Below, piece by piece: positions 1 through 64,000 of a stretch of 64,000 bases of DNA (position 1 is the first letter of the stretch; each line of letters begins with the position of its first letter). The position numbers and the translations under genes were made by a program. The DNA is from Micractinium sp. NFX-FRZ (Eukaryota > Chlorophyta > Trebouxiophyceae > Chlorellales > Chlorellaceae): assembly GCA_029339195.1 (NCBI GenBank), contig JAPTJF010000264.1, positions 22,364 through 86,363 of the forward strand, given 5' to 3'. Below the pieces are notes generated by a model. The model was not told the DNA's origin, searched no databases, and saw only the letters and a list, made by a program, of their open reading frames with translations.

Positions 1-266
1 GGCTCTTGTGAGAGGCATGCGTAGAGCTAGCTGATGTGCAAGGCATGTGTGGGGGACGAGATGCAGGTATGCTGTGTGCCAAGGAAGATGGGGAGGCACC
101 ACCAGGCGTGGCCCTGCCATGGCCCACCCCTGCTCTACTCTACTGGAGCTCCCAAACCCATTGCCCCTCCCTGCTCAGACACGATGCAAGACACAGGAGG
201 GATGAAGCCACAAGCAAGCAAGGAAGCCGCAATGCCCGTGTGGGCATCAATAGAAATTCCCGCCCC

Positions 267-3226
267 TCACCATTGTGAGCCGTTCTTGCCACTGCCCAGC
301 CCATGGCTATCGAGCCCCTCAACTCCAGCAAGGCTGCCTGTAGTGTCCAAGGCGTCCACTCCAGACTGCCGCTGCCGCAGCAACAGCAACAGCAGGAGCA
401 GCTGAGACAGCGCCTCTGGCGCAATCTGCGCCCCCAGGTTTTGCAGTGCGTCCCCTCCCGCGTGGCGCAGCCGCAACAGCAGCTGAGACAGCGCCTGCGG
501 TGGCAGTCGCCCCTCCCAATCCTGCAGGCTGTCGCCTCCAGGTTGCTGCAGCCGCAACGTAAGCTGAGACAGAGCCTGCGGCGACAAGCAGTCTAAGCAA
601 GCCTGCAAGGCGTCCACTCCGGGCTGCCGTATTCGCTGCAGCAGCTGCCAGAAGGCCTCTGGCGGCAGGGTGCCCTCCCAGTCCTGCAGAGTGTCCACCC
701 CAGCTTGCCGCAGCCGCGTCAGCAGCTGCGATAGAGCCTCCGGCGACAGCTGCTCCACCCAGCTTTGCAGGGAGTCCCGTCCGGGCTGCTGCAGCTGCCG
801 CAGGAGCCGTGGCAGAGCCTCTGGCGGCAGCCGCCCCTCCCAATCGCGTAGAGCACTGACTCCAGCTCGCCGCAGCCGCGACAACAGCTGTGGCAGTCCC
901 TTTGGCGTCAGCTTCTCTAAGCAGCCTTGCAGCGCGTCCCCGCCAGGCTGCCACAGCCGCTGCAGCAGCAGCGGCAAGGAACCAGGCGGCAGCTGCCCTA
1001 GCCAATCATGCTGTGAGTCGCCCCCAGACTCTTGCAGCCGCCGCAGGAGCTGCAGCTGGACTTGGGGAGGCAGCTGCCCCATCCAATCATGCAGGGTGTC
1101 ACCTCCGGGTTGCCACAGCCGCCGCAGCAGCCAATACAGCGCCTCCGGCGGCAGCTGCTCTATCCAATCATGCAGCGTGTCACCTCCACACTCTTTCAGC
1201 CGCCGCAGCAGCCAATGCAGCGCCGCTGGCGGCAGCTGCTCTATCCAGTGCTGGAGCGTGTCACCCCCACATTCTTGCAGCCGGCGCAACAGCCGCGACA
1301 GCGCCGCTGGCGGCAGCTGCGCTATCCATTCCTGCAGTGTGTCGCCCCCTGCCTGCTGCAGTCGGCGCAGCAGCTGCGACAACACCTTTGGCGGCAGCTG
1401 CGCTATCCATTCCTGCAGCGTGTCGCCCACTGACTGCTGCAGCCGTCGCAGCAGCTGTGCCAGCGCTTCCGGCGGCAGCTGCTCTATCCAATCATGCAGC
1501 GTGTCACCCCCTGACTGCTGCAACCGCCGCAGCAGCCAATACAGCGCCTCTGGCGGCAGCTGCGCTATCCAGTCCTGCAGTGTATCGCCTTCAAAGCGCT
1601 GTAGCCGCTGCAGCAGTTGTGCCTGCGCCTCTGGCGGCAGCTGATCTATCCACTCTTGCAATGTGTCGCCTCCACATTCTTGCAGCCGGCGCAGAAGCTG
1701 CGACAGCGCCTTCAGCGGCAGCTGACCTATCCAATCCTGCAGCGTGTCGGCCCCCGACTGCTGCAGCCGCCTCAACAGCTGGGACAGAGCCTCTGCCGGT
1801 AGCTGTGCTATCCATTCCTGCAGCGTGTCACCTCCTGACTGTTGCAGCTGGCACAGCAGCTGCGAGAGGACTTGAGGCGGCAGCTGCGCTATCCAACCCT
1901 GCAGTGTGTCACCCCCAAAATGCTGCAGCCGGCGCAGCAGCTGCGAGAGGACTTGAGGCGGCAGCTGCGCTATCCAAGCCCCCAGCGTGTCACCTCCAGA
2001 CTGCTGCAGCCCCTGCAGCAGCTGCGACAGTGCGTTCGGCGGTAGCTGTGCTATCCAGTTTTGCAGCGTATCGCCCCCAGACTGCTGCAGCCGGCGCAGG
2101 AGCTGCGACAGGGCTTGTGCCGGTAGCTGCCCTATCCACTCTTGCAGCGTATCGCCTCCAGACTGCTGCAACCGGTGCAGCAACTGAGAGAGGGCCTCTG
2201 CCGGCAGCTGCCCGATCCAATCCTGCAGCGTGTCGCCTCCGGGCTGCTGCATCCTCCGGAGCAGCTGCGTCAGTACCTCTGCCGGTAGCTGCTCTACCCA
2301 GCCCTGCAGGGTGTCACTGCCAGGTTGCAGCTGCAGCAGCACCTGCAGCTGCCGAAACTGTGTTTGCGGCATGCTCTGGGCCCACGCATCGAGTGCATCC
2401 CCCTGCTCCACCACGACTCCCACAAGAGGGCCCCCTGAAGGCATGGCAGAGGGTGCAGACAGGGGAGGGTGCACAGCAAGGCAGTGTGACACATCATGTC
2501 ACAGCACACACACACACACACACGCGCATGCGAGCCAGCCAACCAACGCGCGGCAAGCAAGTCAGGCCATCACTCATGCCTGGGCTCCCCTGACTGCCAG
2601 CCTGGCTGTTGTTCCCTCCCTGTTCCCCCGCTCGCTCGCCCACCTGGTGGCTCGTCCGGCGCCGCCGCTGGCCCTCCACCTGTGGGCGGTTCCGCCGTAT
2701 GGGATACCCCCGCAGCTGTAGGGGATACCGGCTTAGCCTCCACATCTGCCTCCCTACCGTCACTGAAGGGGGGAGACCTGAGCCCGGGCGTCGGCCGCCC
2801 TTGCCGTTCCGTTTGTTGGGCCTGCCTCTGCCGCTGCTGACTTTGGTGCTTGGGGCTGCTGGCACAAAGGAAGGGAAGGGGGAGAGGGAAAGGGGCAGCA
2901 ATGATCGCTGCTGCGGTTCTGGTTGCATGGAAGGAGCAAAATGGATGCTGATCAGGAGACGAAACAGAAGCTGAAGTAGGTGGGTGCAAGTCGCTGCCTG
3001 GGGCCACCATGCGGCAGCAGCCGCACACGGCAGGTGGCCAGCGGCACAAGGCGGGTGTGCAGCACTTCTAGCACAATGAAACATTTGGTGTTTGTGGAGC
3101 GCATCGAGTTGCTTGTAAGGAAAAGAAGTAGCATGCGCTTCCAATTAGCCCCCCCTACTGGTGGCAAGCAGGCCGCCGGCTTGTCAGCACTCACCTGGCG
3201 TCACCGGGCCGGCCGCCGCCAACCAT
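267..3226 (-). CDS. Tandem 27-residue helical-repeat protein, function unknown
   Basis: Exons 3226-3195, 2855-2644 and 2434-267 join in frame (803 residues). Residues 1 to about 90 are Gln-, Pro- and Gly-rich and look disordered. The rest is about 24 head-to-tail repeats of exactly 27 residues. Each has a Gly-x-Asp-Thr-Leu-Gln start, a Trp-Ile pair, a Gln-Leu-Pro-Pro turn and a helix rich in Leu, Gln and Arg (like SQLLRRLQQS), so the predicted fold is an alpha-solenoid of two short helices per unit. The last repeat runs into a poly-Leu tract and a Gly/Ser tail. No catalytic motif, signal or transit peptide is evident. I do not recognise the family; PPR, OPR, mTERF and LRR have other periods. 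The stop lies inside a splice-donor-like TGGTGAGG, so a short last exon at 170-140 (in frame, stop at 140) is possible. Start chosen by the in-frame first exon with a good donor. Confidence 0.75.
2505..2523. repeat. CA dinucleotide repeat in an intron
   Basis: About nine CA units lie in the second intron (2643-2435) of the 27-residue repeat gene. Confidence 0.9.
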
Positions 3227-4437
3227 CACAATGAGGCTCTGTTTTGCCTTACTGCTTCCAAAGCCTCAACTCCAATAAATTGCATGAGCTGAACCTGAAA
3301 CGCCTGCCGATGGAAGCGAGCTGGGATATGCCGACATGGCCAGTGAGAGCTGCCAGTGAGGCGAGCCGCGTGTTGGCAGGGGCAGGGGCGGCGGCGGCGG
3401 CGGCAGCAATGACCGGCTCTTCCGCCTCGGTCCGACGTTTGGATGTCGTAATGGAGCAGGAATTGGTCGAGCAGATAGTGGCCCGCAATCAGGAGCTGGC
3501 AGCAAGCCGGTGGGGAGTAGAAGGGGCGCGCCCCGGCCAGCTAAACGTGAAGCAGGCTGGGCGCCCGCTCAACAAACAATTGAGGCAACACCGCGCGTTC
3601 CGGGCTTGATGGTCGCCCAACAGGGCGTCAATGCAAGTCCTGAAGGCCTTGAGCGCAGCAAAACGCCTTGAACAGGTCTGCTTTCAGCCTTGAACTGCTT
3701 CTGACCCCACCGCCGCTCTCCACCTATTAAAGCCAAGACTCTTACAGCGCACGGATCGCCTAAACAGCGCCGACAGCTGCGATCGCGGGAGGGGGCTGCG
3801 TGCACACCGCTTCAGGCGTGTGCGCGCCCCCCTAAGTAAACTTTTGCAGATGATTCAAATATCCTAGCGACTGCGTGCCGCTGCTGAAGGCCGCCAAAAG
3901 AGCGGGGTTGCCACGTAGGCGCCGGCGGTTGCCGGCGGTTGCCGGCGGGCTGATGAGCAATGCATCGAGTGGAATTCTTGACATTACAATTTAAAACTTG
4001 CAAGTCCCGCGCATCTCGCCACCACGTAATGTGTAGGTTTCAAGTTAATAAATTGGGTGGGTAAGGGGGCAATGCAAGAGGGTGGCATGGCAAGGGTGGG
4101 CACTAAGCGGTCCAGTCTCCTTGTTGGTGCCGCCGCATGCGCCCCACATTGTGTGAAGGCATGAGGTGCCATTATCATTTGCGGCAACATAAATTGAATG
4201 AATTAAGTCAACATGGCACGGTATATTATGGAGGAGAGTAACAAAATTGAGGAGGAGAAGAGAAGAGCGACAAGGAGCAGAGGAGATGATGCCAAAAATG
4301 AACTTTCACTCCTGTGGGGAGGGGCTGAGAATGGAGAGTGAAACACACACACAAACAACGATGACACAAAGGGGAAGGATCACATCAAAACTTACGTCGA
4401 ATTTCCCACCCCAAATGTGGCAACCACTGCCGTCGCC
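3227..4437. other. Intergenic, 1.2 kb: 5' region of the repeat gene and 3' region of the acyltransferase gene
   Basis: Both flanking genes are on the minus strand. The part near 3227 should hold the promoter of the repeat gene. The part near 4437 should be the 3' UTR of the acyltransferase. The only open frames are short and have no recognisable product. A GCC-rich low-complexity run lies near 3388-3405. No RNA gene was recognised. Confidence 0.5.
3984..3988 (-). terminator. Candidate poly(A) signal TGTAA of the acyltransferase gene
   Basis: TGTAA reads on the minus strand about 450 bases after the acyltransferase stop codon. TGTAA is the usual green-algal polyadenylation signal. Confidence 0.4.
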
Positions 4438-7023
4438 TCACCAGGAGCGGGGCCAGAGCAGGGAGCAGGGGCGCTCCAGCAGCAGGTACGCCGGCAGCGC
4501 CGCCACCAGCGCCATCACGCTGCCCGCCCCGCAGCCCAGCAGCGCCGTGGCCCAGGCCGCCCACATGCCGCTCACCCCGGCCTCCTGCCACGTGGGTAGC
4601 AGCCCCATGGGCCCCTTGGTGAGAAGGTAGGCGCTGTAGGAGAGGGCCGCCAGTGGGACGAAGCAGTCGGAGGACAGCAGGCGCGCCAGCGGGCGCAGGC
4701 GGCCCAGCAGAATTGCGCAGAGGATGCCGGCGGTGGCCCAGCCCAGGGAGCAGCGGCCGGCCACCTGGAGGAGCAGGAGATGGTGAAGAGCAAATAAAAG
4801 TGGCACGTGGTAAAAACATGACGCCTGGTGGTGAGGACATCCGTGGGAAAGAAGGCAAGGCCACAGGCGGGGGTTGAGGGCATTGAGCCAGCCTGGAGGA
4901 AATCAGGCCAGGCGGCACCAGTCGGCTGCCCCAACTTGCATCCACACCTGGAGGAGGTGGTTGAACACGGGGGCCTGGCGCTCCATCCACCTGCAGGGTG
5001 GGGGGCGGCACAGCGCAAGGGATGCTGGGGTGGGGGCGGGGGTCCCGCTGCACTGCGGCGTCTGCCTTGAACCGCCAGGGTTGTGCATGCTGCGCCTGCA
5101 CACTGCACAGCATGCAACACCATGGCCCGCGCTTTGGTCACAGCACAGCGCAGCACTGCGCCACGTGCCCTCCCACGTGCCCCCCCACGTGCCCCCCCAC
5201 GTGCCCCCACGTGCCCTCCCACGTGCCCCCCCACGTGGCGCAAACCCTGTTGCGGGCACTCGAGCTCGCCTGTTCTTGCCGACGCCGCAGAAGGTGTGGG
5301 CCACTGCCACGGCAAGCGCCAGCAGGTCGAGCGCCAGCAGCAGGCCGCGCTGCAAGCGCCGCGCACGCTGCGCCTGCTGCACCACGCACAGCCCCCCAGG
5401 CGGCCCGCCCTTGCTGCCGCCGCTGCTCTGGCCAGGCAGCAGCTGCTGATGTGGCAGCGCCTCCTCTCCAGCCGCCAGTGGAGCCCCGCCCCAGGCAGAC
5501 ACAGCAAAGACTGCAGTGCTGATCAGCTGGCCGGTTGGCTGCCCCACCTCTGTACTGCCGCCGCCCTTGCTGCTACCTGTGCCGCTGCTGCCGTCAATCC
5601 CCACGGCTGCACTGTCAGTGATGGCACCACTGGCAGTAGCCGGCAGCTGCTCCTGCCGGCGCAGGGCGCCCGCCACTACCACCGCGGCCGTCATGCCGGC
5701 AAAGTAGGGCGCACAGCGGGTGAGGGGCATGGAGTAGGACAGCGGGTTGGGGGAGCCTTGAAGGGGGAAGAGGGCTCCGTCTGTGCTGTACCCCCACACA
5801 GCCAGCATGACGCCCAGTGTCAGCACGGGGACCAGGGAGGCGCCGGCCAGCAGGGCGAGGCCAAAGCGGCGGGGCGCGGCACGCTGCGGGCTGTAGGCCG
5901 CCCAGAGGAAGAGGGGGGAGATGAGGTAGAGGTGCAGCTCCACGCTGACCGACCTGCGGGGCGTAAGAGGTGCAACTGGGCAGGGCGAGGTGAGGTGGCC
6001 AGCCCCATGGGGGTGGTGCAGTGTGGGCGACACATGGGGGAGGCGAGAGGGCAGCGTGCTACAGCCGTGGCGGGAGGGAGAGGAGGTGTGTGGTTTGATT
6101 ACTCGTGCGTCTGGGCTGGGCTGGGCTGGGTGCCATGCGCAGCCCGCTGGCAGATGCACATGCTGTGGCAGGCAGATGCAGCCACAAAGCAGGGTGCCGT
6201 GCATGCTGTGGTGGTGGAGGGTGTGCTCACCACGACAGGTAGTGGCACTCCGAGGGGAGCACGTCGTTGAGGAAGAGCAGCACCTTCCACCAGTCCCGGG
6301 CACACTCGTCGGCCACCTGCTCCCCCGCCAGCCTGGCGCCTAGAGCGAAGCAGCCCAGCGAGAGCGCCATCATGGGCCAGAGGCGCAGGATGCGGCGCAC
6401 AACAAAGCGGCCATACCTGCGCAGCGGCGGCGAGGGGTGGCGGCGACGGGTCAGGCCAGGTTGGGTGGTCATGCAAGTGGCAAGGGGAGAGCGGCGGCGT
6501 GGGGCGGCTGAGCAGCGGGCAGAGCGGGGCGAGCTAAGCCCAGCATGACCGCCAACCCAAGCCTAACTTTGGCCGCAGATCAGTCCAGGGCCTTTGACAC
6601 CACAGCGTGCGCTGCAGGCCCACCGCACACCGCAGCGTGTGGTCACCTGAACGTCCCGGTGCTGGAGACCTCCCGCATCCACAGGTGCGCAATCAGGAAG
6701 CCGCTGAGGCAGAAGAAGATGTCGACACCTAGGCTGCCGTTCTGGAAGGGCTGGGTGGCCGGGCTGGTGAGCCAGCGGGTGGCGATGGAGGGCGGGGCGT
6801 CGGGCGCCGTCACCGAGGCAATGACGTCATAGCCGCGCAGGCAGGGTCCTGTGATGACGTGGTAGCACAGCACCCACAGCAGGGCCAGCGCACGGACGCC
6901 GTCCAAGGGCGCCAGCCGCTGGGAGCCCCTGCCACGGGCCGCCGACGGCAGCAGTGAGCGCAGGCTGGCTCCGGGAGCCCAGCAGGTGCGCAGGTGGCAG
7001 GCAAGCCGTGCCCACGGCGGCAT
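4438..7023 (-). CDS. Acyltransferase-3 (AT3/NRF-6-like) multi-pass membrane protein
   Basis: Exons 7023-6647, 6416-6231, 5953-5270, 4990-4948 and 4764-4438 give about 538 residues. The first exon carries the two hallmarks of the acyltransferase_3 family: LDGVRALALLWVLCYH, with the conserved His in the first membrane helix, and GVDIFFCLSGFLIAHL. Later exons supply further hydrophobic helices, including LYLISPLFLWAAYS. The family moves acyl groups onto sugars or lipids across membranes; the substrate here cannot be told. Intron 3 needs a GC donor (CAG|GCGAGC at 5270/5269), but the frame then continues exactly into a 43-nt exon. That intron holds a CACGTG minisatellite. The start at 7023 is the first in-frame ATG of the open exon; an upstream exon with a signal peptide cannot be excluded. 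Confidence 0.85.
5161..5237. repeat. CACGTG minisatellite in an acyltransferase intron
   Basis: Seven CACGTG palindromes start at 5162, 5174, 5186, 5198, 5208, 5220 and 5232, separated by C-rich spacers. The spacing is 12 bp except for one 10-bp step. The array lies in the intron 5269-4991. Confidence 0.9.
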
Positions 7024-7948
7024 GGCGCACACGCTTTATGTGAAAAAAGCCTCTGACTGGGCGACACGCACGCAAGAGGCCTGCAGATGTAAGAGGGGTA
7101 CAGCGGCACAAGGGGCGCCGGTGGGCTTGCACCCTGCACGGCGCCAGCCAGGCCGCGCTGGCGGGCCGCTGCCGCCGCCAGCCAGGCGCCGTTCTCCGTG
7201 GGCCCTGCCGCGCATCGCTCATTGCAATTCCTCCGCAGATGTACCTTTTGCAGGTATGTGAAGTCCGGTACGTCAACTGCCAGAATTGCCGGGGCCAAAG
7301 CCCGGTGCGCCGTCTGTGCTGCTATCAAGGAATTCCAGCGCGTTTGCCTACTGCCGAGGCAATTGGCAAGCAAATAGGCCAGCCAAGAGGCCCCGCGGCC
7401 TGGTCAGCCCCAGTTTGCAAAGCACCCGCAGCAGGCGACCATTCGTTTCCTTGCTAGTTGCCAATTTGAGTACTTATGGCACGTTTAGAGATGGCAAAAG
7501 CCGCCGCTGGCCGCTGGCAGAGGCCGCCATCGCGCCGCCGCCGCCGTCGCCGCTGCCGCCGCTACCCCAAACCCAAGTTGATGGCGCGTAACCACGCTCA
7601 AGCACTGCAAAATAGTGTTACACTGTCAGCCTCGGACGGCTTCCTGTCAATCAAGGGATGCACACTCGAGCAGCAAACCGGACGCCTGCCGCTGGCAGCG
7701 GCCGTCATGCCCGCGTCGCCCCGCCGCCGCTGCACGCACTCCGGCAGCCCAGCGGTTGCTGGAGCAGCCTCCAGACAAGAAGGACCCACACGACGGGACC
7801 TTGCCAGCAGTGTGGTGAGCTGACGTGGCGCACAGCCGCAGCAGCATCCTCATGGTGCCGGCACCGCCAGAGCTGCAGCCCTGCCTGCCTCCCGGCACCT
7901 CGCTGGCACCACCTGTTGCCCTGATGGCACCGCCTCATCAGGCCAACC
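7024..7948. other. Intergenic, 0.9 kb: acyltransferase 5' region and SEC24 3' region
   Basis: Both neighbours are on the minus strand. A GCC-trinucleotide-rich segment lies around 7500-7565. Short open frames of Arg-rich content come from this composition and are not supported as genes. Confidence 0.5.
7618..7622 (-). terminator. Candidate poly(A) signal TGTAA of SEC24
   Basis: TGTAA on the minus strand, about 330 bases beyond the SEC24 stop codon. Confidence 0.5.
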
Positions 7949-10900
7949 CTACTTGGCCATCAGCATCTGCACACGTGACAACGTAGCCAAATAAACGCAA
8001 CAGGCGGGGCACGGGATACAAGGGTCGGGTGGGCAGGACGCACGCCCACGGGTCCAGCGCTGCTGCCCTCCAAAGTGCCGCGCTGCCGGGCCACACAACG
8101 CGTGTCCCATCCCCATCCCTCCAAAACGCTGTCTGTCTTCCATACCCCCCGCCCTGACACCCCCGCGAACACACACACACACACGCACCTTCTGCAGCGT
8201 CATCATGTACTCCAGGTACGCCTGGCTGCCCGCCGCCGCCCCCCGGTCCTCCACCAGGTAGGGCATGAGGTGGGCCTCCATCGGGGTGCCCTGCCGGATC
8301 ACCCAGCACTCCTGCAGAGGAAGGCAGAGTGTGGAGGGGATGTAGGGGGGTGTGGGTGACGTGTGACATGTGAGGCAGGAGGCCGGGCACGGCACGGCGT
8401 CCCCAAGCTAGATCTTGGCACATGTGAGGCTGAGCAAGAAGAGCGGCAATGTGCGTCGTGACCTGCCCCAAGAGACTGCGGGCATGTGTCCACACACGCC
8501 TGCCAAAGCTGATTGAGTGGCCCGGAACGCGCGCACTCTGGCCCCCACCTCCTCCCACCGAACCCCGTGCCCGCTCAACTTCCTCGCCAACCACAGCGCA
8601 CCTGCCAGAGCTCCTTGGTGCCCCGCAGCGCCGCCATCACCGCGTTGATGCGCGCGCTCAGCTCGCTGCCCTGCCGCACCGGCTCAGGGTTCAGGCCTAC
8701 TTTGGGAGGGGGAGAAGGGGCCGAGGAGGGGAGAGGGCCAGGCAGGGGCCGTGGTAAGCAAGGGTGGCAAGCAAGACGACTCTGGCATGCTGGATGAGCA
8801 CAGCAGGCGACGCTTGCACAGCAGCCTCTAACTGGTGACAGGCTGGCGCAATCACCAACCGTACCGTACCATGTGTGCACATCCCCAGGCCCACGACCCC
8901 ATGCGCCCAACAAGCTCCCCGCGCCCCGCTGCACTCACCAGACGCGTCCTGCGGCGGCCCCTGCACACCAAACACCTCGGCGTAGAAGCTGGGGGGCACC
9001 GCCTGGCCCAGCCACATGATCAGCATGCGCCCATTGTCCACGAGGTATGCGCCAGCTGCAGGAATGGGAGAGGAGAGGAGGCGGCGAGTCGGGGGTGCGG
9101 CGGCGTGACGGCAGCGGGGGACGGAAGCGAGGTTCCAAGGCAGCATTCCCTATTCCAGGAAACGCCTCGCACAGCCTCAGCCTGTCTTGTGCACCAAGCA
9201 GGCGTGTCTCCCCAACATCCGCCCCTCCTGTCTGCGCTGAATTACCCTCAAACCAAGGCCGGCAGCGCTTCATGATGTAAACACACACGGCGGTGCGCAC
9301 ACACCTGGGTGAGGACCCCGCAAGCACAAACCCCAGTGCACACCACAAAAACACCACAAAACCTCATGCCCCACCCCTGCCGGCACCTGGGTTGAAGTAC
9401 TCGAGGCCGGCGGGCGCGGTGGGCGGCAGCGCCACGCCGCCGCCTGCGCCCTCCTTGCCCCAGTCGCCCGTCGGGTCGTACACCGGATAGCAGTTGGGGT
9501 AGATGAGGCGCAGCTGATCATAGACGGAGCACGTCACCATCTGGTGCCCCACCGCTGTGCGCTCGTCGCTGTTCACATCGCGCCCGCCGCCGCGCAGGGC
9601 AGACGTCTTCACAAGGCCTGCAAGTGATGCGGGGCATGGCATTGTATCGTGGCAGTCAGGGGCATGTGCGGAGGCGCTGCTCCCGTCGCGCGCGCTGCCG
9701 TGCAGGGCAGCAGTCCTCACGAGCCTGGGGGCGGCCCGGACGTGGCAGGCAGGGCGGGTGGAGCGGGCGATGCACATCACCACGTGCGGCGCCGGTGCAG
9801 CGGAGGTGTCCCAACCCAATCTTAAAACAGTGTTGGTGAAGCACCGATCCATCCATGATGTGTTGTGCCCACCCACCTAGCGTGAGCACGGGCAGGCTCT
9901 TGAGCCGCTCGGGCAGCACCAGCGCGTTGGGCGACAGCCCGCCCGCCATGCCCGCCCCCCGCATATGCAGCATGCGGTACTCCCGCATGGCGGCCACCAG
10001 GCGCTGCTGGATGGCTGCAGGACAAGGGCAGGGAGGATTGAGGCGGGGGGCCAAGGGCAGTGGGGAGTGAGCGCTATCAGCAGGTCAGCAGCAAACGGCG
10101 CACGCCACAGCAAGCGTTAGAACAGGAGGCATGCCATTCCAGGCAGCAGACAGCAGGCACAGGAGCGAGCCCCCCTGTGGCCATGGTGCCGCGCAGCACA
10201 GCATGCAAAGCAGCGTGCCAGGTGTCGCACAGCATGCACAGCGCGCCAGCTCACCGGTGCGCGCGTCGTCCAGCTTGGCCGAGTAGGAGCGCTCCACTGA
10301 CAGCTTGCCCAGCAATGCCGCCGTGGCGCCTGCGTCGCTCTGCTTGTACAAATCGATCAGCTCTGCGTTGGAGGATGGAGAGAAGAGGCGGGGGACATGT
10401 CAAGGCTCAGGTAGGCGGTGTGTGTGCTTGTGTGTGTGTGTGTGTGTGTGCTGGGCAGGCAGGGACAGAATTCCCATGTTTGTCTGCCGGTTGAGATTGC
10501 GCCAGCTGTCGACGTGGCTGCAGGGGGCGGGAGGGCCATCACCCGAGTCCGCAACCCACGAAAAGCGCCCCGCCCCCCGCCCCACCTGACACCACTGGCA
10601 GCGCCATGGTGTGCACCCGGATGCGCCGCTCCCCATTTGAGTTGGTGTAGAGCAGGGCGGCCTGCAGGTAGGCCACCTGCCCCGTCAGCAGCGTCTCCTC
10701 GTGGGCAATCTCCACGGAGAAGGACTGCAGGGCAGGGGAGGGGGAGGCAGGGCGCATTGGGTGGTGCCGATGGAGATATGGCGGGGTTGGGCAATATCCA
10801 CGGAGAAGGACTGCAGCAGGGGGCAGGGGAGGAGGGAGGGAGTTGGGGGGTAGTGGGGCAGTTCGAGGAGCGGCGGGGTCGAGTCCTGGTGGACAAGACA

Positions 10901-13900
10901 GTAATCCCACAAAGGGGAGTGAGGGCGCTTGCCTCCCTCCCGTGTGCTGCTGCTGCAAACACCGGCCCCCACCCGCTGGCCCGTGTTATGTTAATATGTT
11001 ACTAACACAGGCACCTGGCCTGTGCCGAAGGCGGGCACGGCCAGCAGGCCACTTGAGCGTATGCTTAGGCAACCAAACAACGCCTCACCACTGCCCTCGC
11101 ATGCCCCTCCCACACACGCTCAGATCGCGTACGCACACAACACGCAGGTGCACACCCACCTTGTCTGTGTCGCAGGCGGGCAGGGCCAGCAGGTCTGTGG
11201 AGCGGATGAAGAAGTGGCCAAAGAATGCCGAGATGCGGAGGCCCTTGGAGCAGCGGATGCGCATCACCGCCTCCCACGCCGTCTCGCGTGCCAGGTTGTG
11301 GCTGCCAAGTGGGGGAGGGGGGAGGGGGCAGGAAGAGGAGTGGCCGGGCCAGGTGGGTCGCAGGGAAGAATAAGACCCGGGGGGAAACTGCTTGCTGTCG
11401 GCGTCGCTGCCGCACGCACCACCTGCAGCTCTCATGCCCGCCCTACAAGCCCCCACCTGCCCCCTCCGCTCCCCTCCTCTCCTCACCACAGCTCTGCGTG
11501 CAGCTTGGGCCCGTCCCGCTCCGCCACAAAGCCTGGGTAGTAGTACAGCTGGCCGCCCGTGTACTTGGGCAGCGCGCCCAGGGAGGGCAGGTCCATGTAG
11601 GCGGAGCCAAAGGCAAACACGTCGATGCAGATTTGGAACCTGTGCGGGTGAGAAGCGGCACGAAGGGAAAGGCTGAGTGATGAGAACTGGTTGGTGGGAA
11701 GTGTATTCACCACACGGCTTGCACAACAAGTCAATGCGCATCTGGGATCTGCGGGTAGGCGGGGTGTGTGGAGGGAACGGATGGCTTCCATTAGATGTCT
11801 ATGGACCATGGCCAGAAGGTTGCCAATTGAAAATAATCGACGGCAAGTGCATGTCAGAACCCCTAAGCGGGAGAGCTGGGTCCTGCGCCGGGCAGGCGAT
11901 GGGTGGACCACACCTCCACGCTGCCCACCCACACTCCCCCTCTCAATTATATGCCCACCCACCTGGAGGCCTCTGCTGAGAAGCGCTTGTAGAAGGGGTC
12001 GTCGGGGGTGCGCAGGCTGTACTCCCGGTCTGTGCCGTACAGCGCCGGGTTGTCGCGTGCCTTGATGCGGCCGATGCCCACGCTGGGCGCTGCGGCCTGC
12101 ACGGCGAGGGGCGGGGAGGCGAGCGGGCACGGCAGGGGTTGGTGCGCAGCATACCACAACCATTTGGAAGCAGGAGGCCGCCCTCCTCCTGCTGAGCCCT
12201 GCACCACAACACGCAGTCGGTGCGTGCGTCCACCCCTGCCGCCCACCGACCAAGACGCAAAGCAACCACGTGTGACAGCAGGCACCTGGAAGAGCAGCAG
12301 CTTGCCGCCAATGTGGTTCATCACCAAGAAAGCGGCCTGCAGCGCCGGGCCCATCGCGCTCTCCACCTGCAAGACGTGGGTGGGGCAGGGAATAGCAGGG
12401 CAGGGCAGGGCAGGTTGGTGCAGGGCCGGCCTGGGCAGCTGCGCACGAGGTGAGAGCTGTGGGGAAGGAACCAAGTAGCGCGTCATCCCCCCATTGCCAT
12501 CAGCCCGACGTCTCACGCTCCTGAGCATCTCTCCACCCACCTGCGTGGCCCGCCCAAAGCTCTGGGGCAGGGATTCGAGCAGGGCCTCCACCACCGCCCG
12601 GCTCTCGCGCAGGTTCACCATCAGGTCGTCGGGCAGCGGCACAAATGGGTCGTCAATCTGCGGCAGGTGCACAAGTAAAGGGGTGGGTGATGTAGCTGCC
12701 TGGAAGGTTCGCCAGCGGTCGGGCAGGTGCACAAGGGGTCCGTCAATGTGCAGCGTTGCACTAAGACGGAGGTCAAAGGGTGGGGTGGGCCTCCTAAGTG
12801 AGCTCCCAGTGCCAGCTGCCAGCTGCCAGCCCGCCTGCATCCCGTGCCACCCCGCCCCGCCCCAGCCAGCTGCCAGCCCACCGGCATTCCCGCCCCGCCC
12901 TGCCCCGCCCCAGCCGGCAACCCTACTGCACCACAGCATGACACCCATCACAACCGCCCACCCACCCACCTCCGCCACCACCATCATCTGAGGAGAAGAC
13001 AGGCTGCTCTTGAGGTTGTAGAAGTGCAGCGTGCTGCAGCGGGAACGGGGCAGGGGCAGGGTCTCAGGTCAGGTTCTTTGGTGCTGAAATCGGGAGCTGA
13101 GTCCATCTGTAGTGTAAGTTACTGTAGTGCAAGCATGCTGGTGGGCAGGGCGGTGGAGGAGGCGGGGGCCCCGTGCCGCGGGCTGCCAAGTCGCCTGACC
13201 TTGCGCCTGGCACTGTTGTTGGGCTTGCCGTAAAGTCATATGGTGCCCATCCATTCTGCATGCCACCTTCTGCTCACCTGTCGAAAGTGATGAAGGCCAC
13301 CTGGGTGCGCTCGTCGCCGGGCAGGGAGTCGAGGCCGGCTTTGATGGAGGCGCAGGCGGCGCGCAGCATGCCGGAGGAGGCGGCGGCAAAGGAGACGTCG
13401 ATGACAAACACGTAGGTGGGAGGCATGGGGGCGCGCACCTGCGGGGGCAGGGCAATGTGCAGGTGAACACCGACAGATGTCAGAAGCCAGGCGGGTGAGC
13501 GGCGCGAACAACTTGAGCTCCAGAAGAGTCTGAGCCAGCCGCCCGCCTTACCCACTGCACCCAGTGCCTCAAGCTGCCCATGTACAACTTCATCGGCACA
13601 TCACTGGCATCCTGCTCGTCTTCACACCCCCACCCCAGAACACCACAAGGCACACACACTGCGCACGGCCCCCACCCGCCCACTCACCATGTACTCTGCA
13701 GGCGCAATGTACTCCACGCTGCCGCCATACAGCTCCGGCCGCTCGCTGTGGTCCAGCCGCCGCCCCGAGGCGTCCAGTGCACAAAAGTACTCGATGGGCA
13801 CCTCGTTCACCAGCTGGCACACGTTGCACGAGTAGCGCCTGCAGGGGCCGGAAGCGGGATGGGACACAAAAGCGGCACAGCCATGTGTTCAGACGTCCCG

Positions 13901-15526
13901 CCCCGCGGTTGCTGCTGGGGCCGCTGTCACCCACCAGCCCACAGGCACTACCAGCCCAGCCCAGCCCAGCCCAGCCCAGCCCAGCAGCACCCACCTGCCG
14001 CCGTCCATCCAGGACATGAAGGGGTTCATGTATGTGCGGCACCGCTTGCAGCGGATGATGGTGCCGCCCTGGGGGTTGGCCACCGGCACCTCCCCGCCTG
14101 CCAGGGCCATTGGGTGCACCACGGCGCCGTAGGGCAGGTGCCACCGCGCCTTGAGCGCCTGCAAGCACAATGTGTGTGCAACCAGCCAAGCGATTGTTCT
14201 ACCGGGCACGCGACGTACATGGTTTGAAACACACGAAGCTGCCAGCGCAAATTCAGCAGCTGCACCCAGGGCGTGTGCACACTCATTCCACGTGGTCTCA
14301 AGCAGGGACTTGGCACAGCATCGCACTGTCCTCTCTACAAGGGGCCTTCCAGCATGGGTCCGCCCTTGTCGGCCAACCCTGCCGCTCCGACAGAACTCCA
14401 GCACCCAAACACATGTGCCCCCACACGCCCCTCAACCCCCTTGCCTGCGAGTTGGGCACAGCCTGGGTGGTCATGCGCACAAACTCGGGGCGGCAGTTGT
14501 ACGGCGCGTAGGGCTGCGGGGGCCCCACTTGGCTTTCCGCGGCAGGCCCTGCCGGGCGGGGGAAGGCCGCTGGGTTGGCGCCCCCGTCGGCTGGCTGGCC
14601 AGGCATGGTGGGGGCAGCAGGGCCCAGGGACAGGGTCTCAAACGCATCCAGGGCGGCTTGCTGCAAGTCAGGGCAGAAGAGGGCGGGACGGGCAGATTGG
14701 GTGGGGCGGCGTGGGGAGAAGAGGCGAGGCTGAAGCACCCAGACCGGGCAGGCAGGGAGGCAAGCTGGGGGGAGAGCAGCTGCAGTGCAGCGCAGCACCA
14801 TGGGAAGGCTGCGGCTCTCCAACCCTAGCCATCAGAGCAACTGGCTGCAGACAGCTAGGCAGACCGCAGCTCTCTAGAGCCGCTGCTGCTGCTGCTGCTG
14901 CTGCTGTCCATCTGCGATCACCAAGCGCAACAGCTAGGGTGCAGCTAGCAAAGGCAGCTGCACCAGCTGGCCCAGACCAGCCTCCAGCCATTGACAGCTG
15001 CAGCGACAGCAGGCGGCAGCATGCGGCCTGCACTCACCATACCACCCTGGTCGTAGCCAGGCGCCATGCCGGGGCCGCCCATGCCCGGCGGCGGCGGCGC
15101 CCCCAGGCCCGGCACGCCAGGCAGGCGCATGCCCATCCCCATGGTTGGGGGCGCACCCAAGCCGGGCTGCATGCCGGGCTGCATCATGCCCGGCTGCATG
15201 CCAGGCTGCATGCCAGGCTGCATCATGCCAGGCTGCATGCCGGGCTGCATCATGCCAGGCTGCATGCCGGGCTGCATCATGCCAGGCTGCGACGCCATGC
15301 CTGGCACTGGCGGCGGCCCCATACCAGGGGGCCCGGGTGGCCCCGGCGGCCGCATGCCCATGCCAGGCTGCATCATGCCCATCGGCCGTGGCGGGGACGG
15401 CCCTCCGGGAGCTGCCGCTGCCTGCTGCTGGTATCCGGGCTGCTGCTGGGGCATGCCAGGCATGCCCGGCGGACGCATGCCGGGAGCCCCAGGGGGGCCA
15501 GGCGCCTGCCCAGGCATGCCCGGCAT

Positions 15527-15565
<39 letters not shown>

Positions 15566-16532
15566 AGTTGGCTGTCCCATGCCACCCATCGGCCGCACCA
15601 TACCCGGCGGCCCAGCCGGCGGCGCCAGGCCGCCGGGGCGGGGACCGCTCGGCAGCGGCATGCCGGGCCGCGGCATGCCTCCTGGAACAGGGGGACCCAT
15701 CGGCCTGGGCATGCCTGGCTGCGGCTGCTGCTGCTGCTGCTGCATTTGAGGCATGCCGGGCCGAGGGGGCCCATAGCCTGCTGCCTGCTGTGGAGCCGCT
15801 CCGGCAGGCATCGCCACCCCCGGTGGCCGCATGCCTGGCATGCCGGCCGGCCGCGGCGCCCCAGGGAAACCTGCAGGTGGCACCGGCAGCAGCACAGCCG
15901 GTTGGCATAACACGTTGCCATGCGGTCCAACCTTGGTACTGCTGCTCTGCCAGTGGGTGCATAGCAGCGGGCAGCTGCCCGAGCCTGGGGTACCGCAATC
16001 CGCTGCCCTGCTTCACCTGCTGCTCCTGTTGGTGCAGCACCTGGCATGCCGGGCGGCTTGGCTGCACTGGGCGGACCGCCAGGGAAGCCGTTGGCTGCGG
16101 GGGGCGCTCCGTAGCCTGCAACGGCGGCAGCGGGCGGCGGCGGCGGCGGTGGGTCACACTCGTCCCCAGCCCTGCTCATTCGCGCCATCACTCTACTGCG
16201 CTGCCGTATCTGCGTGATTGCAGTACTCTAAGCGCCAGCAGCGTCTCACCTGCAGGTCTAGGCGCGCCCCCAGGCGGCACGCCCGGTGCGCCAGGCCCGA
16301 AGCCCGGCTGTTGCGGTGCAAATCCGCCTGGTGCCATCGGTCTCGGACCTGCAGAAGCGGGAACAGCGTCTCTTCGGCGCCTGCTGCAGACGGGGCGAAT
16401 TGTGGGTGATCGGGGCTTCCCGCCAGGCGGCACTCGCCTAGTACCCTCCTTCTGGGCCTCACCTGGCGGTTGCTGCTGCTGCGGGTAGCCGTAGGGCTGC
16501 TGCCCAGGCGGGTAGCCAGGCTGCCCACTCAT
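7949..16532 (-). CDS. SEC24: SEC24, cargo-binding subunit of the COPII vesicle coat
   Basis: Twenty-two exons join in frame to 1,150 residues: 16532-16463, 16348-16250, 16115-16017, 15870-15038, 14660-14445, 14158-13995, 13838-13688, 13438-13278, 13033-12970, 12657-12541, 12366-12286, 12096-11963, 11639-11487, 11301-11160, 10724-10586, 10362-10255, 10014-9877, 9617-9387, 9055-8939, 8696-8602, 8311-8189, 7966-7949. Residues 1-370 are Pro/Gly/Gln/Met-rich, with a 13-Gln run. The zinc finger uses C476, C479, C498 and C501. The trunk follows (YVFVIDVSFAA, STLHFYNLKSSLS, MMVV), then the beta-sandwich, the helical part and the gelsolin-like domain (DNGRMLIMWLG). SEC24 binds cargo on the ER and pairs with SEC23. 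The last exon is only 18 nt. One intron uses a GC donor (14445/14444). Three introns contain copies of adjacent exon edges. It shares a 191-bp divergent promoter with the Nudix gene. Confidence 0.96.
9675..9732 (-). repeat. Intronic echo of SEC24 exon 18 start
   Basis: This 58-bp stretch of the intron 9876-9618 matches 9567-9624 in direct orientation at roughly 80% identity. The source covers the acceptor and first 17 codons of the exon. The copy translates as LVRTAALHG against LVKTSALRG. Confidence 0.85.
10418..10450. repeat. GT dinucleotide repeat in a SEC24 intron
   Basis: An imperfect GT run lies in the intron 10585-10363. Confidence 0.9.
10789..10830 (-). repeat. Intronic echo of SEC24 exon 15 start
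   Basis: A near-perfect copy of 10703-10741, including CTGCAG and the start codons for SFSVEIA (the copy reads SFSVDIA). It lies 86 bp upstream in transcription and offers a second acceptor that leads into a different, non-SEC24 frame. Confidence 0.9.
12715..12753 (-). repeat. Intronic echo of SEC24 exon 10 start
   Basis: Direct degenerate copy of 12625-12663. The copy reads HIDGPLVHLPD where the exon reads QIDDPFVPLPD. It lies in the upstream intron 12969-12658. Confidence 0.85.
13951..13986. repeat. CAGCC pentamer repeat in a SEC24 intron
   Basis: About seven CAGCC units, just inside the donor side of the intron 13994-13839. Confidence 0.9.
15160..15295 (-). repeat. Met-Gln-Pro-Gly coding repeats in SEC24
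   Basis: The exon 15870-15038 has a run of MQPGM and MMQPGMQPG units with near-identical codons. It lies in the disordered N-terminal region, following the 13-Gln tract coded at 15528-15565. Confidence 0.9.
15528..15565. repeat. CAG/CTG run coding a 13-Gln tract in SEC24
   Basis: A pure trinucleotide run in the large N-terminal exon. In-frame length variation between strains is expected for such tracts. Confidence 0.9.
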
Positions 16533-16723
16533 CGGGGCGCTGCTGATTGATCCAAGCGCCAGGCCTGGCTTTCTTTGGTCTCCGATCCTCGAAACCACGT
16601 GAGCCTGTAAGTTGTCGAGTTGGCATGTCACGCAGTGCACGTGTCTCGTTCTGCGGTCAGCCGCTTGCCGTGAGCAGACCGGGAATCTTGATACTAATCC
16701 CATTCCCGCGCCTTCTACGGCCG
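16533..16723. promoter_or_regulatory. Divergent promoter, SEC24 / Nudix hydrolase
   Basis: Only 191 bp separate the two start codons. Both 5' UTRs and any promoter elements must lie here. No clear TATA box was seen. Confidence 0.6.
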
Positions 16724-17848
16724 ATGATAACGCCCCTCCAACGTGCCTCCGTCCTTGGCCTCGTCTCCGTCCTGCTGGCTTGCGGCTGGGTGTCCCTTAG
16801 CAACACGATGGGTGCACGGCATAGCAGCAGCACGGGTGCCGAGGGCGGTGACGCAGCAGCAGCGGCAGCAGCAGCAGGAGCAGCAGTGCATCAAAGAAAC
16901 GGCGGCGATGGCGGCGCTCCGCCCGAGAAGGTCGGAGCGGGCCTCCTGCTGACGTGAGTTGCGCTGGTGCCATGCTGCTGCGGTTGAAGAGGCTAGCAAG
17001 GAGGAGAATTTTCCTCTGCTGCACTGTCTCGAGTCTGAAGGAAACAGAAATGCTGGCCTGGACGGACCACGCCAAGGCATCGCTGCTCAATTCCCACGAG
17101 ACAGTGACTTAACCCAGTGTATCCCTGCCCCTTGCTGCACCTCCCCTGGCAGCTGCGACGGCGAGGTGCTGCTGTTGAAGCGCAACAGCAAGCACAACCA
17201 CGGCACCTGGGGGCTGCCTGGCGGCAATGCCGATGCGGAGGACAGAGCCGACCTGCTGGCCACCGCCACAAGGGAGGCACACGAGGAAATGGGCACCCAA
17301 CTTCCAGAGTTTGAGGTTGTGTCGCAGGTCCTGACCAAGCGAGGGAAGAGGTGAGAGGCATGAGTGGCGCAGGGGCAGGCGTTTGCATCGACACGCGGTC
17401 GGGCACGCTGGGCATGCTGAGCTAGGTAGCATTGCCAGCCAGGCTAGGTAGCATTGCAGGGCTTGCTGGAGGGATGCACCCCGCTGCGACCTGTTGTTCC
17501 AGCAGCGGGAGCTCTTAGGCTCCCGGAACAGCGTGGAACCCCCGAAAGCACCTGCTGCACTGGACATCACAGACCCACACTGCCGCATGCCCTGCTCCCC
17601 GCACCCTACACCTTCCCTGCAGGGGCCAGAAGCACTACACCGTCTTTGTGGCTCGGCTCTCGCCAGAGGCCAAGGCCGCGTGGCAGCCGCAGCTGAACGA
17701 GGAGCACAGCGCGTGGCGCTGGTTCCCCCTGGCCCAGCTGACAGCTGGCAATGCACCGCTGCACCCTGTGGTGGAGCTGGCTTTCTCCCAGCCGCTGAGG
17801 CAGCAGGTGCTGGCGGCTATTGGCAGCGCAGCCGGGGCGCAGGGATGA
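16724..17848 (+). CDS. Nudix hydrolase with an N-terminal membrane segment
   Basis: Exons 16724-16953, 17153-17350 and 17623-17848 give 217 residues. A hydrophobic stretch (SVLGLVSVLLACGWVSL, about residues 9-25) suggests a signal anchor or signal peptide, followed by an Ala run. The Nudix fold follows from about residue 73. The box contains LPGG, then REAHEEMG at residues 117-124 with the metal-binding Glu pair. The spacing from the box Gly to Arg117 is 15 residues rather than the usual 13, so this loop has about two extra residues. Nudix enzymes cleave nucleoside diphosphates linked to another group; the substrate is unknown. The start at 16724 is the first ATG that keeps the membrane segment. 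It is divergent from SEC24 and convergent with the kinase gene. Confidence 0.85.
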
Positions 17849-18522
17849 GCACGTGCCCAGCGCAGCATTGCCCTATAACCCCTACAGCCCTAAACCCTGC
17901 TGTGGACACCGCCCAGGCTTGCTCGCCCCCGTCCACCGTTTTCCTGTTTGTTGCTGCCAGCTGCGCTCCGTTGTCCCAATACATCTTGCCGCTAGTCTGT
18001 GCCTAAAACGCCCTCACTTTGGTGCATCCTTCCCCGTTGCCCTCTGCCTGTCATGCCTATCCCCATCGCCGCCTGCGCTTCATGTGGAGCTCGACCTGCT
18101 TCCCCCTGGTGCATGTGTTTGCCATCCGTGTCAGAGGATCCCCCAACATGGGAGCGTAGCTTCCTTCGTTACATGTAGGGTTGCCCAGGGATTCGCCTGG
18201 GTCATACAAATGAATGTGTTGGAACAGGGGCCTGTAGACTGCCACCTGCTGTTACGCTAATGCACCATGGTACGCACACACGCATGCAAGCTTGAGAGTC
18301 GCACAAATAGAACGAGGGCTGCAGGCGCAAACATGCAGTTCAAGTGATATGGGCCGAAACATCTGACAACGCAAAACTGAGTGCGCTAAAGAATATAAAC
18401 TTGGGCGGCTGGGGCAGGGGTGGCTGCTGGCCTCCCCGTCGCTGGCCGCTGCTGAGCATTCCAGCACGTGCTGCGACCACCAGGTCGCAGCTGCAGCAGC
18501 CCCGCACTCAGTGCCTTGCCAT
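17849..18522. other. Convergent 3' regions of the Nudix and kinase genes
   Basis: 674 bp with no supported gene. A TGTAA on the minus strand at 18169-18173 is a candidate poly(A) signal for the kinase. None was seen for the Nudix gene on the plus strand. Confidence 0.5.
18169..18173 (-). terminator. Candidate poly(A) signal TGTAA of the kinase gene
   Basis: TGTAA on the minus strand, about 350 bases after the kinase stop codon. Confidence 0.4.
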
Positions 18523-18670
18523 CTACTTGACCTGAGATGCGCGGTGGCAGGGGATCAGCGCCAGCACCCTCCACGCCTTCTTGGGCTTACGGGCGGGGGC
18601 GATGCCCTTTCCAGCTGATGCGGCATCGGCGCGGGCGCCTGCTGCCTCCGCCTTCACTGCCAGCTCAGCT

Positions 18671-18702
<32 letters not shown>

Positions 18703-21700
18703 ATTTGCGATGCAGCAGGCTGCTGGCCGGCTCGCTACGGGGTCGTCTGAAGAGTTGTCAGCTGGGCTGAGAGGGGAGCCAAACTGCATGGGCGCCTCTG
18801 CCACTTCGGTCCTGGTGCGTGTGCGGCCTGCAGGGGCAGTGGGCAGAGGAAATGCTGGTGGAGCATAACGCTTTCGAAAAGGAGCGATCACACAGCATGC
18901 GGCACTGAGCACATCTCGATGCCTGAACAGCCAGCAACAACAGAGCAGGGGCAGAAGCAGAGCAGCCCACAGCAAGTACCAGGCTAGGCTACCACCTACC
19001 CCAGGCTCACCAGGGAGGGTGGGGGTGTGCTGGGCAGGCTGCTGCTGCTGCTGCTGCTGCCGCGCCGTCCTCGACCTGGGGGTGGGCCCAGCGCTGCCAG
19101 CGGGGCTGACCAGCTGCGCACACCGCGCCAGCATGTGGCGGATCATCGCCTCCTCCTGCGCCTGAATGCTGGCCGCCACTGCCGCCCGCAGGGCGTCGGC
19201 CGTGCCCTGGCTGCAGCCGGTTCGGCCGGCGGGGCGGCGCTGGGCCGCCTTGGCGGGCGGAAAGGCTGCAGCGCTGGGGGTGCCCCTGCTGGCAGAGTTG
19301 GTTGGCTCGGGGCTGGGCGGTGCCAGGGCGGGGCTGCCAGGAGTGCTGGCGCGGCGTGCCTCCTCGGCTTCCACCAGTGCCCGGTACGTGGGGTGCATGC
19401 CAGAAGTGTCTGGCCGCGACGCAGCCGCGGCCGGCGGGGGGGAAGCTGGGGTGACGGGGCCAGCACGCACATGCACGTGCACTTGGGCGCCGCCGCTGGA
19501 AGCGGCCGCTGGCTGCTTGCAGGGGCTGTCAAAGCGGCTGGGCAGCGCCATGGCGTGCAGAGCAGCTTCCTGGGCGCTGCCAAGCGAGCCGACGCTGCCT
19601 GTGGGGCTGCTGCTGGCGTACAGGGAAGAGGAGAGCGCCGTACGGACTGCCTCTGGCATCACCTCTGCGTTGGAGGCGTCGCTGCCCGGAAGCTGAGCGG
19701 GCACATGGGTGCTGTACCGCGGCGGTGGCAGCAGTGCCAGCAGTGCCTCGGCATCCTGGTGCCCCGACCCCAGGCCCGGCGGAGTGGTCTGCACACGCAA
19801 CAGGGGGTGAGGGCGCATGCAGGGCGGCGTGAGCGTGACATGGCACATGCTGCGCTGCTGGGCAGGCAGTGGCACAGCCCTTGGCAGCCACCGCCCGCCG
19901 CTTCTTGACCAACATCCCCTCCTGCCTCTCCGTGCCGCCCATCCCACCACCGGCCCTATCCTCCCCTCCCCTCCCCTCCCCCTCCCCTCACCTGAAGCAG
20001 ATCCAGGGCAAGCGCCAGGCGCTCACAGGGCGCGGCCCCATCCGCGCAGCCCACCATGCCCTCAAGCTGCAGTGGCGCCAGGCGGGCCGCCACGTGGGGC
20101 AGCTGCAGCAGCGCCTCCATGCTGATGCGCTTGGAGGGGTCGGGCTGCAGCATGAGGGCGATGGTGTCGCACAGATCGTGGCTGTAGCGCGCCGGCACGT
20201 GGGCGCTGGGCTTGCCCCGCACCACCTGCAGGGTCAGGAGGCACAAGGGGGGGCAGCGTGGGGAAGCGCGGGGTAGGGTGGGGTCGGGTGGGGTGAGATG
20301 GCGGCGGCGGTCTTGCTGCCAGGAATGCACCCACACACCCCTGTCTGCCTCACTCTACCCTCCCCTCCCCCCAACCCTCCAAACCCACACCCCAAACACC
20401 GCCACCACTACCACCGCCACCACTACCACCGCCACCTCTACCACCCTCATCCCGCACCCACCCCCCGCACCATGGCGCGCAACTCCCCAATAGTGCCCGC
20501 ATCAAAGGCCGGCTCTAGGGCCGCCATCTCCAGCAGTATGCACCCCGCGCTCCAGACGTCGCAGCCGGTGCTGTAGGGGCGGTAGAGGAACACCTCGGGG
20601 GCGGCGTACATGGGGGTGCCAGCCTGCAGCACAGCAGGGCATAGCGCACAGGACGTCAGCCGGTGCAAAGGGGCCGTAAGGCGTGCAGCACCCCCCGCCC
20701 AGGCCCCACCGCTCGCTTTCCAGCAGACTCAATCCACACCCGACTGCTCGCCCGCCTGCCCGCCCGCCTCCCCACCCACCAGAGTGTGCGCCATGCCGTT
20801 TGCCATGAGCGTGCTCAGCCCAAAGTCGACCAGCTTGAGGGGGGTGCTGGGGTCTGAGCTCTCAAAGATAATGTTGGATGGTTTGAGGTCGCGGTGCAGG
20901 ATGCGGCTGGCGTGCAGGTACTGCACCGCGCTGGCAATCTGCAGGAAGAGGCGCCAGATGGAGGCCTCGGGCAGGTAGGCGCGGCGCGCATGGCGCGTCC
21001 TGCAAGGGGCAAACGGGCGGGGGGGGGGGGGGAGGCAGAGGAAGGGGGGATGAACATGCAAGGAGCGCAGGCGCAGCACCCGTGCGCCACCACTCCCCAC
21101 TGCGACCCGCCTGCGCGCTCACGTAGCCGTCCCAGGACCCGCTTACTGTAGAAACTCCGCCAGGGAGCCGCCGTCGAGCAGGTCCATCACGACGCAGACG
21201 CTGCCGTCGTCCGAGGACACAAAGGACTCGCGGTACTTCACAATGTGAGGATGGTCCAGCGAGGAGAGCAGGAGCACTTCTTTGGCCAGGTCGGAGCGCG
21301 CGCGGGCGCCCGCCTCCTCGCCGCCGCGAAACACCTGCAGTGGGATGGGCAGGTTTGCAAAAAGTTGGGGCGGAGGCCATGATGGACTGTGGTGAAATCA
21401 TTGTCTCAAGTTTGGTTGCGACGACAAAGACTTGCCAACAAGCAAGAGGCGCGAGGCGGCAGCCTCTGGCAGGGCGGGTGCAAAAGTAGGCGGCGGCGGC
21501 GGCGGCGGGCGGCGGCAGCCAGCTCCAACCACTTCCTCCGTGTCCCCCCCGGACCTCAATCCACTTGCCTTGACGGCGTATTCCTTGTTGTCAATCCGCC
21601 GACGGCCGACGAAGCTGCACGCAGGCGAATCGGGGGATTCCAGTGTCATCGTGGGCAAGCACCGGCGTTGTGCAACGCCTGCCGCTGTGCATCATGCAGA

Positions 21701-21783
21701 ACGCCGCGGTTGTTGCAAATAGCTTACACGGAGGCACTCATGCCGCGGCCAAGCTCCTGCAGGTCCCCAAAGCGCTCCCTCAT
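18523..21783 (-). CDS. NEK (NimA-related)-like serine/threonine protein kinase with a long tail
   Basis: Exons 21783-21728, 21614-21569, 21334-21147, 20999-20780, 20623-20471, 20225-19992 and 19788-18523 give 720 residues. The kinase domain is complete: Gly loop GRGMSAS (12-18), YAVK with Lys34, helix-C Glu53, HRDLKPSN with Asp134, DFG at 155-157, GTPMYAAPE at 172-180. The C-lobe part [20 protein letters not shown] is NEK-like. The tail (300-720) is Ala/Pro/Ser-rich with two Gln runs and one hydrophobic segment, [20 protein letters not shown], which would be a membrane anchor. However, 18995-18828 has splice-like ends, is 168 nt long and has no stop, so this segment may be a retained intron. 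Intron 2 has a GC donor (AAG|GCAAGT at 21569/21568). The start was chosen at the Met just before the Gly loop; an in-frame extension to about 21912 is open. Confidence 0.85.
18672..18702. repeat. CAG/CTG run coding poly-Gln in the kinase tail
   Basis: About ten CAG codons near the C-terminus. A shorter Gln run is coded around 19040-19060. Confidence 0.9.
18828..18995 (-). other. Possible exitron (in-frame optional intron) in the kinase tail
   Basis: The segment begins with GTGGTAG after GTAG and ends with CCCCTGCAG. It is 168 nt (56 codons) and free of stops. Its removal joins PGVG to GRTRTRTE in the same frame. It contains the only hydrophobic segment of the protein. Confidence 0.45.
20395..20446. 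repeat. CCACCACTA/CCACCGCCA repeat in a kinase intron
   Basis: Imperfect trinucleotide-based repeat in the intron 20470-20226. Confidence 0.85.
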
Positions 21784-22232
21784 GCTTACAATAATGCAAA
21801 TGCGCAAATGTTGCGGCGTCAAGTGCTGTTGAAAGCAGCGCTTGAATGTTGTGCAACCAGCTCCCGAACGCCTCCTCAACCTCCAACGCGGTCCGCCAGG
21901 CTGGCAAACCAAAGCAGGCGCAGCGGCGCTGGGAGTGCCGTCATATCCCGGAGTTCAGATGCGCACCGTTTGCGGCCGATGGAGCCGCCTAGCTAGATAA
22001 GGGCTAGGGTTTGTGCTGAAGGCGCCGGTCCTGTGCAGCAGACTGGCACCGGAAAGAACCATGGAGGAGAGGGAGGGACGCAGCCGGTGCGCCCCAAGGG
22101 GTGCAGGGCAGGGCCAGCTGCCACCAACATCAACAGCATGCCGCTGTATCCGCTTCCAGGGCGTACATACAGCCTCGTGAGAAGCAGATCAAAGTGTCGC
22201 AGCACTAAAATAGAGGGTGGCATGCGCACGCA
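21784..22232. other. Intergenic: kinase 5' region and TAPT1 3' region
   Basis: 449 bp between two minus-strand genes. Minus-strand TGTAA at 21786-21790 could serve TAPT1, which would put its transcript end at the kinase start. No other feature was seen. Confidence 0.45.
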
Positions 22233-25200
22233 TCACTCCTCCTTCTTTGCTGCCGCCGCCGCCGCCGCCGCCGCCGCTGCTGCAGGCTGCAATACGGTGG
22301 AGCGCCGCGCGTGCCGCGCGCCCCGCTTCCGCTCATAGTGCCGCAGATAAGCGGTGGACACAAGCTTGAGCATGTACCCCAGCCACAGCTTGACCGCCAG
22401 CAGCAGCAACCAGACCGCCAGCAGGGAGCCAGCGTTGGCTGCCGCAGCCAGAACCCCGCCGGCGCCGCCTGCGCTGCCGCCGCCGCTGTGGCGCAGCGTG
22501 GCAGCTGTGGCGGCTATGCGGAAGGCCAGGGCTGCGGGTCCAAAGGGCTCGAACCCCACCGGCTTGTGTATGTTGTGGCTCTGCGAGGTGGACACGCGGT
22601 CGCACAGGTCCCGCATGTACTCGCGGTACACCCCGGGCCTGCAGGCAGTACAGGTGGCCGGTACGGTGGGGGTCAGAGCCCGCGCAGGGAACCACATCCA
22701 CACATGCGGCCCTGGCTTGCAGGAACACCAGGCAGGGAGTGTGGGGCTGGAGACCAGCTTGCAAAATCGTTGCTCAGTACATGGAAAGCATGGCGGCAGT
22801 AAGAGGCAGCGGAGGCACCCAAGCAGCAGCTGGCTTCCCTCCATCGCAAGCCAATCATCACGTGAACATCGAAGCAAGGCACACACGCTCACCTGATTTC
22901 GTTGAACTTCCCCAGCACCGCATGCTTGATCACATCAATCACCACCTCCCCCGCGTAGATGTGCAGGCACCCAGCCAGCAACGCAGGGTTGGGTGTGCGC
23001 GCGCCGCTGCGGGTGGCACAGGGCGGCAGGGGGAGTGTAGGATGGGGCGGCATTAGGGGTATGGTAGCAGGCAGAGAAGCAGCCGCTGCGTTGCAGTCAT
23101 AACACACGTCACCTGACCATGACTCCCCTCCACAGCACCGGGGTTACGCCTGCGGTGCCTCGTCTGCTCCACCACTTCTCAGGCACCTGCCTGGCACAGC
23201 TGCAGCATGCATCTGGCACCTCGGGGCCGCCCCCCCGCACCCACCCACCTGTTGCCCATCTCCTCCACCACCACGAATGCCAGGATGAGCAGCAGGTGGA
23301 ATCGCTCCACCACATCCTGGCAGGCCAGCGAGAAGAGCTTGGTGGTATCAAATCTTTTAAGCACCGTGCCTGCACGTGGTGAGGAAATGAACGGAGGGGA
23401 AGCAGGGCACTGGCAGGAGTGAGCAGCACTCAGATGTGGTGCTCGCACGCATGGTCCAGCAAGGCCTCAGCTCAGGTACCGTGGCCGCCCCAACAACCGC
23501 CAACCATTGCCCAAGCTCCCCAGCTGTCCGCCCCACCCCATCCCTTGGCGACTTGCAAACCCACACCCACCCTTGATCTCGGTGAAGTTGGCCGCAATGA
23601 GCAGCGCCACCAGCGTGTTCTTCTTGCTGTTCATGGCCACCCCAAACACCATCGCCTGCGCACGAGAAAGGACAGACAAGGGGAGCGTGGGCGGCTGGGT
23701 GGAGGGACGCTAGCAGGTCGCGAGACTAGCTGGGGTGAACGAGTGCATGCCACATGAGGGTGGGCCCGTGCAGCGCCAGCAGCAAGCATGCCGCCGCAAC
23801 ACGTACAACTCGGCGCCACAGCAGCAGGACGAAAGAGCTGCGGGCCGCACAAGTGCTTGGCAGGCAGCAGGGCACAACCAGCAGCAGGCGCCCACCTGGC
23901 ACATCAGGGTGGCGCCATGCAGCGCCAGCAGCAGGCTGGCCACCACGACGTCGCAGGCCAGCGCAAAGGCGGCGCGCCCGCTCCACCCCGCTGCCAGCTG
24001 GGTGCAGGAGGCGGCCAGGGCTTCCAGCACATCCACGCCAAAGGAGCAGCAGATCTGCGGGGGCGGGGTGGCAGGTTTGGGCCGTCAGTCAGGCGGGGGC
24101 TAGAGAGGACTGGTGCGCAGCAGCAGATTTACCAGAGTCAAAGCAGCAGGCTGGGATAAGAACAGGTTGGCCAGTTGGGTGGGGCAGGAAGTAGCTTGGG
24201 CAGCAGTGGGCGCGCTGTGCACGGCCATGCCTGCTCTGTCACGCTTTTGCTGGCCACGTTATGCTGTGCTGTACTGGGTTGCACTGTACTGCTTACCTTG
24301 TCGCTCAGCTCGAGTGCGGTGTACAGCACAGACAGCTTGAGCAGCTCCTGGGTCAAATCCTGCGCCAGGGGACAGGGGACGGATGCATGGGCATGGGTGG
24401 AACGCTGGCCGTGACCGCGTCGGTCACACGGCTGCCAACTGTCCTGCATGCCTTACAGACTGAGTGCAGTCACCCCTTTCATCAAAAACGAAGTGGTTGG
24501 CGACCTTAATTCCCCCACACGCCACTTCCCTCACCTTCATCCAGAAGTAGAGGGTGCCAGCGTTGAGGTTCCACAGGAACAGCACCACCCCCACCGACAT
24601 GGCAGCACCCAGCAGGTCAAACAGCTGGTCGCCCCGCAGGTTGACCGCCCGCCGCCGCCGCAACTGACGCCGCGGCTGTTGAGCTGGATGCTGCCTCTGT
24701 TGCTGCTCCTGCTGCTCGCCGCCGCTGCTGCCCTCGGAAGGGCCACGTGCTGCTCCTGGCGCAGATCCTGCTGGTGCTGCTGCTGCTGCTGCTGCATCTG
24801 GCTCTGTGCTGTCTTCCGCGCTGGACAGCAGGCCACGGCCGAGCGCCAGCAGCGCCAGGCCCACGCGCAGTGGCAGAAGCGTGAAGATGGCCTGGGAAGG
24901 GGCGGGGTGGGGGCGTTGCAGGTTACGGAGGCACGAGCCACAGCTGCTGAGCAGGCTGGTTGGGGCACTGGGAGAGGGGAGATGGGTGCCGTGCCCACCT
25001 CACAACCAATGACCCCTTGTGCCCGCCTGACCGCTCCCACTTCCCCATTTCTGATGCAGTGCCAACACCCGACCCTCCCCCGGAACAGCTCACCAGAAAC
25101 GAGTCCAGGCAGATGACCAGCCCAAAACAGATGAAGCGCTCCAGCTGATAGGGCACCGCCACCAGCGCATTGTACACTCTGTCCCGCTCCGTCTGCCCCC

Positions 25201-25788
25201 ACACCACATCGGCGGTGGGGTAGATGGGGGCGGGCCGCAGCTCGGCGGCAAGGTAGGCAGCAAAGGGCTGCCCACCACAGCCACCAGACGTGCCTGCCGT
25301 GCTGGCGGCAGCGGCGGCGGCGGCAGGCTCCGATGCGCCTGCATACACAGGTGGGCGGTGCAAGCAGGCAAGGGGGGTATCAACAGATTATCGGTGGCAG
25401 GGGATCTGTCTGCGGTGCAGGGGGGGATGACTGGCAGCTGCCAGCGCAACGCAGCACAGCACAGCGCGCAGCGTGGCGGGCAGAGCACTCACCCCGCCAC
25501 GAGAGCGCAGGCGCCAGCGATGTCGCCCTCGGGCTGCGCCCCTCCACCCCCGCCGACTCTGCCACGCGTTCCAGCGTGACTGCTTGGTCGCCGCTCCCGC
25601 CGACGCCGCCCAGGGCGCTGGTCGCGACGCCCGCGTCCGTGTACCGGGGAGGCCGTGCCACGGCGGCGCTGCTGCGCGCGGTTTGCACGCTGAGGGAGGC
25701 GAGGTCGCTCTTTGAGCTGCGCAGCCCTCCTGCCCTGGCCAGCTCAGCGAGGCTCAGCGTCTGGCTGTCCTGTCTTACCAACTGGCTG

Positions 25789-25820
<32 letters not shown>

Positions 25821-26309
25821 GCGTGGCGACAGCGGCAGCTGCGGCAGCTGCTGCAACTGGGGCGGCTGGGTGCTGCCCCGTTGCTGCTGCTGCTGCTCAG
25901 CGGCTGCGATCCCTGGTGCTGTCTTCACGTCTGGGCTGCTGCTGGTGCTGCCTGCTGCGGGCGGCGGGGGGTGCAACTGGAGCATGGCGTGCGCGCGCGG
26001 GGAGAGGGCGCTGCCCATGGCATCGAGTGCGGCCAGCTGAGCCAGCAGGCCATCAGTGGGCAGGCTGGTAGACAGAGAGTCCTGAGGCTCCGGGCCGTCG
26101 CTGTGTGTGATGCTGCCGGCGCTGCTGCCACTCTCGCTCTGCTCCTCTCCCTCGGACGCTGCTGCCGTCGCCGTCCCCTGCCGCTGCTTTCGCTGCCGCT
26201 GCCGCTGCCGCCGGCGGCGGCCCTGCACGGTGGTCCAGCCGGGGCTGCCGCCGGCAGGGGGTGCGACAGGGGCATCCTCCGGAGGCTCCGCCTCTATAGG
26301 TCCTAGCAT
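22233..26309 (-). CDS. TAPT1/EMP65-family multi-pass membrane protein
   Basis: Exons 26309-25493, 25338-25094, 24891-24535, 24359-24297, 24054-23896, 23655-23571, 23369-23249, 23006-22893 and 22638-22233 give 788 residues. The first 330 residues are low-complexity, with Gln runs. Family signatures follow: ERDRVYNALVAVPYQLERF, GDQLFDLLG, QELLKLSVLYTALELSDK, the block NSKKNTLVALLIAANFTEIK then VLKRFDTTKLFSLACQDVVERF, and YREYMRDLCDRV near the end. Several hydrophobic helices lie between. The C-terminus has an Ala run and ends KKEE, not a clear KKxx ER-retention signal. Yeast and animal relatives act in the ER (folding of membrane proteins) or at cilia. The role in this alga is inferred only. 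The gene shares a 279-bp divergent promoter with fibrillin. Confidence 0.93.
23748..23790 (-). repeat. Intronic echo of a TAPT1 exon end
   Basis: Direct copy of 23898-23940, the end of the exon 24054-23896, placed 150 bp further into the next intron. The copy reads LLLALHGPTLMWHA; the exon reads LLLALHGATLMCQ. Confidence 0.9.
25791..25819. repeat. CAG/CTG run coding poly-Gln in TAPT1
   Basis: A run of nine Gln codons in the disordered N-terminal region. A shorter one lies at about 25882-25898. Confidence 0.9.
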
Positions 26310-26588
26310 AAGGGTGCTGCGCTGCTAGGCATATAAGGGGGGGATCGAAGGCGCACGTGGGAAGTTCCAGAGAGCACAGTGCCGATTTGAGACGGTGTAT
26401 CTGCGCGTCTGAAACAGTGATCAGTATCAGGGGAGGCGCAGGGAGCTGCAAATTTGGCATGGCGCGCCATTTTTGCCGAGCTGGCAATTGGCGTCCTTCC
26501 TGTCCTCTTCTGCCACTTTCCATTCATCTGAGGACTGCACAACTGCGAGAGGTGTCAGCTCCTACCAGGCCAGGTTCTCGCCACTCCT
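26310..26588. promoter_or_regulatory. Divergent promoter, TAPT1 / fibrillin
   Basis: 279 bp between start codons. A TATAAGG sequence lies near 26332-26339, close to the TAPT1 start. Whether it acts as a TATA box is unknown. Confidence 0.5.
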
Positions 26589-28973
26589 ATGCAGCAAGTC
26601 ACTCTCCAGCGCGGCGGCGCGCCACCCGCCGCGGCTTGCGGTCGCTGCAGCCGCTCCACGAGTGTGACCAAATGCGCTACCAGCCGGCTGGGGCGCGTGG
26701 CGGCCAAGGCGCCGACCCACTGCCGCCGCCTCCGCCTGCTGGCCCCGCAGGTGCGGCCACGCACTACATGCAGCCTGCCGCCTCTTGCCTGCCATGATGC
26801 CAATACCACTGCAGTATGGTGTGGACAGACATAGTAGCTTCCAGCCTCTCCACCCTGCTGCCGCCCTCCCGCTGGCCACGCATCCTGTCTGACGCCACCA
26901 CCCCCGCTCCCTTCCCTCGCTGCCTCTGGCCCTCGGGCGCCCGTTCCGCTGCAGGCGTCCGCCTCCCCTGCATCGCCCGCTCCCCAGCACGACCCTCAGG
27001 AGCTGGTTGAGCTGAAGATGGCGCTGCTGGACTCCTTCTGGGGCACCGAACGCGGGCTGACGGCCAGCAGCGACAGCCGGGCTGAGATCAACGAGCTCAT
27101 CACGCAGGTAACATGACCGCTGGTAGGGCATTAGTAGTACGTTTGGGCGACTTGGGGCTGGTGACGGCCAGCAGCAACAGCCAGGCTGACGAGGCAAGAT
27201 GTGTTTTGTGGTTTGGACCGAGCTGTTGGTTGTGAACATTAGTACACGTGTGCAGCTGTGACCTGGCGGGTGCTGCTGAGCAAAGGCCGCTGCAGCCGGC
27301 TGTGCCCTGCTGTGCCCCTGCAGCTGGAGGCGTGCAGCCCCAGTGCCCGAGCCCGACAAGGCCTCGCTGTGCTGTGCATGCCGTGACCATGCTCCGCCCT
27401 GCTGCGCCCCTGCTGTGCAGCTGGAGGCGCGCAACCCTACGCCCGAGCCCAACGACGCCCGCACCGCCCTGGGCGGCACCTGGCGCCTGGCCTACACCTC
27501 CAACTCGGAGCTCATCGCCCTGCTGGCGCTGGCGCGGCTGCCGCTGGTGACGGTGGGGGAGATCACGCAGACGATTGACCCGCTGGGCATGACGGTGGAG
27601 AACACAGTGGAGCTGGAGGCGCCCCTGAGGTGGGCCGGCACAAGCTGTGCTGTCTCATTTGCTTGTGCGTCACCTGGGTGTGGCAAGGTGCTGGGCTGGG
27701 GATGACGGTGGGTAACGGGTTACAGTCGGAGGCACCGCTGAGGTGAGCCGGCAGCTGTTTGGGTTGCTGGTGGAAAGCAGCTTGCAGTGTGGCCTGCATG
27801 GCGCGGCAGCAAGCACCCGCTGACGTCAGCAGCGGCGGCAGCGGCGCAGCTGTCCTGCTTGCCACGCATGGGTGAGGCAAGGTGCTTGGCTGGGCATGAT
27901 GGTGGGGAGCAGGATGGAGCTGCTCACACTGCCCATGCTGCCAGCCTCTCACCTCGCTCCTGCCCCCTGGCAGCAAACTCCACCGAGCGAGACCCGCTCC
28001 TGTGGCCCTCCCGCCCCTGCCCTCACTTTGTGTTATCTCCACATCCGTGCCCCCTGTGCCCCCTGCTGCAGCAAGACCGCTCTGAGCGCGACCGCCTCCT
28101 TCGAGGTCCGCTCTCCCAAGCTGCTGCAAGTGAAGTTTGAGGAGGGGCGGGTGGCCACCCCGCAGCTGCTGGCTGACCTGGCGCTGCCCTCCAGCCTGGA
28201 GCTGCTGGGGCAGCAGATCGACCTGGCGCCGCTGCAGGTGAGGAGGGCGGGGGGAGGGAGGGGGGGAGTTTGAACAGGGGCAGTGGGAGGGACCCCCAGG
28301 GAGGGACAGCAGTGCGGCTGGGCGCCCCTGCAGGTCGGGGCGGGGGGGCGGAAGCGGGGTTCAGCGAAGGGCAGATGACGGCTCCCAAGGAGGGGCAACA
28401 GAACTGTTTGGCGCCCCGGCAGGTGGAGGTGTCCGCCCGCCCCCGCCCTTACTACTTTCTAAGCGCTGCCCCCCTCCCCTGCCACCCCCCCCCCCCCGCG
28501 TGAGCCTGCAGGCCGCGCTGCAGCCGGTGGAGGGCCCGCTGCGCAGCGCGCTAGGCGCGCTGAGCGGCCTGCTGTCCAGCGTGCCCGACCTGCGCATCCC
28601 GCTGGGCTCCACCCCCACAGCTTCCTCCTGGCTCCTCAACACTTACCTGGACGACGGCCTGCGCATCACACGCGGCGACGGAGGCTCCGTGTTTGTGCTG
28701 GTTCGTGAGGGGCACGAGGGCGGCAGCAGCCTGAATGCCACCACCGGAGCCGCCATGGGCACCAGGGATTGGGAGGCCCTGGAGGAGCGGGACCCCGTCG
28801 CCAGCTCAGCAGGTGGCGCCACGTCACCGCTGGCAGCTGTCATGATGGAGGCTGCCACCTCATCAGAGCCCACTGTGGTTGTGGTGGAGCCCTCTGCCGT
28901 GATTGAGGAGGGCCAGGGCCCGGCAAGCAGCAACGGCAGCACCAGCAACAACAACGGCAGCGCTCCCATGTGA
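26589..28973 (+). CDS. Plastid lipid-associated protein (PAP/fibrillin family)
   Basis: Exons 26589-26750, 26955-27107, 27421-27629, 28072-28237 and 28512-28973 give 383 residues. The first exon is a plausible chloroplast transit peptide: rich in Arg, Ala, Ser and Thr, with no acidic residues. The fibrillin domain starts with ELVELKMALLDSFWGTERGL and includes LGGTWRLAYTSNSEL, FEVRSPKLLQVKFEEGRV, and the C-terminal half WLLNTYLDDGLRITRGDGG then SVFVLVRE. Fibrillins sit on plastoglobules and thylakoids and bind lipids. The C-terminal 80 residues are low-complexity. Introns 2, 3 and 4 contain direct copies of the neighbouring exon edges. Confidence 0.93.
27154..27193 (+). repeat. Intronic echo of fibrillin exon 2
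   Basis: Direct copy of exon sequence 27054-27086, sharing ACGGCCAGCAGC and the following CAGCC/GGCTGA pattern. It lies 100 bp downstream in intron 2. Confidence 0.85.
27315..27360 (+). repeat. Intronic echo of fibrillin exon 3 start
   Basis: Copy of 27415-27460, including the acceptor CAG and CTGGAGGCG. It creates a decoy acceptor 97 bp upstream of the true one; its frame does not encode the fibrillin sequence cleanly. Confidence 0.85.
27722..27757 (+). repeat. Intronic echo of fibrillin exon 3 end
   Basis: Copy of 27607-27647, including the donor GAG|GTGAGC (exon: GAG|GTGGGC) and the following GGCAGCTG. Confidence 0.85.
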
Positions 28974-29741
28974 GCCGGCCCCCAGGCGGCGGGGTCTCCA
29001 GGCGGCCTGCCTCCACTTTTGGGCGGCTCCCAAAGGCGGCCCGCCTCCCAACTGCCCGGGCGGTCGGTGAAGGCAACAGAGACACCAACGGCACTGGCAG
29101 CGCCGCCCAGTGAGCCAGGCCCGGGGCGCTGCGCCGGAGCCCATGCGCCCGCCGCCCGGCCCTGCACTGCTTTTGCACGCCGCTAGTGCATAGATCCGCT
29201 CGCGAGCCCCCTGGTCTTTTGATCTGAGCTCCTGGCTTTGCAGGCTCCTGAGCCCCAGCTCTCCCACCTGCACCCGCCATATTCCCATTTGATTGATTCA
29301 TTGCCTGCTTGATTGCATTGTGTGTTGTCCAGCCTCTTGAGCAGCCGTTCTGCTGCCCTCTCATAATCGTACTATGTCCTGTATGTCTGTCCACACCCTG
29401 CCCGTGCCGTGAACGAACCTTTCATCTGCGCTGCCATTTGTGAAGCAGGCCTTCTGTGTCCTATCTGCTCTCTCTTAGTGGGCAGTACTTTTGTGCAATA
29501 ACGCATCTCAGTCACATTCAACGACAGTGATGGACAGCTTCAGGCAGGGAGGGAGGCGGGTGGGAGAGGGGGAAAAGGGGAGAGAGCAACCGAGCAGTGA
29601 AGCTCAACAGGCACCCCCAGCGTGCCCGCCTCGCTGGGAGCCATAAACCCCAACCTTGTCGGAAGTTAAGCAGCCACCCTCCAGGGTGCCTGCCTCGCCT
29701 GCAGCTGCTGCCACCGCAGCTGCCACTGCCGGCGGCTCCGC
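28974..29741. other. Convergent 3' regions of fibrillin and the ZZ-DUF1917 gene
   Basis: 768 bp with no supported gene and no TGTAA on either strand that I could find. Lower GC content around 29280-29520 fits UTR sequence. Confidence 0.5.
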
Positions 29742-31875
29742 TCACGCTAGCCGCGCCTCCCGCACCGTCGGCTTCAGCTGCCACTTGTTGCGTGAGTAGA
29801 TGCCGAGGTAGGTGTAGATGTCGGGTTTGTAGAGCAGCCGCTTGTCCTGCAGGAGGCCCCTGGGGAGGGCAGCCTGCAGCCCGCGGCACACCCGCTGCAC
29901 ATCCTCGCCGTCCTGCGAGTGAGCACACAATGGCAGCAGACGAATTAAGTCGGTAGTAGGTTGGGGGCTGGGTGAGCGCAGCCAGCAGAGCCGCCTGGGT
30001 AAGAGTGAGCGCCCTCTGCTCCGCTGTCGCAGCAGGCGTGCGGTGGATGATGGGGTGTCACATCAAGTCAGGCACCCCTCCACCCGGCAGGCCCGCTCCT
30101 GCTCCCTTGCCCCTCATGGCGCCTTGCCCCCACGGCTTACTTGATAGTTTGCAGTGTACACGCACAGCACCCATGACCCATCGGGGCTGGAGCTGCTGAC
30201 CTTGGCAGACTGGCACAGAGGACGGCACATGGGTGCCGGTGCAGGCTGCTGTGCCGCCTGCTGCCCCGCCAGACCCGCCAGACCCTGCTGCTGCTGTGCC
30301 GCCTGCTGCGCCGCAGGCCCCTGCTGCTGCTGTGGCTGCCCTGCCTGTGCACCTGCTCCCTGCTGCTCTGCCCGCCCTGCTGCTGCTTGGTACTGACCTG
30401 CACGCTGCACTGCCGCCGATACCGCTGCTGCTGCCGCCACCACCGGCAGCGGCTCCCCACACACCGCGTGCGCCACTGCTGCCCATGCTGCGTCTGCCTC
30501 CGCCTCGCTGCGAGCAAACAGCATCCACTTGCCTTTGAGGATGCCGTGCTTGGATGCCAGCGCATCAACATCCGCTGCCGTGGGCCGCCGCCCGCTGGCG
30601 GTTGCGGCTGCTGCTAGCTTCTCCCATTCCTCCACCGCAGCATCCACCCGCTCCTCCACCCCGCCGCTATCTATGCTGCTGCCGGCTGCTGCTGCAGCCG
30701 GGACGCTGGCATTGCCGCCGCCGCTGCCGCTTGGGGATGGCCGCTGTGGTGGCTGCTCTTCTTGCTGCTGCTGCTGCTCCTGCTCCTGCTGCTGCTGCTG
30801 TGTGCCGTCAGGGTGGGAAACAACAATCCAGGCCACGTCACGGCAGCTAGAGGCAGAGGGAGGGAAGGTCGCCAGGAAATGGTCCAAACTGCTGCTTGGT
30901 TTGCCGCTGCCAGTGCCTGCAGATGCGCCACTTGCAGCAGCACTGTCGCCGCTGCCGCCACTGCCTGTGGGCTGACCGCCACCGCTGCCACCGCTGCTGC
31001 CGCCGCCGCCACCGCCACCGCCGCCGCTGCTACTGCCGCCACTGCTGCCGCCTGCTAGGAAGACCACAGCGCGCTCGGGGCCTTCCAACACTTTTTGGAA
31101 CTTGTGGCTGGGGTGCAGGCAGGGCACGGCGGTTTGCAACGCCGCCCACTTGGCGCCCATATCACGAGAGTGAAGCTTGGAGACCCACTTGCGGGGGCGG
31201 CTGCCCTGCAGTGGACGTGTCACAAGTCAGCCTGTGCCTTTCAGCTTCTGTCCTGATCGCTGATGGTGAAAAGCGGTGTTGAGTATTGGCAGACAGTGGC
31301 AGGCCGCTGCGGGCAGTGGCAGCGCAAGGGCATCTGTTGAGAGCGGGCAGCGAGTCCCAAGCCAGCGGCCCACCTGGCGGGGCGGCGCAGCCAGCGGTGG
31401 CGCTTCTTGTGACATCTTGACCCGAGCCGCGATCAGCGCACGCATGCAGGCGCTGCACAAGTCGATGTCTTCGCAGGTGCAGCACTTGAACCTTCGGGAA
31501 GGAAGGAATTGGTTATCAGTGGGATCGCGAGCAAGCTGCGTTGCTGGCGGCACGCTCGCCTTTGGCAGGCTGGCCACATGCAACTTGGTGTTGAGACATG
31601 TGTTACAGTCTGTTCTCCGCTCCTTGGCTGAGCAGAGGCAGGATGCTTGCTGGGGCAGGCAGCGGGCGGCACAGCGGCCGCAGTGGCGGCGGCAGCGGAG
31701 CGGCGCCGGCGGCCTGTGTTGAAGCCTTCCGGCCCCTTTTAGAAGCTCACCTATGTCCCACTATCGGCTCGGTCTCGCAGCCGTCGCAGGTGATGTCCAC
31801 GTGCTGAACACACCAAAGTGGGCTGTCTTGGCGGAGCGCCTGGCGAACTGCCTGGTATTTGTCTGCGTCCGCCAT
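29742..31875 (-). CDS. ZZ-type zinc finger fused to a DUF1917/UPF0696 domain
   Basis: Exons 31875-31751, 31491-31374, 31205-30141 and 29912-29742 give 492 residues. Residues 25-57 form a ZZ finger core, HVDITCDGCETEPIVG then RFKCCTCEDIDLCSAC, with C30, C33, C45, C48, C54 and C57. The His pair that normally follows is not visible. The rest matches the DUF1917/UPF0696 (BLES03/C11orf68-like) fold: KHGILKGKWMLFARSE, SWVLCVYTANYQDGEDVQRV, LLYKPDIYTYLGIYSRNKW. Long Gly-, Gln- and Ala-rich inserts separate these parts. DUF1917 proteins have no assigned reaction. ZZ fingers bind protein tails or degrons, so a regulatory or degradation role is a guess. It is divergent from bystin (584 bp). Confidence 0.88.
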
Positions 31876-32459
31876 CTCTTCAAGCTTATATTGGACCGAA
31901 ACTGGGCTTCTATGGTTCACATATATGCATGCATTTTGGGCACAGCACACCCCAGCAGGGCCGCCGCCGCCCAGTCCTCTGATTGCCCCTCTCACAACTT
32001 GAAGATAGGTCATAATCACCGCTGTGCTCATCCCGAAGGAGCAGACAACAACGCAGTCGTGCATGCAGACCTGCCTCTGAGCCACACACTCGCCAAGGCG
32101 GCCGGCTTGCATAGCTCACATATCACAGGCGGCAGTCACTTGTGAGTGGTGCAGACAAGGGCCCCCAGCCAACCGCACAGCCGTGGTCTGCACATGCTCT
32201 CGCCGGCATGCTGCCAGCTGCACGCAGGCACCCCCCATGCTTGCTCCGCATAGCACACGGATCAATCTGGGAGGCGCGCAGTGCCGTTGAATTCCCCTGC
32301 GCTGCAGTCCGCAGCTGCTGCCGCCACCGCCGCCCCTCACCCTTCTGCTCCTGCCGCCGCCCCCTGCACCCGCTGTCGCAGCAGCCCAGTCGCCTCTGCT
32401 GGCCGCACCAATACCAGCCCGGCGGCAGGCCCCCAGCGCACGCAGCAGCAGCAGCAGAC
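31876..32459. promoter_or_regulatory. Divergent promoter region, ZZ-DUF1917 / bystin
   Basis: 584 bp between start codons. The part near the ZZ gene is AT-richer, with ATATATGCATGC near 31921. The part near bystin is GC-rich with short CAG runs and probably includes its 5' UTR. No coding sequence is supported. Confidence 0.5.
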
Positions 32460-35400
32460 ATGGGCAAAAAGAAGCGGCAGTATGTTGAGAAGCACAAGCA
32501 GTCGCTGGAGGAGGTGCTGGAGAACCCAGAGACGTATGGCGTGCGGGTGAGTTTGATATTTGGACCCGCTTTTTATGACGAGTATTGGGGTGGTGCAGGC
32601 TGGCACCTACGTCGTTCTGAAACGCGAAAAGGGCAGCCCAGGAGGCGAAAGAGTGGCAATGGTTCGCGAGCTGTGAAGTGCAACAGCAGCCACAGTGCCG
32701 ACTCACAGAATGCACCCCCACTGCCCCTCCCAATCATCTTGGCCCCCCTGCCTGCCCCCGAACCGCCCGCAGACGCACCCACGGCTCGGCAAGCGGCCAC
32801 GCGGCGAGGAGTTTGATGAGGAGGCGGCAGAGGAGCCGGTGTCGGCTGCCATGACGGCACGCATCCTGAAGCAGGCGCGCAGCCAGCAGGAGGAGGTGGA
32901 TGCGGAGGACGTGCCCGCAGGTGAAATAGGTTTACTTGCTGTTGATATAAATTGCAGCGTAGATGTGCAGCTGGGGTGTGCCTGCACAGGATGTGGCCAC
33001 TGGCGGACTGGGGGGCGCCTCCCTTGAGGCGCCCAGGCTTCAAGTGCAACGTCAGGGCGACGGCTGTCCGTGCACGCAGCCTCCCCGGCGCGCCTGTCTT
33101 GTCGCTCAGCAACCGGCAGCACAGCGCGCCCAGTGCCTGCTGCCCTGCACGGCTGAGCCTTACTGCTTGGTTCACCTCACTGATCCGTCCCCGCCTCCCC
33201 CCTCCTCTGCCCTGCAGGCGCGGCGGCGCTGCAGCTAGCGGGCAGCCGCGGGGTGGTGGCAGCGGCTGCCAAGGGACTGCAGGACAGCGACAGCGACGAC
33301 GACTTCTCAGGTGGGTTTTGTCCAACATTGGGTTCAACATGCGTTGTGCACGCTGCATGGCAAGTGACAGCAAGGATGACTTCTCAGGTGGGCGTTTGTG
33401 CCGTGAACCGAACCCATCAACTCTAAACAGATGGTGCAGCTGCTGTCAGGAATGGATTTGGCGACATGTGTGTTGGGCTGCAGGACAGCGCCAGCGAGGA
33501 CAGCTCGTCACGTGGGCTGGGCATGCCTTGCCTCTTTGGTGGCTACCTGCGATGCTTCACAACGCGGCAGCAGCGCGGGCTGAAGAGACGAAATGCGCCG
33601 ATGCAGTCCTGGTAAATCGTGCCCGACTGTTTTGTTGTGGTCACTTCTCCCTCCCTCCCGCAGACGGCGGCGGCAGCGTGTACGAGTATGATGAGGAGAT
33701 TGAGGTGTCTCCGGAGGACGAGGCTGCCCTGGCTGCCTTCATGGCCCCCGGCGCCGAGAACTACAAGCAGAAGACGCTAGCGGACCTGGTGCTGGAGCGC
33801 ATACGGGAGAAGCAGGCGGAGCAGGGGGTCAGCGAGCTGCCACGGTGGGTTGGTGGGGGGTGCTGCGGTGTGGGTGTGCCGTGGGGAGTGCAATAGAGTG
33901 CGAACATGGGTTGGGTTTGAGGGTGCCACGGTTTGAGTGTGCTGGTACAAGGGCCTTGAAAGGTTGGGTGTAAGGTGAGCGTGTGTGTGTGCATTCATGT
34001 GTTCCTGCATCCCACAGCCCCAAGCCGGCTGTGCAGTCCTTGTGTACGGCAGAGGTAGCTCCCCTTTGGGGGGCGATTGCCTAAGCGCCGAATGGCGGAC
34101 TGCGACAGCAGAGCCCAGCGGAGCGCGTGCCACCACCTGTGCGGCGGCGAGGCGCTCCCCCGCCCGCCGCCGCCGGCGCGCCACCCGCACATTCCCCTAT
34201 CCCTCTCATCATCAACCGTTCCTGTGCATCGGTTCTTTGTTCGTTGGTTGTCTTTGCTCCCCATGTTGTTGCCATCTCTACTTGGTCTAGCTGGCTTTGC
34301 TTTGGGAGCAAGCCACACCCTGCCCCTGCCTGGTTGTCTTCCAGCTGTTGTTTGGGGAGGGTCAGTGCAGGAGCTTGCCCCTGGTGCCCTGAGCTGGACC
34401 GCAAGGCGATGCAGGCGACTTTTGCCTTTATATCAAGGGTTGCACTTACCCATACCTGAACTCCTTCCTTCCCGCTGTGCCACACACCGTCACAGGGATG
34501 GCCAGGACTTTATCCCTGAAGAGCTGGACCCCAAGGTGGTGGAGGTGTACCAGGGGGTGGGCAAGGTGCTCAGCAGGTACACCGCCGGCAAGGTGAGAGG
34601 GTGCTATAGTGTCACACATCATGGGCAGGGGCGTGATGGGCATGTGGGCAGTGGCGTGGCAGCTGTGATTGGCGTGGGGCGCGGCAATCAGCCGTGGGCT
34701 CCAGTGCCTGCTGATTGATTGCTGCTGCGCCGCTGCAACTTCTCTTGCCGCCCTGCCGTCTGTTTGCTGCACACACGCGTTGCCCGCCTGGCTGCACCTG
34801 CACCTGCACCCAGCGCGCCCTTGGCTGATGACGAATAGCTCCTATTCGTTGTTGAGAACCGAACACAACCATGTGGATCACCCTGCTTTGTCACTACCCC
34901 TGAAGCCACACGCGCGCCGCGCACTGCATGCCCCTGCTGCACACATGCACATGGATCACACCCATTGCTGCCGCTTCTGGCCATGCCTTTGGTTCACTCG
35001 TCCCCTGCCGCCTGATCTCTTCACCTGCCCTACTGCCTGCATTCCCACATACCAATCCTGCCACTCGCCCACCTCGCCCACCTCTCACCCCCCCTCCCTC
35101 CTCCCCTGCCCCCTTTTCCCAGGTCCCCAAGGCGTTCAAGGTCATCCCCAACCTGCAGAACTGGGAGGAGATCCTGTACCTCACAGAACCCGAGAACTGG
35201 ACGCCACACGCGGTCTACCAGGTGGGCATGGGCAAGCGGGCGGGCTGCTGGCAGGCGGGCTGCGCAGGCTGCAGCCTGCCTCTGCCTTGCACCCTCTGCG
35301 CTGCACTGCTGGCTCTCCTTCCTGCCCTCCCACCCACCCCCCATGTTTCCCCAGCCCAGCATCCCCACCCCGTTAGCAAGCTCGACCTCTCCCCCCCTCC

Positions 35401-36862
35401 CATCTCTCCCCCTCTCCGGCAGGCCACCCGCATGCGTTCCCAGCCCCGCAATTCCAACACCTTAGCATAGCAAGCTTAACCTCTCCTCCCCTCTCCCCCT
35501 CCCCCCCTCTCCTGCAGGCCACCCGCATGTTTGTGTCCAACCTGAACCAGAAGATGAGCCAGCGCTTCCTGGTGCTGGTGCTGCTGCCCCACGTGCGCGC
35601 CGACATCCGCAGGAACCGGCGGCTGCACTTTGCGCTCTTCATGGTGCGCGGGGGCGGGCTTGCTTGACACTGTGTGCAGATCGGTGTGCAGGGCTGTCCG
35701 GCCGTGGCGTAGAGCTGCCAGCTGGAGGGCTTGGGGGGCACGCAGCTGCTGTCTCCGCTGTTGCCCTTGAACCCACCCGTTCACTCATCTCCACCCCTTT
35801 TTTGACCCCCCACACCTGCAGTCCCTCAAGAAGGCCACCTACAAGGCGGCCGCCTTCTACAAGGGCCTGCTGCTCCCCCTGTGCGCCTCGGGCACCTGCA
35901 ACCTGCGTGAGGCGGTCATCTTCACATCCGTCATCCGCCGCACATCCATCCCGGTGCTGCACTCGGCGGCCGCCATGCTGCGCATTGCGGGTGCGTGGGG
36001 AATGGGACTGGTTGGGGGGGGGCCGCGGTGTTGTGTCTTCCTCGTTGCATGCAGGCAGCCGAGCCAGCGTGCCGCTTGCTTTGGGTGCGTCCCGTCCTGG
36101 CACCACCTCGTGTCTCTCTCCTCACCCTGTTCCATGTCCTCATCACCTCTGGTGTTTGCCCTGTTGTCGTGCTGCAGAGATGCCCTACAGCGGCACCAAC
36201 TCCTTCTTCCTGCGCGTCCTGCTGGACAAGAAGTACGCCCTGCCGTACCGCGTGGTGGACGCGCTGGTCGACCACTTCATGCGCTTCAAGACCGAGGAGC
36301 GCCAGCTGCCCGTGGTGTGGCAGCAAACGCTGCTGTGCTTTGTGCAGAGGTGCGGGAAGGGGAGGGGCGGGGGAGGGTGGGGAGCGAGGGCGGGTGGCCA
36401 CGGTGGCACGCACACGGAAACTGCAGCGGCGGCGGGAAGGGCCATTGTGCTTCTGCCTCACACCACCACCCCCTTGCGCCTGTCTGCATACCCCGCCCTG
36501 CTCGCACCACTTTGCCACCTCCATATAGGCCTACCCTCACCCTCGGCCCCCCCTGCTCATCTCACCCACCCCCTCCCTCCCCCACCCCACCCCCTGTCTC
36601 TCTTCCCCACCGGCGCAGGTACAAGACGGAGGTGCGTGCGGAAGACAAGGAGGCACTGCGCGACCTGGTCAAGCGGCAGCACCACTACGCCCTCACACCC
36701 GAGATCCTGCGGGAGCTCGACTCCTCTCGCTCACGTGGCGAGGCAGCCGCCCCCGGCGCGCCAGGCAGCGCGGCGCAGCCGGTCAGCAAGGTGGCGGCGG
36801 CGGGGGGCGGCACGGCGGAGAACCCCCGTGACCTGGCGCCCATCATCCTCATGGATGACTGA
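32460..36862 (+). CDS. BYSL: Bystin (ENP1), 40S ribosomal subunit biogenesis factor
   Basis: Exons 32460-32546, 32773-32920, 33218-33310, 33664-33844, 34496-34592, 35123-35221, 35518-35643, 35822-35990, 36178-36349 and 36619-36862 give 471 residues. The N-terminus is basic ([14 protein letters not shown]), then acidic ([16 protein letters not shown]). The conserved bystin domain follows: [96 protein letters not shown]-like [17 protein letters not shown]1 acts in pre-40S assembly and export in the nucleus. Introns 3 and 6 hold copies of exon edges. A tandem-like repeat of the stop-codon region lies at 36857-36915. Confidence 0.96.
33360..33394 (+). repeat. Intronic echo 1 of bystin exon 3 end
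   Basis: Copy of 33282-33316, ending in the same GACTTCTCAGGTGGG donor context. Confidence 0.88.
33475..33518 (+). repeat. Intronic echo 2 of bystin exon 3 end
   Basis: A second, more diverged copy of 33274-33316 in the same intron. It shares CTGCAGGACAGCG and the following acidic-codon pattern; the donor has decayed to CACGTGGGC. Confidence 0.85.
35375..35434 (+). repeat. Tandem copy of a bystin intron-exon junction
   Basis: The stretch from AGCAAGCTCGACC to CAGGCCACCCGCATG recurs at 35469-35529, where it forms the real acceptor and the start of exon 7. The offset is about 94 bp. Confidence 0.9.
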
Positions 36863-37238
36863 GCCAGCACAGGGGGATTGTGCCCTAGTGACTGAGCGAA
36901 CACAAGGGGAGTGTGTGTTCTTTCTTTGTTTGTTCCGGCTAATGCCTCCGGCAGCAGCTGCGCCCGCCCCGGGCCAAGGCAGGACAGGTGCAGTGCAGCG
37001 CACGACTTGCGCGCTGTGCTGCCCACTGCTGCACCGGTGCTTTGCCATTGGTGCCCTCCATGTATATATGTCCCATTCCGTCAGCGTTTCGTTGTCCTTC
37101 TCATTTTCACCGTGTTCTCGTTGCTGCCTCTCTCTGCTGCCTGCTGCCTGCTCACCCCTGCTGCCTGCTCCTTTCTCCCCCCTTTGCTGCGCATTTCGTT
37201 GCCGCAACGCCACTCGGCCAGCACGAGAAGCATTCACA

Positions 37239-37243
37239 TTACA
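37239..37243 (-). terminator. Candidate poly(A) signal TGTAA of the Pro-rich glycoprotein
   Basis: Minus-strand TGTAA, about 200 bases after the stop codon at 37445. Confidence 0.55.
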
Positions 37244-37265
37244 CATGCTTCATGCTTTGAACAAC

Positions 37266-37270
37266 TGTAA
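37266..37270 (+). terminator. Candidate poly(A) signal TGTAA of bystin
   Basis: Plus-strand TGTAA in an A-rich stretch, about 400 bases after the bystin stop codon. Confidence 0.6.
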
Positions 37271-37444
37271 AAACGTAAAGAATGCAAGTGCAAAGAACAG
37301 CAAAGGATTCGGGCGGTTGGGAGCAATTGGAGGAATGGGGGGACAGATCGAACAAAAATTGAAGAGTCGCAGCTTTGCATCACGCGATGGGTGTCGTGTC
37401 AGTACCGGTGTTCTTCTGCAGCAGCGCGAGGCCACGTCATTAGG

Positions 37445-39667
37445 CTAGGCCAGAAGCGCGCCCAGGGCTGCTAGCGCCAGTGTCACCAGGGCCGGCAGCG
37501 CTGCAGCAGCCGTGGTAGCGGCACTGGGCGGCGGCGGGGCGGGGAGGCCGGCCGCAGGCACGGTTTCCTCTGCCTGCTCGGGAGCCGGGGCGGCCTCTGG
37601 GGCTTGCGTGATCAGCTCCTCGGGGGCGGGTGCTGGGGCAGGCACGGGGGCGTCCTCAAGCGGGGGCAGCTCTTCTATGCTGGGGGCGGGCACGGGGGGC
37701 AGCACATCAATGCTGGGAGAGGGGGCAGGGAGGTCCTCAAAGGCGGGCGAGGGGGCGAGCAGGAAGGGGTCGGGGGAAGGGCTGGGGCTGGGGCTGGGGC
37801 TGGGGCTGGGGCTGGGGCTAGGGCTGGGGCTGGGGATGTCGATGGGAGGGAGTTCGATGGGAGAGGGGGAGGGGGAGGGAGATGGGGAAGGTGAGGGCAG
37901 GACCTCCGGGGTGGGGGAAGGGGAGGGCAGGATTTCGGGGGAGGGCGGCGGCGGTGGGGGAGGCCGGGGAGAGGGAGAAGGCGGGGGGGAGCTGGCGGGT
38001 TTGGGCACAGGAACAGGGCGTGGGGTCGGGGCGGGCCTGGCGGCCGGCGGGGGGCGCAGGACGGGCTTGGCCACCGGTGGGGCGAGCTTGGCTACCGGCG
38101 GGGAGAGCTTGGCGGCGGGCGGGGAGAGCTTGGCTGCCGGCGGGATCAGGATGAGTGTGGTGGGAGGGGGTGGGGGCGGGGTGGGGATGTCCACGAGGGG
38201 GAAAGTGAAGTTGAAGCCAGCAGGCACCGGCAGGCCGCAAACGCGCGCGTTGTTGACCCTGCGGCAGGGAGGCAGGGGGGAGGCGGGGAGGCACGAGCGT
38301 GGGTGGCGGGGTGACGGCTGCAGCCAACTTACGCGCACTTGCAGCGCCTGCACCTGCTGCCAGTTGTCCCAACTACGCCTCTGCTGGTGCAGCAATGCTG
38401 GTGGGGGGGCAGGTGCAGCCCCAGCAGCACGGTGCAGAAACCATCTTCTGCCTGAACTCAGTGCAGGCAGCCGGCAGCCCCGCCCCTTCATGACACCCGC
38501 AGCAGCACTCACAGCACGGTGCGAGGCAGCGGGGCCCCCGGCCGCAGGGTGTTGAGGTACGAGTTGAAGCAGCGGGGCGTTAGAGGCTCCCCCGTGCTTG
38601 CCGTGATGTTGGCCAGAGTCCCCGCCACTGCTGCCTTGCAGGCGGGCGAGCAGTCTGTGAGGCTGGCCAGGCTGTTGGCCAGCGGGCCGCACACGCCGCC
38701 AGGTGTGGTGGCCAGTGCAGCAAGCCTTCCGGAGCAGGTGAGGCAGGGTTGGTCGCACGGCCGGACGGGCTCGTTGTTGGAGATGAAGTCAAAGCCGGGG
38801 GGCACCTGGACTCCGCACAGCGCGGCATTAGAGATCCTGGGGCAGGACAGGAGGCGGGGCGGGCGGGCGGGGGCGGGTGAGCTCAGGGTAGCGATCCTGC
38901 TGGGTGGCGGAGCGCTTGCTGTCCAGCCCAGGAGAGGGACATCATTCTATATATAACCTCAGCTCTGCACGCTTGCCCCTTCACCAGACAGCGCCGTCCC
39001 TCCCCAGGCTCAGCAAAGCTTTGCCCGGCCAGCTCCTTTGCCAAGCATCAAGGGAGGGCAAATTGTTGTTACTGTGATATACATATTTAACTCACAGGGT
39101 CCTGCGCTTTTCCGGCTCCACGCTGATCGTGTCCAGGTAGCTTTCGATGCATGAGGCGCTGAGCGGAGTCCCTGCCAGCGCCGCAGCCAGCGCCGCAGGG
39201 CAGCCGGTTGGGCACACTGGAAGGCCGACAGGCGTGGCCACAGCCAGGCAGGCCGGAACGGACTGCGAGAACGGAGCAAAGGAGGATGCTTGTTTGTGTT
39301 TACAGTCCGTTTCTCCGCAATGAAACTTGCGATACAGACTTGCGATACAGGGATATGCGGTTCATGCACACTACATATGTATGCGAAAGCAGGCAGGACC
39401 CTGGGCTGGACGCTAGATAAAGCAAATGGCAGTGGGCAGGCGGCAGGCAGCACGCCGCACGGCGGACAGCTGGCGGCGGCGGCGGCAGCAGCAGGTGCCG
39501 GCGGCCCGCCACGGGCGCATCGGGGTACCGGGTACCCGCACTGAGGAAGCACCGACCTTGAGTTTGGCAACACACTGCTGGCAAGGAACGTCACATGGCG
39601 GGATGGGGTTCTGAGCGGACGCGCAGCCAAGGCACGCCAGCAGCAGCAGCGCAACTAGATGCTGCAT
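37445..39667 (-). CDS. Secreted, GPI-anchored Pro-rich cell-wall-type glycoprotein with duplicated Cys domain
   Basis: Exons 39667-39557, 39262-39096, 38836-38513 and 38258-37445 give 471 residues. It begins with a clear signal peptide ([19 protein letters not shown]). Two related Cys-rich units follow: each starts PCDxPCxxC and ends with a CGxxVPxGFxF motif ([22 protein letters not shown]). The second half is a Pro-rich stalk with AKLSPP, (SP)n and PAP repeats typical of hydroxyproline-rich glycoproteins. The final 25 residues are Ala/Leu-rich and hydrophobic after Ser/Ala residues, which fits a GPI-anchor signal. The protein should sit on the outer cell surface or in the wall. I do not know a named family for the Cys unit. 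All introns interrupt at matching points (CT|GTGAG, phase 2), as expected if the unit arose by exon duplication. Confidence 0.85.
37781..37835. repeat. CTGGGG hexamer repeat coding Ser-Pro
   Basis: About nine hexamer units, which code the (SP)n stalk of the glycoprotein on the minus strand. Confidence 0.9.
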
Positions 39668-40750
39668 GTCGCTGTTCAGGCAAGCTTGGCAAGAAAATGA
39701 AAGCGGAATAGAGAGCCGCGATGGTGCAGTTGAGGCTATGCAAGGTATCCGCCTCTACGACAGCACGCAGCACGCGTGCAATGCCGCGTTAGTTTCCAGA
39801 GGACCTCCCTTTCTATCTTCATGAGCACACAGGGAAAGCTCTGAGCGAGGGGATGCAGGGTCGCCGGCTGATGCCGGCGCCAAGTGCAGGGCGGCCGCTG
39901 CACGCCAGGGCGCCGGCGCCCGGTGCCACGCCCGGTGCACCGCCCTCACAGAACCGTCAATGGCAATACGCGCGGAGTGCTAGTGTCTGCCAGCAGTTGA
40001 ATGACACAATGCCATGCCTCAAGGAGAAGTTGGATTGGGCAAATTCACCGTGTACACAGTGGTGCATCTAAGCAGTGTCATCTGCAGCCAGGCAATGCCG
40101 CCAGCTGGCCAGCAGCAGTTGGCTGCAAGCTCACCCATGCATAGTACTAATTTATGTAACGTCTGATACACTAGTTAGTACCAATTTGACAAAAAAGCAC
40201 CCACTCAGCAAACCAGCAGCTCCTGCGGCCCACAGCGGAATCCCGCCGCAGATCGTGCCCCCAAAGCGCACGGGTCACAATCCTGCTGCCATTGCATTGC
40301 ACAGTGTAATAATGCAGCACAGCGCAGCTTGCATCGCGGCAGTCTAGAAATTATATGTAAACAGGGCCCTCAAAAAATTGATGGCGCAGGGTCAGCACAG
40401 CCTGGGCATGGACCATCGCTCTGCTGGCACGGCGCCCGCACGGGCAGGTGCACCCAAGTTCACGCCCCGCTAATGCGCAGGCAGCGCTGGCACTGCGGCG
40501 GCGGGTCCATTGGAGGGCTCTCCCTTCCTTCAACTTGTTCTGGCGCTGTAGCTGTTGCGTGATGAATCCATCTTTTTTTTGCGCCTGAAGGCTTCGGAAG
40601 AGAACGTGAACAGCTCTTGGACAGTGTGATGTGTGTTCTGCTCATCTGCTCATCTCACCGTCCAAGGCGGCGCCGCCTGCCAAGCCCCTTGCCCTGCCGC
40701 AGCAAGCCGTGTGGTCCTCGCAGCGGACTCTGCCTTCGCAGCCAGCTTCC
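39668..40750. promoter_or_regulatory. Divergent region, Pro-rich glycoprotein / GT61
   Basis: 1,083 bp between start codons, the longest divergent spacer in the window. The central part (about 40070-40400) is clearly AT-richer than its surroundings. Short open frames here show no recognisable product. No RNA gene was recognised. Confidence 0.5.
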
Positions 40751-41615
40751 ATGAATCTCGGGGCGATGTCTAAGGACCCTCGGATCCCTCCAGCTGCGCC
40801 GCCGCAGCCGCAGCAGCAGCGCCAGCGCCAGGGTTTCACCACCACTGAGCGCCTCTGCCTAGCGGCTGTCGCCCTGCTGACGAGCACAGCTGCGCTGTTT
40901 GTCCTGCGGATGGCGCCCGTGGGACAAGCCCTGGGGTCCGCCCAGCGCCGGTCTCCCATGCCGCTGGCGCCGCTGGCGCAGCCCGCCGCCGCTGGTGGCG
41001 CCTTTGAGCCTCCCAAGCCGCTGCTTCAGCTTGAAGTTTCTACGACCACCCCCGGCTCTCCCCCGCCTTCCATTCTGCCCGAGGAGGTGCCGCCGGGCTG
41101 CCTGCATCTAGAACGTGTCTGCTTGGACCAGCGGCAGCTCGTACTGATGGATCCCGCCTACCACCCGGCGGCGGCGGAGCCGCTGCCGCTGCCGCGCCTG
41201 GAGGTGCAGCGCCGCTTCAACATCCCGCACAGAACGCTTGGCGCATTCTCTGACGTGTGGGTAAGTGTGAGGTGTGTGTGTCACGATTGCCCTCAGTCTA
41301 GGCCATTCCATTGATTGAGCAGCAGCAGCTCTGCCGGGAAGCCAGCGTGCCTCCTACGGCTCTCTTGTGTGAATGCCCCCCGCCCTGGAGGGTGCAGGCA
41401 GAGGAGGCGCTGCCTCACCCGCCCCTCCTGTTCCGCCCCGCGGGCGACCGCGAGCCGACGCCCGACCTGCGGCAGCCGCGCTTCGACCCGCACACGCTGC
41501 CCCTGCTGCTTGTGCCAGAGTGGCAGGACAACTATGGTGGGGCATACAGCTGCAGTAGGCCGTGTGTGCCTGTGCTCCTGGTTGTGATTGTCGTTGCTCC
41601 TGGTTGCAGCTGCTG

Positions 41616-41652
<37 letters not shown>

Positions 41653-44377
41653 GCTGCTCGTGATTGAATTATGGAAATGCTTGACTGTGGGCTGCGGCAT
41701 GCCGTCCCACTGGTGCGAATCACAGGAAGGCCCCATGACCATCCCTTCTCACTCACTCCCTTCTCACCCCATGACTCCTCACTACTGCCTCCCGCCTGCT
41801 GCTGCCACACCCTTGGCAACAGGCCACACCCTTGCAAACAGCGTGGCTTGGCTCCATGCCCACCTGCACACCCGCAACGTCAGCTGGGCCAGCAGGGCCG
41901 CGCTTGTGGTGGACACCCCGTTGGGCATGGGCCTGGCACGGCACTGGCAGCCGCTGGCGGGGCCGCTGGTGCCTGCCCACACAATACAGACGCTGGCCGA
42001 GTGAGTGGGGCGCGCCGCAGGGGCAGGGAAGGGTCAGACAGTGTGAGTGGGGCTGGTGAGGGGAGGAGGTAACACTGCAGATTGGCTGCCCATCTGGGCC
42101 TAGAAAGAAAGATGTTGCAGTGGGAGAGGAGGAGGCACCCCAGGTGCATGGGCTGCCCCTGTTGAGGTGGCATCACACGCTCCTGCAGCCAGAGCAAGTC
42201 CTGCTTGTCGCCTAGCCTGCCTGCCTGCCCCCGCCTGCAGCGCCAGCGCCCGGCCACAGCAGGATGCAGCGTGCGATCACAGCGCGCCCAGCAGGACCCG
42301 CTGCTTCTCAGAGATGCTCGTCTGCCCGGGCAGCTCGGAGCTGGAGGCGCTCAACATCTCGCAGGTGGGCCTCAGGCGTGATCCCCTCACCTGCCAGGCT
42401 CTCTATAACCCGGACGTTTCCCAACATTCCATACCGGCTCGCACTGTCGTGGCTCGTGCTGTTGTGGTTGGCAGTGCTGGTGGCAGACCGCAGGGGCCAG
42501 CTGGGGTGTTGAAGCACAACGCTGCACAAAAGTTGTGCTGATTGATGCACGTGTTTTTGTTCGTGGCCTGCTCTTTTCCCCACGCTGGCTGCAGGCAGCT
42601 CAGTCCCTTGTGCGCCTGCACGAGCCCCTGCCCCCCTCCCGCGTCTCCTATCCAGGCTGCGGCGACAACGCTAGCAGCAGCACCTGCCTGAGAGTGCTGC
42701 TCCTGACCCGCAACCCCAAGCCGTCAGTTCGCCAGGTGGGAGGCCAGGACGAGTGGAAATGTGCGGCAGGCAGCACGTGTCGCGAGCTGGGCTGCGCTGC
42801 TCTAGACGTCGAAGGGTGGGCGTGCAGGCTGCATTGTAAGGCACACGGCCTGCTCTCGTGCTTCCCCACGCCAGACCCACTACTACTCCCGACACTCCTC
42901 AGCTCTGTGCCAACCCGTGCATGGCCTCTTACTTAATCCGTGATGCCTACTATCCTTGCAGATCCTCAACACCAGTGACCTGTTGGCTGAATGCAACAGC
43001 TGGCAGCACAGCGACCCAGGCAGCGGCGCGCGCTTTCGAGCCGCCTGCGCCAGCTACCAGACCGGGCCTGACCTGGCAACAAACATGGCAGGTGGGGGAG
43101 AGCAGCTAACAAGCAAATGCTGAGTGCAGTCGTACATGAGCATACACCTGCTTCTTGGGGCAGCCTCTCTGGCGGCGGAACATTGCATCTGCAGCACACT
43201 GCTTGCAAGCTGGGCAGCCAGTGGGCGCGGGCGCAGGAGGCGCACTGCTGGCTCAATGGTGTGTCACCATGTACGTGTGTTGACATGCAAGCCTGCTCCC
43301 CTTCGCTGCTGCAGCTGTGCGGAGCGCCAACGTGATTGTGGGACTGCACGGAGCGTCCCTGGCAAATGCCTTCTTTGCCCGGCCCGGCAGCGCCAGTGAG
43401 TGGCGCCCCGCCAGGTGCCTGTCGCTAAGCGTTCCAGCTTGATCGAGCAAGCGCCTGCTTGCCGTGCTCGGCTTCCATCCATGCAGCTTGTTTTAGTGAG
43501 AATCTAGGAACAATTACCGGAGATCCAGACAGCCGATGGCTCCTGCCGCTGATGGCTGCTGTGCTGTCATCCTCTGCCTCGCCTCTGCCGCAGTGTTTGA
43601 GGTCTTCTCCGCCGGGTGGACCTGGCAGGTGCACCGGCAGTGGCTGGATCAGGAGGCGCGGCCCATGCTGCAGTGGTGGGCACTCACTGTGGAGGTATGA
43701 GAGCCGCTGCCAGGAGCCTGGGGGCACCACAGCCTGGGGCCCAGCTGATCCGACTGCTCCACAGCGCGGCTATTGCTTCTGTGTGTGCGAAGCTGTGCCC
43801 GCCTCTGGTGCTTGTGGCCGTGGGGATGGAAAGCATCAAATGATAGCCTGCCCCCCCTGCCTGCCTGTGCTGCCGCAGGACCCGGCAGCCTTCAGCCCAG
43901 GCGAGGTGGAGGCCACGCTGCTGCCTCACCCCCGCCTCTACAAAGGCGGGCAGGGAGAGAGCAAGCGGCGGCGGGACCAGAACGTGCGGGTGCCCTGGGC
44001 GGGGGTTGCGCGGCTGCTGCAGGTAGGTATGCGCTGGGGGGCCCGGAGAGGGCAAGGCAGGTGGGCGTAAAAGAGGAGCCCGGTGGGCTTCCTGTGGGAA
44101 GGCGGGGAGGCTCCCCTTGTCCCTGTCTGGGGCTGCACCCTTCAGGGCATGCAACAGAGGGGCCCATGTGCCGCACAAGGGTTGGTTTTGTAAATACAAG
44201 ACACGCTGCTGCTCCCTGTGGGTGCAGGAGTTTGCGGCGGTGCAGGCGGCAGGCGGCATGGCTGCTTACCTGGCGCGGCGGGAGGCCAAGCAGCAGCCGG
44301 TGCACTTCCTCGCCAGGGAGGGAGGGGAGCTGGCGTGGGGCGGCACGAACGACATATTTGGGGGGCCTTTCCCCTGA
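40751..44377 (+). CDS. GT61-family glycosyltransferase, type II Golgi membrane protein
   Basis: Exons 40751-41260, 41323-41536, 41823-42000, 42241-42364, 42595-42735, 42962-43091, 43315-43395, 43594-43694, 43879-44022 and 44228-44377 give 590 residues. A cytosolic Gln/Pro-rich tail precedes one membrane helix (CLAAVALLTSTAALFVL, about 36-52). The lumenal part has the GT61 features DNYGHTLANS and ANVIVGLHGASLANAFF (437-453), followed by FEVFSAGW. GT61 enzymes transfer sugars such as xylose or arabinose onto N-glycans or wall polymers; the substrate here is open. The start is the first ATG in the open exon. Exon 2 is preceded by GAGCAGCAGCAG, so several in-frame acceptors are possible. It is divergent from the wall-glycoprotein gene, a suggestive but unproven pairing. 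Confidence 0.9.
41616..41656. repeat. CTG trinucleotide repeat in a GT61 intron
   Basis: About thirteen units in intron 2 (41537-41822). Confidence 0.9.
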
Positions 44378-45114
44378 CCTGACGAACAGACACGTATGGC
44401 ATATATATCCTGGAAGGAGGCAGTGCGGTCGCTGTCCTGGCTTTGCTGTGGTTAGCCTGTTAGCCTTCTCTGTTCACTTGACACCAGGTTGCGATTCACT
44501 CCTGAAGGAAGTGACGCTACACGAATGAGAGTCACGGCAGAGTTGAGGTCAGGGGAGCGAGGCTTGAGCGCAACCCACTGCCGCTGATGGGTGGTGGCGG
44601 CATACTTGCGTGCCGCTGAGACCCTTCGGGAGCACAGGCGGTGCCAGCTGCAGGCGTGCTGCCATCCGCACCGCTCGGCTCATCAGCCTGCAAGCTGCAC
44701 AGCTGGCCCAGCCCACCCTGCTTCAGCCCTTACTCTGAACCCCTAGTCAGCAGCGCGTTCACAGTGTGTGAGTATGCGCTCCAGTGCATGCAACAACTGA
44801 GGAGAGTGGGCAGTGCCCAGAGCAGGGGAAAGGGGAGGTGGGAGAGTCAGTGGCAACTGAGCAAGAAAGGGTCAGATGAGAGAGGGTGGGAGCTTGGAGC
44901 AGCAACACGTGGGTTTGGCAAGCAGCACAGAGAGCTTCGAGCAAAGAGAGAACAAGCAAGCATGAGAGCAAGCAAAGCAGGCAGCGGGAGGGAGGGGCAG
45001 AGTGGTAGCAGCACACGTGCGAGCCGGCAGCCTGCAGGCGACACGCTGGCGGCGTGCCCAGCAGGACATTTCGTCGCCTTGCCGAGGTGCCACCACCAAT
45101 CCCTGGCTGCCCAA
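44378..45114. other. Convergent 3' regions of GT61 and SNW
   Basis: 737 bp. ATATATAT lies just after the GT61 stop (near 44400). No TGTAA was found on either strand. The long plus-strand open frame beginning at 44641 is the antisense of SNW exons and introns. Confidence 0.5.
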
Positions 45115-45686
45115 TCAACGGCCGCCGCTGACGAAATCGCGGCGCCGCCCGCTGCCGCCCTCGTGCTGGTCGTAGCTGCTGCCGCCACCCGCGGCCCGCA
45201 TGCCGCCGCCCTTGCCAATGTCGTCCAGTGCACCCTTCTTCTTGCCCCCACGCACGTCGGAGAGGAAGGCGTCCAGGCCAAAGGGATCCGCCTCCTCCGC
45301 CTCCTTCTCAAACTGCGCAGCCAGGGGAGGCAGGGGGACGGCAAAGGCAGGGACAGGGTGAGCCGCGGTGCAGGTGCAGCTGGGGAGCAGGCAGGGCAGG
45401 CGCACGGCAGGCAGTTGGTTTGCACACGCTTGGCTCGACTGCCCGCTGCGCTTGGTAAGATGAAGGAAAGCAAAGCCAGGGCAGCCACACAGCACAGCAC
45501 AGCGGGGCACCGAGGGGATGCACCGCCCAGCCAGCCGGCTCCTGCCGCCCGCCCACCCGCCGCCCCCGCCTGCAAACCACCAGCACCGCTGGCCCAAGCG
45601 CACCTGCACAGCGCCGCCCTCGCCTCCCTTCCCATAGTCTGCTCCTGTGAAGCCCTTGTCTGGCTTGAAGCGGGCAGTGTTGATCT

Positions 45687-45721
<35 letters not shown>

Positions 45722-48700
45722 GAGGCAAATGTCTCCTCGCCCTGCCGGCTCTGCAAAGCCAGAGAAGGGGAAGGGCCGCTGAGCAGGCAGGCGGGCAGGT
45801 GATGTGGTGTACACATGCTGTGTTGTCGGATGGCAAGAGGACGAGGCAGGCAGTGCAGGCAGGTAGGCCAGACGGCGCTGTGCACCCCTGGGCAGCAACT
45901 GTACATACTTGCTTTGCCTGCACCCACCGCACCCCACCCCACCACCATCTGGACCCCATCAACCCAACCGAAGCTGTGCTCTGGCAGTTCTGCTCAGCCT
46001 GCAAAACCGCGGCGTGCCCTAAGGTTGTGCTGAACACCGAAGGCCCAACAAACTTGCACCCAGCAACGCACCCTGTGCTTTTACTCAACCCGGGCTGCAA
46101 ACAGCGGCTGGCCGCAGTGCTCGCCACTGCCTGACCCCACCCCACCACAAGACTCCAACTAGAGTTGTACCCACGCCCACCTTGTGCTTGAACAGCTCCG
46201 CCCGGTCTGCAAAGAGCGGCTTGTCGTAGAGGTTGTACGAGTCCTCCGCCCCCATGCCCGCGCCCCCCAGCCCCGTGTCCTGGTTGAACAGCCGCTGGTC
46301 GTACATCGCCTCGCCGCCGGTGACCTGCAGCCAGGAAGAGGGAGGGCGGGGAGCAGAGGAGGCAAGGAAAGAGGATGTGAGGGTGTCCTGGTTGAACAGG
46401 CACCGTTCGTATGGCCGCGGGCGCACACGCACACGCACGCACACAAGCGCACACACGCACACACATCATGTCCCGCCACCTCCTTGGAGACCCACCTTGG
46501 CCATGCCCAGCGCAATCTTTTCGGAAATGTCGCGGTCGCGGTCGCGCGTCAGCTTGCTCTTCTTGAAGCCGTGAGCCTCGCGCGACTCCAGGCGCCGCTC
46601 GCGCTCACGCTCCCTGCAGGCAGGAGGCACGCGGGTGCATGCGGTTGCGGGCAGGAGGGTCAGAAGGGTGGGGCGCAACGCAGGCAGAGCCGAAGTATCG
46701 CCAGCAGCGTCATCAACACAGAGCCGCTGTGCAGGACAGCTCTCGGCTGCCACTCGGCTGGCAGCACGCCCTCCATATAGCAGCAGGGCTGCACCGACGG
46801 GGCCCTCAACCTCTGCCCAGCGTTGCCACACACCAGCTTGATGTACTGCCCTGCTGTCTCTCCTTCAGCAGCACCTCGTCCGCTGCTCCCTGCCTCAGCT
46901 CTTCAAAGCTCTTCAGCCCTCTCCCCAAACCCGGGCAGCCCCCCACCTGCGCCGCTCCTCGCGGATCTCCTCCCGCTTGCGCCGCTCCTCCCGCTCCGCC
47001 TTGCTCTCCCGCTCCTTGTCGCGATCCTCCCGCAGGCCCCTGTCCCGAGCATAGTCCTCCTCAAACTCCTCCCGCCGCTTGTCCCCACGCCCGCCGCCAC
47101 CCCGCCGGGGTGCCTCCTCGTCTGACGACACGTCCATGTCGCGCCCGCCGCCCGCTGCCGCTGCGGGCACGCGGCCCTCGCCGCGCGCCGCCGCCACGGG
47201 CGCCGCCGCCGCTGCAGCCGCCCCAGCTGGCGCGCCGTCCATGCGCTCTGAACACGGTGGGGCAGAGCATGGGGGCGGGCAGGTGAGCATGGGGGCTGTG
47301 CGCGGCAGGCAGTGCGAAAGGCACGATGCCCTTGCTGCGTCCGAGTACACTCGCCAGCTGTCAACTACCTCACAGAGCTGCTGCGCAGCTGCTGAGCTGC
47401 AAGGCTGCTGTGCACTTGCAGAAGAGCAGCAGGCCCCCACTTCCACACTCCCTGCCCCACGGCTTCCAACTGTGCTGCCCACACCACCTGCTGCTCCTGT
47501 CCCACCCACCCGACGCCACCATGCATCTCACACCTCCTACATGTCCATGTGCGCTTTCAAGCACCAGCTCACGCAGCTCCCCCTTCCGCACCCCCCATAG
47601 ATACATTCATTCATTCCCAGATACCAGCTCCATCTGTGCTATGCATACGCGCACACACGCGCCCCACCCACCTGCCACTCCCCCCATGCGGTCCATGCGC
47701 GCCTTGAGCGCCAGCTCCCGCAGCTCCCGCTCCTTGCGCTCCTTCTCCCGCGCCAGCAGCTCGCGCTGCATCTTGCTGCGCGCCTCCACCGCCGACCGCG
47801 CCTTCTGCTCAGCAATGTACAGCGCCTCTGTGAACTTGGCAAACTGGTCGTTGATGGCCACCTCCTGCAGGCCGCGCCCGTCCGCCGCCAGGCGCTTGTC
47901 CAGGGGGATTGTGTAGCCCTGCAGGGAGGGTGGTGGTGGGTGGTGGCGGGGGAGGCGGCGAGGGTGAGCTTGGTGCGAGGTGGGGCGGGGGGCGTCGAGA
48001 CGAGGCCGGGTGCAGGTGGCACCGGCGCTGGGCAGGGCAGGCCCAGGCTGCAGGCGCTGAGCCGCTGGTGGAGCACCGGCACACAGGCAGACCTCATCTG
48101 TGTTTGATGCCCACCAATCTGCAGCGACGACCCGCCCTGCCACGCCCAGCCTCGTCCCACCCCGCCGGCAACACAACCCACCCCGGCTGCCCCGCCCTGC
48201 CCAGCCAGCGCCCCGGCCGTCCCCGCCCACCTTGCTGTTCTTCCAGTTGGAGATGCAGGGCGGGATCTTCCAGTCCTGCTGGTCCTTGACCGTCATGGGG
48301 CGCGGCGGGGAGTGCATCACCGGCACAGGCGGCGACCCGGGCCCGCGTGGCACCTGCACACACGTGGTGGGGAGGTGGGGCAGGGCGGCAGCGATTAGAC
48401 TAGTAGCCCCCACGCCCATGCCCTCACACAACCCCCTACACACACTCATGGAGCAGGCTTAGCTGGCAGTAGGGCAGGCAGCAGTGGGGCTGGCTGTCAG
48501 TGAGGCTGGCGGCAGTATGGTACCCCCGCTCCCTCCCTGGACCTTGGTATGGTACCCACCCTCCATCCGGCCATTCCTCCCGCCCTAAACGACACGTTAA
48601 ACCAACACGCACTTTTACAGCTCGGAACTTGGGCGGTTCTAGTGGGTCTATCGGCATGTCCTGCATCTTGATGATGCGGCTGCCGGCCCCGCTGGCATGC

Positions 48701-49586
48701 TGGGGGCCGCCGTCGGCGGGGGTGTACTTGATGTACTGCGCCGCGCCCGGCTGCTGCGGCAGTGTCTTGGGGTTGACAGCCGCCTGCTTCTTGTCCACGC
48801 GAGCCAGCAGGGCAGCAGCCGTCTCCTTTGCCACGCGCTCCACCTCCTCCTCATCAGGCTTCTCCAGGTTCTGTGGGTATGGGGCATAAGCAAGTGCAGG
48901 GACGCAGTGAGCGCGAGGGCAGCGGCAGGGCACGGGCTGGGAGAGGCATGGCCACACGGCGGGCAGGGCAGTCAGGAGCCCCTGCATGATCTCGCATTGC
49001 TTCCCACTGCATGCTGTGTCAAAATTTGCCACTGAGCGCTGTTTCGGGGAAGCAGCCGACCAGCACAAGCCACCCCGGCACTGGCGCTCACCCCCGACAG
49101 CAGCTCGTCGGGCTTCGGCACCAGCGCCTTGTGCGTCGTCTGCAGCCACTTCTGCGCGTTCTTGCTCTGGTTGAGCACTGCATCGTAGTTGATGTCGCCC
49201 TCGGCATTCACTGTGAGCGCCAACGTCTGGCCGCCGCTGCCGCCGGCGGCGCCACCCGCCTGGTCGGGCCGGCCCATGTCTAGGGGGTACTGCGCGACGT
49301 GGATCTCGGGAAAGGCTCCACCTGCACGGTAAGGCGGCGTGGGCGTGTGTGGGAGCCCTGCAGAGGCCGGAATTGGGCGCAGCGGGGCGTCATGTGCTGT
49401 TGCCGGCACCCGCGCCCGCTCACCGTCGCCATAGTCCTCCAGTCGGCGTGGAACGAAGCCCTGGCGCTTGCCGTAAGTCGGCGGCTCCTTCATTGTGCGG
49501 GCTGCCTGCTGAGTGGCGGTGTTCTCGCGGGGGGCGGGGGCGTGCTCCCGCGTGGGGGCGGGCAGATGCCCCAGGACCGACGCCAT
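45115..49586 (-). CDS. SKIP: SNW-domain protein (SKIP/Prp45), splicing and transcription co-factor
   Basis: Exons 49586-49424, 49321-49092, 48870-48613, 48353-48231, 47918-47672, 47247-46947, 46613-46496, 46324-46181, 45750-45604 and 45312-45115 give 642 residues. The N-terminal part has PPTYGKRQGFVPRRLEDYGDGGAF-like sequence and INYDAVLNQSKN. The SNW domain contains PPVPVMHSPPRP, VKDQQDWKIPPCISNWKN (SNWKN at 252-256), GYTIPLDKRLAADGRGLQ and FTEALYIAEQKAR. The charged C-terminal half has RD/RE-rich helices, then YDQRLFNQDTGLGGAG and YNLYDKPLF. SKIP is a component of the spliceosome's NineTeen/Bact stage and a transcription co-regulator in the nucleus. The Ala/Gly-rich insert around exon 6 is lineage-specific. 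One intron holds an exon echo. Confidence 0.96.
46383..46418 (-). repeat. Intronic echo of an SNW exon
   Basis: Direct copy of 46275-46310 in the preceding intron. It codes RCLFNQDT where the exon codes QRLFNQDT; the first 17 bases are identical. Confidence 0.9.
46423..46467. repeat. CA-rich repeat in an SNW intron
   Basis: Imperfect CACACG/CACA run in the intron 46495-46325, directly next to the exon echo. Confidence 0.85.
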
Positions 49587-49975
49587 GGCGTCAGAGCCCT
49601 CGAGGGCTCTCGGCACTGGCCTCGGGCAGCTGGGCCGCAGTGATGGGCGCCTCCGCTGGGCCTGATTACAGTGAGCACACCTGGGAGTCGCCGTAAATCA
49701 CTGCATGGGCGACACGGGCAGAAGGGAGGTGAGTTGCAGCGTGCTGCGTGAACCCCCAAAGCACGCCAAACATTTCCTCTCTATTGCCCCTCTCTGCAGC
49801 ATGCCTGCAGTCGGACCAGCGATCAGCCCACTCGAGAGCCGCGCTCAGCCTGCGATCGCTGCGTGAAGCGCCTCCGCCTCCTTTGACTGGCCTTTCCGGC
49901 AGCCCAGCAGTCGCAGGCACCTGTTTGCAGCACCGTGATCACACCAGCAGCGGCACACAGCGGCCTGCAGCCCAC
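49587..49975. promoter_or_regulatory. Divergent promoter, SNW / YIPF
   Basis: 389 bp between start codons with no supported coding sequence. It should hold both promoters and 5' UTRs. Confidence 0.5.
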
Positions 49976-52493
49976 ATGAGCAACCCCTTTGCCACCAGCA
50001 GCCCTCCGCCGGTGTTTGGCGAGCAGGCCGCGCTGTCGGCGCCCGTGGGGGGAGCCTGGGGGGCGGCAGCCACCCCCCTGGATGACGAGGAGGACGAGCC
50101 TTTCACTGCAGCGCACCTGGCGGCGGCCAACCAGGCGGCGGTGCCGGCGGTGGGGAGCGCGGCTGCGGCGCAGCAGCACACCACGCTGAACTTCACACGT
50201 GCGTGGGGAATCAGCAAGGAGATACAATTGAGGAGGAGGAGGAACTGATTGCTGAGCCAGGGGCAGTGCTGCTCATTGTACAGCAGAAGAGCCTCGGTTC
50301 GCTCCCTGCACAAAGCACCCTTGCATTGTGTTCCCGCACCTCCAGCACCCAAGTACAGCCTGTGGGCGACTGCTTCCCATGCATGCAGAGTCCACAGCAG
50401 CGCCGCCATCCTCCTCGGCACTGAGCGGGCGCGTGGGGCAGCCCGCGCCGGTTGCAGCACCCGTGTCGCCCGTGCCCCGCGTCGGCTCCGCACCAGACGC
50501 CGCGCTGCTGGCGGGCAGCCCGGGGCCCAGCGCGCCGCTGGGCGGCGCCGGCGCCGGCGGCACGGCGGGCGGCCCTGCAGGTGCCCCGCAGGAGGACCCC
50601 TCCCGCTACGCCTTTTACAACATCAAGCGCTACCGGGGGCTCTTCAATGTGGACACCACCGATGTGCTGGCCCGCATGTTCAGGGCGGTGCTGCTCTTCT
50701 TCAAGGGTGACTTTCTAGAGTACACGGACGACAACCCAGACCTGTGAGTGGGGGTCTGCAGGGCAGGGGAGGCGGACGGCTGTAGGCGTGAAAGAAGAGG
50801 AAGGCAGCTGATGGATTGGGGAGGGGAGGGAGGGCAGCTGGAAGTTTGGCGGGGGCTGCAGGCAGCTGAAGGGTTGGTGAGGGGAAGCAGGCAGGGAATC
50901 ACGCCTGCTGGACGGAGGGGTTCGCCTGGAGGCTGACTGACTGGCTTATTGGGCACGAGTGACAGCCAGGCAGAGAGGCTGCTCTCATGTAGATCAGAGA
51001 AAGCACCGCTTGGAAAGTGGCAGCCCAGCAGAAGAGCGCCAGCGGCAGTGCAGAGCGTGGGGCCTGCTGCTCTCCCGCAACTTTGTCCTTGCCTGCGCCT
51101 GCACCAGCATGCTGCTCCCCTGCTGCGCATGACCCTGTTCTTGGTCCTGCCCTGCTCCCCTCACCCTCCTGCCTCCCTTTGCCTTTGCTGCCCTGCTGCC
51201 CGCTGCAGCTACGGTCCCTTCTGGGTGGCCACCACCCTCATCTTTGTGTCCGCAGCCGCCGGCAACCTGGCCTCGTACATCGACTACCAGCAGCGCAAAA
51301 CGCCAGGCAAGCCCCTCCTGCCGTTGTGTCCACCTGGGCCTGCAGGCCTGTGCGCTGGGAATGCCTTGTCACACACTTTGCACGGACATGCCGCCCCACG
51401 CTCGCCCTGGCCGGCAGCAGCTGTCTGGGCCCGTCATGAGTTCTTGGGCCGTCCGCCTCCCTTCACCCTGCCTGCCTGCCTGATCCGCCTTGGCCTGTCT
51501 GCCCACCCTGCCCCTGCCTCCCTCTCCCTCCCCCTGGCAGGCGACGAGTCCCACGGCAGCTGGTACTACGACGTGGACAAGGTGGGCGGCTCCTTTGGCA
51601 TCTTCTACGGATACGTCGGCGTGGTGGGCCTCGTCCTCTACCTCATCCTGCGCTGGTTCAAGGCGGGCACGCGGCTGGCGGCGGTGTGGTGCGTGTACGG
51701 TGAGCGGGGGCACCTTGGGTGCGCAGGGTCAGCCTTGGGCTGCGGTCGGGCACAGGCTGCAGCTCCAGTCGTGCGCACTGGCTGTTGCTGTCCGTTGGCA
51801 TGCCACCAGAGGTTTCATCGCATTCTTGCACCCTTGCCTTTTCACCCCCATATGGCAAGCCCAGTGCGCTGACCGGTTTCACCCGTCTGCCCACTGTGGG
51901 CACTGAGCTGCCCTCCTGAGCCCTCCCCTGCTTCTTCTTACACCACACCTCGCCACGCCTGCCCGCCCCGCAGGCTACGCCCTGGCTGTCTTCATCCCCA
52001 TGGCCCTGGTGTGCGTGGTGCCCCTGGAGAGCGTGCGCTGGGCGGTGGTGGGTGCAGCCACCCTCACCTCTGGAACCTTCATCATGCTCTCCCTGCGCCG
52101 CCCCATCCACGAGGCTGCGGGCGCCAAGGTGGGGCGGGTGCAACCGCCAGTGGGGGGGCAGTGCTGGGTTGGCTGGCTAGCTTGCTGGCGGTAGCACCCA
52201 CGGTTTGGCAGCTGCTTCTGCGCCGTGTCTCACCTAGCGCTGCATTCACGTGTGTGGGCAGCTTTGAGTCTTGTAGATGCAACGTGCTCCCGGCAGCACA
52301 GCCTGGCTACGGCCAGCTCCTCAGTCGGATGGCCGTGCTTTTGGAAGCACTAGCACACCCGCCCCGCACTCCGCTGCTGTCCTCGCATGTGCAGGCGGTA
52401 CCGCTGTACCTCGTCATGATTGCGGCGCACATGGGCCTGGGGCTGGCCCTCAAGCTCTATTTCTTCCGCTACCCAAAGTTGGCTATGCCTTGA
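49976..52493 (+). CDS. YIPF-type (Yip1 domain) Golgi/ER membrane protein
   Basis: Exons 49976-50198, 50389-50743, 51209-51306, 51541-51699, 51974-52128 and 52395-52493 give 362 residues. The first 190 residues are cytosolic, rich in Ala, Pro and Gly. The membrane part follows YAFYNIKRYRGLFNVDTTDV and FLEYTDDNPDLYGPFWVATT. About five hydrophobic helices can be seen: LIFVSAAAGNLAS, IFYGYVGVVGLVLYLILRW, YALAVFIPMALVCVVPL, the VVGAATLTSGTFIML stretch and LYLVMIAAHMGLGLALKLYF. The layout fits YIPF1/YIPF2. These proteins help organise Golgi membranes and bind Rab GTPases. Intron 3 uses a GC donor (CCAG|GCAAGC at 51306/51307), and the frame is kept across it. Confidence 0.93.
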
Positions 52494-52570
52494 GCGCACC
52501 GGCTGGCGTGCGACCCCGGCTTTCTCTCCACAACGCGCCCTGTGCATTTCCCACGCTGTATCTTCTGTTT

Positions 52571-52575
52571 TGTAA
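52571..52575 (+). terminator. Candidate poly(A) signal TGTAA of YIPF
   Basis: TGTAA 78 bases after the YIPF stop codon. Confidence 0.6.
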
Positions 52576-52968
52576 GGATGGGGCACCGCCTCCTCCCTCG
52601 CCTGTAGCCTCATGCATTACACACAAAAGAATGGTAAATAGCAGGTAGCAGCTGGAAGCATGGCTAGTAGCGTGGGGGTGGTGGGTCTGGAGCGCTGGCT
52701 CAAGCCAGAATGAAAGCCGGGAGCGGACAAAAGGCGGCAGGGTGGGGGGGCCACAGAAGTGCAGTGCAGCAAGGGGCAACCTGAGAGGGGAGAAGCATGG
52801 AAGGGCATGTGCAGAGAGGGATGGAGCGGTACAGCAAACAAACAGAGAGGAAGCACGGAATGGGGCTCGTACGGTGCGGGAAAAAAAGGGGTGCGCGATG
52901 CGGGCTGCGTCAGCAGCAGGCGGCTGGAGAAGGTTGGGGGCTCAGTGTCGGGTACAGCTAGGGGGCGG

Positions 52969-52973
52969 TTACA
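52969..52973 (-). terminator. Candidate poly(A) signal TGTAA of SAL1
   Basis: Minus-strand TGTAA, about 145 bases after the SAL1 stop codon. Confidence 0.5.
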
Positions 52974-53115
52974 GAAAGGCTTGTTTGGGCGCATGGGCGA
53001 CAGGGTGGGAAAGGCAGCCCGGAGGCTCACCTGAGTGAGGCGTCAAAAGCGTTGGTTTTGAATAGAGGCGGGCAAGGCAGGCCTGGTGCCAGGGGCGTTG
53101 AAACCTGCCGGTACC

Positions 53116-56100
53116 CTACGCTGCCGGCGCCTGCTCACGTGCACGGATGGTTGCCAGGGCCTTCATGATTGCGGCGTGCATGCTGGGGGTGGCTGCCACG
53201 ATGCCCCCGTTGAGGAAGGGGAAGAAGCGGCCCAGGGTGAAGTCCAGCGGGTTGCCCAGGGCATCAGTAATGACTGCGCCCGCCTCCTGCGCGGAGGGAG
53301 GGCAGCGGGCACGGGCGGGGGCAGGGGGCAGGCAGGGCAGGCGGTGAGCAGGGGGGCAGCCGCGCAAGGGTGGGCGCTGCCCTGGGCACTGCCCGCGCCC
53401 GTTCATCTTCCTCCCTTGCCATGCCTGGCCCAGCCGGCAGGGGGACGCCTCCCCGCATACATGCCTCCTTCCCGCTCCTCCTCCCGCTGCCCCCCCGAAT
53501 GCAGAATGACCCCTCCCGGTGGCACGGCCCCATCTCTTATCCACAACACCTCCCCATGTTCCAGCCACCTCGCCTCCCCCCTCTCACCCCTGCCTGCAAA
53601 CCATAGCCCTCCCTACCTGCAGGATGATCACTCCGGCGGCATGGTCCCAGATCTTCTCGCGGTAGCTGGGGTCGGGGAAGCGCATGAAGATGGAGGCGTC
53701 GCCGCGGGACAGCGCGCCTGCACGGCGGGACCGGAGGGTAAGGTGGGGAAGGGTTGAGGGAAAGAGTGCGGGAGTGAGGGACGGAGGGGAGGCATTGCCA
53801 CTGGGCAGGGCGCCTGCAGGGTTGCGTTACAGGCAGGGCTTTGACGCTGATAACGAGTGAGGAGGGGGTACTAGGCGACGAGCCCGGCCTGGGCAGGCGC
53901 TTGGTAGGCATGGCGGGGCGTGGCAGGCGGGGTGGGACTAGAGAGAGGGCGAAGAGCAGCCGCAGGTGAGGGTGGCACGGCTAGCTGCAACCGGTGTGTT
54001 GTGCTTTGCATGTGCCCAGCAGCGCTCACCATACTTGGCCTGGCTGTCCAGCCGCAGGGAGGACCGCACAATTCCCACCTCGGCTGCAGGCAGGGACGGA
54101 AGAGGGGCAGACGGTAAGGCTCAGCCATGCCAGCGCAGCATGCGGGTGGAGCAAGCGCTCAAGGAGAGAGCAAAGGTAAAGCACGGCGCCGTCCCTGCTG
54201 GCTGGGCCTTGTGCAGCCCAGGGCACTGGTCCTTCCCCTGCCCGCAATGCTCCCTCCCGGCCACATTGCCCCCCACCAGAAATGCACTCTGTGCCCCAGG
54301 GACCCCACTGCACCACATCACCTCGCCCTACCCCCCTGGCTCGGATGCGTCGCCGCCCATTGGCCACCCCACACCACCAACCAGGCTGCTGGGCAGCCCG
54401 CCCTACCTCCGATGGCCTGAGCCAGGCCGTGGTTTGAGTGCCGCGCCTCAAACGACTCCATGTACCGCACCTGCAGTACAGCCAGCCAGGCGGTACAGTC
54501 AGTGGCCGGCCGGCATGCAGGCAGCAAACAATGGCACGAGTGCAGGGAGGTGGCATGTACAGCGCAGCACAAGCCTAGCACCAGCACGCCTGGTCCATGG
54601 GCAGGGCGTTGTGGTGGTAGAAGCACTGGGTGGGGCAGCGCAGCACAGCACAGCACAGCACAGCACAGCGCAGCGCAGCGCAGCACAGCACAGCACTGCA
54701 CAGCACAGCGCAGCGCAGCACAGCACAGCACAGCGCACCTGGTCCATGGGCAGTGAGTCGTTGCAGAAGATGCGCTCGGTGGGCATCCCGTTGAACAGAG
54801 GGCCCGAGTAGGCGCCCTGCAGTGGAGGGAGGGCATGGGAGGGCCAAAGCAGGCAGGCAGCTAATCAGTGTTGAGGGGCCAGTCGCGGTTGTGAAACATG
54901 TCGTGGTCAATCTTTGAAATCTCAGCTCATTCACTCTTCTAAGGAAAGTGTTGCTTTAACTTGACCAGTGGCGAAGCAGAGGCAGAAGGCAGCACAGTCG
55001 GGCGCCGTGACCGGGCAGCGTTGGTTTCGCCTGAGCGGTGCTCATGCAGACGCACCCATGTGCCGCACGTGTGGATCAAGTGCTGCTCTCACCTGCCCCT
55101 TGGCAGCCACAAACATGGTGCCCACGGTCTCATCCGAGAAGGAGCGCCCCGCCTGCCCCTCGTCGCAGTCCTCCTCGCTGATGGCGTACTGGGGCAGGTT
55201 GGGGCAGCCCAGCACGCCCAGCACCACCTGCCGGCGGGCGGGTGGGGGGTGAGGAAAGGGCAAGATGAGGTGAGTGTGGTGGGGTTACATGAGGTTGCAT
55301 GAGGTGCGCGAGGTTGCATAGGGTGGCCAGGTGGGAGGAGAGGCCCAGACCGCAATCACACATGTCCACACCTCAACCCCTCATGGCGCCGCCCCACTCT
55401 TCGCACCACAACCTCTCCCTGCTGCAGCAGCATGCCCAGGCAGGCAGCGTACAATTCATGCCCACAAAGCCGCCGCCCCTGGAATGCATCACACAAGCTG
55501 CCACCCACCTCTCCCTCCTGCAGCATGCCCAGGCAGACGGCGTACTGCCGCATGCCCACAAAGCCGCGCGTGCCGTCGATTGGGTCCAGCACCCAGTGCC
55601 GCCCCACGCCGCCGCCCTCGCTGTTGCCGGTGTCAATGAGGTCCAGAATCTCCTCGGGTGTGAGGTGAGCCTCCTGCAGGTGTGATCAATAACCAACATC
55701 AAACATCGATGACTCAAAGGAATGGCAGGGGCCAAGGAGACAGGCGGTGGTGCGTCTAAAACAAAGGGCCGCATGCTGTTGGCAGGTACAACGGGTGATC
55801 TCAAGGCATCTCCAGCCCAGCAGCCCTCCCGCCGGCCCGCCCTCCCAGCAGTCCACCACCTCCAGCAGCACGCTCAGCAGCCCACCACCAATCCCAGCTC
55901 CCTGTCCCCACCCCCCCACCTGGGGATACTCCTGTGCCAGCGCTGCATTCACATACTGCGTGATCCCCGCCAGCATGACCGCCCCCTCTGGCTCCCGCAG
56001 CTCCTCGGCCGCCTCCTCAGCCACCAGGCTGATCGCCTGCCCCGCCAGCGAGTGGCGCAGGCTCCAGGCCACAAGCGCCTGGGCGCCGTAGTCGGCAATG

Positions 56101-56960
56101 GTGACGGGGGAGGAGTCGTCCTTGTCGCTGGCGTGCCCGCTGCGCAGCTCCACTTGCACCGCCTGCGTGAGGGGAGAGAGGAGGAGGTGGAGAGGGGAGA
56201 GCGTGGGAGGGGAGGACCACGGGTGGGCGACTTTTGTTCAATTGAGCGGGGCAGGCTAGTGCACAGTGAACTGAGCGGGGGCGATAAATAGGGCCGTGTT
56301 GTGCGTGGGCGCTCATCATCCAGTGCAACATTGCATCAATGATGTAGATTGACACTCAGCCAGCACTCGCTGCTCCTGGCACGTGCAAGGGAAAGCTCAA
56401 CGCCCTGTGCCCCCAGCAGGGCACACGCGAGCAGGCTGGCAGGTGTGGTGCCACGTTTTGGGCAGCAGCTTGGGCTGCCACATCTCAGCGCGCAGATGGG
56501 GCGCACCCTGTGCTGCCGGCACAGGTGCACGGCGCGCAGTAGCAGCAGCACACAGCCTCGCAGAGCAGCCTTGCTCCTTCGTCTTCCTCCCCTATTTGCA
56601 AGCACGGCCCTCAGACCCCGCCTGCCCACCCCAGCTTGCCTGGCAGAGGCGGGAGGCCAAGCGCACGGCGTCCACTGCAGCCTGCACTTCCACTTCATAT
56701 GTGGTGCCGGGGGCAGCCGGGCCGGGGGCCAGGGGAGCAGCCACGGCCACGACGCTCTGCTGCCGCCGGCCCGCCGCCGCCGGCGCGCCGCGCTGCTGCC
56801 ACCTGCGCTGCTGCAGCGACTGCGCCGGGTTCTGCCGCTCATGTAGGCGCTGCAGCGCGGGGTGCAGCACCGCCAGGGCGCCAGCACGCGCCGTGGGGCC
56901 TGCACTGAGTTGACGAAGTGGCCGCATGTGGGTCACCACTGCGAGGGTGCTGGACGCCAT
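53116..56960 (-). CDS. SAL1: SAL1/HAL2-like 3'(2'),5'-bisphosphate nucleotidase
   Basis: Exons 56960-56640, 56162-55920, 55673-55509, 55227-55093, 54816-54739, 54470-54407, 54083-54030, 53717-53617 and 53286-53116 give 443 residues. Residues 1 to about 75 are rich in Arg, Ala and Gln without acidic clusters, fitting an organelle transit peptide. The lithium-sensitive phosphatase fold is complete: DSSPVTIADYGAQAL, SLVAEE with metal-binding Glu156-Glu157, WVLDPIDGTRGF (DPIDGT at 218-223), and WDHAAG at 377-382. The enzyme turns 3'-phosphoadenosine 5'-phosphate into AMP in sulfur metabolism. In plants it also acts in chloroplast and mitochondrial stress signalling. Intron 1 has a GC donor (CCAG|GCAAGC at 56640/56639). 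Introns 3 and 5 hold exon echoes. It shares a 238-bp divergent promoter with MPP-alpha. Confidence 0.94.
54584..54611 (-). repeat. Intronic echo of SAL1 exon 5 end
   Basis: Direct copy of 54734-54764, sharing CTGGTCCATGGGCAG on the plus strand. It lies in the intron 54738-54471. Confidence 0.85.
54635..54737. repeat. CAGCA/CAGCG pentamer minisatellite in a SAL1 intron
   Basis: About twenty 5-bp units fill the donor-proximal part of the intron and run up to the exon boundary at 54739. Confidence 0.92.
55411..55474 (-). repeat. Intronic echo of SAL1 exon 3 end
   Basis: A 64-bp direct copy of 55507-55567 in the following intron, about 93 bp away. It codes GFVGMNCTLPAWACC in one frame and keeps the CATGCCCAGGCAG and ATGCCCACAAAGCCG blocks. 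One 3-bp insertion is visible. Confidence 0.92.
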
Positions 56961-57198
56961 GCTGTGGTTGGTAAATGAAATGTGCTCAGTCGGCGACACT
57001 TATTCCACGCTGCCCCGCTCAACGCCGCCCTTCTCCCGCTGAGCTGCCAGCTCGGCGAGGCCATGCTGTGCACGACGCGCGAGGGTAGTCGCCTGCAGGG
57101 GTGAACCCGAAGCCCCAAGGGCCCTCCTGATCGATCAGGGAGTCAGGGCGGTGCACAGGCACAAGGGCAAGGCTCCCACCGACTGGCACCGCGAAAAT
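56961..57198. promoter_or_regulatory. Divergent promoter, SAL1 / MPP-alpha
   Basis: 238 bp between start codons of two organelle-targeted proteins. No TATA box was identified. Confidence 0.55.
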
Positions 57199-60100
57199 AT
57201 GCAGGCCTCCCGGGCCCTGGAGCAGCTGGCCGCTCGGGCCTTCAGCACTAGTGCTGCTGTGCAGGCAGCAGTGCCCGCAGTGGCCGCAAAGCGCGGGTTC
57301 CTGGCCCAGCTCCTCGGGTCTGGCTCGCGCATCGACGTGCCTCTGACGGACGCCCTGCCGGGTGTGGTCATCCCAGATGCCATCCCCGCGCCTACCACCG
57401 CCCCCACGACCCAGCTGACCCAGCTGGCCAATGGAATGACCATTGCGACGGAAAACACGCCGGGCTCAGTAGGTTTCGGGGGACATGAGGCACGCGGATG
57501 TCAACCCTGATGGGCCGGGGAGCGCGCGGGCCTCAAGGGTTGTGCCGCCGCTGCCACTGGCCCGCCTGTTTGCAGGGCGCCACCGCCACTCTGGGCATCT
57601 ACATTGACAGCGGCAGCGTCTACGAGAGCCCCGCCACCACAGGTGCAACTGCAGCTGTAATTGCGCAGTCTGTGATGTGCAGCAAGGAGGGGCCGGGCTG
57701 CAGCGGCAGGCAGCCAACTTTGGTTGTCCCCAGCAGTCATTGCAGCGGTCCTGGCGGTGATAGAGAGCGATCGACTGAGCTGGTGCTGCCTCCCTGCATG
57801 CACTTGCTCTCTCCAATGCCTTGTGTCGCAGCCGCTGCCATGTAGGGTCACCTGCAGCACCCGACCGCTGCCCGCTGCTTCACCCTGCCCGACTGCCTGC
57901 ATGCCTGCCGGTGCGTGCTGTGCATTGCAAACCTTTCCATTTCAATGCCCTTCACGTTTCACTGCCAGGCGTGTCCCACCTGCTGGAGTACATGGCCTTC
58001 AAGACCACCAAGTCGCGCACCCACCTGCGCCTGGTGCGGGAGGTGGAGGCCATGGGCGGCAATGTGCTGGCATCAGGTGCGCAGGGCAAGAGGGGCAGGG
58101 GGTAGCGGGCAGGTGGGGCGGGGGAGGCGGAAGCTGCGATGCAAGTGCACAGTGACTGGCTTGCCGGCAGTCGTACGGCTGGATGTGCCAATTGTTTCGC
58201 CAGCGTGCCTGCTGTGGTCTGGGTGTGCCAGAGCGAGGGGGCAGCACGCGCAGGCCCGACGGACCGGCATGCGTCCCATGTCTCAAATCAGGCAGCGGCG
58301 GCAACAACAGCAAAGCGCTGCCGCACTGCACCAGGCACTGCCAGCCGCAGCAGCCTGCGTTGACAGGCTCAGCCGGCTGCGGTGCAGGCAGCAGCAGCAG
58401 CAGCAAAGCTGAGTTGCGGCCTGTCTGGCTGCCCCCACCTGCCGACCCCTGCCTTCCCAACTGCCACCCCCTGCCGTCCAAGCCTGGCTCTTGCAGCCTC
58501 CCGCAGGCAAATGTGGGTGACCAGCGCACTCAAAGCGCTATCCCTCTGTCTGGCCCCTGCAGCCTCCCGCGAGCAGATGGCGTACAACATTGACACCAGC
58601 AAGGCCACGGTGCCCGAGGCGCTGGAGCTGCTGGCCGACGCCGTGCTGAACCCCAAGTTCCAGTCGTGGGAGGTGGCGGAGCAGGTGGGGACAAGAGGGC
58701 GGGGGTGGGCAGGTCGGGTTGAGATGAGTCGAGGTTGAGGTGAGAAAGATGTTGCGGGAGGTGGCGGAGCAGGTGAGGGCGAGCAGGTTAGGAAGTCGGA
58801 AGGAGATGCCTGCCAGGGTGGTGGCCACGGTACTGCGTGGCGGAGGGCGGTGTGGAGAAGCCCAAGGACACCGGTTTGTAGCACGGACGGTTGAAGGGCA
58901 ACCCATTCCCAGCACCGACGGCAACAGTTCAACAACTCTCATCTGTGCCTTCATTTCTTGGTGCACACACACACATTTCTCAGCACTGACGCCACCAATT
59001 CAACAAATTTGTTGAAACTTCATTTCTGCCTTCATTTCGGCGTGGTGTGCAGATCCGCAAGATGGAGGCGGACGTGAAGAACCTGAAGGACAACCCGCAG
59101 ACCACGCTGCTGGAGGGCCTGCACTCTGTGGCCTACAGCGGCGGGCTGGGCCGCCCCCTCATCGTCCCCGACGGCTGCCTGGGCGGCCTGAACGCGGGTG
59201 CGTGCGTTGGTAGGGGTGGGGGCGGGCAGGCGCAGCAGCAGCTCCTCTCCGTTGCCCCCTGTTGCTCACTCTTGCTCTCACTTCCCCAGGAAGACGCGCT
59301 GCCTGACTTGTATGCCTCAACAAGCTGGCCTTTTTTACCCTCCTCCGCTTTCACCCAACTCACCGCTCTTTGCATGTTCTGCGCCCCCCACCCCCTGCCC
59401 TGGTCTACTCCCACAGACGTGCTGGCCGAGTTCTACGCCGCCAATTACACCGCCCCCCGCATGGTGCTGGCGGGCGCGGGCGTCGACCACGCGGAGCTCG
59501 TGCGCCTGGCGGAGCCCCTGCTGGCGGGCGCCCCCACCGCCGCGGGCGCCGCTGGCGAGCCGGGCTCCTCCTACGTCGGCGGCGACTGGCGCCAGTTCAG
59601 CGCCTCCCCGCTGACTCACGCCATCCTGGCATTTGAGTACCAGGTGCGGGCTTGGGACCTGCATGTATCATGTCCTTGGCTTGTGTGATGAGCGAGGCAA
59701 TTGTCCTGTCGTTGCCGCATCCTGACGCGGCATCCCATGATGGGGCGACCGCCAGCGTTGCTACGAGACGCGGCGCCGGGCAGTTAGATGCTCTTTTGAT
59801 GATCATGCTGCTGTGATGTTTGACCTTCTTCTGCCCCACCTCTTCCTTGATCGTCTGCAGGGCGGCTGGCGCGACGTGAAGGGCAGCGTGGCCATGACGG
59901 TGCTGCAGTACCTGCTGGGCGGCGGCGGCTCCTTCTCCGCGGGTGCGCCGCTGCCTGCACGGCTGTGGGGGACAGGGGGCTGCCCTGGCATCACAGCGCA
60001 GCACGACATGCACCGATTTCACGCCCAGGGGCGCATTCTTTTGAACTGCAGCACAGCTGCCTCCCAGAAGTGCAACAGTCTCTGCCCTCATCCCACAATG

Positions 60101-61230
60101 TCTCAAGCCCGCCTCCCCTGCCCCCGCCCTGCCTCCCCCCCCCCCCCCCCCCCCCCCCCCCCCAGGCGGCCCCGGCAAGGGCATGCACTCCCGCCTGTAC
60201 ACCCGCGTGCTCAACGCGCACCCCTGGATGCACAACTGCACCGCCCTCAACTCCATCTACAACTCCACCGGCCTGGTGGGCATCTTTGCGTCGGCGGAGA
60301 GCGGCCAGGCGGGGGACATGGTCGACGTGCTGTGCTCCGAGATGCTGGTGAGCGGGCAGGCGGGTGGGGGGGCGGCAAGTGTGGGCTGCCTGCTGTGTAG
60401 AGCATTGACCTGAGAGGTTGAGAGGCTAGTATCCTGGGTGTGCCGTGCTCCGAGATGCTGGTGAGGAGGGGGCCCTGCTGTGTAGGGTCTGGTAGGTCTT
60501 GCGGTGGAGCGGGAGATTGAGGGGATGATACGTTGGGCCTGCTATCTTTGCCAGCATTGTCAAGGGCCTGAGTACCGCATGGCCCCGGTTGTCCCTGCCT
60601 TAGCGTGCCGGCTGCCGAGCTAGCGCACCGTTCATCCGCCCATGTGCCCCATTGCAACCTTTGACTGCTCCACTGCTGTGGGCGCCTCCCTCCCATCACA
60701 CAGGCCGTGGCCAAGGGCGTGCCCGAGCCTGAGCTGGAGCGCGCCAAGGCGGCGGCCGTGAGCAGCGTGCTGATGAACCTGGAGAGCCGCGCGGTGGTGG
60801 CGGAGGACATTGGGCGCCAGGTGCTCACCTACGGCCACAGGTGCGTGCGCAGGCAGAGAGAGAGGGCGAACCACGCGTGGGGTGGTGGCAGTGGCAGGAG
60901 GCCCTGGGGACGGGCAGGCGGTGGCAGGGGGGATATCGGCCTGCCAGGTGCCAACCTCCGGCCACAGTTGCATGTGAGGAGGGCGATGGCTCGTCACTGT
61001 GACGGGTATCTTGTTGGAACGAAGCTGTTTTTTTCTTGCTGATGTGTGCGTTTGGTTGTGTGTTGTGCAGGAAGCCGGTGGGCGAGTTTGTCAAGGAGAT
61101 CCGCGGGCTCAAGGCCTCCGACCTGAGCGCCGCCGTGACCAAGCTGCTCAAGACGCCGCCCTCCATGGCTGTGCTGGGAGACATCGCGCACGTGCCGCGC
61201 TACGATCAGGTGGCCAAGCGCTTTGGCTGA
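57199..61230 (+). CDS. MPPA: Mitochondrial processing peptidase, alpha subunit
   Basis: Exons 57199-57468, 57576-57642, 57969-58076, 58563-58684, 59053-59197, 59417-59643, 59861-59942, 60166-60347, 60704-60840 and 61071-61230 give 499 residues. The N-terminus is a mitochondrial presequence (Arg, Ala, Ser; no acidic cluster). The M16 fold follows. In place of the HxxEH zinc site of catalytic subunits it has HLLEY at 116-120, so it is non-catalytic. The hallmark Gly-rich loop is present at 333-346 (GGGGSFSAGGPGKG). Alpha-MPP binds presequences and works with beta-MPP, which in plants is part of complex III. The start is the first true ATG in the open exon. Introns 3, 4, 8 and 9 hold exon echoes. 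Confidence 0.96.
58488..58513 (+). repeat. Intronic echo of MPP-alpha exon 4 start
   Basis: Copy of 58555-58579: TGCAGCCTCCCGCAGG against TGCAGCCTCCCGCGAG. It gives a decoy acceptor 67 bp upstream of the true one. Confidence 0.85.
58751..58780 (+). repeat. Intronic echo of MPP-alpha exon 4 end
   Basis: Copy of 58663-58693, sharing GGGAGGTGGCGGAGCAGGTG, including the donor. Confidence 0.88.
60135..60163 (+). repeat. 29-C homopolymer directly before a splice acceptor
   Basis: Twenty-nine C residues run straight into the AG at 60164-60165 that starts MPP-alpha exon 8. Confidence 0.9.
60435..60469 (+). repeat. Intronic echo of MPP-alpha exon 8 end
   Basis: Copy of 60322-60356, sharing GTGCTCCGAGATGCTGGTGA, including the donor. 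Confidence 0.9.
60943..60975 (+). repeat. Intronic echo of MPP-alpha exon 9 end
   Basis: Copy of 60818-60850, sharing CCAGGTGC and CGGCCACAG; the donor has decayed to CAGTTGCATG. Confidence 0.75.
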
Positions 61231-62312
61231 GCTGGCGGCGCGCTGAGCTGGCACAACACCGTTTTGGCGGGCGGGAGCCAAACTAAAAGGGCGCAGCGCT
61301 GCCGCTCCGGCGTCTGCCTGCCTGCTGCCCGGCGGTCGGTCTGGCCATGCCCATGCCGGTTGTTTTGTTGGTAGCACGCCACGCATGTTCGCACAAGAGG
61401 CTTTGTGGCTTGATGCCCGCTGCCTCGCCTCCCCTCCTTCCCACACTGACGCAACGTGCGGCAGGGCATGTGCCCTGGGGCCCGGCTGATGCCGACGCTC
61501 ACCACCCGCCTGCCCTCCTCTGTCGCCTTGCTGAGCACTGCACGCCCCCGCGCCTTCTTCCCCTGCTCGTCCTCCCTCGCTATTTGTTCGTCCCCTGGGG
61601 GGTTGATGCCTCTCCTTTGCTGCCGACAGTCTTGTTACACACTTGAGCCACCGCCACAGGCACGAAACAGCTGTCGGGGGCCGACAGAAAAGAAGCGGAG
61701 CGGGGGGAGGAGGAGGCAGGCATGTTGGGGCATGGGACTGGATGTCGGCGGAACGCATGGGCGCGAGGGGGGGGGCTGGAAGAAAGAAGAAACAGAATGT
61801 GGGGCGCAGTGCTGAGGGTGCGGGCAGCCAAGGGAGTGGGCGAATGGCCGCTCATGGCGGCGTTACAGAGGGTCGGTGGGATGGGGGGCTTATGCTACAG
61901 ATGGAGCAGTCAGGGGAGAGCTGAGCAGACGTGTACACGTATACAGGGGACAGGGGGGCTGCACATCCCGGGCAGGCGCGTGCCGGCTGGCCAGGTATCA
62001 TGCCAGCCAGGGTCTCGTGGCACGGTGCTGTGCTGTGCTCAGGGGTTTGCGGGGAGCAGCGGCGTGTTTGAGCGCCCTGCCCAGCACTGACCAGCGCCGC
62101 CCTCTCTGCGGGCCTCCTGGCATCCACAGCTGGCAGGTTCAGGCCCCGCGTGAACCACAGCAGGCCTTGAGGCCAAACCCTGGGACTGCCTCCGCACAGG
62201 TTGAGCTTGGACTAGGCAGGTTCGCTGTTGGGCACGCTGGGCATCCATCAGGTCGAGGCTGCAGTTGCACCCAAAGTCGGGCTGCCCAGCAGCTGGGAGC
62301 TAGGCAGGCAGC
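61231..62312. other. Convergent 3' regions of MPP-alpha and the PH protein
   Basis: 1,082 bp with no supported gene. Minus-strand TGTAA at 61863-61867 and 61635-61639 could end the PH transcript. The region 61660-61920 is G-rich on the plus strand. Confidence 0.5.
61863..61867 (-). terminator. Candidate poly(A) signal TGTAA of the PH gene
   Basis: Minus-strand TGTAA, about 445 bases after the PH stop codon. Confidence 0.35.
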
Positions 62313-63771
62313 TTAGTAGCCCGTGTAGTCTGCTTGGTCTCGGTCCATCATGCTGCACATGAGACAGAGGACAGTGGCGGGGGGAGGGAGGGTGGGGAAG
62401 CCGGTGAGGCAGAGCGAGGGAGAGGCGGGTGATAGTGTTTACAAATAGAGTAAGAGAATGGCCAGGGTACACAAGGGAGCCGAACGGGGAGGCGGCGCGC
62501 AGGCAGGAGGAGGCTGCGTTGTGCAAGAGTGAGCAGCCCACGACCCACGTGCCCACCCCACCTCTTGGAGTGCCGCACGATGGCCCGCCCCACCGCGTTG
62601 ATCCAGTCCTCCTTCTCCTGATGGGGAGCAATGGGACAGCACGGGCAGGAGCAGGGGCGGGCAGGGTGAGTTGCACACAATGGGCGGCGCTGGCAGGCAC
62701 CCACACACACCATCCCGACATCAGCACCCAAGCGGCATCGCGCCCAGCTTTGCAGCAGTCTGCAGCAGCCCAGCGACAGCAAATCAGGCACCCCCACCAC
62801 AGCACCCCAGCGCTCTGCACCGCAGGCCTCTGCACCTGCTGCACTCGTCTGAGTGGGCAAAGGCGAACATGCTATGATCGCGTATGGGTGCTGCGGTTCC
62901 GGAGCCCCCGAAGCACCCACAACACACCCAGCATGCACAGCAGGGCCAGCACCTTGTCAGAGTCGGCTATGAAGTACATGTTCTGGTCGGTGGTGGAGAT
63001 CTCGAATGCGTGCGGCTTGTTGATTGCGTCCTCAGCCCCCTTGATGGACAGGCACTTGTTCACCTCGACGATGCCGCGCGGCTGGGTGCTCTGCCGGAGG
63101 CATACAGGCAGCGGATGGTTTTGGAAAGGGGCCACATTGCGGAAGGGGTAACGCTAATGAAAGTACACAGAATGGGCACGTGGGGAGTCTGAACGTAATG
63201 CGGCGTTGAGCCCTACAAACAGGGTGGCCAAAGTGAATTCCCTGCCAGCCCAACAGGCCGTGCAAGCGGGCCGGCCAGGTGGGCGCCTTGTCTGGTGAAC
63301 AGGCATGCCAGCAATGCGGCACTCACCGGCCCCACTATGTCCGTCTTAAACCAGAAGATCTTGCCGTCCTTGAGGATGAACCACCTGCAATAAAAAGAGC
63401 AGCCAGACCAGGATTTGCGCCCAGCACTCCGAACGCGCCCCACAGGCAGGCGCCGCCGCCGCCCTGCCGCCGCTGTGGCACAGCAACGGGACGGCCAGGC
63501 CGCCAAGCAGCGAGCTTCACGCACCTTCGCCGCCACGTCTTCATAAACTCGCCTGCAGGGAGGCAGCCGCATTGACGCGCGAGTCAGCGGCAAAGCAAGA
63601 GAGGTGGTCCCTGCGATCGCGTTCGGCGAACGCCCGGGGCCCATGCCCCTCCCGCACGCCCAGCTCACCCTGCTTCATCAGCCAGCCGCTGCGCTCCGGT
63701 TGCCGCCAGAACTCCACTCCCGTTGCGCTGTTGCGCCCTAGCACCTTGTTCAGGAGCTGTGAGGGCTCCAT
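62313..63771 (-). CDS. Small PH-domain protein (AtPH1-like)
   Basis: Exons 63771-63669, 63552-63525, 63384-63327, 63090-62953, 62617-62562 and 62352-62313 give 140 residues. Nearly the whole protein is one pleckstrin-homology domain: TGVEFWRQPERSGWLMKQGE, FMKTWRRRWFILKDGKIFWF, PRGIVEVNKCLSIKGAED, INKPHAFEIST, MYFIADSDKEKEDWINAVGR. The basic KTWRRRW strand is the usual phosphoinositide-binding site. The size and sequence pattern fit the plant PH1 family, whose Arabidopsis member binds PI3P on late endosomes. Exon 2 is a 28-nt microexon coding most of the binding loop. The start is the ATG just before the domain; a longer in-frame N-terminus is open but unlikely. Confidence 0.93.
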
Positions 63772-64000
63772 GGACACAGGTAGGTGCAGGGAGCCGTGAA
63801 TTTTATGAGCGCGATACAACAGAGGTGGGAAGGACCATACAAGGGAAATCGAGGCCCAGCGGCGGTGTGGCACCTCACAACAACGTCGTGAAGACCTGTC
63901 ACGACACCAGCCGCGCAGTTTGTGGGGAAGAAGAAGAAGAAGAAGGTGACACGCTTGGGTGACTGGGGGGTGATACGCGACAGCCTGGCTGGCGGCGGCT
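63772..64000. promoter_or_regulatory. 5' region of the PH gene, to the window end
   Basis: 229 bp upstream of the PH start codon. A GAA trinucleotide run lies at about 63927-63943. No gene was seen. Confidence 0.4.

What the first reader, a model, noticed from the sequence alone, without database searches (positions are those of the whole stretch)
9567..60975. Recurrent 'exon echoes': degenerate direct copies of exon edges inside the adjacent introns
In seven of 16 genes the intron beside an exon carries a same-orientation copy of that exon's edge, 25 to 65 bp long and typically 60 to 150 bp away. The copies often include the acceptor CAG or donor GGTG. I find about 17 cases: SEC24 three, TAPT1 one, fibrillin at least three, bystin three, SNW one, SAL1 two, MPP-alpha four. 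The copies have drifted, and most no longer splice in frame. Unrelated genes showing the same pattern points to a genome-wide process, such as frequent small tandem duplication across junctions, that lengthens introns and seeds decoy or alternative exons.
Basis: partly seen in the sequence, partly recalled or inferred. Interest (0 to 1): 0.88.

Follow-up and report, generated by a model that had tools for sequence, protein, structure and literature searches.

The report
Decayed exon-edge copies inside introns
In this green-alga-like genome a good share of the introns sampled carry a worn, same-direction copy of the edge of the neighbouring exon, splice site often included, about 100 bases away: most likely leftovers of repeated small duplications across exon-intron borders that lengthen introns and then drift without evident function.

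Summary
In 344 kb of this genome 93 of 1180 exon edges match their adjacent intron at 26 bits or more; controls give 0 of 5849 (other genes), 2 of 3168 (same gene, non-adjacent), 0 of 1180 (reverse complement), 0 of 1180 (shuffled); the held-out part alone gives 34 of 246. 86 of 617 introns carry an echo and are longer, 359 against 230 bp. Echoes drift much like neutral sequence and derive from unspliced template. Best reading: recurrent tandem duplication, about 100 bp, across splice junctions, tolerated because one intact splice site remains, then decay; a young array (about 77 intron + 30 exon bp, 98-100% identical) shows it. Unexplained: a 1.7- to 5-fold junction bias, exonic parts never above 70 bp, and too little similarity between the intronic parts of the youngest units. 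No evidence for decoy or alternative exons; no RNA data.

The parts
9675..9723 (-). SEC24 acceptor echo of exon edge 9567-9615, lag 108, id 0.80
10788..10851 (-). SEC24 acceptor echo of 10702-10765, lag 86, id 0.75 ungapped
11006..11084 (-). SEC24 donor echo of 11151-11229, lag 145, id 0.73 (same intron as the previous one)
12718..12754 (-). SEC24 acceptor echo of 12628-12664, lag 90, id 0.78
23748..23800 (-). TAPT1 donor echo of 23897-23949, lag 149, id 0.79
27162..27189 (+). Fibrillin donor echo of 27058-27085, lag 104, id 0.93
27319..27342 (+). Fibrillin acceptor echo of 27416-27439, lag 97, id 0.88 (weak, 26.0 bits)
27695..27753 (+). Fibrillin donor echo of 27582-27640, lag 113, id 0.76
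27889..27922 (+). Fibrillin second donor echo of 27582-27615, lag 307, id 0.82
33363..33396 (+). Bystin donor echo of 33286-33319, lag 77, id 0.82
33475..33518 (+). Bystin second donor echo of 33274-33317, lag 201, id 0.80
35404..35434 (+). Bystin acceptor echo of 35499-35529, lag 95, id 0.94
46084..46121 (-). SNW donor echo of 46196-46233, lag 112, id 0.76
46383..46411 (-). SNW acceptor echo of 46275-46303, lag 108, id 0.86
47560..47584 (-). SNW donor echo of 47707-47731, lag 147, id 0.88 (weak, 26.9 bits; source lies 35 bp from the junction)
53788..53821 (-). SAL1 acceptor echo of 53692-53725, lag 96, id 0.79 (weak, 26.5 bits)
54592..54631 (-). SAL1 donor echo of 54741-54780, lag 149, id 0.75
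55422..55452 (-). SAL1 donor echo of 55515-55545, lag 93, id 0.87
58484..58513 (+). MPP-alpha acceptor echo of 58550-58579, lag 66, id 0.83 (weak, 28.0 bits)
58751..58783 (+). MPP-alpha donor echo of 58663-58695, lag 88, id 0.85
60431..60465 (+). MPP-alpha donor echo of 60318-60352, lag 113, id 0.83
60943..60974 (+). MPP-alpha donor echo of 60816-60847, lag 127, id 0.84

Best explanation
Exon echoes are remnants of recurrent, short-range tandem duplications (84 of 115 lags lie between 60 and 159 bp) that straddle an exon-intron junction. A donor unit is [20-60 bp of exon end + donor + intron head]; an acceptor unit is [intron tail + TGCAG + 20-60 bp of exon start]. Because the outer copy keeps a complete splice site next to the real exon, the inner copy simply becomes intron, the intron grows by one unit, and the inner copy then drifts. 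The exon copy is held by selection, so the exon-derived part stays recognisable longest. Shown: the copies, their orientation, adjacency and excess; longer echo introns; roughly even mismatches over codon positions; unspliced template; one young tandem array and one young 60-bp pair. Inferred: DNA break repair with fill-in synthesis (patch-mediated or Pol alpha-primase type) as the cause, and a moderate preference for splice junctions, possibly because both intron ends are strongly strand-asymmetric (G-rich heads, C-rich tails).
For: Excess only for adjacent introns in direct orientation, held-out set included. Lag spectrum confined to short range. Median lag 109 bp; 67 acceptor, 48 donor copies. 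Young array at L022:647-1747, unit about 107 bp = about 77 intron + 30 exon bp read by eye, copies 98-100% identical; young 60-bp pair with an 8-bp spacer at T1 4570-4697, id 0.97. The spacer still resembles the intron side of the unit: 33 of 74 at 16 bits or more (null 5-6%) and 18 of 74 at 20 (null under 1%) in window + S0-S9; 31% of 70 at 18 bits against 1%; 25 of 78 at p<=0.05. Mismatch rates over codon positions 1-3 are 140/941, 171/947, 179/935; echo donors keep GT in 25 of 48 (GC in 10 more), acceptors AG in 42 of 67. Beyond the echo's junction the sequence resembles the intron in 95, the neighbouring exon in 12, ties 8, of 115. Echo introns 359 against 230 bp, p 1e-18. GC skew about +0.25 in intron heads, -0.3 to -0.55 in tails.
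Against: For the 13 most similar echoes scored (exon-echo id >=0.9) the intronic unit parts fall below the 5th percentile of a neutral tandem simulation in 13 of 13. Observed copies are shorter (38 bp) than simulated (60-74 bp); 0 of 115 have more than 70 exonic bp where 10-14% are predicted; intron-only duplications of lag >=50 are too few: 20 independent ones (42 counting all) against 95 junction sides (115 pairs), where 0.46-0.78 per junction event is predicted. Against a strong junction preference: rotating the annotation gives 70.7 +- 8.2 exon-intron pairs against 117 observed, only 1.65-fold, and intron-intron pairs are not depleted, 43 against 51.0 +- 8.8. First codon positions mismatch slightly less than the other two. 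In multi-copy introns the nearest copy is not regularly the most similar. No relative, reads or RNA were available.
Confidence: 0.6

Rival explanations
1. Uniform random small tandem duplication over the whole genome plus survivorship: junction copies are merely the ones that stay visible, because exon copies do not drift and exonic duplications are purged.
For: One-sided decay must exist; the rotation test gives only a 1.65-fold excess of exon-intron pairs and no lack of intron-intron pairs; a population of only very old events gives a high junction ratio in simulation (divergence 0.30 and above).
Against: With ages weighted to fit the observed identities, the simulation misses the junction ratio, the length and the exon ceiling, even with intron DNA decaying 3 times faster; events old enough for the ratio have identities near 0.71, observed median 0.85. 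Intergenic pairs are depleted, 12 against 47.4 +- 11.0.
Confidence: 0.2
2. Copying of the exon edge alone: a 25-60 bp stretch of exon edge plus splice consensus is inserted into the adjacent intron, for instance by RNA- or DNA-templated break repair with unspliced pre-mRNA or the lariat-exon intermediate as template.
For: Fall of identity within 5-10 bp of intron (donors 0.73, 0.51, 0.34 in successive 5-bp bins; acceptors 0.73, 0.54, 0.49). Young echoes without similarity in the intronic unit part, such as T3 16563-16593, id 0.93-0.94, 8.1 bits against 11.4 in the null. Unspliced template. Echo rate rises weakly with codon bias, rho 0.31, p 0.008.
Against: Intronic unit parts are still similar in about a third of cases; even S9 2363-2418, which looks abrupt, keeps 35 bits there against 11 in the null; the youngest array is a full tandem unit; no inverted copies, which end-joining with templated inserts would be expected to give as well.
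Confidence: 0.15
3. Functional decoys or alternative splice sites maintained by selection.
For: Many echoes still hold AG or GT.
Against: Splice dinucleotides are kept no better than the rest of the copy, there is no coding pattern of change, lags are random modulo 3.
Confidence: 0.03
4. Assembly artefact, chance or low complexity.
For: The assembly is fragmented (838 contigs) and the T0 array contains an N run.
Against: Median identity is 0.85 and only 10% of pairs reach 0.95; 0 of 5849 control matches at the same score with simple repeats masked.
Confidence: 0.02

Closest known systems
Tandem genomic duplication across an intron-exon boundary (potato RdRp intron gain, PMC4974935; passages seen)
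   Same: The duplicated unit holds the 3' part of an intron and the 5' part of the next exon; the upstream exonic copy ends up inside an intron.
   Different: There a single event created a new intron with an activated cryptic donor. Here existing introns seem to grow, at both ends, in 86 of 617 introns sampled.
[quoted passage not shown] not held; known here only through passages of PMC4974935 and PMC3443670)
   Same: Frequent duplications inside genes, some including whole introns or splice sites.
   Different: As cited there it concerns new or multiplied introns; ours are decayed edge copies in existing introns. I could not compare the data.
Small tandem duplications at breaks with complementary overhangs, CST/Pol alpha-primase (PMC8355091; passages seen); patch-mediated repair in rice and paired-nick repair in Arabidopsis (recalled; seen only in the text and reference list of PMC7464560)
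   Same: Direct, short-range tandem copies.
   Different: The passages seen do not tie the process to splice junctions; the repair step was not tested here.
Direct repeats near splice sites (Rogers and Bendich 2025, PMC11782384; abstract and passages seen)
   Same: Direct repeats at intron borders.
   Different: They report 4-30 bp repeats, mean 11.4, from comparing the surroundings of the 5' and 3' borders; here copies are about 38 bp, of one junction, about 109 bp apart.
Introner elements and transposon-derived introns (PMC9860276; search listing only)
   Same: Many introns affected.
   Different: No shared element found: spacers do not form a family and three echo-intron queries match only their own intron.

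Membership tests
Tandem duplication across an intron-exon boundary | Direct-orientation copy next to its source | tested here: met
   93 of 1180 adjacent edges, 0 of 1180 reverse complement
Tandem duplication across an intron-exon boundary | Copied stretch crosses the splice junction | tested here: met
   87 of 115 segments cross it; 28 stop short of it
Tandem duplication across an intron-exon boundary | The whole unit (copy plus spacer) is duplicated | tested here: inconclusive
   T0 array yes; 25 of 78 at p<=0.05; 13 of 13 most similar echoes weaker than simulated
Tandem duplication across an intron-exon boundary | Absent in the outgroup (derived state) | not testable with these tools
   No relatives of this genome are held
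Introner or transposon insertion with target-site duplication | Inserted element belongs to a dispersed family | tested here: not met
   2625 spacer comparisons in window + S0-S9, best 30 bits, no null run; three queries of 86 echo introns match nothing outside their own intron, though that search skips very common words
Tandem exon duplication | Whole exon with both splice sites copied | tested here: not met
   0 of 115 echo copies have more than 70 exonic bp; 38 exon-exon and 10 mixed pairs were not examined for this
Retro-copy of spliced mRNA | Copy runs over an exon-exon junction | tested here: not met
   95 of 115 continue as intron, 12 as neighbouring exon, 8 ties
Pol alpha-primase or patch-mediated break repair | Dependence on the named repair proteins | not testable with these tools
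   Needs mutants

The most novel reading that the evidence does not exclude
Splice junctions themselves are duplication hotspots in this genome: a transcription- or splicing-linked lesion at the strand-asymmetric intron ends is repaired by copying a stretch of limited reach (rarely more than about 60 bp into the exon, about 70 bp into the intron), so that introns grow from both ends by stuttering their own exon edges.
Probability: 0.35. Interest if true: 0.82.

Novelty: new variant of a known kind. Interest (0 to 1): 0.62.

Why it matters
Intron growth in compact genomes is commonly ascribed to transposons (recalled). Here about one sampled intron in seven (86 of 617) carries the visible trace of what looks like a junction duplication, so growth can be read event by event with the exon as a fixed reference. 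If junctions are truly preferred, it would link transcription or splicing to local genome instability and make that link testable by strain comparison.

Tried and rejected
Chance, low complexity, motif similarity: rejected by the four controls. Inverted copies: no excess there. Plain tandem duplication with full-unit similarity: tested by simulation, not adequate alone. Dispersed insert with long target-site duplication: spacers are not a family. Coding or splice-site constraint on echoes: not seen, apart from slightly fewer mismatches at first codon positions. Spliced-RNA template: rejected. Expression link: only a weak codon-bias correlation, rho 0.31, p 0.008, over 70 genes, with stronger correlations to intron number (0.34) and intron length (0.40). 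(unit borders by free alignment) let some alignments slip onto other repeats, as its negative exon lengths show; I use it only for single cases read by eye. Gene models were over-split and those joined neighbouring genes; both were replaced. Rows dropped: introns under 100 bp (590 of 617 used), 18 of 95 junction sides not usable and 7 more with short spacers (70 scored), 17 of 95 (78 scored), 3 of 118 exon-intron pairs whose source is not an adjacent exon. Searches cover window + S0-S9 only. Literature: seven searches; among the titles and abstract openings listed (12 to 20 per search where more were found, out of 1 to 74 papers) I saw none that describes this pattern in a green alga. The library holds open-licence papers only; Gao and Lynch 2009, Vaughn and Bennetzen 2014 and Schiml 2016 are not held.
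Full report
WHAT WAS CHECKED. The window is C264:22364-86363 of a 66.07-Mb, 838-contig genome, GC about 65%. The gene set and composition suggest a green alga; I did not establish the species. I fetched ten scaffolds of 20 kb (S0-S9) and later four more as a held-out set (T0-T3), 344 kb in all with the window. I trained a gene finder on the window and S0-S9: 67 genes, 550 exons, median intron 242 bp in complete genes, donor CAG|GTGAG, acceptor TGCAG|G; 16 genes lie in the window. T0-T3 were predicted without retraining. Bystin (residues 27-430) and MPP-alpha (11-498) align to solved homologues, and SEC24, SAL1, SNW, TAPT1 and fibrillin have the expected Pfam families, so the exon edges in the named genes are credible. 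Gene models elsewhere were not checked against homologues.

Twenty-two exon-edge/adjacent-intron pairs reach 26 bits in the window, in 18 of 108 introns and in exactly the seven named genes. Other-gene introns give 0 of 5849, same-gene non-adjacent introns 2 of 3168, reverse complement 0 of 1180, dinucleotide-shuffled 0 of 1180. In window + S0-S9 direct repeats are confined to short range: 163 pairs of 28 bits or more at lags 30-330 against 14, 14, 1 and 12 in four more distant bands.

EXTENT AND ANATOMY. In 344 kb there are 115 pairs in 86 of 617 introns and 36 of 83 intron-bearing genes; 67 are acceptor and 48 donor copies. The median lag is 109 bp, ungapped length 38 bp, identity 0.85. Of 67 acceptor lags 46 lie between 86 and 128 bp; donor lags spread from 51 to 307, with one at 25. 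Echo introns are longer, 359 against 230 bp (p 1e-18). Frequency is uneven: 11 of 34 introns in T0, 0 of 56 in S3; over-dispersion between genes p 1.7e-4. The clearest case is L022:647-1747. Its acceptor end holds copies, 98-100% identical, of a unit of about 107 bp, read by eye as about 77 bp of intron tail plus the first 30 bp of the exon, while its donor end holds three older copies of the upstream exon's end at lags 98, 191 and 296.

FATE. Mismatch rates between exon and echo are roughly even over codon positions (140/941, 171/947, 179/935, slightly lower at the first); echo donors keep GT in 25 of 48 (GC in 10 more), acceptors AG in 42 of 67, no better than the copy as a whole; lags modulo 3 are 35/38/42. 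I read this as drift of a non-functional copy. No RNA data were available.

ORIGIN. The sequence beyond the echo's junction resembles the intron, not the neighbouring exon (95 against 12, 8 ties, of 115), so the template is unspliced. Spacers do not form a repeat family in window + S0-S9, and three queries from echo introns match nothing outside their own intron (3 of 86 echo introns tried). The intronic part of the supposed tandem unit is still similar in 25 of 78 cases at p<=0.05. This favours tandem duplication across the junction followed by faster loss of likeness in the part where both copies are free to change.

WHAT DOES NOT FIT. A simulation of random tandem duplication with neutral, one-sided against two-sided decay, weighted to reproduce the observed identities, predicts 0.78 intron-only events per junction event (0.46 if intron DNA decays 3 times faster). 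Observed at lags of 50 or more are 10 intron-only pairs in echo-free introns plus 32 in echo introns, of which 22 overlap an echo and 10 are independent: 20 against 95 junction sides, or 42 against 115 pairs, 0.21-0.37. The simulation also predicts copies of 60-74 bp (observed 38) and 10-14% with more than 70 exonic bp (observed 0 of 115). For 13 of 13 of the most similar echoes scored, the intronic parts are weaker than the simulation's 5th percentile; for all 70 scored this holds for 57%. A simpler control is milder: rotating the annotation 500 times gives 70.7 +- 8.2 exon-intron pairs against 117 observed (0 of 500 reach it), intron-intron 51.0 +- 8.8 against 43, exon-exon 42.8 +- 7.4 against 40, and pairs touching intergenic DNA 47.4 +- 11.0 against 12. 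So the process is intragenic, and biased towards junctions by a factor between about 1.7 and 5 depending on the control. Intron ends are strand-asymmetric over about the span of the intronic part of the unit (median 68 bp): GC skew about +0.25 between 10 and 40 bp from the donor, -0.3 to -0.55 between 70 and 10 bp before the acceptor. Whether this localises breaks is speculation; echo and other introns do not differ significantly in it (p 0.06 heads, 0.96 tails).

CALIBRATION FROM PARALOGS. Two tandem paralogs in S3 (96% protein identity, no echoes) show patchy homogenisation and uneven, partly very fast intron divergence: introns 4 and 7 are identical, 5, 8, 10 and 11 align at 0.77-0.90, while intron 12 (and 13, where the two gene models differ) is unalignable although fourfold sites of exons 12 and 13 differ at only 5 of 49. 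Fast intron turnover can therefore explain some of the missing intronic similarity, but the simulation with 3-fold faster intron decay still falls short.

VERDICT. Real, not confined to the window, non-functional as far as can be seen, and a variant of a known kind: tandem duplication across splice junctions, as described singly for a potato gene (PMC4974935, passages seen). What seems new is the frequency, the growth of existing introns from both ends, and an unexplained preference and reach around the junction.

Noticed in passing
window 267-2498, minus strand: Open frame of a protein made of about 27-residue leucine/glutamine-rich repeats (81-bp direct repeats over some 1.8 kb, id about 0.73).
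   Followed up: no
L008-L009 (S3): genes at 848-4751 and 13208-17035 of the joined 20 kb: Tandem paralogs with some introns 100% identical and others unalignable next to conserved exons, suggesting patchy gene conversion and fast intron turnover.
   Followed up: partly
L022:647-1747: Array of about 107-bp junction units, 98-100% identical, with an N run inside (assembly gap or withheld stretch, not known); possibly variable in copy number.
   Followed up: partly
introns of 200 bp or more in 344 kb: Strong strand asymmetry of intron ends: G-rich first ~60 bp, C-rich last ~80 bp.
   Followed up: partly
introns without echoes in 344 kb: Short-period intronic direct repeats (lags 20-59 bp) form a separate class: 27 of 35 intron-only pairs there.
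   Followed up: no
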